DNA from: Amia ocellicauda
Taxonomy: Eukaryota; Chordata; Actinopteri; Amiiformes; Amiidae
Length of the DNA stretch: 64,000 nt
Direction of reading: 5' to 3'
NCBI RefSeq assembly: GCF_036373705.1
Contig: NC_089851.1
Coordinates: forward strand, 558,001-622,000
In this document: in pieces, positions 1 to 64,000 of the stretch
Position numbering within the stretch: position 1 is the first letter of the stretch
Layout: each line of letters starts with the position of its first letter
The notes under the pieces: generated by a model
Told to the model about the DNA's origin: nothing
Seen by the model: only the letters and a program-made list of their open reading frames with translations
Database searches by the model: none
Translations under genes and position numbers: made by a program

Positions 1-835
1 CTGATTTGTTGTTTTTATAATTCTTTTCCTCTGAGAGCTCCAATTGTTTCAGTTGTTTTTAATTATTCAACGTTGGACTTGGACAAAGATGGCGAGCCTG
101 TCCCAGCAGCCCTGTCCCTGAAGGAGCGTTTGGAAGTCGTGTGGCCAGTGGTTTCGGATTCCTTCTGCTAGGAGTGAACTGATCTTCAGGATTTCCACCT
201 ACTGAACTCAGATAAGAGATCTCTAACTATTCTGTTTGTTTGTTTGTTTGTTGTTTTAAACTACCCGTGTAGATATTTCTCTAATTATTTCTTCAAAGAT
301 TTTAACAATTCTGAATGGTGTTCTGAGGGAGGCTGTCTGCCATGTGCAGATCAGAGCACTGACAGCTCCCACTGCGCACTGAGGCCCTGTGTGTGTCGGG
401 ACAGTGGGAACACAGCGACACGGCAGAGACACTGCAGACGTGTTCACTCACTCAGCTCTGTGCTGCGCTGCTGTGATGCGATTGGTGACCCTGTTGTCTA
501 TGTGAGGGGGTTTCAGGTGGCAGGTGATGCAGGACAGTGTCTCCTTACCCTGAAGCAGTGTGAGACGATGACAAACTCCAGTAAGAAGTCCTGTTCTGTT
601 CACCGCACACCAGTACTCTCCCGCATCCTCCCTCTCCAGCCTCCTCACAGTCACAGTGAAGACCCCCTGGCTCTGGTCGTCTCTGATGGACACTCTGTCC
701 GTCTCTCTCTGGGCAGAGTCGCTGCGGCTCACAGTCTCACAGGAGGGGAGGGACGTCCCTCGGCACCAGTACTTGACCAGAGCTCTGTCCCCCTCGTTGT
801 AGCCACACCGCACACTCACTGAGACTCACTCAGCT

Positions 836-1345
836 TCCAACAAAGCCGACTTCATCTCCGCCTTCGCCTCCCACCAGTCTCTGGATTTCCTCACTCTCAC
901 CTCTCTGGATTTCTTCCTCTCCTTCACTGCTTTAACTTCTTTCTCCCCGTCTCCCCCCCTCCTCTTCAACACTCTCCGTGACACCCATGGACATCTCAGA
1001 CCACCACTTCATCTCCTTCTCCCTTTCTCTCCCCTCCCTCCCCACTCCACCCACTCCCTCTGTCACCTTCTGCCGTAATCTCCGCTCTGTCTCCCCCTCC
1101 ACCCTTGCCTCCACTGCCCTCTCTCTCTTACCTTCCATTGACTGTTTTTCCCATCTATCTGTCAGCTGTGCTACCTCCTCTTTGTTCTCCTCCCTCACCT
1201 CCTCCCTTGACTCTCTCTGTCCTCTCACGTCTCGTCCTGCCCGTCCCTCCCCTCCTCAACCTTGGCTCTCTGCTGTTCTCCGCTCAACCTGAACTAGTTT
1301 GCGTGCCGCTGAACAGAAGTGGAAAAGGACCAAACTTTTTTGCCA
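836..1345 (+). mobile_element. L2/CR1-type LINE fragment (endonuclease C-terminus to pre-RT linker)
   Basis: The plus strand reads as the end of a retrotransposon endonuclease (ISDHHFISFSL, with the SDHH motif) followed by the family-typical linker (FCRNLRSVSP, DSLCPLTSRPAR, PWLSAVLRST). After a single TGA, the same frame continues with TSLRAAEQKWKR. The first part needs a frameshift near 980. The TGA sits where an Arg CGA codon is expected, consistent with CpG decay. It lies in the intron of the Ig gene fragment and ends at an (AAT)n tract. Confidence 0.75.
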
Positions 1346-1350
1346 AGAAA

Positions 1351-1353
1351 TAA

Positions 1354-1422
<69 letters not shown>
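1351..1422. repeat. (AAT)n microsatellite
   Basis: About 23 uninterrupted ATA/AAT triplets follow the A-rich end of the LINE fragment. Confidence 0.97.
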
Positions 1423-1439
1423 GCAGCCAGTGAACACTA

Positions 1440-1785
1440 GAGCCCAGCTGCTCCAGTACAGACACACAGAGCTCTGCTGCTCCAGTACAGACACACACAG
1501 AGCCCCGCTGCTCCAGTACAGACACACAGAGCTCTGCTGCTCCAGTACAGACACACACAGAGCCCCGCTGCTCCAGTACAGACACACAGAGCTCTGCTGC
1601 TCCAGTACAGACACACAGAGCTCTGCTGCTCCAGTACAGACACACACAGAGCCCCGCTGCTCCAGTACAGACACACAGAGCCCTGCTGCTCCAGTACAGA
1701 CACAGAGAGCCCCACTCCTCCAGTACAGACACACACAGAGCCCCGCTGCTCCAGTACAGACACACACAGAGCCCTGTGGCAGCAG
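1440..1785. repeat. 29-31 bp minisatellite in the intron of the Ig gene
   Basis: About 12 imperfect copies of a unit built on CTGCTCCAGTACAGACACAC followed by CAGAG and CCCC or CTCT. Length variants differ by CA dinucleotides. Spurious ORFs on both strands here come from the absence of stop codons in the unit. Confidence 0.95.
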
Positions 1786-2049
1786 TGAGAGGAGTCTGGC
1801 TCTGTGTCCTTGGCACAGGTGCCCAGGTGACGGCTCTCCCATCAGCCCCTGTGTGTGAGAGTCTTACCTGCAAGCTTAGCCAGGAGAAGCAGGAGGAGCG
1901 TCTCCATGTCCGAGTCTGATCCAGGGTCCGACAGCAAGAGGGGCTGATGCTCCCAGCCGAGCCACACTGAGCACAGAGCCGCCGCCCTTCCTCTCCCTGC
2001 AGCGCTCGCTGTGGCCAGGGGTGAGGGGACGGCTCCTCCCCCCCACACA

Positions 2050-2350
2050 CACACAGCTAGAAACACAATTTAAAACACTGCACTTTATAGGCACTACATA
2101 TACTACTACTAATACTACTAACTACTGCAACTACTACTAGTAGCAAGAATGAGGAATATTACATGCACACATAGATTACACTGTACCATACACTGCACAC
2201 ACACTGTGCTACACACTGTGCCATACACTACACACACCTAGCCAGACACTGTGCCATACACTTCACCACACACTGCACACACATTGTGACACACACAGTA
2301 CCACACACTGTGCCACACATTGCATACACACTGCATACACCCTGCACACA
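2050..2350. repeat. Low-complexity CACACTG-rich tract
   Basis: Degenerate repetition of ACACACTGTGCCATACACT-like sequence, preceded by a short (TACTAC)n run near 2098-2140. No gene is seen. Confidence 0.8.
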
Positions 2351-2785
2351 ACCCCACAGGTGCCTCTCTCGCTGTGATCTCCACTCTGTGTTGTCCTGCA
2401 CTGAGCCCACGGGCTGCGGAGCTCGAAGGGTTAAAGGCTGTGACAGAGCTCAGGCTGGAAGCTGCTGCTGAACTGGAGGGTTGGCAGAGTTGTGAAAAAC
2501 TATTTATACAGCTCTGCTGTTCTCACAGGAAGACAGCTCCGCGTTTGTGAGCTCCTGTCACCCCCTGTCCGCTCGACTCACAGGGCCTCGGTGTGTCCGG
2601 TACTGCGGGGACAAACTGAACCAGCGCGCCGGTCAACGGAGAGAGAGCCGTCACCTCGCACACGGGAGAAGGAAAAGAAAGCGAAAGAAGGAAGAGACGC
2701 GTCTCCTCAGGCAGTGAGCAGAGAGTCCGCACCCCCGCTGCGCTGCCACGGCGACCAGCAACAGCGCGACTGTCTGACACAAAAC

Positions 2786-3365
2786 AACAGAGCGGACACG
2801 GGCTGGACACAGAGCGGACACGGGCTGGACACAGAGCGGACACGGGCTGGACACAGAGCGGACACAGAGCGGACACGGGCTGGACACAGAGCGGACACAG
2901 AGCGGACACACGGGCTGGACACAGAGCGGACACAGAGCGGACACGGGCTGGACACAGAGCGGACACAGAGCGGACACAGAGCGGACACGGGCTGGACACA
3001 GAGCGGACACAGAGCGGACACAGCGGACACAGAGCGGACACGGGCTGGACACAGAGCGGACACGGGCTGGACACAGAGCGGACACACGGGCTGGACACAG
3101 AGCGGACACAGAGCGGACACGGGCTGGACACAGAGCGGACACAGAGCGGACACACGGGCTGGACACAGAGCGGACACAGAGCGGACACGGGCTGGACACA
3201 GAGCGGACACAGAGCGGACACGGGCTGGACACAGAGCGGACACACGGGCTGGACACAGAGCGGACACAGAGCGGACACGGGCTGGACACAGAGCGGACAC
3301 AGAGCGGACACAGAGCGGACACAGAGCGGACACACGGGCTGGACACACGGGCGGGACACACAGAC
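2786..3365. repeat. 11/22-bp minisatellite
   Basis: Tandem array of GGACACAGAGC and GGACACGGGCT 11-mers, with occasional 13-bp variants carrying an extra CA. Around 50 units. The unit has no stop in several frames on both strands, so the 230-300 codon ORFs over it are artefacts. The 2430-2785 stretch before it is GC-rich and unassigned. Confidence 0.97.
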
Positions 3366-3499
3366 GGGACACGGCAAAGAACCGACCTGTCACTGTCGCT
3401 GTCGTTGCGGCTGTCTGACAGGCAGTGGACTGAGCGGGATCGAGCTCCTACAGGTCGGGTCGGTACTGTGTGTCCCCGGAGTGCCGGGGGGTTATATTA

Positions 3500-3790
3500 T
3501 TATATTTCTGAGCAGCAGACACCCTTATCCAGGGCGATTTACAGCATAAGAGCGTTACAACAGTGCAACAATACTGTTTAAAATTACAGATCAAAACATA
3601 CAATTACAGGTTCAAAATGACACAAGAGCGCAGGCCAGATATACAGTCAATACAAAATACAAGTCCAACATCCAGACTATAGAAGCAGACAAGTGCAGAC
3701 GAGTGTGAGGTCACAGCTAAGCGCTCAGGGAAGCGGGCACAAGGGAAGCACAGTAAACAGAGAGCAGTGTGATGTACACGTCGTATAAAG
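3500..3790 (+). repeat. Dispersed fish SINE-like repeat
   Basis: Contains the motif AGCAGACACCCTTATCCAGG followed by GCGATTTACAG, widespread in ray-finned fish repeats. A second diverged copy of the motif is at about 51578-51612. The family was not resolved. 3800-4290 has a short (GATGAT)n run and nothing else that I recognise. Confidence 0.6.
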
Positions 3791-4299
3791 CCTGTATGCA
3801 ATGATGATGATGATGATGATGATGAGTGGTGTGCAGTGGTTGTAACAGTAGGGTTTGCGCAGTCGCTGGCTGTGCGTTTCTACACTTTCAGGGCCGAATG
3901 AATTACACAGTGTGATCATGTGCATCTACACACGGGTCTGTGCTGTGATACGAGGTATAATACGATATGATATAGTAGAGTCGATATGGGATCAGCTCGC
4001 CTGGCTCAGATACACGGAAAACACTGGCAGGGCAGCGCAGTGAAGAGGAGACCGCAGAGTCAGCTGTGCTGGAGACACACACCACCAACACAGCCGCACC
4101 ACACACCAGTCACAGGGCAATTAGTGTGTCAGTATTAACTCACAGGGCAATTACTGCGACAGTATTAACTCACAGGGCAGTAACTGTATGTTGTGTAGCG
4201 CTTCAGCACATTGATATGAAGCAGCAGCCGCTCTGAAGTCACTCTGAATTCAGATCAGACACGGGGTGTGAAACGCAGTACTGTCGCGGTCCTGACTGG

Positions 4300-7200
4300 A
4301 CTGTCGTCCGTGTGTCTGTGTGTGTGAGAGACAGAGTGTGTGTCATTGTCTGTGTGTCTCAGTCTGTGTGTGTCTCAGTCGGTGTGCCAGTGTCTGTGTG
4401 TGTGTCTAAGTCTGTGTGCCAGTGTCTGTGTGTGTGTCTCAGTCTGTGTGTGTCTCAGTTGGTGTGCCAGTGTCTCTGTGTGTGTCTCAGTCTGTGTGTG
4501 TCTCAGTCGGTGTGCCAGTATCTGTGTGTGTCTCTCTGTGTGTGTCTCAGTCTGTGTGTGTCTCAGTCTGTGTGCCAGTGTCTGTGTGTGTGTCTCAGTC
4601 TGTGTGTGTCTCAGTCTGTGTGCCAGTGTCTGTGTGTGTGTCTCAGTCTCTGTGCCAGTGTCTGTGTGTGTGTCTCAGTCTGTGTGCCAGTGTCTGTGTG
4701 TGTGTCTCAGTCTGTGTGTGTCTCAGTCGGTGTGCCAGTGTCTGTGTGTGTGTCTCAGTCTGTGTGTGTCTCAGTCTGTGTGCCAGTGTCTGTGTGTGTG
4801 TGTCTCAGTCTGTGTGCCAGTGTCTGTGTGTGTGTCTCAGTCGGTGTGTGTCTCAGTCTGTGTGCCAGTGTCTGTGTGTGTGTCTCAGTCTGTGTGTGTC
4901 TCAGTCGGTGTGTGCCAGTGTCTGTGTGTGTGTCTCAGTCTGTGTGTGTGTCTCAGTCTGTGTGTGTCTCAGTCTGTGTGCCAGTGTTTGTGTGTGTGTC
5001 TCAAGCTGTGTGCCAGTGTCTGTGTGTGTCTCAGTCTGTGTGCCAGTGTCTGTGTGTGTCTCATTCTGTGTGCCAGTGTCTGTGTGTGTGTCTCAGTCTG
5101 TGTGCCAGTGTTTGTGTGTGTGTCTCAGTCTGTGTGCCAGTGTCTGTGTGTGTGTCTCAGTCGGTGTGCCAGTGTTTGTGTGTGTGTCTCAGTCTGTGTG
5201 TGTCTCAGTTGGTGTGCCATTGTCTGTGTGTGTGTCTCAGTCTGTGTGCCAGTGTCTGTGTGTGTGTCTCAGTCTGTGTGCCAGTGTTTGTGTGTGTGTC
5301 TCAGTCTGTGTGTATCTCAGTTGGTGTGCCATTGTCTGTGTGTGTGTCTCAGTCTGTGTGCCAGTGTCTGTGTGTGTGTCTCAGTCTCTGTGTGTCTCAG
5401 TCTGTGTGCCAGTGTCTGTGTGTGTGTCTCAGTCTGTGTGCCAGTGTCTGTGTGTGTGTCTCAGTCTCTGTGTGTCTCAGTCTGTGTGCCAGTGTCTGTG
5501 TGTGTCTCAGTCTGTGTGCCTGTGTCTGTGTGTGTCTCAGTCTGTGTGCCTGTGTCTGTGTGTGTCTCAGTCTGTGTGCCAGTGTCTGTGTGTGTGTCTC
5601 AGTCTGTGTGCCAGTGTCTGTGTGTGTGTCTCAGTCTGTGTGCCAGTGTCTGTGTGTGTGTCTCAGTCTGTGTGCCAGTGTCTGTGTGTGTGTCTCGGTC
5701 TGTGTGTGTCTCAGTCGGTGTGCCAGTGTCTCAGTCTCAGTCTGTGTGCCAGTGTCTGTGTGTGTGTCTCAGTCTGTGTGCCAGATTTTGTGTCTCAGTC
5801 TCAGTCTGTGTGCCAGTGTCTGTGTGTGTGTCTCAGTCTGTGTGCCAGTGTCTGTGTGTGTGTCTCAGTCTGTGTGCCAGTGTCTGTGTGTGTGTCTTAG
5901 TCTGTGTGCCAGTGTCTGTGTGTGTGTCTCAGTCTGTGTGCCAGTGTCTGTGTGTGTGTCTCAGTCTGTGTGTGTCTCAGTCGGTGTGCCAGTGTCTGTG
6001 TGTGTGTCTCAGTCTGTGTGCCAGTGTTTGTGTGTGTGTCTCAGTCTGTGTGCCAGTGTCTGTGTGTGTGTCTCAGTCTGTGTGCCAGTGTCTGTGTGTG
6101 TGTCTCAGTCTGTGTGCCAGTGTCTGTGTGTGTGTCTCAGTCTGTGTGCCAGTGTCTGTGTGTGTCTCAGTCTGTGTGTGTCTCATTCTGTGTGCCAGTG
6201 TCTGTGTGTGTGTCTCAGTCTGTGTGCCAGTGTTTGTGTGTGTGTCTCAGTCTGTGTGCCAGTGTCTGTGTGTGTGTCTCAGTCGGTGTGCCAGTGTTTG
6301 TGTGTGTGTCTCAGTCTGTGTGCCAGTGTTTGTGTGTGTGTCTCAGTCTGTGTGCCAGTGTCTGTGTGTGTGTCTCAGTCGGTGTGCCAGTGTTTGTGTG
6401 TGTGTCTCAGTCTGTGTGTGTCTCAGTTGGTGTGCCATTGTCTGTGTGTGTGTCTCAGTCTGTGTGCCAGTGTCTGTGTGTGTGTCTCAGTCTGTGTGCC
6501 AGTGTCTGTGTGTGTCTCAGTCTGTGTGCCAGTGTTTGTGTGTGTGTCTCAGTCTGTGTGTATCTCAGTTGGTGTGCCATTGTCTGTGTGTGTGTCTCAG
6601 TCTGTGTGCCAGTGTCTGTGTGTGTGTCTCAGTCTCTGTGTGTCTCAGTCTGTGTGCCAGTGTCTGTGTGTGTGTCTCAGTCTGTGTGCCAGTGTCTGTG
6701 TGTGTGTCTCAGTCTCTGTGTGTCTCAGTCTGTGTGCCAGTGTCTGTGTGTGTCTCAGTCTGTGTGCCTGTGTCTGTGTGTGTCTCAGTCTGTGTGCCTG
6801 TGTCTGTGTGTGTCTCAGTCTGTGTGCCAGTGTCTGTGTGTGTGTCTCAGTCTGTGTGCCAGTGTCTGTGTGTGTGTCTCAGTCTGTGTGCCAGTGTCTG
6901 TGTGTGTGTCTCGGTCTGTGTGTGTCTCAGTCGGTGTGCCAGTGTCTCAGTCTCAGTCTGTGTGCCAGTGTCTGTGTGTGTGTCTCAGTCTGTGTGCCAG
7001 TGTCTGTGTGTGTGTCTCAGTCTGTGTGCCAGTGTCTGTGTCTCAGTCGGTGTGCCAGTGTCTGTGTGTGTGTCTCAGTCTGTGTGTGTCTCAGTCGGTG
7101 TGCCAGTGTCTGTGTGTGTGTCTCAGTCTGTGTGTGTCTCAGTCGGTGTGCCAGTGTCTGTGTGTGTGTCTCAGTCTGTGTGTGTCTCAGGCTGTGTGCC

Positions 7201-9180
7201 AGTGTCTGTGTGTGTGTCTCAGTCTGTGTGCCAGTGTCTGTGTGTGTGTCTCAGTCTGTGTGTGTCTCAGTCGGTGTGCGTCTCAGTCTGTGTGTGTCTC
7301 AGGCTGTGTGCCAGTGTCTGTGTGTGTGTCTCAGTCTGTGTGTGTCTCAGTCGGTGTGCGTCTCAGTCTGTGTGTGTCTTAGTCTGTGTGCCAGTGTCTG
7401 TGTGTGTGTCTCAGTCTGTGTGCCAGTGTCTGTGTCTCAGTCTTTTTGTGTCTCAGTCTGTGTGCCAGTGTCTGTGTGTGTGTCTCAGTCTGTGTGTGTC
7501 TCAGTCGGTGTGCCTGTGTCTGTGTGTGTGTCTCAGTCTGTGTGTGTCTCAATCGGTGTGCCAGTGTCTCAGTCTCAGTCTGTGTGCCAGTGTCTGTGTG
7601 TGTGTCTCAGTCTGTGTGCCAGTGTTTGTGTCTCAGTCTCAGTCTGTGTGCCAGTGTCTGTGTGTGTGTCTCAGTCTGTGTGCCAGTGTCTGTGTGTGTG
7701 TCTCAGTCTGTGTGCCAGTGTCTGTGTGTGTGTCTCAGTCTGTGTGTGTCTCAGTCGGTGTGCCAGTGTCTGTGTGTGTGTCTCAGTCTGTGTGCCAGTG
7801 TTTGTGTGTGTGTCTCAGTCTGTGTGCCAGTGTCTGTGTGTGTGTCTCAGTCTGTGTGCCAGTGTCTGTGTGTGTGTCTCAGTCTGTGTGCCAGTGTCTG
7901 TGTGTGTGTCTCAGTCTGTGTGTGTCTCAGTCGGTGTGCCAGTGTCTGTGTGTGTGTCTCAGTCTGTGTGCCAGTGTTTGTGTGTGTGTCTCAGTCTGTG
8001 TGTATCTCAGTTGGTGTGTCAGTGTCTGTGTGTGTGTCTCAGTCTGTGTGCCAGTGTCTGTGTGTGTGTCTCAGTCTCTGTGTGTCTCAGTCTGTGTGCC
8101 AGTGTCTGTGTGTGTCTCAGTCTGTGTGCCTGTGTCTGTGTGTGTCTCAGTCTGTGTGCCTGTGTCTGTGTGTGTCTCAGTCTGTGTGCCAGTGTTTGTG
8201 TGTGTGTCTCTGTCTGTGTGTGTCTCAGTCTGTGTGCCAGTGTTTGTGTGTGTGTCTCAGTCTGTGTGTATCTCAGTCTGTGTGCCAGTGTCTGTGTGTG
8301 TGTCTCAGTCTGTGTGCCAGTGTCTGTGTGTGTGTCTCAGTCTGTGTGCCAGTGTCTGTGTCTCAGTCGGTGTGCCAGTGTCTGTGTGTGTGTCTCAGTC
8401 TGTGTGTGTCTCAGTCGGTGTGCCAGTGTCTGTGTGTGTGTCTCAGTCTGTGTGTGTCTCAGGCTGTGTGCCAGTGTCTGTGTGTGTGTCTCAGTCTGTG
8501 TGTGTCTCAGTCGGTGTGTGTCTCAGTCTGTGTGTGTCTCAGGCTGTGTGCCAGTGTCTGTGTGTGTGTCTCAGTCTGTGTGTGTCTCAGTCGGTGTGCG
8601 TCTCAGTCTGTGTGTGTCTTAGTCTGTGTGCCAGTGTCTGTGTGTGTCTCAGTCTGTGTGTGTCTCAGTCGGTGTGTGTCTCAGTCTGTGTGTGTCTCAG
8701 GCTGTGTGCCAGTGTCTGTGTGTGTGTCTCAGTCTGTGTGTGTCTCAGGCTGTGTGCCAGTGTCTGTGTGTGTGTCTCAGTCTGTGTGTGTCTCAGTCGG
8801 TGTGCGTCTCAGTCTGTGTGTGTCTTAGTCTGTGTGCCAGTGTCTGTGTGTGTGTCTCAGTCTGTGTGCCAGTGTCTGTGTCTCAGTCGGTGTGCGTCTC
8901 AGTCTGTGTGTGTCTTAGTCTGTGTGCCAGTGTCTGTGTGTGTGTCTCAGTCTGTGTGCCAGTGTCTGTGTCTCAGTCTTTTTGTGTCTCAGTCTGTGTG
9001 CCAGTGTCTGTGTGTGTGTCTCAGTCTGTGTGTGTCTCAATCGGTGTGCCAGTGTCTCAGTCTCAGTCTGTGTGCCAGTGTCTGTGTGTGTGTCTCAGTC
9101 TGTGTGCCAGTGTCTGTGTGTGTGTCTCAGGCTGTGTGTGTCTCAGTCTGTGTCTCAGACGGTGTGCCAGTGTCTGTGTC
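4300..9180. repeat. 4.9-kb GT-rich tandem array upstream of the first visible WDR97 exon
   Basis: Well over 100 copies of a roughly 26-44 bp unit assembled from GTGTGTGTCTCAGTCTGTGTG and CCAGTGTCT modules. Higher-order blocks of several hundred bp recur; for example, the stretch around 5290-5760 resembles 6530-6960. All three plus-strand frames stay open for kilobases because the unit lacks TAA, TAG and TGA. The array ends about 15 bp before the splice acceptor of the exon at 9194, so it occupies a WDR97 intron. Confidence 0.97.
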
Positions 9181-9193
9181 TCTCTGTGTGCAG

Positions 9194-11547
9194 GTGATGC
9201 ATGGTGATGCCCGCCCCAGTGTCCTGACCCACGGCCTGCGCCATCTGCGCCACCTGCCCTGCGGCCCTCGGCATGTGGCTTGCAGGGGGGGCAGCTTTGT
9301 GGTGCTGGATGCCAGTGGGTGTGTACAGCTGTTCCACCCTGATGGTCGCCTGTACTGTGCCCTCCCCGCCCCCGCTGGGGCCACGGGGCTGACCCCCACA
9401 GCGCTGCCCGGGTGCCTGGCCGTCTGGGGCCCCGAGCTTGGCCTCGTCCTGCTGGATGCCGAACTGCGACCCCTGCGCAGCCCCGAGCCCTGTGCCCCGG
9501 ACGTGCGCGCCTGCCTGGCTGCGGAGGACGCCCTGGTGACCGCGGGCGCGGGGAACGTGAGTGTATGGACTCTGCGCCAGCTGCGGTGCCGAGCGCGGGT
9601 CACCCAGGGCCTGGGGCCCCGGGACGTGTTCACACTGCTGGCGCTGACACCCCTCGGCGCCCCCACACCCCCCCGCGCTTTCGCAGCCGGCGGGACGGCG
9701 GTGGTCGTGGTGGACCTATCTGAGGGCCGGCTGCTGCAGCACAGGAGGGACCTGCACCTCAGGTGTGTGTCTTTCCAACGCTGATATTGTTATTTTTCAT
9801 AGTATTTATTTCCTATTATTTAGTAATTGTGTGTGTGTGTGTGCAGGGAGATCACGGCACTGGCATACTGCCCCCTGCTGGACGGACTGGCCACTGCATC
9901 CTGCGATGGGGTGATCAAGGTGTGGGGGCCAGACTGGGGGCTTCGGCTCGTGTTCATCGGACACACTGGTAAGAACCCAGCTACACTGTCTGTGTGTGTG
10001 TGTGTGAACCTGTCTGTGTGTGAACCTGTCTCTGTGTACCTGTGTGTGTCCCTGTGCTCAGGTGCAGTGACCGGGCTGGCGGTCTGTCTGCAGTCCGGGC
10101 TGCTGCTGTCCTGCTCTCTGGACGGGACGCTGCGCCTCTGGAGCCTGCAGGGGGGGGACGAGGTGCAGTCGCTGCGGGCGGGGCAGGGGGCGCCGCTGGG
10201 GCTGGGGGGGGGTGCCGGACACGCCTTCCTCTCCCACTCGCAGTGTGGGCTGGACTTCTGGGCGCTGACCAGCCTGTACTGCCTGCACTGCCGGCTGGGG
10301 GGGGGCGGCCCCGTGCGTCAGATCTGTGCGCCCCGCTGCCCCCCCGAGTTCCCCCCCCGCGCCCTGTGCCTCTGCGGGAGCGGCAGCCTCACCCTGGTCG
10401 GTTTGGAGACAGGGGAGGTCCTCAGCAGTCTCCGTCTGGAGGCGGGGCAGCGGGCCCGGGGGGTGGAGTACTGCCTGCCCCTGGAGACACTGCTGGTGCT
10501 GACGGAGGAGGGGGCGGTGCTCCGGGCCAGCACGCTGACCAATCCGGCCACGGCTCTGCCCGAGTGGCGGGGGGAGGGAGTGGAGCCCTGGCGCGAGGTG
10601 CTGGGGGCCGATCCCCTGACCCGCCCAGGCCCCGCCCGCTGCCTGGGGGTGTACAGCCACACTGCGGACCCCCAGAGGGCGCTCTCTCACTGGAGGGAGC
10701 TGCATGAGCGCCGGGGCAGGGCGCCCTCCAGGAGGAGGCCAGCGGCACAACAGGGGGACACGAACAGGTGGGCCCCCCGCTGTCCCTCTGTATGGGTTCT
10801 CTGTCTCTCCTCCTCTCTGTCTCTCGCTCTGTCTGTCTGTCTGTCTGTCTCTATGTTACAGAGAGGTGGTGTACCTGTGTGTATCTGATTGTGTACCTGT
10901 GTGTTTGCCAGGTTCCTGGTGGTGGTGGGTCAGGAGGGGGGGGTTCTGTCTGTGCTGGACTGGCAGACGGGTGAAGTGCAGTACCAGAGCCGAGCACACA
11001 GCGGCCACACCGTCACCGCCCTGCAGGCCAGCCCAGAGACCGGCCAGCTGCTGTCCACAGGTACCTCCCACAGCCCTGCCGTGCAAGTGTGTCAGTGTGT
11101 CAGTGCTGCGGTGTGTCAGTGTCAGGGTGTCAGAGTGTCAGTGTGCCTGCACAGGTGCGGACAGGGCAGTGTTAGTGTGTCAGTGTGTCAGTGTGTGGGT
11201 GCCTGCGCAGGTGCAGACAGCTTGGTGCTGGTGTGTCAGTGTGTCAGTGTGTCGGTGTGTCGGTGCCTGCGCAGGTGCAGACAGCACGGTGCTGGTGTGG
11301 CGCGTGTTCCCCAACGCGCAGGAGAGTCTGAGTCTGCAGCTGCATCTGAGCTGTGGCCACTGCCCCCTGTTCTGCGCCACCCTGGGGCCCCTGCTGGGCC
11401 TCGCCTTCCAGGAGCCACACAGCGCCACCTACAGCCTGACACACATCTCCCTGGCCAGCCTGCAGCGCTCGGACCACCCGCCTGGACACGACCCCCGGGA
11501 CGCCATCACAGGTGAGACTGACACAAGCACACACACACTCACAGAGA

Positions 11548-11593
<46 letters not shown>

Positions 11594-14279
11594 CACAGAG
11601 ACACACACAGAGAAACAAATGTACAAACACACAAACACCAGGGTGACATGTGACTAGGTCATACTCCAACTCCAAATTAAAGTTGTTTCTGTGTGTGTGT
11701 GTGTGTTGTGTGTGTGTGTACAGGGCTGTGCTCCTGTCCTCAGTTGAGGGTGTTTGCCTCCAGCAGTCGGGATGGGACTGTCCAGCTCTGGGACGAGGAG
11801 AACCAGCTGCTCAGGTCAGGGATCACTGTCTCAGTGTGTGTGTCTCTGCAGGGCCCTGTGTCTCAGTACGTGTGTCTCAGTGTGTGTGTCTCTGCCGGGC
11901 CCTGTGTTTCAGTGTGTGTGTCTCTGCAGGGCCCTGTGTCTCAGTGCGTGTGTCTCAGTGTGTGTGTCTCTGCAGGACCCTGTGTCTCAGTGTGTGTGTC
12001 TCTGCAGGGCCCTGTGTTTCAGTGTGTGTGTCTCAGTGCGTGTGTCTCAGTGTGTGTGTCTCTGCAGGACCCTGTGTCTCAGTGTGTGTGTCTCTGCAGG
12101 GCCCTGTGTCTCAGTGTGTGTGTCCCTGCAGGACCCTGTGTCTCAGTGCGTGTGTCTCAGTGTGTGTGTCTCTGCAGGACCCTGTGTCTCAGTGTGTGTG
12201 TCTCTGCAGGGCCCTGTGTTTCAGTGTGTGTGTCTCTGCAGGGCCCTGTGTCTCAGTGTGTGTGTCTCTGCAGGGCCCTGTGTTTCAGTGTGTGTGTCTC
12301 TGCAGGGCCCTGTGTCTCAGTGCGTGTGTCTCTGCAGGGCCCTGTGTCTCAGTGCGTGTGTCTCAGTGTGTGTGTCTCTGCAGGGCTCTGTGTTTCAGTG
12401 CGTGTGTCTCAGTGTGTGCGTCTCTGCAGGGCCCTGTGTCTCAGTGTGTGTGTCTCTGCAGGACCCTGTGTCTCAGTGCGTGTGTCTCAGTGTGTGTGTC
12501 TCTGCAGGGCCTTGTGTCTCAGTGTGTGTGTCTCTGCAGGGCCCTGTGTCTCAGTGTGTGTGTCTCTGCAGGGCCCTGTGTCTCAGAGTGTGTGTCTCTG
12601 CAGGACCCTGTGTCTCAGTGCGTGTGTCTCAGTGTGTATGTCTCTGCAGGACCCTGTGTCTCAGTGCGTGTGTCTCAGTGTGTGTGTCTCTGCAGGGCCC
12701 TGTGTCTCAGTGTGTGTGTCTCTGCAGGACCCTGTGTCTCAGTACGTGTGTCTCAGAGTGTGTGTCTCTGCAGGGCCCTGTGTCTCAGTGTGTGTGTCTC
12801 TGCAGGACCCTGTGTCTCAGTGCTGAGCCGCAGTGCGTGGCGTTCTGTGGACAGCAGGGGGATCTGTTGGTGGGGATCCAGGGGGATCTGTTCAGGATCC
12901 AGTGCACCTTCCTGCTGCCCCATCACTACCAGCTCCAGGTGCAGCCTCTCTGACCGGGGCCACACTGAGGGCCCAGTCTGGGCCTGTACTATAATTTACT
13001 GCACTTTACTATACTGTACTGTACTATAGTACATTATACTATACTGTACTATACTACACTATACTGTTCTACACTCCATTATTCTATACTATAGTCCAAA
13101 CAGAGCTGTGTGTGTGTGCGTGTGTCGCAGTGTGTGTGTGTGTCGCAGTGTGTGAGTGTGTGCGTGTGTGTGTGTGTGTGCGTGTCGCAGTGTGTGTGTG
13201 TGTGTATGTGTGTCGCATTGTGTGAGTGTGTGTACACACAGAGCACACAGTACTACAACAGAAACGACACGTACAGACAGTGACTCTGTGCCCATGTGCT
13301 CAGGACCACCAGGACCACCAGGACCACCAGGACCACCAGGACCAACGGGACTACCAGGACCAACGGGACCACCAGGACCACCGGGCCCTGGCAGCGCGGG
13401 ACAGGGACCTGGCGCTGCTCCGGCAGGGGGGGATAGTGAGCAGGAGGCAGCTGCAGCCCAGCCGGCACACCAAGAGAGAGGCCTTCAGACACTACCTGCA
13501 GCTCCTGCGCAGGGACGCGCCTGGCCTGCAGGTCACTGACGCTCTGACACTCTGACACTGTGACACACTGACACGCCCGGGCTGCAGGTCACTGACGCTC
13601 TGACATATAGACTGACACACTGTTTAATTTACTGACTGACACACTATAACCCCCTCTCCAGATTCCAGAGGACAATGTGTCTGACCTGCAGGAGGCGCTG
13701 TGCCCCCCCGACACCCAGCCCCTACTCACACCCACGATGGAGCGGGGGGGCTTCTTCCCTGACCCCGCCTTGGCCAGGCCTCTGAGTCAAAGATCACCGG
13801 CGTCTGAGCAGGTTGTGTCTGTGTGTGTGTGTGTTACTCTCAGTGTCTGTGTGTGTGTGTGTGTGTGTGTTACTCTCAGTGTCTGTGTGTGTGTGTTACT
13901 CTCAGTGTCTGTGTGTGTGTGTGTGTTACTCAGTGTCTATGTGTGTGTGTGTGTGTGTTACTCTCAGTGTGTCTGTGTTTGTTACTCTCAGTGTCTGTGT
14001 GTGTGTGTGTGTCTGTGTGTGTGTGTTACTCTCAGTGTCTCTGTGTGTGTGTGTCTGTGTGTGTGTTACTCTCAGTGTCTATGTGTGTACAGGTGGCAGG
14101 CCCAGCCCAGGTGGGGGTGAAGGGCTCGATCCCCAACTCAGTGGTGGCTGGACAGCTGTGGCCCCCAGAGCAGCTGGACCGCAGTCAGGGGGGTGCAGTC
14201 TGGAGGGGCCCCTGCCTGCCCGACAGCCCCCTGCCGGTCAGCACTGTGGTGGAGGGGGAGGCGGTGAGTGGGGGGTATA

Positions 14280-14318
<39 letters not shown>

Positions 14319-17300
14319 GACAACTCGAATTCAGATGACTCACGTGTGTCCAAAAAGTATAAATACCCCGTTCACATCATAGTCCACCCCCGACATGGCT
14401 GTTCCCCTCCCACTCCTCCAACATTCAAGGTTGTGAACTACTGAATGTATAGACAGGTGACAAATGAAAGGAAAAACCTGAATAAATGAGTGAAGGAACA
14501 TAATGAATGCAGATGCCTTCAAACAGGTGTACTGCATGATCCAATTAAGCAATTAACATCCTATCATGCTCTGTGCATGTGTGCAAATGCTGAACACGCC
14601 CAGCTGACCTCCATTTTGGATCCAGATGGTGAGAGGAAAGGATCTAAGTGACTGTGAAAGAGGGGGCATTATTGGGGCGCGAATGGCAGGAGCTTCAGTC
14701 ACATAGACGCTCAACTGGCTCGTGTTCTGGACAAGTGGACGAGTGCATGTGTGGGACACCAAGAGACAGGACAGGCCTGACTGCTGGACCCCTACAGTGA
14801 GGGGGTCTGGAGGCTCTGTTATGCTGTTGGGGGGCATTTTCCTGGCATGGTTTGGGTCCAGTTGTGCCTTTAGAGGGAAGGGTCACTGCAAATCATGACA
14901 GAGTTATTCTGAGTGATCACCTTTATCCTATGGTGAATCATTTCTATGGATGGCATGTAGGAGAAAATTAATCTCTGGGGGTCCACGGCTTAGGGCCCAG
15001 GCCTAATGGTCACCTCCCCTCCAGGCAGTATAGTTATTACAGCATCAAGGAGATCAGAAAGTTCTTGATCGGTGCTGCTTTCTGTGGTCTTCCCTCTGGA
15101 GGAGGCCTCTCGCTGGCCATCGGGGGTGGGGGGGTTGGACCATCAACAGCCTTTGGGTGGCGATGACTCGTCAGACCTTGGGTGTGGATGCCCCGTTGGC
15201 CCTCCGTGGTGGGGTGCCCTGGAGGAGGGTTGTGCCACGTTAGACTTCCAAGGTGGGGGATGAGGCGCCTCGTTGGACCCTCAGAGTGGGGTGTTGCTGG
15301 AAGACAAGAAGACAGTTGTGCTCAGATACTGGTCATGCAGTGCAGGACATTTCCAAAGACAGTTGTGCATTGCATGTCCATGGCACACCAGCGGCACTAT
15401 GGGCTAGAAATACAGAGACTAAACAGATGAGTCTTCAGCTGTGATTTAAAGGCTAAGACAGAGGGGGCATCTCTTACATTGGCTGAAAGATCATTCCACA
15501 GCTTCGGGGCCCTATAACTGAATGCTCGACCACCTGTGGTTTTCTTGTGTATTTTAGGGAGCGCTAAGTAACCGGCTTCCTGGGATCTCAATGGGTGACC
15601 TGGAGTGTATTCAATATGGAGATCTTTTAAGTAGGGAGGTGCCAGTCCCTTTAGTGCTTTAAATGTTAATAAGAGCACTTTAAAGTCTATCCTGTAGTGC
15701 ACGGGCAGCCAGTGAAGAGAAGCCAATACTGGAGTGATGTGTTCATGTTTTTTTGTTTTTGTTAGGATTCTTGCAGCAGCATTTTGGACTGAAGTGCAGA
15801 AATAGCTGTTTGTGCTGCCTGACAGAATGGCATTGCAGTAATCCAATCTAGATGTAACAAATGTGTGTATCAATTTCTCAGTGTCCTGTAACGAGAGGAA
15901 TTGTCTCAGTCTAGCAATGTTTCTAAGCTGGAGGAAGGAAGATCTCGACACATTCTGAATGTGTGATTCAAAGGATAGATTATGATCACAGATGACACCC
16001 AGGTTTCGTGCCATCTCCTTAGGGGAGAAATTAAAGTTATCATTACTCAGTTTTGTTAGTGCATGATGAACAGTTCGATTTTTGTCTCCTAAAATTAGGA
16101 CTTCTGTTTTGTCAGAATTAAGCATAAGAAATGTTTTTGTCATCCTTCTTTTAATCTCAGACAGACAGCACATTCGTTTTTCTAGGTCTATGGTGTTGTT
16201 AGGATTTACTGATAGATATAATTGTGTGTCGTCTGCGTAACTGTGAAAGTTAATATTATGTCGTCGAATGATATCACCTAAAGGGAGCATGTACAATGAA
16301 AAAAGTATAGGTCCGAGGACTGAGCCCTGTGGGACTCCGTACTTAACCTCAGTTAAATTTGAGTGGTTCTCGTTAATCTGTACATATTGGAGTCTGTTTG
16401 ACAGATATGATTTAAACCTTGACAAAACATTGTGAGACATTGCCCTACATCTGAGGACTGAAACACGTCATTCAATACTTTTAACAGGTCCGTTTCTGTA
16501 CTATGGCCAGAACGGAAGCCTGATTGGAATTTTTCATAAAGAAGATTATCAGTTAAAAAAGCTTGCAGTTGGTTTGCAACTACTTTCTCTAGAACCTTAG
16601 AAAGGAAGGGGAGGTTTGAGAGGTCGATAGTGTTTAAGTTGGTTTGGGTCGGCACTGGATTTCTTAAGAAGTGGTTTAATTACAGCTATTTTAAATGAAT
16701 CAGGAACAGATCCTGAGGATAAAGAGACATTCATAATATTGTGTATTCTGTGAATAATTAATGGCAGAGATTGTTTTAGCAGTTTAGTGGGTATAGGGTC
16801 TAGTACACAGGTTGTAGTTTTCATTTTAGTAATTAAGGAGACCAATTCCTGGTGATTTCCGTTAAACGAGTCCAAGGTAGGCAGGGGCTGTGAAGGACTG
16901 CATGTGTCGGCTATAGTATCTGTGTATGTTTCCTGTTCTGTTTTCTAATGCCGTTAACTTTGCTATTGAAATGACCCATGAAGTCACTACAGGTGAAATT
17001 GGGGGGGATAACCTCTGAAGGATTTACCTGCTGATTATTAAGTGTCGCTATTGTGTTAAACAGAAAATGTGGGTTATTCTTATGCGTCTCTATTAAATTG
17101 GAGTAGTAGGCAGACCTAGCAGAGGACAGGGCTGCTTGTGTCTTATTACACTGTCATTCCATGCCATGTGAAGACCTCTAGTTTTGTTTCTCTCCATTTA
17201 CACTCACATCTACGGCATTCTGTTTTAAATGAGCGAGTGACTCATTAAACCATGGTGAGTGTTTTGTTGGTTTAATTTGTCGTGTCCTTAATGGGGCTAC

Positions 17301-20251
17301 TGTATCTAAAGCTGTGCTTATTGTATTGTTGAAATTATTTAATAATTCATCTACAGATCCTGTTTTGATAAAGCTAACATCTGTACCCCACGGGTAATAA
17401 CTAGATCTAGTGTGTGATTGTGACGATGTGTGGGTCCTGACACATGCTGAGTGAAGCCTACAGACTCCAATAGGGACAAGAAACTAACAGTGAGGGGGTC
17501 GTCTTTAATGTCAATATGTATGTTAAAGTCCCCTAAAATAATGAGTTTATCATAATGTATGGCTAAGTCAGATAAGAGATCGCTAAATTTGGTCATAAAA
17601 AAGGAATAGGGGCCTGGTGGCCTATAAACAGCTATAAGCTGAAGAGGTGGATTAAGCCTAAGTTCTACCTGGTGAATTTCAAAGGATGTGAAGCTGTCTA
17701 ATGGCTCAGTAGAGGCACAGGTCTGTGTGGTAGATGGTGGCCAGCCCCCCCATGGCCTGTTGCACGGGCCTTCTGGCAGTAAGAGAAGTCATCAGGGGAG
17801 GCTTCTACTAATGGAATAGTGTCGTCTGGTCTTAACCAGGTCTCAGTCAAGGTGAGCACATCTATGTGTGTGTCAGTTATGGTGTAATTTATTAAGGCTG
17901 CTTTGCTAGGTAGTGAGCGGATGTTTAAGACAGCAAGCTTATACATGGGAGGAGTAATGTGAGCAGGGAATTTCTGTCATGTAGTTTTAACTTGTATTAG
18001 ATTGTTGAAACAAGGGCCCTGAGAGGAAGGAATACATCCAAGCCTAGGAAAAAATACTGTTTTAATAGGATAACTATTCATTTTGTTTGTATAAGATTTA
18101 ATCTCAGGACTATGTAGTTTATTGGATGCCCCCAGGCAGGGATCTAGGATCGGGGTCAGGCTATGCTGGGAGTTACAGGCAGACTGCAGTGTAGGACTGC
18201 GAGCCTGCAGCCTGACCGGTGCTCTGAGGAGTCACGATTTTAAACAACTAGCTATATTATCAGATAACATTAGCGCTCCTCTCCAGCTCAGATGGAGCCC
18301 ATCTCTTCTGTATAAGCCAGGCCTTTCCCAAAAACAATCCCAATTGTTCACAAAAGCAAAATTATTTGATGCACACCAGCTTGTCAACCAGTTATTTAGA
18401 GAGGACAGCCTGTTAAATGAGGGAATATCTTTTGGGAGAATGGTGTTCATCCCTCCAGTAGAGTCCAGAGACTCGTAGAATCTGTGCCAAGAGCATTGAA
18501 GCTGTTCTGGGGCTCGTGGTGCCCGACACCTCACTGAGACACTTGATGTTGTTTTTTCCTTTCATTTGTCACCCATCTGTATGTGTGTCTGTGTACAGGG
18601 ACTCAGTGGCTGTGTGTGTGTATTCTGAGTGTCTGCACTCTGTGTGTAAACTGACTATCAAGGGTGTGTGTGTGTGTGTCCTCAGAGTGAAGATGAAGAC
18701 AAGGTCAGGATCCTTGACTACGATGAAGAGGACAAGCTGGACGTCACTGCCCTGCTGGAGGGAGTGAGAATCACACCCCTGAGAGAGGACAGCCCCCCAC
18801 CACAGGCCAGGGAGGACAGCATCACTGCACAGGTCAGAGAGAGGGGGTAGGGACAAGCATTGAGTGGGAGAGAGAGAGTGAGTGAGAGAGACGGTGTGAG
18901 CAAGGGACAGTGAGAGAGACAGGGTGACAGAGGGACAGTGAGAGAGACAGGGTGACCGATGGACAGTGAGGGAGACTGGGTGACAATGAGAGAGACGGGG
19001 AGACAGAGGGACAGTGAGAGAGACGGGGTGACCGATGGACAGTGAGGGAGACTGGGTGACAGAGGGACAATGAGAGAGACGGGGTGACCGATGGACAGTG
19101 AGGGAGACTGGGTGACAGAGGGACAATGAGAGAGACGGGGTGATGGACGGATAGTGAGAGAGACAGAGCAGAGACAGTGCAGTGTGGGACAAACTTGCTC
19201 AGTGTGTGCTCAGGGTGAGTGCTTTGCTAACTCTGTGTCTCGTGTGCACAGGTGCCCCCCCCGCCCCGCCCTGCGATGAATCCCCCTCCGCGACCAAGAT
19301 CCCCAAGACCCACAAGACCCCCAAAACCCCCAAGCCCCCCAGCTCCGTCTGGCTCACCCCCGGCCCCCCAGCTGCACCCCTCCAGCCCCCCGGCCCCCCT
19401 GCCTCACCTCCCCACCCCCCCGCTGCCCACATTCATCACTCAGTTCTGCAGGGAGCTCTGGTTCCAAACACTGTTCCCAGACACCAAGGTAAGAGAACAC
19501 TGACACACACACTCAATCAAACACTCACTCACTCACTCACACACACAGTGTGATTCTTTGTGTTCAGGGTGGTGTCTGTGTGTTCAGGTGTTGGGGGCGC
19601 TGGTGTCGGTGAGGGACTTCGTGCAGCTGCTCCTGGGGCTCCTGCAGACCTGCGCCCATGCGCTGAGGACTGGCCTGCTGGCTGCGCTGCTCACTCTGGG
19701 GCAGCAGAGGGCGCTGCAGGACCCCACACACATCAGCACTGCGCTGCTGCACTGCCTGACCGCGGAGCAGACCATTCCCACGGTACAGGGGGTGTGTGTG
19801 TCAGTGCTGTGTCATTGTACTGTGCTGCGTCAGTGTGTCACTGTGCTGTCACTGTGTCTCAGGCTGCAGAGGAGCGGGGGTTCCTGTTGGAGGAGCTGGG
19901 GGCGCTGGTGCGACTCTGCCCAGGCAGCACAACCCTCACTGTGGAGCTGCTCACCCTGCTGGCCACCGGAGACCTGGGGCTCAGGTCAGGGAGAGGGAGA
20001 GGGAAGCACAGGGCTTTTAGATGTGTTTTCAGAAATGATTGCCATGTTTGTGTGAGTGTGTGTATGAGCTTCTCTCTTCCTCTCTCAGGCGGATGGTGCT
20101 CCCCCAGCTGGACAGGCTGGGGCTGGACGACCCCGAGGGCTGGCTGATGAAGGAGCTGGACTCCTGGGACCAGGGGTCGCCAGAGAGCCGCAGCAACCTG
20201 CGCAGACGTGCCTCCGAGTGGCTGCAGGCCTGGACGAGCAAGTACAAGGTA

Positions 20252-20287
<36 letters not shown>

Positions 20288-22944
20288 GAGTGGGGGAAGA
20301 GGTCACACACACCTGGATACACCGTCTGTCCTTTCCATCAGTCTGCACTGTCCAGTCCAGAGCACTCGCCCTCCCCAGCCAGTTCGGTCCCGGCCTCCTG
20401 TCCCAGAGAGACACCCTGCGGCTCCACAGGCAGCCCTGAAATTGTAAAGCAGCACAGACACACCCAGGCAAGATAAGTGCTAGTGCTTAATGACCCAGGT
20501 TTGATTGATTGATTGATGGTAATAACAATGGCCTCTGATGGCCACACTGACCTTGCTGGCTCTGTGCCAGTGGGAGTGATGGGCACTGTACCAATAAGAG
20601 TATAAGAACATAAGACAGTGTCCAATTCGGCCCATCGTGCTCGTTTGGTGTCCATTAATAACCAAGTGATCCAAGGATCCTATCCAGTCTGTTTTTGAAT
20701 GTTCCCAAATTGTCTCTTCAGCCACATCGCTGGGGAGTTTGTTCAGATTGTGACGCCTCTCTGTGTGAAGAAGTGTCTCCTGTTTTCTGTCTTGAATGTC
20801 TTGAAGCCCAATTTCCATTTGTGTCCCCGGGTGCGTGTGTCCCTGCTGATCTGTAAAAGCTCCTCTGGTTTGATGTGGTCGATGCCCTTCATGATTTTGA
20901 AGACTTGGATCAAGTCCCCACATAGTCTCCTCTGTTCCAGGGTGAGAAGGTTCAGGTCCTCAGTCTCTCAGTAGGACGTTCCCTTCAGACCTGGAATAAG
21001 TCTGGTTGCTCTCCTCTGAACTGCCTCTAGAGCAGCGATATCTTTCTTGAAGTGTGGAGCCCAGAACTGTCCACAGTATCCAGATGAGTTCTAACTAGTG
21101 CATTGTACAGTCTGAACATCACTGCCCTTGTGCTCAATTCTACACTTTTGACAATATACCCTAGCATTGTGTTTGCCTTTTTTATTCCTTCCCCACATTG
21201 TTTGGATGGAGAAAGTGAGGAGTCCACATAGACTCCTAGGTCTTTCTCATGCGTTACTTCATCTAGTTCTATTCCTCCCATAGTGTAATTATAGTGGACA
21301 TTTTTGTTACCTGCATGTATTACCTTGCACTTGTCCACATTTAATTTAATCTGCCAGGTGTCGGCCCACTACTGAATATTATCTAAGTGCCTTTGAATAG
21401 CCTGTGCTGCCGAGATTGTATCTGCTGAGCCACCTATTTTAGTATCATCTGCAAATTTGACAAGTTTGCTAATTATCCCAGAGTCCAGATTATTAATGTA
21501 GATTAGAAAAAGCACAGGCCCTAGTACTGATCCCTGTGGAACTCCACTAACAACCTCACTCCAGTTAGAAGCGACTCCTCTAATCGACACCCTCTGTTTC
21601 CTATACATCAACCAGTTCATAATCCATCTGGCTGAAATCTAACGAACCCCAGTGAAGCCCTGCTGGGTAAGCGAGGGTGATGCAGTGTGAAGGTCCTCTC
21701 CCTCACCGGCCTAGTGTTCTTGGTGTCTTGGACAGGCGGAGCACCGGGAGGCGTTCCTGACCCAGGTGGGGGGTTCAAGCCCTGTGGATGTGCTGAACTA
21801 CTTCTGCGCTCGACAGGAGGACCGACACCGCAGCCTGCCCCCTCCACCTGCCGGGCGCAAGGACACCGTGCTGCTGCCATCACACACACACAGGTAACAC
21901 ACACACTGCACACACACCTGATGTTTTCTCTGATCACTGACTGAACCCCCTCAGTGAAATGTTGTACTGTGTGGGAATGGTTACCTGTCTGTCCATCTGT
22001 GTGCGTCTGTCTCTGTGTTCCCTCTCTGTATGCGTCTGTGTCTCACTGTGTGTGCATGTCTATGTTAAGGTGTCTGGCCCACTCTCTGCATGTGTGTCTG
22101 TGTGTGTTTCACTCTGTGTGTATGTCTGTCTCCAGGTCCCGGGCAATCCAGCGGCTGGGTGAGACCCATGGCCTGTCCAGGACACGGGAGAGACGTGGTG
22201 AGCTGCCTGCCGCTGATGGAGCGGTGGGGGTGGAGGCCCTGTGTGTAGGGAGTGTGGGTCTTGGGGTGTGTCTGGAGCGCACCTTAAGTGACACAAGACT
22301 GTGTAGTGTGTATAGGTGTATAGGTGCTGCGTGTGTGTGTGTGTGTGTGTAGTTTTTGTGTCTGTGAAGGCACAGTGTGTGCATGACCATTTCTTAACTC
22401 TTTTGCATCCACGGGTCTTGTTCCCCTGGTATGTAGTGTGGCGTGTTCATTTGGGGGTTGTGTGCGTGTGTGTGAGCACACGATTGGGCCATTGTTCCTA
22501 GTCTTGGTCAGTGAGCACTCAGTCTGGCATGATGCTCTCTGCTGACATTCACTGCTGCAGCATGTTCATCTGTTTCCCTCTCTCTCTCTCTCTCTCTCCC
22601 ACTCACTCACTTCCTCCTCCTCTCCAGTCCTTGCTCCCTGGCTGTCCCGCCCCAATCTCTGTCAGCTCGTGTCCACCTCATGTCCACCCCGTTAATCTCA
22701 CTTCCTGTCCAGCTCTGTCTCGCTCTGTTAGTCTTACACCCCCTCTCCTCCTCTCTTCACAGATGCATTTCTTCCCCCTCTCCCCAGCCGGCCGCTGCTC
22801 TCGGGCTTCGTCCCCTTCCTCAGCCTGCCCCTGCCCCGGGTGAGCCCTTGCCCCTTCTCCTGCCCTGGGGGCCAGCCTGGCCTGCAGGGGGCAGCGCGGC
22901 GCTACTTCCTCCTGGAGCAATCCTTCCCACACAACTACAGCTGA
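9194..22944 (+). CDS. wdr97: WDR97-like WD-repeat protein, 19 exons visible, 5' end missing
   Basis: Exons: 9194-9762, 9847-9968, 10062-10767, 10912-11060, 11275-11511, 11724-11814, 12806-12938, 13304-13531, 13662-13811, 14093-14263, 18686-18832, 19252-19488, 19588-19782, 19863-19984, 20089-20248, 20342-20443, 21736-21893, 22136-22197, 22763-22944. All junctions are GT-AG and every phase agrees, giving about 1306 codons to TGA. The N-terminal half is a WD propeller ([48 protein letters not shown]). Then come a DHQ repeat, a Lys/Arg-rich helix, an acidic exon, a Pro-rich exon ending [19 protein letters not shown], and a helical C-terminus with [11 protein letters not shown]. Human WDR97 is longer (about 1600 aa), so N-terminal exons must lie left of the array; I could not find them. 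WDR97 is poorly characterised, and a testis or cilium role is only inferred from its relatives. Assignment rests on architecture plus the MAF1/OPLAH neighbourhood. Confidence 0.9.
11146..11300 (+). repeat. Triplicated splice acceptor of WDR97 exon 11275
   Basis: The junction GCCTGCGCAG|GTGCAGACAG occurs at the real acceptor (exon from 11275) and at 11201-11220. A diverged copy lies at 11145-11164 (GCCTGCACAG|GTGCGGACAG). The middle copy continues with TTGGTGCTGGTGTG, matching exon bases beyond the junction. Confidence 0.9.
11512..11723. repeat. (CA)n and (GT)n tracts in a WDR97 intron
   Basis: A CA-rich microsatellite at about 11525-11625 and a GT run at about 11691-11720 lead into the acceptor. 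No other content. Confidence 0.9.
11825..12830 (+). repeat. 32-bp VNTR made of the WDR97 exon-12806 acceptor
   Basis: Roughly 25-30 copies of TGTGTGTCTCTGCAG|G(G/A)CCCTGTGTCTCAG. The last copy is the functional acceptor: splicing at 12806 gives AG+G ACC CTG TGT CTC AGT ([12 protein letters not shown]), which keeps phase with the previous exon. Each unit therefore repeats the polypyrimidine tract, the AG and about 16 bases of exon. Some copies carry TTTCAG or an extra GCGTGTGTCTCAG insert. Confidence 0.93.
12953..13303. repeat. WDR97 intron: TACTATACT-rich and GT-rich low complexity
   Basis: ACTATACTGTACTATACT-like repetition at 12985-13095 is followed by GTGTGTCGCAGTGTG repeats at 13105-13245. 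No gene is seen. Confidence 0.85.
13304..13384 (+). repeat. 9-bp coding repeat (GACCACCAG)n at the start of a WDR97 exon
   Basis: About nine 9-mers open the exon. In the phase-consistent frame they encode DHQ/DQR repeats. The +1 frame would read as collagen-like GPP triplets. Every unit ends in CAG, so each unit boundary resembles the acceptor CAG|GACCAC. Confidence 0.9.
13515..13604 (+). repeat. Duplicated exon end plus donor, WDR97 exon 13304-13531
   Basis: The real junction CCTGGCCTGCAG|GTCACTGACGCTCTGACA recurs about 56 bp downstream as CCCGGGCTGCAG|GTCACTGACGCTCTGACA (13575-13604). Twelve exon bases and 18 intron bases are shared with 2 mismatches. Confidence 0.9.
13812..14092. repeat. 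GTGTGTTACTCTCAGTGTCT minisatellite in a WDR97 intron
   Basis: About 8 copies of a variable-length (GT)n-TTACTCTCAGTGTCT unit fill the intron up to the acceptor. A further (GT)n run lies at 14284-14315 in the next intron. Confidence 0.93.
14340..15000 (+). mobile_element. Tc1-like DNA transposon relic
   Basis: The stretch at 14600-14900 reads, with frameshifts, as a degraded Tc1 transposase: a [19 protein letters not shown]-like segment, then TLNW, and a [17 protein letters not shown] segment equivalent to the catalytic-domain motif GGSVMVWGCFS. The 14400-14560 flank looks like the non-coding part of the same element. 15000-15390 holds GC-rich sequence that I cannot classify. Confidence 0.7.
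15390..18535 (-). mobile_element. Long decayed L2-like LINE in a WDR97 intron
   Basis: Read on the minus strand from 18535: a segment ending [10 protein letters not shown], typical of the esterase-like ORF1 tail (DxxH) of L2/CR1 LINEs; an endonuclease start ([25 protein letters not shown]); an endonuclease middle ([12 protein letters not shown]); reverse transcriptase motifs ([42 protein letters not shown], then the catalytic [10 protein letters not shown]); and a C-terminal domain ([41 protein letters not shown]). Stops and frameshifts between segments show that it is dead, but the 347-codon block at 16440-15397 is uninterrupted. It lies antisense to WDR97, between the exons at 14263 and 18686. 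Confidence 0.93.
18840..19185. repeat. About 60-bp minisatellite in a WDR97 intron
   Basis: Five to six copies of a unit containing GGACAGTGAGAGAGACGGGG and GTGACCGATGGACAGTGAGG, alternating between 'accgat' and 'acagag' variants. Confidence 0.93.
20600..21640 (-). mobile_element. 5'-truncated CR1-like LINE, copy 1
   Basis: On the minus strand: [47 protein letters not shown] (FADD catalytic motif), [36 protein letters not shown] and the C-terminal [13 protein letters not shown] region. The element is 5'-truncated and broken by frame changes. A second copy is at 54365-54975. It occupies the WDR97 intron between exons 20443 and 21736. Confidence 0.9.
22198..22762. other. Last WDR97 intron, no gene
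   Basis: A GT run at 22333-22352 and a CT-rich tract at 22575-22610 precede the acceptor at 22762. Nothing else is seen. Confidence 0.7.
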
Positions 22945-22970
22945 GAGCCCTGGAGCTTTACATTTCACTC

Positions 22971-22976
22971 AATAAA
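22971..22976 (+). terminator. Polyadenylation signal of WDR97
   Basis: AATAAA lies 27 bp after the TGA at 22942-22944, giving a very short 3' UTR. Transcription converges with LRRC14-like. Confidence 0.85.
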
Positions 22977-23319
22977 GGCATCAAATAATGACAATGACAA
23001 TATGAAGAGTCTGTCGTTTCACACCAGGGGCCCTGCCTGTGTCTGCCCCCCACCCCTCTCAGAGAGAACAGGCACTGCTACACTGTCAGAAACACAGACT
23101 CCCCCCCACCCCACCCCACCTCACCCCACCTTTCACACAAACATTTGCTTTTCATGTTTAAAAAGTGTCGTTATCACATGCAGAGCCCACAGTCACTGTG
23201 ACCCCGAGACGAGCAAGACATAGAACAAAACTCAAATATACTCATACATAACAAATCATTTATAAATGATACCAAACACACAGCCCTGTGAGACGAGTCA
23301 GATTTACTGCCAGAAGCAG

Positions 23320-23575
23320 GGCCAAGACCCTGCTGGACTGGACTGTGTCTCGCGGGACCAGGGCTGAGACCCTTCTGGGCTGAGACCCTTCTGGACTGAG
23401 ACCCCGCTGGACTGGACTGTGTCTCGCGGGACCAGGGCTGAGACCCTTCTGGACTGAGACCCTGCTGGACTGGACTGTGTCTCTCAGGACCAGGGCTGAG
23501 ACCCTGCTGGACTGGACTGTGTCTCTCAGGACCAGGGCTAAGACCCTGCTGGACTGGACTGGACTGGACCAGGAC
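23320..23575. repeat. Minisatellite downstream of LRRC14-like
   Basis: About 5 copies of CTGGACTGGACTGTGTCTCG..GGACCAGGGCTGAGACC, with 'cttctgg' and 'ctgctgg' variants. It lies in the intergenic or 3' UTR stretch of the minus-strand gene. Confidence 0.9.
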
Positions 23576-23730
23576 GAGGCTTGAGAGTTGACCAGCTGTG
23601 GAAGGAAAGAGGCTGGACAGTCCCTCAGACAGGCGAGGATCAGGCCTGGCAGAGATGGTGCTGGCCCTGCTTTGGGGACGAGTCTCTCCGTGGTCCCCGA
23701 GCTCCGTCTGGGCAGATTAACCCCCCGCCC

Positions 23731-25729
23731 TTAACTCCACTCCTCATCCTCGGGGGCATCCACGCTGAAGGCCAGCGCGTCAGAGGTCAGCAGCAGGTCG
23801 GTTCGGCTGCTCTCCCGCAGCGCTCGGTCCAGCTCAGCCCGCGTGGCCCCCTGCACGGCCCCCTCGTCCTCCAGGGGCCAGTCCAGAAGCTGTGCGCTCG
23901 AGGGGGCAGCAGGCAGCTCGGCCTGGTAGCTCTCCAGGGGGTAGGGGTACAGCAGCAGGCGCAGGGAGGGCATGCGGGCGGCGGCACGGCCCAGGGACAG
24001 CACCCCGGCCCGGGTCAGGGGGTTCAGGGCGAGCCCCAGGCTGCACAGCGCACCGCAGCGGCTCAGGCTCGGCAGCAGCGCCCCCAGCAGGCCGTCCGTC
24101 AGGCTGCAGCCGCAGAGCGAGAGCTGGGCAAGGCCTGAGGCCCGGGCCAGCAGGCGGGTCAAGGAAGGCAGGGTGGCCGGGTCCAGCCGGTTCTCACTCA
24201 GGTCCAGGCAGCGCAGGTGTGGGGCGTGGGCGCTGCTGGACAGGTAGGAGAGGTCAGCTGGGCTCAGGGAGAAGTAGGGGAGCTCCAACACCTCCAGAGG
24301 CTGAGACAGAGCGCTGCGAACAGAGGGAAAGACTATCATTCATGGCAATCGTAGACACACCCACTCCCACAACCCCAGACACTCCCACACAGACACACCC
24401 CCACACACCCCAGACACACCCCTCTCTCTGAGATCATCTGTACCTGTCTGTCCGTCTGTGTGCATATCTGTCTGTCTCTCACTGAGCGTGTGTGTGTGCG
24501 TGTGTTCACAGTGCTCCCCTACCTGAGAAGAAGGCGTAGGTGTCCAGGCAGTCTGAGTGCAGTGAAGCCGAGCCGCCGCAGCCCTGTCAGAGCCCCCAGC
24601 CCCCGTGCCACCTCTGCCAGCGCCTCCTGCTGGCCGGGCTGCGGTCTGCGCGTGTCCAGGTTGCAGTAGTGCAGCCGCAGGGAGCGCAGGCCGGGGCAGG
24701 AGGCCAGGGAGGGCAGCAGCTGAGCCAGGCCGGTTGCCCCCAGGCTGCTGTAGCGCAGGTCCAGCCCCCGCAGTGCCCGCCGCTCGGGCAGCAGCGCCAA
24801 CAGAGCAGCAATGGAGGGTGAGGCCAGCTCCTCCACCCGCAGCTCCCGGCAGCGCAGGCGCAGGGCCCCCCCGCCGCCCTCCAGCGCCGCTCGAACCCGC
24901 GCCCAGGACCCGGCGTTTACGAACAGGTCGGCACGCAGCTCCACCACGCGCTGCCCCCCCGCCACCCTGTTGCCGCCTCCCTCCTGTGCACCGGTGCCCC
25001 CCGCCCCACCCATCTCACTGCCTGTCCTGCCCCCACTGTCCGTTTGCACCCCCAGGCTCAGTCTGCCCCGCTCCCTCTTGACCTCCCTGTCCCTTGCCAG
25101 CACTCTCTTCTGCTCTCTCTCCCCCGGACAGCCGCCCCAGCGCCGCTTGCCCCCCATGGCCTGCAGCATCGCCGAGCACAGCGCCACAGTGAAGGACCAG
25201 CCCCCCATGGCGTCCACACCCCCAGCCCCGAGCTCACATTGCACCCCACACAGGTCCAGCACACGCAGGGAGCACCTGGAGAGGGAGAGGGAGAGAGAGA
25301 TCAATACACTGCAGTCCTGCAGCCTGTTCTCCATATACCCTCTCATTCCCCCTCCTTGCACTATAATAATAATATTATTAATGATTCTTACGCACTGACA
25401 GCATCACTCTCACTCGTCCCACCCCCCACCTTCCCTCGCTGCCCCTCTCACCTGGGGTCACGCAGTCCCTTCACCACGGCGTTCAGCAGGGACTGCACAC
25501 ACAGTCGGCTGGGTGCCCCCCCGCCCGGGCCCCCCCCGGGCCCCAGCCTCAGTGTTCTCTCCGGCCAGCGTAGCACCAGCTCCCCCACGGCCAGGGGCCG
25601 GCCCTGCGCCAGTGCCGCCTCCAGCAGGGGCCGGTACAGCTCCCGCGGCACACAGCCCAACCAGTGCGGGGACGAGCCGTGGTCACTCACCACCCGCCCG
25701 GCGCACAGGCTGAGCAGAGAGGGCACCAT
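23731..25729 (-). CDS. lrrc14: LRRC14-like leucine-rich repeat protein
   Basis: Three coding exons: 25729-25452, 25275-24523 and 24313-23731, phase-consistent, about 537 aa (human LRRC14 is about 490). The start ATG gives MVPSLLSLCAGRVV, aligning with the family's N-terminus. Then come RELYRPLLEAAL, the family-typical LRVLDLCGVQCELG and LRADLFVNAGSWA, and several LRRs (RGLDLRYSSLGATGL, LRSLRLHYCNLD, RCLDLSENRLDPATL, LAQLSLCGCSLTDG). The end has LLYPYPLESYQAE and an acidic tail DAPEDEEWS. PRAME/LRRC14 proteins act as NF-kB modulators or cullin-2 substrate adaptors; neither role can be tested here. A Gly/Arg-rich linker of about 60 residues before LRADLF is longer than I expect. LRRC14B is the alternative, but synteny and the FPVDCY-like segment favour LRRC14. 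Confidence 0.85.
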
Positions 25730-25879
25730 CAGCACCGCACCACTGCACTGCGGGAGAGAGAGGGAGGAGGGAGGAGAGTGTGAAGCAGCTCACAGCTCTG
25801 TGGCAGCAGCTCTTCCAGGAGCAGGAAGTGATGCTCAGGGATGCCTGTGAGCTGCGAGTACCAGCACTGCAGACACGCT

Positions 25880-26187
25880 GACTGACGTGTACACAGCCCT
25901 GTGTGTGTGTGTGTGTGTGTGTGTACAGGTTTTCGTGATATATGGGGACTCTTTTTTTTGTTACAAACTGGTAATTAGTAAGTTATTATGCTTATTATTA
26001 TTAACTGTGAAATGTGGGGACTTTGTCTAGAGTCCTCATGAGTCAAATCGCTTAAAAAACATACTAAATTATGTTTTAATGAAAATGTAAAAATGCAGAA
26101 AGTTTTTTATGAGGGTTAGGGATAGGGGATAAAATCTAGAGTTTGTACAGTATAAAAATGGAGAGTCCTCATAATGATAGCAGGACC

Positions 26188-26245
<58 letters not shown>
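25880..26245. repeat. Dispersed GGGGACTCT repeat ending in (GT)n, copy 1
   Basis: Contains TTAAAAAACATACTAAATTA, TTTATGAGGGTTAGGG and AGTCCTCATAATGATAGCAG, then (GT)n at 26193-26245. A reverse-complement copy is at 27160-27400. Confidence 0.8.
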
Positions 26246-26248
<3 letters not shown>

Positions 26249-26707
26249 ACAGCTCTGTGAGAGTCTGTTCATTACCCTGAGTACACAATCCTCTGCGTCT
26301 GCCTGTGAGTGTGTTCACTACACCTCACAAACTTTATGCAATGATTTTTGGCAAAATTATCAGTGTCATATATACACATAAATAAATTAAGCGTGTTCTA
26401 CCGGATGTATACAGACACCGCCGCGTCAATAGCACAGCATCGCTGCTGTCCTTCCCACACCAAGAGCCGGTAGAGAGAAATCATTTCAAACAGCGAGACA
26501 CCGGACGCGACTCGACAGGGCCTGCCTCGGTCACTGTACTGCGCCCTCAGACACACAGCAGAGGAGAGAGAGGATCCGCAAACACAGAGAGAGGAGAGAG
26601 AGGATCCGCAAACACACAGACAGACAGACAAGAGAGAGAGGATCCTCACACAGACAGACGGACAGTAGAGAGAGGATCCTCAGACACACAGACGGACAGT
26701 CTCTCAC

Positions 26708-26800
26708 CTCGGACCGCCGGGACGCATACTCCACACACGCAGCGCTCCGGTACTTCCTGTTTACCCGTGCAGCGGGGCGCCTCTTCATGACGTCAAGAGC
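26708..26800 (-). promoter_or_regulatory. Probable LRRC14 5' UTR exon and CRE-containing promoter
   Basis: A donor (CCGAG|GTGAGAG, exon end 26708) fits a non-coding first exon on the minus strand. A perfect CRE palindrome TGACGTCA is at 26788-26795 and a second is at 26978-26985. The transcription start is not determined. Confidence 0.5.
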
Positions 26801-27159
26801 GTCCGGCGCCTGCTGATGACGCTGAGAACATCAGGAGGGACGCAGCCGTGCGACCGTGTGGCGCAGATTTCCGCAGTTTGCGCTGATCCTCCAATGGGAT
26901 CGGTGATATTGTGCAGAACTGCGGGTATCTGCGCCACACGAAAGCGACCCCTATCCAGCTCAGCGGCTGTGCCTGCATGACGTCACAGATCTGCAGAAGA
27001 AAGCCGCTATTGAAGAAGAGAAACCGAAACAAATGCACGCATTTCCAATTACAGATTATATATTTCTCATTGACTTTATTATTGCGGTTTTATCTTGTAA
27101 TCTGGTCACCAGGGCGTCATTTATTATTAAGAAATAATAATAAATGACCACCAAGTACT

Positions 27160-27400
27160 GTACACACACACGTTGGTGCCGCTATCATTATGGGGACTCT
27201 CCATAGACAATGATTTTTATACTGTACAAACTATAGATTCTATCCCCTAACCCTCATAAAAACCTTTCTGCATTTTCACATTTTCAATAAAACATAATTT
27301 AGCATGTTTTTTAAGCGATTTTAATTGAGGACATTGGCAACATCCTCATAAACCACCTTTATAGTATAATAACCTTGTAATTGCCAGTTTGTAACCTCAT
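27160..27400. repeat. Dispersed repeat, copy 2 (inverted)
   Basis: Starts with CACACACACACGTTGGTGCC and reads GCTATCATTATGGGGACTCT, CCCCTAACCCTCATAAAAAC and ATTTAGCATGTTTTTTAAGC, the reverse complement of the 25920-26190 copy. The two flank the LRRC14 first exon in opposite orientation. Confidence 0.8.
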
Positions 27401-27619
27401 AAACCCACCCATTACTGCAGGCACACTGTACACACACTGCATATTACACACACACACACACAGTACTGCAGGCAGAAGCTCCATTCCACCCCCTAGAGGA
27501 GCACAAGCTCCTGTGTTCAATCCTCCCTTCTGCGTCCACTGGAATGTCACACTATGATGATGATGATGATAACAATGACAATAATAAAGTGCACAGGCAT
27601 ATTTGGTAAAGCACAAACT

Positions 27620-27625
27620 TTTATT
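27620..27625 (-). terminator. Candidate MAF1 polyadenylation signal
   Basis: TTTATT on the plus strand is AATAAA on the minus strand, about 760 bp after the MAF1 stop. The 27626-28381 stretch would be 3' UTR; it holds no other recognisable gene. Confidence 0.6.
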
Positions 27626-28381
27626 CAGGTAAAAATTGAACTGACAAAAAAATAAAACAAACAGAAGTCAGTTTAAAAATGCCAGACTGCAGGCGCAGCG
27701 CTCTGCTCCACGACTGACCCGGCACAGGCTGTCAGTGCGCCAACACTGGCTGAACTCTACAGCACAGGGACGACTGAGAACTGATCTGGACTGGAGAGAG
27801 AGTAGACAGGGATCAGAGACGCCTGCAGACTCGCTCTCTGTGCGGCAGAGCCAGGGTCCTGTGAGGAGAGCGCCACCCACAGCGGCTCAGAGCTGGACAC
27901 CCGGCTCGGCGCTCCGTGCGGTTCGGACTAACCCAGCGCAATGCAGTCCATCGATCGGTGAGTTCATGGCCGTCAGCGCGGTGTCCCACAAAGCCCCTGA
28001 GCACGGAGCTCAATTAGGAGTCCACTGCGGCCCAGGCCAGGGTGGAGAGGGGAGCCTGAGGCACAACAGTCCAGTGTCCTGCGATGTCCAGCCATGAGGC
28101 CCAGTACTGTCACACCAGGCGTCCCGGCAGGACAAAGCGAGTGTCTGAGTCCTCAGCAATGCAGCCCCAGCAGGACAGACAGGCGCAGCCAGTTCAGGCA
28201 GAGGAAGAGAGGACGGCAACAACGGATAGCGATACAGAGTGGACGGAGGGGGGAGAGAATGAGAGAGACAGAGACAGAAGGTGGGGGGTGTGTGGGGCAG
28301 CATGTTCCTGCTGCCGTGGGGGATTCATCAGTTTGTTCCTCCTCCCATCCTTCTGTCTGTCTGTCCGTTCACATGAGAGGG

Positions 28382-28847
28382 CTAGACACACACAGCCCTA
28401 GGAAACCTGCAGAGAGACACACACACACACACACAAGAGTCCCGTGAGTGACTTTTGCCGTCTCATCAGACACTGGGACAGGCCAACACATACAGCTGGA
28501 CAGACAGAGACAGACCTGTCCTCAGTGAAGCTGTCCTTCTCCTCCTCGTACTGCTCATCATCCAGCTCCATGTCCAGGTCCTCGTCCAGGGAGTCCAGCC
28601 CATAGCCACTGAGAACGCTGGGGGAGAGGAGTGAGACAATTCACACCAGGGCTCAGAGACCAGGGACGCAGAGGCTGCAGGCGGGATCTGAGTTCAGGTA
28701 CAACCAGCACTGAAGGCAGGAGGCAGTGCTTACACAAAGAGTGGTGGAGGTCTGGAACAATGTACAAACACACACAGGCGCAGTTCCAGGAGGGGAGGTG
28801 TGATATAAAGAGGGCTGGCATCCACTGCTCTCCCAGCCTGGTTAACA

Positions 28848-28889
<42 letters not shown>

Positions 28890-30328
28890 CGCTCAGGGCT
28901 GACCTGACGGAGCGGCAGGTGAAGAAGACGATCCTCTTGAGCTTCTTGTTGTAGAAGAGGTAGTTGAAGGACCACAGGCTGCCCTCCTCCCCGTATGGGT
29001 CCGAGTCCAGGTCTGGGTTATAACTGGCGGAGAGAGAGAGTGTCATACAGAGGAGTGTGTGTGTCACACCGGTCAGGGCAGGGTTAAGACTGAGGGGGGC
29101 GTCTCACCTGTATATGTTGCAGCCCTGCAGGTGGATCTCCTGGTCGATGGCGCTCCACAGCTCCGGCCCCAGCGAGTTGAACTCCTCCCCCACCGCTGAG
29201 AACAGGCTGCCGTCCACAGCCGTCACCACCTGGGGGCCAGAGAACGGTGTGGTCACTCGGGGAGACTGCGCAGTGTACAGAGTGTAGTGCTGTGTGCCCA
29301 GCATGAATTGTCCAGGCACTGATCAGCACGTAACAGGAGTCAGTGTGTGCAGTGTTCAGTGTTGTGTCCAGTAAAATGTGTGGTGCAGTGTGTCCTGAGT
29401 GTGCAGTGCTGTGTGCAAGGTGTTCTGTGTGCAGTGCGTACCCAGGCCAGGCTGGGCTCCCTGCTGAAGGCGTGCGCTCGGGCAGTGCTGAAGTCGTAGT
29501 CGGGGCGGAAAGCCTCGTTGAGCGTGGCGATGAGGTAGAACAGGGTCTTCCTGCAGCACGTGTCACTCAGCGGCCCATCGCCCTCCTCACTGCGGCTCAG
29601 CCTGGGGACACGGTCAACACAGAGACAGACCCTCGATACGGGCCTAAACAAAGACCAAGCAGACGGGACAGAAAAACACACACGCTGTGAGAAACGCAGG
29701 CGGGACATACCTGGGGGGGCTGGTGGCACCGTCGCCGGTCTGGGGAGGGGACAGGGCCTCCAGGACGTGAGGCTCCCCCTCCTGACAGAACTGCTTAAAC
29801 ATGTGCTTGTCATCGCCAGCCATCTTACAGGAGTAGCTCTCGAGGCTGCGGCAAGATGGAGGGGAAACGGGTTGAGAACGTCTGCTCAGGAGATGTGCAA
29901 CGAGTGGATGGCCTGTCCCTCAGGGCCCGGCTCCTGTCACTGGACCTGTCTGACAGGACACGGGTCACACCAGGAGCTCGAGCTGATCCCAGTCATGGGT
30001 TATTTCAGGAGCTGGGACACGGCCAGACAGAGGGGTGTGTTTATTTTTGTCTCTCTGAGGTTATGCAAGCCTGTTGTGCAACACTGTGTCCCCATGACAC
30101 ACTGGCCTGAAACACCAGGGGGGTATGTTTTGTACTAAATCTACGCATGTGGGTCTGTGAGAGCCTGTGGGAGCAGCTCACTGGCAGTGCTGTATCAGGC
30201 TGGGCAAGGGGTTGTAAGCCTGGGGAGGGAGTGAAGGACACTGACCGGCCGATGATGCGGGCGTCCCCCGTCTCCACACACAGTCGTGAGCTCAGAGCCT
30301 CGAAACTGGAGCTCTCCAGCAGCTTCAT
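28382..30328 (-). CDS. maf1: MAF1, repressor of RNA polymerase III
   Basis: Seven coding exons: 30328-30246, 29845-29711, 29601-29442, 29229-29108, 29023-28904, 28617-28516 and 28406-28382, all in phase, 248 aa (human about 256). The three conserved MAF1 boxes are clear: [16 protein letters not shown] at the start; [20 protein letters not shown]; and [38 protein letters not shown] and [20 protein letters not shown]. The tail is acidic ([18 protein letters not shown]). The last coding exon is only 25 nt and yields a DRFPRAVCV end, matching the family's DRVPVICI-type C-terminus. MAF1 binds Pol III when nutrients are low and blocks tRNA and 5S transcription. An (AC)n tract sits in the intron at 28852-28888. 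Confidence 0.96.
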
Positions 30329-30909
30329 ACCTGAGGGGGGAGAGAGGGGGATTATATATAGCGCCTTTAAGAGCAGTCCTCTCCAAAACAACAATGTGAT
30401 AAAACAAAGCGCTTTACAAGGGGAAGAAAGTGAATGAAAAGACCCACAGAAATGCTTTCTAAGGAGAGAGGTCTTTCAGATTGACTGAAGCTAGTTGTCT
30501 CATTGTTTCTACGGCTCGGCTGTGTGCTGATCCCCCCCTCACTTCTCTCCCCCCCGTCTCGACTGTCTGTCTTGCGTTTCTCCCTCCGGTTCTTTGCGGA
30601 AATAAAAACTGGTTTAACCAAAAAAGGAGGCCGTCTGCAGAGCGGCCCGGGACACGGCGAGCTGAGGGGCAGCTCATTCTCCGGACGCTGGAGACTGCGG
30701 TTTGCGCTGTCTGTTCACTGTAACACCACCACAGCACCGCAATGCTGCTGCACTTGTCCCACAGGCGAGCAGCTGGGCTGCTGTCTGACCTCTGACCCCG
30801 AACTGGACCCCCCCACGCCACTGCGCCCCCGGCTCTACTGCGCAGACTCGCCCCGCTCGGCCTGTCTGCAACACAATCACAGCACAGACGGCGGGCAGCG
30901 GTTCTACAC

Positions 30910-31880
30910 GGACATTACCTGGCTGTAGGGTCGGGCCTGTGCGGTTACTCTGTGGGCTGTGGCTCCAGCCTCTCTCGTCCTTGTCCCTGGAGCCCGATCA
31001 GGCGCTTGGCTCCCGGCAGGCAGTCTCAGGGCCAGGCAGAGCAGCTTGAGAGAGAGCAGGAGGACGAGCAGGACCCGCCAGGCAGCCCTGCCGCTGTCGC
31101 CGCCGCCGCTGTGGTTGTGGCTGTCGAGGCGGTACAGTGTCGGGGGCTCTGGGGGTGCAGTCAGCAGCTGCTGCCGCTCCGGAGCTGCGGTAATCGCGCT
31201 GCCGGGGCCGGGGATCTGTGGGAGCGGAAGCCGCCTATAGAGACACACTGGCGGGTCGGGCGGCTGACACTGACAGACGCGCACTCCTCCGACCGGAGCG
31301 GCATCCCCTCCGCCGTCGCGACGTCCGGGGCCGAGTGAAAACACAACCAGAAGAGCCTGCCTCCGTCCGGGACGAGGTCGTAGTGCGCGGCGGCTCCGGG
31401 TCGATCTGTGAGCGGGTGCAATCTGGAGGGGTCGCGGTGTCAACAGACGCTCTCTCCGACAATAACACTGCAACAGAGCCCGCCCCCGAGGGTTCGTATA
31501 TTGAACTGCAGGCGCCGAAGCCACACCCACAATATCCGGGCATTCCCAATACCAGCGCGTCCGATTGGCTCAGGCTCCCGTCAGTTAGAGTGAACTCGGC
31601 ATGCTGATAGGTTCAACAGCCTGCAGGCCAGGTTTCTGATCTTCTGATTGGTGGAGACTCAGAGGGCTAGGAAACCGTCTTTTTTACCAAAACAAAACGG
31701 GGACCTGCGTCACGTCACGCACGTACTGTTTGACCGGTTAACGGATTAACGACATTGTAGTTTATTAAACACATTTTAAAATGAGACTCGCAACCGAAAA
31801 GACGCAGTTTCCCCATTCGTTTCAAGTAAATTGTTTTCATTCGATTTTTTTAATGTCAACGGTTGATTGGTTTAGAGGGA
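30910..31880 (-). promoter_or_regulatory. MAF1 5' UTR exon and promoter region
   Basis: A donor (CAG|GTAATG) just above 30915 on the minus strand would end a GC-rich non-coding first exon (about 30920-31490). Upstream, inverted CCAAT boxes (ATTGG on plus) lie at 31563, 31648 and 31865, and a GC box plus CCGGAAGT ETS-type site at about 31930-31955. The start site is inferred only. Confidence 0.45.
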
Positions 31881-32330
31881 AGCGGCGGCTGCCAATCATG
31901 CTGGGATGTGGCCAATGGAGTGTCCGAGTGGGCGGGGCCAGGGTGCCGGAAGTGGAGAGGTGGCGCTGTGGCCGAGGTGTGCTGCAGGGCCGAGCGGCCT
32001 TCACCTCGGTTATCTATTATCAGCACTTCACAGACGAACTGTTATATTACACGTTTAATAATTAATGTTGTGATAATCCCAGATACATGATTATATTTAT
32101 TTAGGCCAGTGGCTCTTAGCACACTGAACTCTTCACAATAATAGCTTGAAAAATGCAAGTGCTGATGTTATAGTTGTCTAAAATACTGAACAGCACAATA
32201 TTCTCTTTACTGTGTCTATAAATGCTTTGCCAACACTCGTGTAAATTGTCATGCCAATAAAGCTTTGATTTTGAGGCATACAGACCCATGCAGTCACAGA
32301 CAGACACACACACAGGCTGCGCTCATGGGG

Positions 32331-32336
32331 TTTATT
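32331..32336 (-). terminator. OPLAH polyadenylation signal
   Basis: TTTATT on plus (AATAAA on minus), about 41 bp past the stop at 32377-32379. The 3' UTR is short. Confidence 0.8.
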
Positions 32337-32376
32337 GTGCAAGAGATGTTTAAACACACCCGCAGCCTGTGCCGTG

Positions 32377-33566
32377 TCAGACGCTCTCCTGGGCCGTGCG
32401 GTAGTCGTACAGGCTGCCTCTCTCCAGGAAGGGCCTCGGGTCTCGCTGCTGTGTGGCGCGGGGGCCGCCGGACTCCCCTCCTTCCTCCTCGCCACAGCCC
32501 CCCCCGCCCGGCGTGTGCAGACAGAACACATCCTGGACACGGAGAGACAGGGAGGGTCAGACTGAGCAGTGTGTCTCCTTGTCAGTGTCACAGCATAACA
32601 GCGTGGCAGTGTTTCTCAGTGTGTGTGCGTCTCTGTGCCAGTGTTTGTGGTTCAGTGCATTAGTGTCTCAGTGAGTCAGTGTGTCAGTGTTTGTGGTTCA
32701 GTGGGTTAGTGTGTCAGTGTTTGTGGTTCAGTGTGTCAGTGTTTGGGTTCAGTGCGTCAGTGTCTCAGTGTTTGGGTTCAGTGCGTCAGTGTGTCAGTAT
32801 TTGTGATTCAGTGTGTCAGTGTCTCAGTATTTGTGGTTCAGTGTGTCAGTGTCAGTGTCTCAGTCTTTGTGGTTCAGTGAGTCAGTGTCTCAGTGCTTCA
32901 GTGTGTCACTCACCCCTGGCTCCAGGTTCACAGAGGTCTTGGCCCCCAGGTTGATGACTCTGCCATCAGCCCTGCGCAGGAGATTCAGACCTGGAGCCCC
33001 GGGCTCACCCCCTGCACACAGACACACACAAACACAGGTCAAAGGCTAAACTGAGTTGAGAGCAGAGAGGTGACAGTAGGTAGAGGACAGATGGGTGAGA
33101 GGTGAGAGGTGTGTGACCTGAAAGATTAATGCTGAGAGTTAAAAGGTTAGAGGCAGGGAGTGAGGGGTGAGAGGTGAGCGCTCCCATGGGAGCAGGTTCA
33201 GAGAGAACATGTGAGCGGTGTATGGCAGGAGAGGGGAAGGCACAGAACTCTAGGTTGAGGAGTGAGAGGTGTGCGAAGGCTGAGGGGTTACCGTTGAGGC
33301 CATAGGGGCGTGTGCTGCGTCTCTCCGTCAGCACAGAGAGGACCACTGGCTCCCGGAACAGCAGCTCCCTCAGCACGCCATCCCCCCCCCGCCAGCGCCC
33401 CGCGCCCCCGGAGCCCCCCCGCAGGCTGAACCGCTGCAGGACCACCGGGTATCTGGTGTGAGAGGGAGGAACACTGACACACTGTAACACATGATCTATA
33501 ACACTCTCAGCCACACTGTGACACACAAACTGTAACACACGACCCCCTCACCTCCTCTCCAGTATC

Positions 33567-33598
<32 letters not shown>

Positions 33599-36500
33599 AC
33601 TGTGCACGCCGCTCCGCCCATGCCAGCCTGGCCCCGCCCCCGCACCCCCCGCCACCGTCTCATAGTAGCCCCAGCCCTCGCCTCCGAAAGACACGTTGTT
33701 CATGCAGCCCTGAGAGGGGGGGGGGGGGGGGAATATTCGGATGCAGATGTTAATGTGTAAAATGTATCATTTCTGTATCTGTTGTTTTAACTGCCCTGTT
33801 CTTGAGCAGCACTAGATCAGTCGCCAAGACAGCTTTTTAATGAACTGGATTGTAAACCATATTTCAGATGCTGTTGTCAGGCAGATGGACAGACAGACAC
33901 AGAGACACACATACCCATACCCTAACCTAGGACAGACACACACACTTACAGTGACTTACAGTTGTCAAAGCTTCACAATACGCACTGTATAACATTGCAC
34001 AGTAACAATCACAGCGCACACCGACCCCCGCTCACCTGCGACGCAGCGCAGACCCCGAAGGCTCTCAGGATGACGTCCACCACTCTCTGTGACGTCAGCA
34101 CGTTCCCGCCCACCACCGCGGCCTCCGGGGACGGGTGCAGGATGGAGCCGGGCGGCAGCAGCACCGACACTGGGGCCAGACAGCCCTGCGACACAACACA
34201 CAGTCACACAACATGATCACACGATACTGTGGCACAACACACACAGTCACACAACATACACTGTCACAACACACACGGTGACACACAGAGTGCCTCGCTG
34301 GGTCAGACCTGGTTGAGGGGGATGTCTTGGCCCACCATGCAGCGCAGGCAGTAGATGAGGGCGGACAGAGTGATGGCTCTGGGTGCGTTGCAGTTCCCCC
34401 ACACCTCCGGCCCCGTGCCCCCGAAATCAAACACCGCGCTGCCCTGAGGAGAGAGAGGCCGGGGAGGAGGCGAAGAGAGAGGCAGAAGAAGAGAGAGGCG
34501 GGGAGAGAGTGAGTTTGCTGCTCTTTCCTCGGGCATGGAGACCTGTGAGCAGCTGTGTCTGCGTCCCTCCCTCCCTGCAGTTCAATCTCTCACTCACTCA
34601 CTCTCTTGCACACTCTCATCCGATCACTCCCGCTCTCTCACCGCCCTGCTCCCGCTCACCTCCTGCTCGTCGATCTGGACGCACAGTCTGATTGGCGTGC
34701 CATCGTCCATGTGGTCCTCTGCCTGCACCTGCAGGTAGCCCGTCTGCTGCCGGCGGCGACGAGCGAACTCCTTCAGCATGTCCCTGACGGCCAGCTCGGC
34801 GTTACTCTGGAGAACAGACAGGGCGACACTGCACTGTACTGCACACACTGTACTGTACTGCACACACACTGTACTGCACAGCACTGCGCACACACTGCAC
34901 TGTACCGCACACACACTGTACTGTACCACACACACACCGTACTTGCACTGCAATGTACTGCACACACTGTACTGTACACACCGCACTGCACTGTACAAAC
35001 ACTGTACTGTATTACATGCACTGCACACACTTGACTGTACTATACTGCACTTCACACACTGCACTGTACACACTGTACCGCACACACTGCACTGTACACA
35101 AACTGTACTGCACGCACTGCACTGTGCACACACAGCACACGCACTGCACTGTACAAACTTGACTGTACTGTACTGCACTGTACACACACTGTACTGCACA
35201 CACTGCACTGTACTGCACGCACTGGACTGTACTGCACACTGTACTGTACACACACTGCACTACTGCACGCACTGGACTGTACTGCACACACAGCACTGTA
35301 CACACACTGCACTGTACACACTCTGCACTGTACCGCACGCACTGCAATGTACTGCGCACACACTACACTGTACTGCATTGTACTGGACACACCCTCCTCT
35401 CTCTCACCTGTATATAGCCCATGTAAGCCTGAACCACCTCCAGACCATAGCTGTCAATCAGCTCCCCCACCAGCTGGCTCCCTCTCCGATTGGCTGCCAC
35501 TTGCGCCCGCAGGTCCGAGAGGTTGTCCTGGAGATTGCGAGTCCCTGAGCACCCTGGGTACTGGGCAGGAGCCATGAGCGCCGCCGTCACCGCTGAGGGA
35601 GAGACAGACAGGGGGCAACTCAGAGACAGAGAGTCAGACGAGGTGAGAGAGACAGAGACAGAGAGACAGACTGAGAAATGGACACAGAGACAGAGACAGA
35701 CAGACAGACACAGACAAGAGAGAGAAATAGAGACACAAAGACACACAGATAGACAGACACACACTCTCCCTGTCCCCTCACCCTCCTCCTGAAACTGCCC
35801 CCCGGTGACCAGTCTGAAGGAGGTGAAGACGGCCCCCTCCTGCCGCAGCGAGGTGGAGTGGGGGGGCATCGAGCCTGGCGTGACCCCCCCGATGTCGGCA
35901 TGGTGACCCCTGCTGGCCACGAAGAACACGGGACCGGCGACCCCCGGCCTGAACACCTGCGCGAAAGAGGAGTTAACTCGCTGTCCGTCTCAGAGTTTGT
36001 CTCTCTCTGCATTGCTGGTCTGACTTTCGGCCTCTCCCTCCCCACTCCTCACACAGCGTCCCGCACACACTCCTCTCACTCCCCCTCTCTCACTCCGCTC
36101 CCCGCTCTCACCGGGGTGATGACGGTGAGGTCGGGCAGGTGGCTGCCCCCCGCGGAGGGGTGATTACTGAGGATCACGTCCCCCTCCCTCAGAGACGCCC
36201 CCAGGGCACGCAGCTGCACAGGGAGACAGGGAGAGAGGGAGAGAGACAGGATTAATTAAACAGAGGGTGTCAGGGTGTCAGGGTGTTACCTAGTACTGCA
36301 CAGTCTCCTGCACGGCGCCCAGGTGCACAGTCTGTCAGTGTGTCAGGGTGTCAGTGTGTTACCTGGTACTGCACAGTCTCCTGCACGGCGCCCAGGTGCA
36401 CAGTCTGTCAGTGTGTCAGGGTGTCAGTGTGTTACCTGGTACTGCACGGTCTCCTGCATGGCGCCCAGGTGCACAGGGATGTGCGGTGCGTTGGACACAA

Positions 36501-39500
36501 GCCCCCCATCCGGCCCGAACACGGCGCACGAGAAGTCCAGACGCTCCTTGATGTTGGTGGATATGGAGGTCCGCTGCAGCACCCGGCCCATCTGCTCTGA
36601 ACACACACACACACACTGAACACACACAACACCAACACAGGTCCGCTGCAGCACCCGGCCCATGTGCTCTGAACACACACACACACTGAACACACACTCA
36701 CACACAACCAACACAACCCAGGCTGTAGCATCTGGCCCATCTGGTATGAACACACACACACTGAACACCAACACACACACAGACTTAAAACACTCACACT
36801 GCACTAACCAGCGATACTCATGAATCGATGGGAGAAGATGGACAGCTGCACACTGTCCAGACGCGTGTCCAGTGCCCATGGCGCCCCGGAGCCCACACTC
36901 AACCTCACAGCGCCCCCCGCTGTCAGCTCGGCCTCACAGCCCGGCTCCACCAGCACCGTGCTGCACAGAGCGGGGGGTAGAGTTAGATCACAGTCAGTCA
37001 GTCAGTGTGAATCAGTCAGTGTGTATCAGTCAGTCAGTCAATCAGTGTATCAGTCAGTCAGTGTGTCAGTCAGTGCTTTACTGTGTCAGCGTGTCAGTCA
37101 CTGAGACCTGTTCTTGTCGATGATGAGCGCTGGCCCTGTGATGTTGTGGTCATATGACAGGTCCTCCAGCAGGTACACATTGGTATCCAGGTAACCACTG
37201 TCAAAGTAACACTGTGTCACCTGCGTAACAGGACAAAGGAGACTGTGTCACACACACACACTCTGTCACTCATACACACTGACTACACACACACACACAC
37301 ACACACACACTGTCACACTCTTGCTCCTCAGTGCTGTACCGTGGTGACCCTGGGCGGCCCCTGCTTGTTTGGGGTCATGTTCTGGGTCGTGACCCCTGAC
37401 CTCCCACAACCTCTGACCCGGATGTCATCCACCACTATGGGGCGCTCCGGGATAGTGAAGCCAAACTCCTTCAGATACCTGAGAGAGAGGACAGAGAGAG
37501 AGGGAGAGACAGAGAGAGGGAGCGGGAGTTCATTAATTAATGAAAGTCTTAAATGTATATTTAGGTCAGCGGGTCAGTGGGCGGTACGGGTCAGTGGGTA
37601 GTACCGGTCCATGAAGGCGCTGCGGAAGTCTCCGGCGTGGCAGGACTGGGCACTGCTGGGGTAGCCGCGGGCGGAGACCATGAGGGCGCAGTCCGTGCGG
37701 TCGTAGCGCAGGTGCAGGAACACCTCGCAGCTCACCTGCGCACTGAGAGACCGGGCGAGAGGGAGAGATAGGGTCAGCGTGCACTGCACGTGTGGTTGGC
37801 GTGCTCTTGTCGTGTGCTCAGCATGTGCTGGTGCTGACCTGCTGAAGCCGTGCTTGCGCAGCGCGTCCATGCAGCGCTGTGTGAGCTGCTCAATGCGCTC
37901 GTCCAGCCGGGCGAAGGACTGCGTCTCGTAGCGACACGCACACGGCTCCTGCGCCTCCTCCACCACGTCCGCCAGCGCCAGCCCATAGGCAGACAGAACG
38001 CCACTGTACCTGAGAGAGAGGCAGAAGAAAGAGAGAAGCTCCATACTGTGCACTCACAAAAACCCCAAGCCATTCCCGCCTCTTACTTGTGAATGAGGAC
38101 AGTCTTCATGCCCAGAGCCCGTGCGATGGCACACGCGTGCTGCCCCCCCGCTCCTCCAAAACATGCCAACACGTGACGAGACGTGTCGTGGCCCTTCGCC
38201 TGCGGACACAGTAAACACATGACAAACAAGTCACATTGCTTCATAACACTCACACTCCGAGGAACTGGAGGAGGAAGGAAGAGAGGGAGAGAGGGAAGGA
38301 GGGAGGGAAAAGGAATGGATGAAAGGAATACAGAATACAGAGTGAGGGGAAGAGGGGAACGCTAGAGAGAGGAGAATGGGCAGATAGGGGAAATGGAGAG
38401 AGATAGAAAGAGGGAAGGAAACGAGAGAGAATGGAGAGGATCGGAATAGGAGAGGAGAATGGACAGAACAGAGAGGGAGAGAGATGGAGACGGAGGGAGG
38501 AGGAGAGGAGGAGGGAGAGAGAGAGGGGCGGACTGGTGGCACCTGCGTGAGCGCTCTGATTGGGCGGCACATGGCCTCGTTGGCCACCCTGATGAAGCCC
38601 ATGGCCACCTCTTCCACACTCATCCCCCCCGTGGCGCCGCTCTGTGGTTGGCCAGCGTTAATGCGGGCGGTGAGGGCGGAGAGCTGCCGTAGGCTCTCCT
38701 CGCGGCACAGCGGCTCGTCCTCGCCTGGCCCGAACACGTGCGGGAAGAAGGAGGGCAGTAGCCGGCCCAGCGCCAGGTTGGCGTCTGTCACGGTGAGGGG
38801 TCCCCCTGCAGGCACGCTTACCGTTACGACAGGAGAGACAATCCTGAACTGGACACACGAACTCCACACACACACACCTCGATCTGATCAAGGCAGTCAG
38901 CATCGCCTGTCTCACGTGGGTGGAGCGGTGCATTGTGGGATTGCAAGGGGTTCCGGTGGCGAATGTTTCCATATCTATACGATGTGAAACCTGCTTAATT
39001 TCATATTCAGAGCTCACTCTTGCAAAACCCTTTGCATCTTTAAACACAATGCTCACGAAGCCGGAGGCTAGCGACAGCACCTGAAACGGCTCGCTGAAAC
39101 AAATACATGTAAGGAGGGGCGTCTCTAAACCACTGTGGTGCATTGTGTGGTGCAACTGTGTTTTTAAAAGAGAAGACTTTTAATCCCATAATCCCACAAT
39201 GCACCTCTTCCTCAAAGACCAAAGAAAAGTGTGAGTTGACGATCTTGTTTAGATAGAGGGTGTTCGCACTTTCTGACACACACAGTGCCCCCTGCAGGCT
39301 GTGAGGACAAAGCACACAATCTGACTGTTACTACATCAGCAAAGCTACCGAGCTACAGATACACAGATACTACACGCAAGTCAAGGACCTGTAGTAGTCT
39401 GACTCACACACAGACACACGCACTCACTCTTGGCTGCTTGTTTCCCATCGCTCCCCCATTCACACTGGCTTTGAATGCCAGAACAATGCTGGGAGCTCCC

Positions 39501-42500
39501 TTTCACACACAACAGAGAGAGCCAGCAAGAGCGCAGCAGCCTCAGGATCACCACGCAAAAGAAGCCTGTGGATTCGGGATAGGAGACACGGACCGGCTTT
39601 CTGGACGTGTTTGTAAACATTGTATTGTGTGGTTGTGCGGTGCGGTCACTGGACCCAGCGCTCACAGATCATCTGAACCAGAGAACCCGGTGCGACACTC
39701 GGCTCTCGGTTCTGGTCTCGTAATGAGAGGCACTGTGTGGGTCTTGACGCTTCAACTAGTTACATCAACTAAAATAAATGAGACAAAAATGAAGAAGTGG
39801 AATATTCTGCAATGGCCGAGTCAATCACCTGACCTGAATCCATTTCACTTCCTGAAGGCAAAACTGAAGGTAAAACGCCAGACAGCTGCAGTGCAGGCCT
39901 GGCAGAGGATCACCAGGGAAGAAACCCAGCATCTGCTGATGTCTATGAGTTCCAGACTTCAGGCAGTCATTGACTGCAAAGGATTTGCAACCAAGTATTG
40001 AAACTGACAATTTAATTCATGATTATGTTAGTTTGTCCAATTACTTTTGAGCCCCTAAAATTGGGGGACCACATATAAAAACCATTCACCCAATTTGGAT
40101 GTAACTACCCTCAAATTAAAGATGAAAGTCTGCACTTAAAGCACATCTTGATTGTTTCCTATGGGTTTAAATTAGCGCCATAAGTAACGAATTCAAAATA
40201 AAAAAAAGTTGAGAAAAAATTGATGTTGAGATCAAAAATAAAACAATCGAAAGCAAAATGTATAGAATTGTAAAATATATCAAAAGCAAAAAAAAAAAAC
40301 AAGCAAATAATGTTAAATCGAGAGCAAAACTCGAACTGATTGAGTCCATTTCACAGCCTGCAGGCGAGCGTGTCAGTGAAATGGACTCAATCAGCTTGAG
40401 TTTTGCTCTCGATTTTACATTATTTGCTTTGAAGATATTTTTTGCTTTTGATATAAGTATTTTTGTTACAATTCTATACATTTTGCTTTCGATTGTTTTA
40501 TTTTTGATCTCAACATCAATTTTTTCACAACTTTTTTGGCAAGATTTTGTATTTTGAATTCGTTACTTATGGCACTTATTTGAGCCCATAGTTTCCTTTG
40601 AAATCCATTGTGGTGGCGTACAGAGCCAAAATGATGACAATTGTGTCACTGTTCACATATTTATGGACCTAACGGTATACCGACCCACAGTCTGGTGTGC
40701 TGATCTGAGATCGATTGATTGATCAAAACTGCTTACTGTATTTTTCATTTTTTTAAGTTTTACATTTCTGCCTTAAAATCTAATGAAATGACTCAAATAA
40801 AACCACCGTCAGCATTACTGTAATGCAGTCTCACTCGTGTGCCTGTATAGAGATTATATTGTGAGTGATTTATTGGTATAAGGCTTCAGATGTGTGACAA
40901 TAGTTACATCACACAAGCCACCGACCTGCTGTTCATCAATAACACTCAGAAGGACTGCAACTGCATTATCTTCACCCACCTCCATTTCCACCGACGCGCT
41001 CCGTTTTGTGTTACGCTCACAAGTAAAAGGAGGCTGAACCCGAAATGCCCCCTCTCGCGACAGCCAGTGAGCGCTCTGCATCGACAACGCCACGACGTGA
41101 CGCGCCATTTGCCGGCTTTCCTGATCTGGCTCCGTTCACACAGACCCGTCGCCACAAAAATGCCGGCCGCCACACACACCTCTCTCTCCAGCAGTGCAGA
41201 CAGAAGGAGAGAGGGAGGGGGGAGTGTTGTCTTACCTTTCCTGTAGCAGGCCGGCCCAGGGTGCGCTCCTGCTGACTCGGGTCCCACGACAAACATCCCT
41301 GACCTGAGGGGGGGGGGGGAGAGAGAGAGAGAGAGAGAGGGAAGAAAGAAGGGTTTAACTCTTTAGCATCCATACTGTACACACAATACACATGACAGCA
41401 CCCCACAGACACTACACACTAACTATACTCTCTCTCTCTCTCTCTTTCTTTCTCTCTCTCTGACCTGTAGAAGAGCCGGGACCCCCCGCCTGCCGCCACA
41501 GTGTTAATGTCCAACTGAGGGGCCTGCAGGGGGACCCCCGCTGTCGTGGCCTCCAGCACATGCTCAAACTGCCCCCCGAAACGGCTCACATCCGTGGAAG
41601 TGCCTGGGGGGGAGGAAGGGGAAAGAGAGGATGATAGGAGGAGGGAGAAGGAGAACCGGCTGGTGAGAAATATATAATGACACGGACACCGCTCCCCTCT
41701 CCTTCCCGTCTCCCCTCAACCCTCGCCTGCCTCCCGTCCACTGGCGTAATTAAAGGGGGACGTAATCACCCCCCCACTTTTTGAAATGTGTTAAACGGTC
41801 CCCCCACCGTTGTGAAAGACACCATCATTCATAGACATGATGCCCCTCCCCACTTCTGCAATGAAAGCCCCGCCCCCACGCTCCTCACCCCCCATGTCGA
41901 AGCCGATGATTGGCTGCCCGTCCTCCTGGCTGTATGATGTCATAGCATAGCCGACCACGCCCCCCGCCGGCCCTGACAGCACGGCCCTGGCCCCCGAGAA
42001 CTGGGCCATGGGGGTGAGCCCCCCGTCCGACTGCATGAACAGCACCCGGACCCCCTGAGGGAGAGGAGGAGAGGAGGAGGCTGATTACAATCACAGTGAC
42101 TCATCAGCTAGAGTTTAATTAGCTAATTAAATGTATGTTAAGGGTCGTGTGCTTTAGGAATAGTATGTCAAAGTAAACATGTTACATGTGTAATCGCAGC
42201 TTCGTCTGCGTTCTTGTCCACTGTAGGTATTATTATTCATTACTATTGATCACGCAGTGGAAACAGCCCCAAGAATAAAGTCATTTTCACATCATAACCC
42301 TCCATCTCCCTCCCTCCCTCCCTCCCTCTCTCTCACACTGACCTCCAGCCCCCCCCGGAAGCCCTCGGTGAAGCCCTGCAGGTACTCGGTGATGCGGGGT
42401 GTGAGGTAGGCGTCCGCCGCGGCGGTCAGGCCCCGGGGCACCGCCCTCACCATGGGCATCACCCGGCTGGACAGGGACACCTGCTGGAAGCCCAGCCTCT

Positions 42501-45500
42501 CCGCCAGCGCCCCCACCGCCTCCTCGTGGACAGACCACCTGACCCAGGGGAGAGAGGGAGAGAGTTGCGTATAATTATGGCATCCTGTATAGCAGCGGTC
42601 CCCAACCTTTTTTGCACCACGGACCGGTCTCATATATGCAATATTTTCCCGGACCGGCTGTCCAGGGGGGTGTCGGTGTCGTAAAAACTTTTCAACCATG
42701 TCGCTGTCATTGCGGAAATACAATGCTTTTGTGGCTATCTCGGGATATTCAGCCTTGATTTTAATCCGAAAGAAAAAAAAAAAAAATTATTGTTGGGGTA
42801 AAATTGCTTTCCAGTAAGTTACTAGTTAAAACTTGCTCTTATAAGGGTTTCCTTGTTCTTATTAGGATTTCTCTGCTCAGACTTATCTGTGCGGCAGATA
42901 GAGATAATTTCTACTGCCGTGGACATTCTGTAGTCAACGAACCAAAACTATATAACCTGTTCTTATCAGTATAGTGTGTGCTTTGTCCTTGGTACCAGTG
43001 CTTCCATGTCTGGATGAAATATTGTTTCCCCAATTAGAAAGAATACCTTATGAATTATTGCTTCCTGTGTTTCAGAACTGCCCCGGACATATGCCAAGAA
43101 AATATCATCCAGGTTCGGGACGGCCCTGAACCTCCTTTGAAATATTGCTTGTAGATGTATAAAAGGCTGTGTGAAACTTTCAATAAACGAAGATAAACGA
43201 ACAGACATTGTCAGTGACTTTACTTCCCGGGCCTGTCTCCTGCTGAGAGTCTACACTGTTACTGGAAGCGCTCACTGGGGTGCCTGATTCACTGGGACCC
43301 GAAGGGTTGCTTCAACTGAAGCTTTGTACCTTAACAATTATTTATCCTTTCCGTGCGGCCTGGTAGCGAATGTGCCGTGGATATATAGAGTTTCTGTTCC
43401 CGTTAGTTAGTTAGTCGATTGATTGAGTGATTGATTGAGTGAATGCGCACAGATTCCCGGTTCGTGCATCTCTGTACACGCTCTGGACTGGGGCAAGAGC
43501 GGCACTCTGTACTCGTCAAAGCACAGGTAATGGGTTTGTTCTCTTCATTTCTATAAATAAACAGCTAAACTGCAGATTGTTTGACGTGTGGACATATTTC
43601 AGCCTCGCCTCCAAAATATAAAGGTGCAAAAACACGACGGTGCATGGTGTACGGTGCCATAGCTTGTGTTCACCTGGAAACTCCTACATCAGGGCTGGGA
43701 TGTGTGTCTGTGAAGCAACGATATGTTTGAGTCCAAATCTGCCTGATTTCATGGAGATTTTCAGCTGTGTGTTTGACATTTCAGGTCTTCAATTTTCAAA
43801 ATCTTCTGGGGGACCCCTAGACCCCCACCCTCAATTCCTCAATCCTCTGGTCTCATTTCGCAACATTCATTTTGAACAGTGGACAGTGATGGAGGGAAGT
43901 GGTACAGACTTGAATCCAATAAGACACAAAATGCACGAAGTTTCTATTATGTTTATCTATATGACTACAATAATCTTTAACACATTAAGTCTGAAAGTGC
44001 TTTAATACTTATATTTACATGTATGTAAATGTTTTATTTTTGTACTTTGTCAAATGAATGTACTAAATATAAGCAACGGGGTAAATTACTAATGCACAGA
44101 CTGTGTGTGTCGGAAAGGTGCATGTGGAGGTGTGACTCCCCCTGGAGTCTGGATCCTGACTCTACCTCGACCAAGAAGTGTGGACCCTGACACAAAATAA
44201 CTGACGAGCCCTGCCGCAGCGGCACGGAAAGGGACGGGGAGAGATGGAGAGCATGAGCGAGGGGTGAACGGCAGGGTGGTGTCTGGCACTGACATGCAGG
44301 AGTGCAGAGAGAGAGGGATGAGAGGAGGAGTGTGGTCACACTGACGTGTAGGAGTGCAGCAGCAGCACGGCCAGGCTGGTGATCCCACGCGACAGCACAC
44401 CCCGCAGGTCGGCCTCCACTTGCACCAGATCCACAGACCGCCACACACTCACTGCCTCGCCTGTACTGCCTGGGGGGGAGCAGGTGAGGGGAGATATAGG
44501 TGAAAGAAAGCAGAGGAGAGACAGAGAGGAGAGAGAGGAGAGAGTGTGAGATATTCAGAGTAACAGTGCATGAAGTCATATACCTGAGTGTGTCAGTTCC
44601 TGTGTCAGTATCTGTGTAAAGATTTCAGTACCTGTGTCAGTACTTGTGTCAGTACCTGTGTAAAGATTTCAGTACCTGTGTAAAGATTTCAGTACCTGTG
44701 TCAGTACTTGTGTCAGTACGTCAGTACCTGTGTCAGTACTTGTGTCAGTACCTGTGTAAAGATTTCAGTACCTGTGTCAGTACCTGTGTAAAGATTTCAG
44801 TACCTGTGTCAGTACCTGTGTAAAGATTTCAGTACCTGTGTCAGTACTTGTGTCAGTACGTCAGTACCTGTGTAACGATTTCAGTACCTGTGTCAGTACT
44901 TGTGTCAGTACCTGTGTAAAGATTTCAGTACCTGTGTAAAGATTTCAGTACCTGTGTCAGTACGTCACTACCTGTGTCAGTACTTGTGTCAGTACCTGTG
45001 TAAAGATTTCAGTACCTGTGTCAGTACCTGTGTAAAGATTTCAGTACCTGTGTAAAGATTTCAGTACCTGTGTCAGTACGTCACTACCTGTGTCAGTACT
45101 TGTGTCAGTACCTGTGTAAAGATTTCAGTACCTGTGTCAGTACCTGTGTAAAGATTTCAGTACCTGTGTCAGTACGTCACTACCTGTGTCAGTACTTGTG
45201 TCAGTACCTGTGTAAAGATTTCAGTACCTGTGTCAGTACCTGTGTAAAGATTTCAGTACCTGTGTAAAGATTTCAGTACCTGTGTCAGTACCTGTGTAAA
45301 GATTTCAGTACCTGTGTCAGTACTTGTGTCAGTACGTCAGTACCTGTGTAACGATTTCAGTACCTGTGTCAGTACTTGTGTCAGTACCTGTGTAAAGATT
45401 TCAGTACCTGTGTAAAGATTTCAGTACCTGTGTCAGTACTTGTGTCAGTACGTCAGTACCTGTGTCAGTACTTGTGTCAGTACCTGTGTAAAGATTTCAG

Positions 45501-47624
45501 TACCTGTGTCAGTACTTGTGTCAGTACGTCAGTACCTGTGTAACGATTTCAGTACCTGTGTCAGTACTTGTGTCAGTACCTGTGTAAAGATTTCAGTACC
45601 TGTGTAAAGATTTCAGTACCTGTGTCAGTACGTCACTACCTGTGTCAGTACTTGTGTCAGTACCTGTGTAAAGATTTCAGTACCTGTGTCAGTACCTGTG
45701 TAAAGATTTCAGTACCTGTGTAAAGATTTCAGTACCTGTGTCAGTACGTCACTACCTGTGTCAGTACTTGTGTCAGTACCTGTGTAAAGATTTCAGTACC
45801 TGTGTCAGTACCTGTGTAAAGATTTCAGTACCTGTGTCAGTACGTCACTACCTGTGTCAGTACTTGTGTCAGTACCTGTGTAAAGATTTCAGTACCTGTG
45901 TCAGTACCTGTGTAAAGATTTCAGTACCTGTGTCAGTACCTGTGTAAAGATTTCAGTACCTGTGTCAGTACTTGTGTCAGTACGTCAGTACCTGTGTAAC
46001 GATTTCAGTACCTGTGTCAGTACTTGTGTCAGTACCTGTGTAAAGATTTCAGTACCTGTGTAAAGATTTCAGTACCTGTGTCAGTACTTGTGTCAGTACG
46101 TCAGTACCTGTGTCAGTACTTGTGTCAGTACCTGTGTCAGTACCTGTGTAAAGATTTCAGTACCTGTGTCAGTACTTGTGTCAGTACGTCAGTACCTGTG
46201 TAACGATTTCAGTACCTGTGTCAGTACGTCAGTACCTGTGTAACGATTTCAGTACCTGTGTCAGTACTTGTGTCAGTACCTGTGTAAAGATTTCAGTACC
46301 TGTGTCAGTACCTGTGTCAGTACCTGTGTAAAGATTTCAGTACCTGTGTCAGTACCTGTGTAAAGATTTCAGTACCTGTGTCAGTACTTGTGTCAGTACG
46401 TCAGTTCCTGTGTCAGTACTTGTGTCAGTACCTGTGTAAAGATTTCAGTACCTGTGTCAGTACCTGTGTAAAGATTTCAGTACCTGTGTCAGTACTTGTG
46501 TCAGTACGTCAGTACCTGTGTAACGATTTCAGTACCTGTGTCAGTACGTCAGTACCTGTGTAACGATTTCAGTACCTGTGTCAGTACTTGTGTCAGTACC
46601 TGTGTAAAGATTTCAGTACCTGTGTCAGTACCTGTGTCAGTACCTGTGTAAAGATTTCAGTACCTGTGTCAGTACCTGTGTAAAGATTTGAGTACCTGTG
46701 TCAGTACCTGTGTAAAGATTTCAGTACCTGTGTCAGTACCTGTGTCAGTACGTCAGTACCTGTGTAAAGATTTCAGTACCTGTGTTATTGCGTCAGCATC
46801 TCAGTACCTGTGTCAGTGTGTATGTACCTGTGTCAGTGCGTCAGTACCTATGTGAGTGCTCTCTGTGTCTCGTGGGGGCAGCTGGCAGCCATCTTGTTTG
46901 AGCACCACCCTCTCGTCCACCTCGATCACCTCATCATACAGCAGCTCGGGCATCCTCACCTCCTGCACAACACACACAGTGTGTCAGAGTGACCGTCTGT
47001 ACATCAGTGTGTCAATATATCAGTATGTTTGTCAGTCTGTCAGGGTGTCAGTGTGTCTGTCAGTCAGTGTGTCAGTGTATCAGTCAGTGTGTCAGTGTGT
47101 CAAGCACTGCACTGACCAGGTCGAACAGCAGGGGCCGAGCCTGGGTGCCGATGTGCAGCAGGTCCTTGAAGCCGCGGGTGACGAGCAGGGCTGACCGGGC
47201 CCCCTGGCGCTCCAGCAGTGCGTTGGTCGCCACCGTGGTACCCATGCGGATCCAGCCAATCAGAGAGGGATCCAGGGGCTCTTCCCGGGGGAAGACTCGC
47301 CCAGTCTCCTGGAGAGGGAGGGAGGGTGAGACAGACAGACAGACTGAATTTGATATTACAATCGCCAGAGACTGGAAAGCGCACACTGCACTGAAGAGAC
47401 GCCAGAAAGACACAGACAGACAGGAGGACTGATACAGGCCCCTCTCTCCACACCTGTTCCAGTATCCTGCGGATCCCCTCGGTGGGCGCGTCCCTGTAAT
47501 GCTGGGGGTCGTGCGACAGCAGCTTGAGCACGCGCTCCGCCCCCCCCGGGCATTGGGCGAACACGTCGGTGAAGGTGCCCCCCCGGTCGATCGCAAAGTC
47601 AAACTTCCCCTCGGAGCCGGGCAT
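32377..47624 (-). CDS. oplah: OPLAH, ATP-dependent 5-oxoprolinase
   Basis: Twenty-six coding exons, minus strand: 47624-47454, 47308-47117, 46962-46848, 44469-44346, 42538-42343, 42054-41889, 41603-41465, 41303-41236, 38805-38543, 38199-38087, 38009-37839, 37742-37605, 37478-37340, 37220-37108, 36960-36809, 36596-36436, 36213-36112, 35956-35782, 35592-35408, 34806-34660, 34443-34309, 34185-34036, 33709-33552, 33452-33292, 33011-32914, 32532-32377. Total 3888 nt, 1295 aa (human 1288), all phases consistent. The HyuA-like half has [49 protein letters not shown] and the [18 protein letters not shown] loop. The HyuB-like half has [49 protein letters not shown] and [14 protein letters not shown]. 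The enzyme hydrolyses 5-oxo-L-proline to glutamate in the cytosolic glutathione cycle. Large introns hold mobile elements and a 2.2-kb array. Confidence 0.97.
32640..32912. repeat. GTTCAGTGTGTCAGTGTTTG minisatellite in the last OPLAH intron
   Basis: About 10 copies of a 20-35 bp unit (TTTGTGGTTCAGTGTGTCAGTGTCTCAG) run up to the donor of the exon ending at 32914. Confidence 0.92.
33715..33733. other. G-run in an OPLAH intron
   Basis: An uninterrupted run of about 18 G on the plus strand, next to the polypyrimidine tract of the exon beginning at 33709. A G-quadruplex is possible on plus; on the sense strand it is a C-run before the acceptor. Confidence 0.8.
34820..35390. repeat. CACTGTACTGCACAC low-complexity array in an OPLAH intron
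   Basis: About 40 irregular ACTGTACTGCACACACTGC-like units fill the intron between exons 34806 and 35408. ORFs here are Cys/Val/Thr-rich artefacts. Confidence 0.93.
36284..36475 (-). repeat. Triplicated exon end plus donor of OPLAH exon 36596-36436
   Basis: On minus, the sequence CACCTGGGCGCC-(A/G)TGCAGGAGAC-(C/T)GTGCAGTACCAG|GTAACAC occurs at the real donor (36436) and again 73 and 146 bp further into the intron. The period is 73 bp: about 37 bp of exon 3' end plus intron. The outermost copy reads TACTAG rather than TACCAG, but keeps GTAAC. Confidence 0.95.
36565..36755 (-). repeat. Extra copies of the acceptor of the same OPLAH exon
   Basis: On minus, TGTGTTCAG|AGCA(G/C)ATGGGCCGGGTGCTGCAG is present at the real acceptor (36597/36596) and as a close copy at 36640-36673. 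A more diverged copy lies at 36720-36752 (TGTGTTCAT|ACCAGATGGGCC). About 30 exon bases are duplicated each time, with (CA)n spacers. Confidence 0.92.
38260..38525. repeat. GA-rich tract in an OPLAH intron
   Basis: Purine-rich (GAGAGGGA)n sequence on plus forms a long polypyrimidine stretch on the sense strand, between exons 38543 and 38199. Confidence 0.85.
39755..40700 (+). mobile_element. Tc1-like transposon 3' end, interrupted
   Basis: 39790-40001 translates to the end of a Tc1 transposase: [20 protein letters not shown], then [15 protein letters not shown] and [14 protein letters not shown] before a stop. The 3' non-coding part continues to 40153, is interrupted by the hairpin element, and resumes at 40597 with TTTGAAATCCATTGTGGTGG and AAATGATGACAATTGTG..ATTTATGGACCTAAC, typical of Tc1 3' ends. 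It lies in an OPLAH intron. Confidence 0.85.
40160..40590. mobile_element. 431-bp hairpin (foldback) MITE nested in the Tc1 relic
   Basis: Two arms of about 200 bp are reverse complements around a centre near 40370 (loop GCCTGCAGGCGAGCGTGTCA region). The arm ends are TATGGGTTTAAATTAGCGCC at 40160 and its partner GGCACTTATTTGAGCCCATA ending at 40590. A 6-bp direct repeat GTTTCC flanks it (40154-40159 and 40591-40596), consistent with a target-site duplication. It has no coding capacity. Confidence 0.85.
42592..43400. mobile_element. hAT-like relic split by an LTR insertion
   Basis: AGCGGTCCCCAACCTTTTTT and CACGGACCGGTCTC at the left, and CTTTCCGTGCGGCCTGGTAG at the right, are the two ends of the widespread 'GGTCCCCAACC..CCACGGACCGG' DNA-transposon family. 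I place it as hAT-like from memory of that consensus. The two parts are separated by the solo LTR. Confidence 0.6.
42791..43336 (+). mobile_element. Solo LTR, 546 bp, with 5-bp target-site duplication
   Basis: Begins TGTTGGGGTAAAATTG and ends CCTTAACA (TG..CA). It is flanked by ATTAT on both sides (42786-42790 and 43337-43341). It has a TATA box TATAAAAG at 43158-43165 and AATAAA at 43182-43187, in the order expected of an LTR promoter and poly(A) site. No internal retroviral or gypsy sequence is present. The superfamily is not assignable from the LTR alone. Confidence 0.82.
43345..44080. other. OPLAH intron without recognised genes
   Basis: Beyond the hAT/LTR composite, 43440-44080 is unique-looking AT-richer sequence with no ORF that I can assign. 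Confidence 0.6.
44585..46847 (-). repeat. 2.2-kb array built on the donor of OPLAH exon 46962-46848
   Basis: On minus, the exon ends CACATAG|GTACTGACGCACTGACACAG|GTACATAC. The intron then consists of about 100 modules of two kinds: the 12-mer GTACTGACACAG and the 20-mer GTACTGAAATCTTTACACAG (with AAATCGTTACACAG and ACGTACTG variants). Almost every module boundary is CACAG|GTACTG, a donor-like sequence matching the true site. The exon length (115 nt) and phase confirm the true donor at 46848. Larger blocks of about 130-260 bp recur. Confidence 0.93.
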
Positions 47625-48424
47625 CCTAGGCCGGGGGGAGAGAGGCGGAAGAGAGGGAGTGAGTTAGTCAGTAGAGCCCCCAGTGGGATGCCCTCAAGGC
47701 ATGCTGGGATTTGTTTGTTATAAAATGCGAATGCCAGGTCCTGGCAGAGAAGGGCTCTCCACGCTCTCGCTGGCACGTCTGCTCCTGAGCAGGTGTATAT
47801 TTTCACAGTGTGGGGGTGTTAACTCTCCACGGTGGTACAAACAGGAGCCGCTACCCGGCAGGGTGGCTAGTAAGACTGCGACCCTGACTCGTTTTTCGCC
47901 CTGTTGACTGACACACCGACTGACTGACTGGGTCACCGGGTCATCCAAGGTGACTCCCAGTTAAACACTCACCTTCAGAACAACACGAGTTAATGAGTGA
48001 CAGCGCAGAGCACAAGACCCCGCTGCAGATAATGTGCATGTGGAAGATCACAGTACAGCACTGCACAACGGCACAAATCAAAAGCACCACTCTGCGCTCC
48101 TGAACCGTAACTCTCCAGCACGGCTGTAGTTCGGTGAAGTGCTGACAGATCTGCAGCTCCGCTCGGACCGCACTGCCACAGCTGTGTAGCTGCTGTCCAC
48201 ACGCACACTCTCCTGCCCAGCCTGCAGGGCCGGTCAACTCAGCCGCCCCTGCCTGGGTGACCTCAGTGCAACTCAAGTCCTGCTGAACACATCTGCACAG
48301 TCTGACACATTAACAGGAAGCCATAAACAGCGCGGGCACAGTGTGTTACAGTGGGGCACAGACAGTGCGTTGCAGCTCATTGCATAGAAAGATTGCACAG
48401 TAGTTCAGTGCGGTGCAGCAGAGT

Positions 48425-48665
48425 TCAGTGTGTGGAAGTACAGGTTTCACAGTGCTTGCTCAGTGTGTTGCACAGTCCTTGCTCAGTGTGTTATAGTGTT
48501 TGCTCCGTGTGTTGCAGTGTTGCTCACTGTTTGCTCAGTATTTGATCAGTGCTTGCTCAGTGTGTTGCACTATTGCACACCGCTCACTCAGTGTGGTGCA
48601 CAGTCCTTGCTCAGTGCTTGCTCATTGTGTTAGTGTTTGCTCGGTGTGTTGCATTGTGGTGGGAC
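48425..48665. repeat. TTGCTCAGTGTGTTGCAC minisatellite
   Basis: About 9 irregular copies of CAGTGCTTGCTCAGTGTGTT, upstream of OPLAH on its 5' side. A GTAAGG donor at 48677 (minus) could end a 5' UTR exon of OPLAH; this is tentative. Confidence 0.8.
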
Positions 48666-48917
48666 CTCCGTCCTTACCTGTCTACCTGCTCGCTCGCTCG
48701 CTGCGGTCGTGGGTGTCGGGTGACCGCACAGCGCTCTCTTCTGCACTGTGTCTCTCTCTTTCTCTGACACACTCCCCTGTCTCTTCCTCTTTTGGTATTT
48801 TTCGCTCAGAGTCCCTCTGTTTCACTTGTCACTCTGCCTCTGCTGGCGATCCACCACTCCTTGGAGAAAGTACAGAGCAGTCTCCCCGGCCGGCCGGCCA
48901 ATCACTGCCGCGGTCCG

Positions 48918-49481
48918 CACTTCCGTGCGGCTGGATTGCAGACGGGAGTCTGCGTGTGACGTCACGGTCTGCGCAGACGCAGTGTGGACAGCTCTGGCTC
49001 TGGAGCTGCAGACTCAGCAGAACAAACATGGAGGCGCTGCTGAGAGAAGTCAGTCCTGATCACAGAAGTTCATGCGATCACAGTTCCCCTTAATACTTTA
49101 CAGTGTAATCAGAAAATGGGCCATTTAATCAGTTCATATCAGATTCAGTAGCTTTACGATCCGTTAATAATATTTAATTAGTAGAAATCTTTATTCCTAC
49201 TCATTGTTGGGACACTTAAGGGTTAAATACTCACATACTGATCAAATTAACTGTCAATCTTTAAAATATTATATTTATGTTGTACTTATCTAGCATGAAA
49301 CGAATAAGATCCTTCATGACTGGAGGGCGATTATTATTCGTTTCATGCTTTCATGTTTCAAGCGCCTCCATGTTTGTTCTGCTGAGTCTGCAGCGCCAGA
49401 GCCAGAGCTGTCCACACTGCGTCTGCGCAGACCGTGACGTCACACGCAGACTCCCGTCTGCAATCCAGCCGCACGGAAGTG
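48918..49481. repeat. 121-bp inverted repeat between OPLAH and EXOSC4, each arm with a CRE
   Basis: Arm 1 (48918-49038) and arm 2 (49361-49481) are reverse complements with a single mismatch that I can find (CTGGAG against CTGGCG), separated by 322 bp of AT-rich sequence. Each arm contains TGACGTCA within CGTGTGACGTCACGGTCTGC, CTTCCG (ETS-like) at its outer end, and AACAAACATGGAGGCGCT at its inner end. No target-site duplication flanks it. Confidence 0.92.
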
Positions 49482-49506
49482 TCGTGAACGCGGCCTATGG
49501 TGTTGA

Positions 49507-49545
49507 ACTACAGTTCGCGCGGGGCATTGTGGGTATTGTAGTCTG
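49507..49545 (+). promoter_or_regulatory. ZNF143/Staf-type sites in the EXOSC4 promoter
   Basis: GCATTGTGGGTATTGTAGT (49524-49542) is the reverse complement of the ACTACAATTCCCAnnATGC consensus. A looser forward match, ACTACAGTTC, starts at 49508. The pair lies about 160-200 bp before the EXOSC4 ATG, a usual distance for this element in CpG-rich housekeeping promoters. Confidence 0.6.
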
Positions 49546-49702
49546 TTTTCTGCTCGCCTACACCTTCCTGCTCCGCTGAGCTCTCCACACGTGTTGGGAG
49601 GTCGTGCGAGGGGTGTCCGCAGTGCAGCGTGTCTGTGTGTCTGTGTATCGGTCCTGCTGTCCGCTCCTGCTTCACACCGTTGCGTTTCCGCTCGGGATCG
49701 CC

Positions 49703-50015
49703 ATGGCCGGGCTGGAGCTGCTGTCGGACCAGGGGTACCGGCTGGACGGGCGGAAGCCCACCGAGCTGCGCAAGGTCCGGGCCCGGATGGGGGTGTTCGG
49801 GCAGGCCGACGGGTCCGCCTACATCGAGCAGGGCAACACCAAGGCGCTGGCGGTGGTGTACGGCCCGCATGAGGTGAGGGCTCTGTTTATGGGATTATTT
49901 ATTTATTTAGTTATCTATACTTTGATATGACCCCCGTGAGATTGTTATGAGCTTAGCAAGCACTGACCGCGTCATGCCAGTAAAGATCATTCTGGACTGT
50001 GTGTGCGTGCGTGCG

Positions 50016-50050
<35 letters not shown>

Positions 50051-50405
50051 GTGTGTGTGTGTGAGTGAGTGAGTGAGTGAGTGTCTGTGTGAGTGAGTGA
50101 GTGAATGAGTGAGTGCGTGTGTGTCTGTCTGTCTGTCTGTGTGTCTGTCTGTCTGTCTGTGAGTGAGTGCGTGTCTGTGTGAGTGAGTGCGTGTGTGTCT
50201 GTCTGTCTGTGTGAGTGAGTGAGTGAGTGCGTGTCTGTCTGTGAGTGAGTGCGTGTCTGTGTGAGTGAGTGCGTGTCTGTCTGTCTGTCTGTGTGAGTGA
50301 GTGAGTGCGTGTCTGTCTGTGTGTGTGTGCGTGTCTGTGTGAGTGAGTGCATGTCTGTCTGTCTGTGTGAGTGAGTGAGTGAGTGCATGTGTGTGTGTGT
50401 GTGTG

Positions 50406-50440
<35 letters not shown>

Positions 50441-53400
50441 GTGTCTGTGTGAGTGAGTGCCCGTGTGTGTGTGTGTGTGTGTGTTGCACATGTTATTGTT
50501 GTTGCAGCACTGTTGAAATGTGCCAGAGCACACGTTATTGCCATTGCACTATAGATACTCTGGGCTATACAGTATAGTGCTACAGCGCACAGAACCGCAC
50601 TGACGTCCTGCACTGCCGCACACTGGACTGGGCCGGGTGAGGCTCTGTGCGTCAGTGACTGAGCATCCTGAAGCCCTTATCTCCCCCCTCCCCCTAAAAC
50701 CCCCTCTCTTCATTCAGTTCGCATTGCCCTCTCTCTCCTCTCCCCTATCCCTCTCTCCCAGGTGCGGGGGTCCCGTGTGCGTGCCCTGCATGACCGTGCC
50801 GTGATCAACTGCCAGTACAGCATGGCCACCTTCAGCACGGCGGAGAGGAAGCGCCGCCCGCATGGCGACCGCAGGGCCAGCGAGGTCAGCCTGCAGCTGC
50901 AGCAGACCTTCGAGGCGGCCGTGCTGACCTCGCTGTACCCCCGCTCCCAGATCGACATCTATGTCAAGGTAACGCACTGCAGTATAATACACGGTACTGT
51001 AACACACTGCACTGGAGTTCACTGCACACTGTAGTGGAGTATAGGCCTACAACAACTAATCGCTATAATCTGAAAGCCTGTAATGCCTCGGTTCCACTGG
51101 CTTAAGGGTCCGTGTCGTGCCATGCCGTGCTGGACACGTCCGTCCTCAGACGCGATCCAGAGCTTTTTTTGTAAAACCAGGCCGCTGTGAATCCATCCCT
51201 CTGATGGGAGGAGCAGCGACTGTGGGTTTGGTTTGTGTTTGTGTTAAAACAGAAGCAGAGAGCAACACTACGAGCAATACAGCCTGAGTGGAGAGGACTT
51301 CTGTGTCTGTTTCATTCTTTCTGCTTTACGTGATTGTAAACAGCTTAATAAATACACGTTTCTGTTCAGAGATATTAGGAAGAGCTAAACGTGTAGAGAC
51401 AACATTATATTCAGACAAGCACGTTGCACCATGTGCAACAATAATACTAAATAGCAAATATGTATTGTTATTATTATCTTAATCGTTTGTGCTAGTATAT
51501 ATGTATTTTAAACAGCACAGCGTGACTCCCTTAATTTATTACTTACTAATTTTTGCCGTATTATTTATAATTTACTTAGCAGACGTCCTTAACCAGGGCA
51601 AGTTACAGTTGAAACAAAATACACACGTTTCACGATTAATCATCCAGATACAATATAGCAGCTTATAATTGAACTAAAGTGTGCGTGTCTCAGTCATGGC
51701 GTTTATGGACGGATTTATTAATCCAGTCCTTAATGTTTTAGAGGGAAACCCAGATCTGCTGTATTTATTTATAAATTTATCTTGTAAATGAACTGAATCG
51801 TGTTCGCCTTCACACTGACTGTCTCTGCAGATTGTCCTGCACACCATTCACACAACACAGCCTGAAACACCGTCCAGCTGTTCATAAAAGATTAATAAAA
51901 TCGGCTGCTACCAATCTGATTATTATCCTTCAGTTTATTGTAACTAGTCAGGCGCTGCACCGGTCCTGTGAAATCCAAGTTTTTAATGCACTCGGATATT
52001 AACTGTAAGCAGTCATTGTTTCTGTACGTGGATTTCACTCCATGCTGATGTCATTTCTTCGTGATCGCACATGGCACTTGAGACTATATCTTCCGACACA
52101 ATGTATCTGATCTCTTCCTTGTCTGTCTCAGTCCAGCACACATCTCTCTTCTGAAAGTGAATCATGTCCTCAGTGGGATGGACGCTTACGGACACGTCCA
52201 GCACCAGATATTTAACCTCCACAAAACACTGACACGTCCGGACGCTTAGCCAGTGGAAACACCTGTTTAAGCGCCCGGGGTCAGACGTGTCCAGATGCGT
52301 CCACCAGTGGAAACGGGGCATACGTCTTCTACAGTGTTGGGAGCACTTTACACTGAACACTTTGAAAGCACACCGGAGCCGTGATGGCAGGGCAAAGACG
52401 CTCAGCTGGCGCAGTCGTGGCACTGGATCAGACACGACTTTCTGTCATCCAGAAAGCTGTCCATCAAGGACGTGGCACACTGGATCCGTTAAAACGGCAC
52501 TAAGTGCACAGCCTTTCCGTTTCTGGAACTGGTGTGCGTCTCGCAAGCAACACCTGTTTCTTTACCTCCTTAACTACATTATTATGAGCCTATTCTACAT
52601 TTTACACTCTTATTATTGCAGAGCGCTACATTCAAGCAAGAGTCGAACCAGACGCAGTAAAGGCAGGCGATGCAGCAGCGCAGGACATACACACACAAAC
52701 CAAGAGAACCAGCAGGACAGCCAATACAGGAGCGCAAGCAATAACAAAGGCTCAGAGGATGTAAAAACTTGCAACTAACAGAGATCCTTAATAAGAAAAT
52801 TTCTATAAAAGGTGATTAATACATTTCTTTAAACTATCCTGTCGGGGCGCTTCTCGGAATGCGCAGCGCTGCGGAAGTCTCGGACTGTATCGCTCCAGTG
52901 CTGGACTGCTGCTGTTAACACTGAGTCTAATGGGTTTTCTTTATTTATCAAAACATTTCAGCACATTTCAAACTGAAGAGTAAAACAGCTTTGTGTCTGG
53001 AGAGCAATGTGACAACACCTGGATATAATGCTGGAATTATTTTGTATCTGATTAATGGATTAATCAAAGTGGTAATCAACAGACTAATCGATTATCAAAA
53101 TGTCGTTTGTTTCAGCCCTAGTGGAGTATAATACACTGTAACACACACCCGAATGCTCTGCACTGTAATAAACTACAGTGGTGTATAATACAGACTACTG
53201 CACTATATTACACTGTACTGCACTGTAATAAACTACACTGGTGTATAATACAGACTACTGCACTGCATTACACTGTACTACACTATATTACTGTACTGCA
53301 CTGTAATAAACTACACTGGTGTATTATACAGACTACTGCACTGCGTTACACTGTACTGCACTATATTACACTGTACTGCACTGTAATAAACTACACTGGT

Positions 53401-54171
53401 GTATAATACAGACTACTGCACTGCATTACACTGTACTACACTATATTACTGTACTCCACTGTAATAAACTACACTGGTGTATAATACAGACTACTGCACT
53501 GTTACACTGTACTACACTATATTACTGTACTCCACTGTAATAAACTACACTGGTGTATAATACAGACTACTGCACTGCATTACACTGTACTACACTATAT
53601 TACACTGTACTGCACTCTATTACACTGCAGTATATTGCAGTGCTCCCACAGTGTGCTGCGGTGTTGTTGCAGTGATTAAGTAGTTAGTCGCTGAATGGAG
53701 AAGCTCTGCTCCACGGTGTGGCTGTGGGTGTGGCCGGCACAGGGTCCCTCGGCCATGCCTGTCCGGGCGCTTCATTACCTCCATGTGAAATAACTGCCCC
53801 GTCTCCCCCAGGTACTGCAGTCCGACGGGGGCAACTACAGCGCCTGTGTGAACGCCGCCACGCTGGCCGTGGTGGACGCCGGGATCCCACTGCGCGACTA
53901 CGTGTGCTCCTGCAGCGCCGGCATGGTGGACGAGCAGCCGCTGGCGGACCTGTGCCACGCCGAGGAGGCGGGGGGGGGCACGGCGCTCAGTCTGGCCCTG
54001 CTGCCGCGGGGGGGGCAGCTGGCGCTGCTGCAGATGGACGCCAGGCTGCACCAGGACCACCTGGAGCCACTGCTGGACGCGGCCATGACCGGCTGCCGGG
54101 GCCTGAGCACCGTGCTGGACACCGTGGTCCGAGAGCACCTGCAGGAGGTGTCCACACTGACCGCACAGTGA
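49703..54171 (+). CDS. exosc4: EXOSC4 (RRP41), RNA exosome core subunit
   Basis: Three exons: 49703-49873, 50762-50968, 53812-54171, exactly 245 codons plus TGA, the same length as human. It starts MAGLELLSDQGYRLDGRKP, then RARMGVFGQADGSAYIEQGN and KALAVVYGPHE. Exon 2 has NCQYSMATFSTAERKRRPHG and PRSQIDIYV. Exon 3 has CVNAATLAVVDAGIPLRDYV and QMDARLHQDHLEPLL. It is an RNase PH-fold subunit of the 6-membered exosome ring, catalytically inactive in animals, acting in nuclear and cytoplasmic 3'-5' RNA decay. AATAAA follows at 54279-54284. Intron 2 (2.8 kb) holds a TIR-bounded repeat and a minisatellite. Confidence 0.98.
49995..50485. repeat. GTGAGTGAGTGCGTGTCTGT array in EXOSC4 intron 1
   Basis: Irregular (GTGA)n, (GTCT)n and (GT)n modules over 490 bp, starting about 120 bp after the donor. 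The His/Thr-rich minus-strand ORFs over it are artefacts. Confidence 0.95.
51082..52322. mobile_element. Non-autonomous DNA element with short terminal inverted repeats
   Basis: The left end TGCCTCGGTTCCACTGG (51082-51098) and the right end CCAGTGGAAACGGGGCA pair as 17-bp TIRs with 2 mismatches. Subterminal GTCCGTGTCG..GGACACGTCC and GACACGTCCGGACGCTTAGC also mirror each other. A PIF/Harbinger- or hAT-like origin is a guess. It includes a fish SINE-like motif at about 51578-51612, and an interior with no transposase. Confidence 0.55.
53120..53640. repeat. About 78-bp minisatellite in EXOSC4 intron 2
   Basis: Six copies of GTATAATACAGACTACTGCA..TTACACTGTACTACACTATATTACTGTACT..TAATAAACTACACTGG. 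Confidence 0.93.
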
Positions 54172-54364
54172 GGGGGGGCAGGGCGGCCAGGAGGTCACAT
54201 GATTGACTGCACAGGGGGGAGGAACAGAGTGTTATTTTTGTAAGCGTGTCTGTAACTGTAACTACACTTTACATGTCTAATAAACGACACAGTTCACACC
54301 CTGCGCTGTCTGTCCATCTTGTGAGCCTGTGTGTACCTGTCCAAACAGTGTGCAATCAAGAGGA

Positions 54365-54975
54365 GCCCATTCGCCCCATCGTGCTCGTTTGGTGTCCATT
54401 AATAACTGAGTGATCAAGGATCCTATCCAGTCTGTTTTTGAATGTTCCCAAATTGTCTCTTCAGCCACATCGCTGGGGAGTTTGTCCAGATTGTGACGCC
54501 TCTCTGTGTGAAGAAGTGTCTCCTGTTTTCTGTCTTGAATGCCTTGAAGCCCAATTTCCATTTGTGTCCCGGGTGCGTGTGTCCCTGCTGATCTGGAAAA
54601 GCTCCTCTGGTTTGATGTGGTCGATGCCTTTCATGATTTTGAAGACTTGCATTAAGTCCCCACGTAGTCTCCTCTGTTCCAGGGTGAAAAGGTTCAGTTC
54701 CTCAGTCTCTCAGTAGGACTTTCCCTTCAGACCTGGAATAAGTCTGGTTGCTCTCCTCTGAACTGCCTCTAGAGCAGCGATATCTTTCTTGAAGTGTGGA
54801 GCCCAGAACTGTCCACAGTATCCAGATGAGCTCTAACTAGTGCATTGTACAGTCTGAACATCACTGCCCTTGTTCTCAATTCTACACTTTTGACAATATA
54901 CCCTAGCATTGTGTTTGCCTTTTTTATTGCTTCCCCACATTGTTTGGATGGAGAAAGTGTCTGTCCGTCTGGCTT
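54365..54975 (-). mobile_element. 5'-truncated CR1-like LINE, copy 2
   Basis: Near-identical in most stretches to 20620-21220: minus-strand [37 protein letters not shown] and the C-terminal [10 protein letters not shown] region. It is truncated at its 5' side at about 54958. It sits between EXOSC4 and GPAA1 and begins about 80 bp after the EXOSC4 poly(A) signal. Confidence 0.9.
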
Positions 54976-55546
54976 CATCCCTCCACCAGATATAAGGCGG
55001 AAGGGCAGTGTATAGTTTTACTGAACTTGTGATTGTATTTAATCAATTTAAATTAAATGTCTACTCGGGCGAGGCTTCCCTGCCGACAGGGGGCGCAGAC
55101 GGACAGCGGGGATCTCCCGGAAGTGAGTCCGAGGGAAAAGCGGTCCTGTGGGAAACCAGGAAGTGGCCGCCATCGCGGAGCAGCACCTCCGTCTGAACAA
55201 GCGCACATTGTCCGGCCACAGCAGGGCGTCGGCGCACAGACAGCGAGCAGCGACCCGGCGAACCGGACCGAGCAGCCCGGCCTCTGCGCAGCCCTGCGAG
55301 GTGGGAGCGCCCGAGTGCGTCGTGTCGGCGACATTGCATTGCTTTGCCCGTGTTTATGGGACCCGCTGCAGCAGAGTCCACATCTCTACAGTGCGGCTGT
55401 TCAGGGCTGTAGTACAGCAGTGCGTCAGTGTGAGTCTATCAGTCAGAGTTGTGTCCGACTGTGTGCTGTGTTTTCAAGGTAAAGCCTGACAGCGGCCAGT
55501 CCATCGGTCAGTGTGAGGCCCCAGCGGTCAGTTCAGCGGAGCGGAC

Positions 55547-58519
55547 ATGGGTCTGCTGTCTGACCCCAACCGCAGGAGAGCCCTAACCAGCCTGCTGACC
55601 CGGCTCAACACACCCCTCTGGTCAGTTTGACACACCTGCCTGCCTGTATGCACCTGTCCACAGCGCACCTGCCTGTAACTCCTCTCTCTCTCTCCGTGGC
55701 AGTGTGCTGTGTTACGTGGCGGGCGTGGCGTGGTTCATGGGCCTGGCCTTCGCGCCGTTCTCGCTGCGCTGCTACATGTCGGAGAACGCCATGGGCTCCA
55801 CCATGGTGGAGGAGCGCTTCTCCACGGGCGAGCGGGCGCTGGGCGCGGCCAGGGAGTTCGCTGCCCAGAAGAAGAAGGCCGGGTCAGTCCACAGCAGGGC
55901 CAGTCTGCCCAGTCTGCCTCCCGCCTCCCTCACACACTCACTGTGTGTGTGTTGCTGTATCAGAGTGTGCATGTCAATCTCTCTTGCATACTCAACTCTG
56001 TCCATCCCTCTGTATACAGACTCTGGAGTAACAGCCTGGTGACTTTGGGTCTGTCTCTTTCTGTCCCTTCCCTTCTTCCTCCATCCTCTGTCTGCACCCC
56101 TCTCTCTCCCTCCCCGCTCCCTCTCTCTCTCGCAGAGGGATGCCGGTGCAGTGGCTGGTGCAGGCAATGCAGAGCCGGGGGCTGGAGGTTTACACACAGA
56201 GCTTCTCGCGCATGCTGCCCTTCCCTGACGAGAGCAAGGAGAGATACGTGAGTGACTGTACCGACAAGCTGTACTGCACACACTACACACTGTACTGACA
56301 CTGTACTGCACACTAACTCATAATTAAGCGTGTCTTTTCCCTCCCTCTGTGTCTACCTGTCAGATGGTGCATGGCACTAATGTCTACGGTATCCTGCGTG
56401 CCCCCCGCGCTCCGCGCACAGAGTCTCTTGTGCTCAGTGCCCCCTGCAGCCCAGATGGCGCCAACAACCAGGCCGTGGGGCTGCTACTGGCCCTGGCCCA
56501 GTACTTCAAGGGTGAGCGAGAAACGTCTGTTTGTCTCTGTGTGTGTGTGTGAGTGAGGTCGGGGCAGGTGTACTGTGTGTGTTCCGTAGTGTGTGTGTGT
56601 GTTCAGGGCAGGTGTACTGCCTCTGTTCAGTAGTGTGTGTCTGTCTTCAGGGCAGGTGTACTGGGCGAAGGACCTGATCTTCCTGGTGAACGAGCACGAC
56701 CTCATCGGCATGCAGGCCTGGCTGGAGGGCTACCATGACGTCAACACCACCGGTAAGCAGGGGCCGGGTGTGCGTTAATGTGCTCACTGTGTTACTCTGT
56801 GTGTATGGATGCACTGTGCTGTGTGTTACTCCGTGTGTATGGATGCACTGTGCTGTGTGTTACTCCGTATGTATTGACGCACTGTGCTGTGTGTTACTCC
56901 GTGTGTATGGATGCACTGTGCTGTGTGTTACTCCGTGTGTATGGATGCACTGTGCTGTGTGTTACTCCGTGTGTATTGACGCACTGTGCTGTGTGTTACT
57001 CCGTGTGTATTGACGCACTGTGCTGTGTGTTACTCCGTGTGTATTGACGCACTGTGCTGTGTGTTACTCCGTGTGTATGGATGCACTGTGCTGTGTGTTA
57101 CTCCGTGTGTATTGACGCACTGTGCTGTGTGTTACTCCGTGTGTATTGACGCACTGTGCTGTGTGTTACTCCGTGTGTATTGACGCACTGTGCTGTGTGT
57201 TACTCCGTGTGTATGGATGCACTGTGCTGTGTGTTACTCTGTGTGTATGGATGTGCTGTGCTGTGTGTATTGACACACTGTGCTGTGCTGTCTGCTCAGG
57301 CATCAGTGCGTCGCCCCTGCAGGGCCGGGGGGGCTCAATCCAGGCGGCGCTGTCTCTGGAGCTCAGCAGTGATGTCATCACCAGCCTGGACCTGGTGCTG
57401 GAGGGGCTGAACGGTCAGCTGCCCAACCTGGACCTGGCCAACCTGTTCCACGCCTTCTGCCAGAAGACCAACATCCTGTGCACCATACAGGGCAAGGTAC
57501 CGGTCACCGCCACATAGAGAACAAGGCACCGGTCACCGCACCGTACAGGGCAAGGTACCGGTCACCGCCAAATAGAGAACAAGGCACCGGTCACCGCACC
57601 GTACAGGGCAAGGTACCGGTCACTGCCGCTTAGAGAACAAGGCACCGGTCACCGTACTGTACAGGGCAAGGTACCGGTCACTGCCGTATAGAGAACAAGG
57701 CACCGGTCACCGTACTGTACAGGGCAAGGTACTGGTCACTGCCGCGTAGAGAACAAGGCACCGGTCACCGTACTGTACAGGGCAAGGTACCGGTCACTGC
57801 CGTATAGAGAACAAGGCACCGGTCACCGTACTGTACAGGGCAAGGTACTGGTCACTGCCGCGTAGAGAACAAGGCACCGGTCACCGTACTGTACAGGGCA
57901 AGGTACCGGTCACTGCCGTATAGAGAACAAGGCACCGGTCACCGTACTGTACAGGGCAAGGTACTGGTCACTGCCGCGTAGAGAACAAGGCACCGGTCAC
58001 CGCACCGTACAGGCAAAGGTCACCGCCGTGTAGAGAACAAGGTACCAGTCACCGTACTGTACAGGGCAAGGCACCGCTCACCACACCGTACAGGGCAATC
58101 TGGCAGCATCGCGACTGTCCTGTGCTCTGTGCTCTGCATGCAGCTCCAGCGCAGTGACTGGGACACAGTGTCTGGCTACACACACTCGGTGCAGACCATG
58201 CTGCTGATGGTGCTGCGCCAGGCCAGCGGGCGCTCCTGGGGGGACCACGGCCTGTTCCTGCGCTACCACATCGAGGCTGCCACGCTGCGCGGCATCAACA
58301 GCTTCCGCCAGTACAAGACCGACATCACCACGCTGGGCAAGTATGTATCCGCGCACTGGGAGGGGCATGTCTGTCTGTGTGTGTGCAGTATCCCAGTGTC
58401 TGTGTGTGTGTGTGTAGTATCCCAGTGTCTGTGTGTGTGTGTAGTATCCCAGTGTCTGTGTGTGTGTGTGTGTGCGCAGTATCCCAGTGTCTGTGTGTGT
58501 GTGTGTGCGCAGTATCCCA

Positions 58520-58565
<46 letters not shown>

Positions 58566-59843
58566 TCCCCAGTGTGTGTGTGTGTGTGTGTGCGCAGTAT
58601 CCCAGTGTCTGTGTGTGTCCCAGGCTGCTGGAGGGGATGTTTCGGAAGCTCAACAACCTGCTCGAGCGGCTGCACCAGTCCTACTTCTTCTACCTGATGC
58701 CCTCGCTGTCGCGCTTCGTCTCCATCGGCTACTACATGCCTGCCTTCAGCCTGCTGGTGCTCATCCTGCTGCTGCGCGTATCCTGAGGGAGAGGGAGGGA
58801 GGGAGGGAGGGAGGAGGAGTAGTAAGTGTCCCAGTGTGCCAGTCCTTAACACTGCTCTAGGCTCTGGACCTGTGGGTGCAGCTCAGTGACCCGTCTACAG
58901 CCCTGGAGGACTGCGCCACGGAGGGAGAAGAGGTCAGTCTGTCCCTCGGTGTGTCTGCTGTGGAATCGCTGATCTCAGTGTTCAGTGGATGGGTGTCAGT
59001 CTGTCTGTCTGTTATTGTGGAGCAGAGCGGGCTGCAGTGACTGCCTGTCCCTCTCCCCCAGGTGTCCAGTCCCGGCCTGCTGTCCCTGCTGACCCCGGTG
59101 CTGATCAGTCACCTGACGGGCGTGGCGCTGTACACACTGCCCGTGCTCTCCCAGCATGCCGCGGTGCAGCACTTCCCCGTGTCGGAGACCGAGGCTGTGA
59201 CCCTGACCGCCGTGGCCATCTACACCGCTGGCCTGGCCCTGCCGCACAACACACACAGGTACACAACGCTGCCGCACAACGCGCACAAGTACACAACGCT
59301 GCCGCACAACACCGTGACGCGTCTCTGTATGTCCCTCTCTCCGCCGCAGGGTGCTGTCCGGTGCGGGGACGGAGCGCGGCTGGCGGGTGCTGAAGCTGCT
59401 GTCCCTGCTGTACCTGTCCGCCCTGCTGGGCTGCACCGCACTGCTCAACTTCTCGCTGGGCTTCATCCTGGCGCTGACGCTGGTGCCCGTCACGGCCTTC
59501 ATCACGCCTCACGCGCCCAGGTAACGCACCGGCCACGTCGGCTCGCTCACGTGTCTGCCCACGCCGACGCACTTTCACGCGCCGACGCTCTCCCTGCAGG
59601 CTGCTGAGCGCCGGGGCGATGGTGCTGCTCAGCCCGGCCATCACGCTGCTGCTGTGCGTGTTCCTGTACCAGGAGCTGCAGGAGGCGCCTGTGTCGCCGC
59701 TGGAGGGCTGGGCACTGTTCCTGTCCGCCATTTCACAGGGCATCCTGGACCACCACCTGTACGGCTCGCTGCTCTACCCCCTCGTCGCGCTGCTCGTCTT
59801 CCCCTGCTGGCTGCAGGTCTGGAACATCCTCTTCTGGAAGTGA
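55547..59843 (+). CDS. gpaa1: GPAA1, GPI transamidase subunit
   Basis: Twelve exons: 55547-55620, 55703-55882, 56136-56247, 56364-56511, 56651-56752, 57300-57496, 58144-58340, 58624-58777, 58861-58932, 59062-59258, 59350-59520, 59600-59843. Total 1848 nt, 615 aa (human 621), all phases consistent. It starts [20 protein letters not shown]. Exon 2 carries the first membrane segment ([15 protein letters not shown]) and [15 protein letters not shown]. The luminal part has [45 protein letters not shown] and [14 protein letters not shown]. At least six hydrophobic segments follow; it ends VWNILFWK. It is an ER-membrane metallopeptidase-like subunit of the complex that attaches GPI anchors. Tail-to-tail with the RBCK1-like gene. 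Confidence 0.98.
56560..56664 (+). repeat. Triplicated acceptor of GPAA1 exon 56651
   Basis: TTCAG|GGCAGGTGTACTG marks the real exon start (56651). The same exon bases recur at 56605-56618 preceded by GTTCAG, and at 56562-56575 preceded by GTCGG. Spacing is about 43-46 bp. Confidence 0.9.
56785..57290. repeat. 34-bp minisatellite in GPAA1 intron 5
   Basis: About 15 copies of CACTGTGCTGTGTGTTACTC followed by CGTGTGTAT and GGATG or TGACG. No exon sequence is recognised in this unit. Confidence 0.95.
57478..58100 (+). repeat. 58-bp VNTR made of the GPAA1 exon-6 end and donor
   Basis: The exon ends CATACAGGGCAAG|GTACCGGTCACCGCC. The intron then repeats GTACAGGGCAAG|GTACCGGTCAC..GAGAACAAG|GCACCGGTCAC about 10 times to within about 45 bp of the next acceptor. 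Each copy keeps at least 11 exon bases and a usable GT donor. The unit is itself a dimer of two related 29-mers. Confidence 0.95.
58365..58622. repeat. (GT)n-GCAGTATCCCAGTGTCT array in GPAA1 intron 7
   Basis: Seven copies of (GT)n followed by GTATCCCAGTGTCTGTGTG, with the acceptor TGTGTCCCAG|GCTGCTGG directly after the last one. The shared TCCCAG may derive from the acceptor, but no exon bases are copied. Confidence 0.9.
59229..59320 (+). repeat. Triplicated exon end plus donor of GPAA1 exon 10
   Basis: CTGCCGCACAACACACACAG|GTACACAACG at the real donor (59258) is followed 30 bp later by CTGCCGCACAACGCGCACAAG|TACACAACG, and then by CTGCCGCACAACACC. The second copy would splice less well, since the G at the junction is shifted. 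Confidence 0.9.
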
Positions 59844-60117
59844 AGGGGGGCGGGAGCCACGAGCGCCGGCACGGATGTCTCTCCCCGTGACGGTGACCCG
59901 GTGGACACCCGACCCACGGCCAAGCGGCCCCCAGCAGTGCGGAGTGATTACTGAACACGGGCGTCTGTCCCTCTGTGCACTGTTATGTATTTATTCATAA
60001 AAGACCAGGTTTGGGTTTCGTTTTGGAATTCTGCATCCTTTTTACTGTGTTGACTGTTTCTCACGTGTCCCAGACAGTCGGTGTCCCGGTCAATTAATGT
60101 ACCAGTCGGTGTACAGT

Positions 60118-60129
<12 letters not shown>

Positions 60130-60164
<35 letters not shown>

Positions 60165-60174
60165 TTGGTCAGTG
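60130..60174. repeat. (GT)n microsatellite between GPAA1 and RBCK1-like
   Basis: About 21 GT units; another (GT)n is at 60318-60348. The GPAA1 poly(A) site is unclear: CATAAA at 59996-60001 is the only hexamer-like candidate. Confidence 0.9.
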
Positions 60175-60230
60175 TGTCTTGTACCTCAGGCAATAAGGTC
60201 CAACTCCAACACTTCTGCTGATCAGTCATC

Positions 60231-60236
60231 TTTATT
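60231..60236 (-). terminator. Polyadenylation signal of the RBCK1-like gene
   Basis: TTTATT on plus, AATAAA on minus, about 380 bp beyond the stop at 60614-60616. Confidence 0.7.
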
Positions 60237-60313
60237 GATACACAATGGACAGAATAAGGCACTATGGCAAAGACACAACACAGCCCTGAGCGTGTGCACG
60301 TCGTAGCAGCGTT

Positions 60314-60350
<37 letters not shown>

Positions 60351-60613
60351 TCATCAATCACAGCTGCGATAAGCAGGACAGGGTTCGACTGGCACCGGCT
60401 GTGAAAGGCTCTCTCTCTCTCTCTCTGTCCGTCAGTCAGTGGTGAGTCGCAGTGTTAGTGGCAGACACAGCTGGTTGTGTGGAGCTGGTCTGTGCTAGCA
60501 GGTTCCCTTGAGGTCATGCACTGTGCGTGTGCGTGTGCGTGTGTGTAGCTTGCATAGAGACTACAGGAAGCACTATAGGGTCGATGGCCTCGTCTCTCCG
60601 CTGTCCTCTCCTG

Positions 60614-62175
60614 CTAGTGGCAGTTCTGGCAGTCTGGGTGGCAGCGCTGCTGGTTGACGTTACAGCGGCACCCCCCACTGGTGTCCCCCGGGCCCTGCGA
60701 GACACGGAGTACTGTCAGCACTGAACACACTGCACTGTACACACTGTAGACACTATCAGCACTGAACATACTACACACTACACTGGACACACTGTCAGCA
60801 CTGAACACTGTACACTACACTGAACACGCTGCACTGTACACACAACACACTGAACACACAGCATACAATGGGCATAATAAACTGTCAGTACACTGCAACA
60901 CAGACACAATTACACAGCAGACAGACAGACACAGGCAGCATCAGAGGGGCAGCTCTCACCCCCGGCCCCCAGCGTGGCCCCCGGGTGACCCAGCAGATCT
61001 CGGTGTGACAGACAGTGCAGCGCAGCCAATCACAGCCCTCCTTCTTCTGCACAATTATTCCACACTGTGGACAGTGCATCGCCTCCCCTGTCTGGACCAG
61101 AGTCTGAAACACAGCGAGAGGGAGGGGGGGTTAGGAATGCAGCTGAAGAGACAAATGAGAGGGTCAGCCAGTGTGTGGGGTGTGTGTGACACTGCACCAG
61201 TGTGTCAGTCTCAGTCTCACTCTCAGCAGGTCTCTGGTCCTTCGTGCTGCAGAGTCATTGAGGGCGCGCACAGCCAGGTCATCCTGATACTGCCTGCAGT
61301 CCATCCCCTCATGGATTGCCTGAGAGGGGGGGAGGGGGAGGGGGAGGGAGAAAATCATTCCATGTACATAGTATAGAGCGTGTATACAGTGATGATATAC
61401 AGTGTGTGTGCACAGTAGAGTACCTTGCAGAGCAGGCAGTTGTGCCGGGCGCACACGGGGCAGTGGAAGGTGTTGACGCTGTCCTCGTACTCGCACCAGC
61501 CGGGGCAGTCCGGGGTGGCGCAGTGGTAGCTGCTCTCACTGCGGCACTCGGCCACTGCCAGCCCCCGGGACAGGAAGCGCTCGTACTCTGACACGGACAC
61601 CAGCTGCAGCCGGGGGGAAGGGGAGAGACCGTGTTACTGCATTAACCTGGGACAAGAGTGTAGAGACAGGAAGTGTGTCACTGTTTCCGTGTGTGTGTGT
61701 GTGTGCGCGTTGGCCAGTCAGTCTCACCGCGCGGATCTCCCTCTCCTGCAGTGTGCTGTTGCAGGCGTAGGTGTCGTCGCGGTACGGACACGCCACCTCG
61801 GGGTCCTCACACACATGGATCACGGAGCGCAGGCACTCTCTGCAGAAACCACAATCGCAACAACACACTGCGTCACACTGAGGGACACGAGGGAGCACTG
61901 AGACACACTGACACATAGCTACAGTCACAGACACACACACTGTGTCACACAGTAGGACACGAGGGGGCACCAATACACACTGACATCCTGCCTGCAGTCC
62001 CTGCCCCCCCTGACCTGCAGAAGCAGTGCAGACAGTCCCGGAGCAGGACCCCCTCCCCGGGCTGCAGCTCCAGGTAGCAGATGCGACACTCCACGCTCTC
62101 CCGGTTCGGTACCAGGTCCTGCTCGTCCGTCTGGACCAGACGCTCAAAGTTCTGCTTCCTCTCTGCATCCTGGAC
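60614..62175 (-). CDS. RBCK1/HOIL-1-like RBR ubiquitin ligase, 3' half
   Basis: Six exons: 62175-62015, 61839-61728, 61603-61424, 61319-61221, 61103-60960, 60694-60614 (stop), phase-consistent, about 258 residues. Order: [24 protein letters not shown]1 ([34 protein letters not shown]); IBR ([35 protein letters not shown]); [15 protein letters not shown]; and RING2 ([30 protein letters not shown]). The C-terminus is [29 protein letters not shown], nearly the human HOIL-1 tail. The Cys in CTVC is where the RBR catalytic cysteine is expected. HOIL-1 is part of the LUBAC linear-ubiquitin complex and can ester-link ubiquitin to Ser/Thr. The UBL and NZF exons must lie right of the window. By position next to GPAA1 this is where mammals carry SHARPIN. 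Confidence 0.92.
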
Positions 62176-62299
62176 CTGGGAGGACAGACGGAGGGTCAAA
62201 GGTCATTGGTATTATTGTTATATGTTCATTATTAATTTCTGTTATCATTACTTTTTTTTTTCCCCTAGTTTTTCTGAGGAACCACTTGCATAAAACCCT

Positions 62300-64000
62300 T
62301 TAGTGTGAAAATACTGCACTGCACTACACTGTACTGTATTATACTACACTGTACTGTATTATACTTCACTGCACAACACTGTACTGTATTATACTGCATT
62401 GCATTGTACTGTATTATACTGCATTACATTGTACTGTATTATACTGCACTACACTGTACTGTATTATACTGCATTACATTGTACTGTATTATACTGCACT
62501 ACTGTATGATACTTCACTGCACTACATTGTACTGAATTATACTGCACTACACTGTGCTGTATTATACTGCACTGCACTACATTGTACTGTATTATACTGC
62601 ACTGCACTACTGTATTATACTGCATTACATTGTACTGTATTATACTGCACTACACTACTGTATTATACTGCATTACATTGTACTGTATTATACTGCACTA
62701 CACTGTACTGTATTATACTGCACTACATTGTACTGTATTATACTGCACTACTGTATTATACTTCACTGCACTACATTGTACTGAATTATACTGCACTACA
62801 CTGTACTGTATTATACTGCACTGCACTACATAGTACTGTATTATACTGCACTGCACTACTGTATTATACTGCATTACATTGTACTGTATTATACTGCACT
62901 ACACTACTGTATTATACTGCATTACATTGTACTGTATTATACTGCACTACATTGTACTGTATTATACTGCACTACACTGTACTGTATTATACTGCACTAC
63001 ACTGTACTGTATTATAATGCACTACTGTATTATACTTCACTGCACTACATTGTACTGTATTATACTGCACTGCACTACATTGTACTGTATTATACTGCAG
63101 TACACTGTACTGTATTATACTGCATTACTGTATTATACTTCACTGCACTCCATTGTACTGTATTATACTTCACTACACTGTACTGTATTATACTGCACTA
63201 CATTGTACTGTATTATACTGCACTGCACTACACTGTACTGTTATACTGCACTACACTGTACTGTATTATACTGCACTACACTGTACTGTATTATACTGCA
63301 CTGCACTACATTGTACTGTATTATACTGTACTACACTGTACTGTATTATACTGCATTACTGTATTATACTTCACTGCACTACACTGTACTGTGTTATACT
63401 GCACAACATTGTACTGTATTATACTGCACTACACTGTACTGTATTATACTGCACTGCACTACACTGTACTGTATTATACTGCACTGCACTGTACTGTATT
63501 ATACTGCACTGCACTACATTGTACTGTATTATACTTCACTGCACTACACTGTACTGTATTATACTGCACTGCGCTACATTGTACTGTATTATACTGCACT
63601 ACATTGTACTGTATTATACTACACTGTACTGTATTATACTGCACAACACTGTACTGTATTATACTGCATTGCATTGTACTGTATTATACTGCATTACATT
63701 GTACTGTATTATACTGCACTACACTGTACTGTATTATACTGCATTACATTGTACTGTATTATACTGCACTACTGTATTATACTTCACTGCACTACATTGT
63801 ACTGAATTATACTGCACTACACTGTGCTGTATTATACTGCACTGCACTACATTGTACTGTATTATACTGCACTGCACTACTGTATTATACTGCATTACAT
63901 TGTACTGTATTATACTGCACTACACTACTGTATTATACTGCATTACATTGTACTGTATTATACTGCACTACATTGTACTGTATTATACTGCACTACATTG
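62300..64000. repeat. TGTACTGTATTATACTGCAC array in an RBCK1-like intron
   Basis: At least 60 copies of a 19-29 bp unit (GTACTGTATTATACTGCACTACACT), running off the right edge. Blocks repeat at higher order: 62335-62720 closely resembles 63610-63990. Tyr/Leu/Ile/Cys-rich ORFs here are artefacts. Confidence 0.96.

Follow-up and report, generated by a model that had tools for sequence, protein, structure and literature searches.

Cryptic splice sites and new introns are known to arise when a tandem duplication crosses a splice junction. NAGNAG and GYRGYR tandem splice sites are separated by a few bases, and as a rule no exon sequence is copied with them; Reed and Maniatis reportedly duplicated a splice site together with a short piece of exon beside the authentic site. 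In later constructs of that type, engineered beta-globin RNAs with a doubled 3′ splice site whose proximal copy carried 14, 55 or 205 exon bases, splicing went exclusively to the distal site (PMC5389562). Human duplicated genes carry minisatellites with units averaging 30 bp, some of them at exon-intron boundaries (PMC2812944), and gains of introns through tandem duplication have been documented (PMC3443670; PMC2891723).

The locus described here lies in a 64,000-nucleotide stretch of bowfin (Amia ocellicauda) DNA, referred to as the window. Like the human internal tandem repeats (PMC2812944), it has minisatellites at exon-intron boundaries; the human repeats give rise to alternative transcripts and to putative new introns in recent paralogs, whereas the bowfin genes have gar orthologues and give no sign of a new intron. 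The cases assigned to the Rogers model (PMC3443670, PMC2891723; see also PMC4974935) share with bowfin the tandem duplication of coding sequence carrying AG/GT, but they create an intron inside an exon, whereas in bowfin an existing intron is lengthened. As with NAGNAG and GYRGYR sites (mentioned in PMC2891723), splice sites are closely repeated at one edge; the spacing is a few bases in the former, whereas the bowfin units are 30-73 bp and include copied exon. Constructs of the Reed and Maniatis type consist of engineered beta-globin RNA (PMC5389562), whereas the bowfin duplicates are natural and reach 24 CTGCAG|G copies for an acceptor and 109 candidates for a donor. On present evidence, the bowfin arrays are a further example of boundary-spanning minisatellites rather than of intron gain. 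A literature search aimed at bowfin retrieved, judging by titles and abstracts, no work on exon-edge copying.

Gene models and repeat content of the window

Gene models were obtained by fitting gar and bowfin proteins to the window with a spliced aligner. Spliced protein alignment gave 18 exons for WDR97 (plus strand, after trimming by hand), 26 for OPLAH (minus strand) and 12 for GPAA1 (plus strand), and EXOSC4 (plus strand, 3 exons) was modelled on an eel protein; together these four genes comprise 55 introns with 110 exon edges. Human GPAA1 and OPLAH have 12 and 26 coding exons, respectively. MAF1 (minus strand, 6 exons), a fifth gene in the block, was modelled on a human sequence, of which residues 1-235 of 256 were matched. 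The modelled set is confined to coding exons of these five genes, with WDR97 taken from its second exon onwards. From the 23 WDR97 pieces returned by the aligner, four weak ones (4297-4335, 13104-13147, 13191-13287 and 17713-17729) were removed, two were merged (19252-19488) and the ends of three exons were adjusted by hand; because of this handling, some of the WDR97 edges are placed with less confidence than the OPLAH and GPAA1 ones.

The OPLAH draft protein was 100% identical to an Amia calva protein over 92%, 99% identical to A. ocellicauda isoform X3 over 61%, and 82% identical to that of spotted gar. At the single OPLAH residue compared between both bowfin records, the window agreed with A. 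ocellicauda; in GPAA1 it differed from the A. calva record at two residues. The A. calva, A. ocellicauda and gar proteins all yielded the same junctions at the three OPLAH repeat edges. Away from these edges, each bowfin OPLAH record deviated from the gar model, and the A. calva GPAA1 record lacked 20 residues at a place distant from the repeat edges. In the A. ocellicauda isoform X3 record, exons 41465-41603 and 38543-38805 are left out and exon 41236-41303 is translated in a different frame. No bowfin WDR97 protein record was present among the 41 matches listed. Searches for RNA families (at the gathering score) and for tRNAs found none. A PDB search with one OPLAH exon gave no match, two MAF1 exons matched a MAF1 structure, and a Pfam scan of ten other reading frames gave two Maf1 matches and eight frames without a match.

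Tandem repeats of period at least 10 occupied 27% of the window, whereas 14 other 10-kb stretches of this genome averaged about 3.3% (range 0-24%), roughly an eightfold difference in density; the comparison stretches were taken at one fixed position on each of 14 contigs, and a 2-kb stretch (L001, no repeats) was excluded from the mean. MAF1 sits in a repeat-poor part (4.6% in 20001-30000). In the four main genes, such repeats made up 33% of intron bases versus 3.9% of exon bases, and 32 of the 55 introns were shorter than 250 bases. A 4.8-kb GT-rich minisatellite at 4336-9182 approaches the WDR97 acceptor at 9194 from upstream and ends shortly before the junction. By eye, 54300-54900 and 20600-21600 appear to be two copies of one dispersed repeat, possibly a retroelement tail.

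Exon ends copied into adjacent introns

For each of the 110 edges of the four main genes, the outermost 40 bases of the exon were aligned to the neighbouring intron, and the match was set against those in 200 draws of equal length from the other introns, the lowest attainable p being 0.005. This floor was reached by 9 edges, and p≤0.05 by 15, whereas in a control using exon interiors (exons of at least 130 bases) the floor was reached by 1 of 81 and p≤0.05 by 3 of 81. In MAF1, with its model from the human sequence, none of 10 edges reached the floor and one had p=0.035. The initial annotation had listed nine repeats whose unit contains an exon boundary; eight of them coincided with floor edges, four acceptors and four donors with about 13-41 exon bases copied, and the test thus demonstrates copies there, whereas the listed OPLAH repeat at 44585-46847 was not significant. 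The confirmed edges are the WDR97 acceptors 11275 and 12806 and donor 13531, the OPLAH acceptor 36596 and donor 36436, and the GPAA1 acceptor 56651 and donors 57496 and 59258; they belong to eight different introns, with one edge each. Exon bases are copied together with splice sites in both gene orientations, as annotated, and the duplicated splice sites are tolerated. Head-to-tail copies of a unit composed of exon bases plus junction, as in a minisatellite, were present at 8 of the 110 edges. The remaining floor edge, the WDR97 acceptor of intron 20249-21735, was rejected, its 10-base match lying off the junction.

The best-scoring periods of the confirmed arrays were 30-73 bp (32, 78 or 266 for that at 11827-12823); of the range previously given (12-76 bp, 2 to about 100 copies), the 12-bp period and the some 100 copies belong to the unconfirmed OPLAH array. 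In WDR97, the acceptor array at 11097..11299 (period 56-64) contains exon-like copies from 11155 and 11211, sharing 25 bases with the exon that starts at 11275, and that at 11827..12823 contains 24 CTGCAG|G sites upstream of the exon start at 12806, with about 17 exon bases per unit and periods of 32, 46, 78 and 266. The WDR97 donor is present in two copies at 13518..13587, the exon end being at 13531 and the copy end at 13587 (spacing 56), with 12 of 14 exon bases identical; this duplication was missed by Tandem Repeats Finder. The WDR97 exon from about 13304 opens inside a 9-bp repeat, CAGGACCAC, of about nine copies (13301-13382), the units of which offer additional in-frame CAG acceptors.

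On the minus strand, two arrays lie at the two edges of one OPLAH exon. That at 36567..36799 repeats the exon start at 36596 in two copies, one at 36668 that matches 29 of 30 exon bases and has an intact AG and one at 36745 that matches 21 of 30 and has lost the AG, and that at 36267..36476 (period 73) repeats about 41 bases of the exon end at 36436 in copies ending at 36363 and 36290. In GPAA1, the acceptor array at 56545..56663 (period 44) carries copies of the exon start at 56651 at 56607 (AG intact) and 56563 (AG lost), with 13 exon bases copied exactly. The GPAA1 donor array at 57480..58099 (period 58; exon end 57496) holds 12 matches of 71-94% to the 17-base exon edge, 9 of them with GT, and that at 59239..59318 (period 30; exon end 59258) holds copies of 20 exon bases ending at 59288 (GT kept, weaker) and 59318 (GT lost). 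The statement that the true site is always the one closest to the exon body is correct, though dictated by geometry, since use of any other copy would place intron in the mRNA.

Among residues wholly or partly encoded by the copied exon parts, 56 of 64 match gar. At WDR97 13531, which is poorly conserved, 1 of 5 matches; at the seven other edges, 55 of 59 do. At most sites the exon edge is therefore old, with the intronic copies derived from it, and copying from exon to intron is demonstrated for these sites; the reverse, a repeat invading the exon, was rejected as disfavoured by gar conservation at seven of the eight edges. In the GPAA1 intron 57497-58143, one edge variant absent from the exon is common to 7 of the 12 matches, as expected if the edge was captured once and the copies were then amplified inside the intron.

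Probable random duplication and its alternatives

It is likely that the eight arrays are ordinary short tandem duplications, that is, minisatellite births, whose breakpoints by chance flanked exon-intron junctions. A single event, probably slippage or unequal exchange, would double a segment made of an exon end and the adjoining intron start, or the converse at an acceptor; the copy attached to the body of the exon would stay functional, and the extra one would become intron, drift and possibly amplify. Such duplications would be harmless because the full exon retains its own splice site. Their clustering would follow from the extreme tandem-repeat content of the block and from its mostly short introns, in which a 30-75 bp unit often straddles an edge.

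Under a random-breakpoint model, in which the seed unit was placed randomly in reconstructed pre-expansion intron lengths, the number of arrays spanning an edge was close to the chance expectation in most settings, P being the probability of at least the observed number. Thirty-one arrays occupied 29 of the 55 introns, and 8 of them spanned an edge versus 10.4 expected with the best period (P 0.93) or 6.4 with the smallest (P 0.24). With 52 arrays, obtained at a lower score cutoff of 30, 9 spanned versus 10.5 (P 0.84) or 5.8 (P 0.035), and with 22 arrays of period at least 20, 8 spanned versus 10.4 (P 0.93) or 7.5 (P 0.49). Over the six settings, 8-9 spanning arrays were thus found versus 5.8-10.5 expected, with P=0.035 in one and 0.24-0.93 elsewhere. 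The count of 8 includes the OPLAH array at 44589-46859 and omits that at WDR97 13532, uncalled by Tandem Repeats Finder. An earlier run of eight settings, with arrays imperfectly merged, gave P from 0.002 to 0.96, two settings having 0.002 and 0.03.

The initial annotation had proposed a common mutational process acting on exon edges, and such targeting could operate through short homologies that seed duplications, supplied by CAG|GT where an exon ends and by introns that start GT-rich. The proposal would be consistent with the occurrence of eight real cases within about 50 kb, with one OPLAH exon being hit at both edges, and with the nominal excess seen under one of the six settings and under two of the eight in the cruder run. 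We nevertheless regard it as unlikely: 29.6% of random intronic positions lay at least 8 bases inside an array versus 8 of 110 edges (7.3%), a fourfold depletion of the kind expected when exons are protected, and the copies extend about 13-41 exon bases instead of ending near the junction (a reach of at least 8 being required for counting). Within the window, array overlap at edges is hence not above what repeat density predicts, an outcome that the annotation itself had named, for a genome-wide scan, as refuting the idea, and with five of six settings free of excess and edges depleted in arrays, no edge-specific process is demonstrated. As a rate, about 7% of edges are affected in this repeat-rich region.

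That the duplicate sites are functional, providing extra isoforms or a splicing buffer, appears improbable. In its favour, the WDR97 decoy acceptor at −120 and the OPLAH one at −72 keep the frame and are stop-free, adding 40 and 24 amino acids, respectively, the latter with a score equal to that of the true site, and in WDR97 intron 11815-12805, 9 of 24 decoy acceptors keep the frame without a stop. But 12 of 13 intact decoy donors outside the giant OPLAH array introduce a stop codon, the exception being the GPAA1 donor at +30, which would add 10 residues, and within that array 108 of the 109 AG|GTA decoys introduce a stop and one shifts the frame. Moreover, two bowfin OPLAH records and the A. 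calva GPAA1 record, whose support is unstated, use the true sites at the repeat edges. Functional decoys are likewise disfavoured by the fate of the splice dinucleotides, which are lost at about the same rate as other bases: in the seven smaller arrays, GT or AG was demonstrably retained in 17 of 23 copies, and the mean copy identity of about 0.85 predicts some 16.5, a rough figure in which copies below 70% are uncounted. There is no evident excess loss of decoy splice dinucleotides relative to other bases.

An assembly artefact is very improbable, even though tandem arrays are hard to assemble, as the copies have mostly diverged from the exon, with site means of 0.80-0.89 identity at all confirmed sites but GPAA1 56651, as misassembly would not be expected to give single copies changes of their own, and as in three arrays the nearer copy matches the exon better than the farther one. 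Scarcely credible is a Rogers-type gain, a route mentioned in the annotation, with the introns themselves born by tandem duplication of AGGT-containing exon sequence, against which stand the restriction of copies to a single edge in all eight introns, introns that exceed the unit length and so are not one duplicated unit, coding exon counts of GPAA1 and OPLAH equal to the human ones, and a protein that is continuous with, and unchanged relative to, that of gar across the copied stretches. Although the donor-side units contain AG|GT and the model is established (PMC3443670), nothing points to intron gain in these genes, to judge from the DNA and its encoded proteins.

Duplicate splice sites and the choice of the true site

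The arrays are useful as natural splicing tests rather than as a new mechanism: with several independent cases within one block, conserved genes already contain substrates with duplicated splice sites, and what is of interest is the way in which splicing disregards such a number of duplicates. Every intact duplicate at the eight edges is nearer to the partner site than is the site used. It may be that the site joined to the complete exon outcompetes copies bearing only about 13-41 exon bases, presumably through exon context, or alternatively that rare decoy use is destroyed or tolerated. The engineered beta-globin RNA (PMC5389562) offers a precedent for passing over a nearer decoy in favour of the body-joined site.

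The largest set of decoys is that of the OPLAH intron 44470-46847. The array at 44589..46859 (minus strand), adjoining the donor at 46848, contains 109 CAG|GTA sites, 100 of which are CAGGTACTG, so that decoy donors are present in it. Exon copying at 44585-46847 is not supported, with p at least 0.084 in the edge test and a place outside the 22 best edges listed; the best sharing found by eye, between exon CACTCACATAG and CACTGACACAG, is 9 of 11 bases, and Tandem Repeats Finder carries the array 12 bases into the exon. Splice sites were scored with human base frequencies applied to bowfin, and on this scale 109 GT sites in the intron score at least as high as its weak true donor, whereas the median intron has no such decoy. 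Of the 110 candidate donors, the true one is nearest to the exon, and the other 109 are all closer to the acceptor.

It is possible, though doubtful, that OPLAH and the eight edges prove, in nature, the dominance of exon context over both splice-site strength and intron proximity. If this were true, the OPLAH array would be a graded natural titration of splice-site choice, with copy number varying between individuals; its 109 candidate donors would directly test exon context against site strength plus proximity. A GT-rich array makes up nearly all of WDR97 intron 13812-14092, coming within 3-4 bases of both splice sites with no exon copied, and 46 GT sites in it score at least as high as the intron's own weak true donor.
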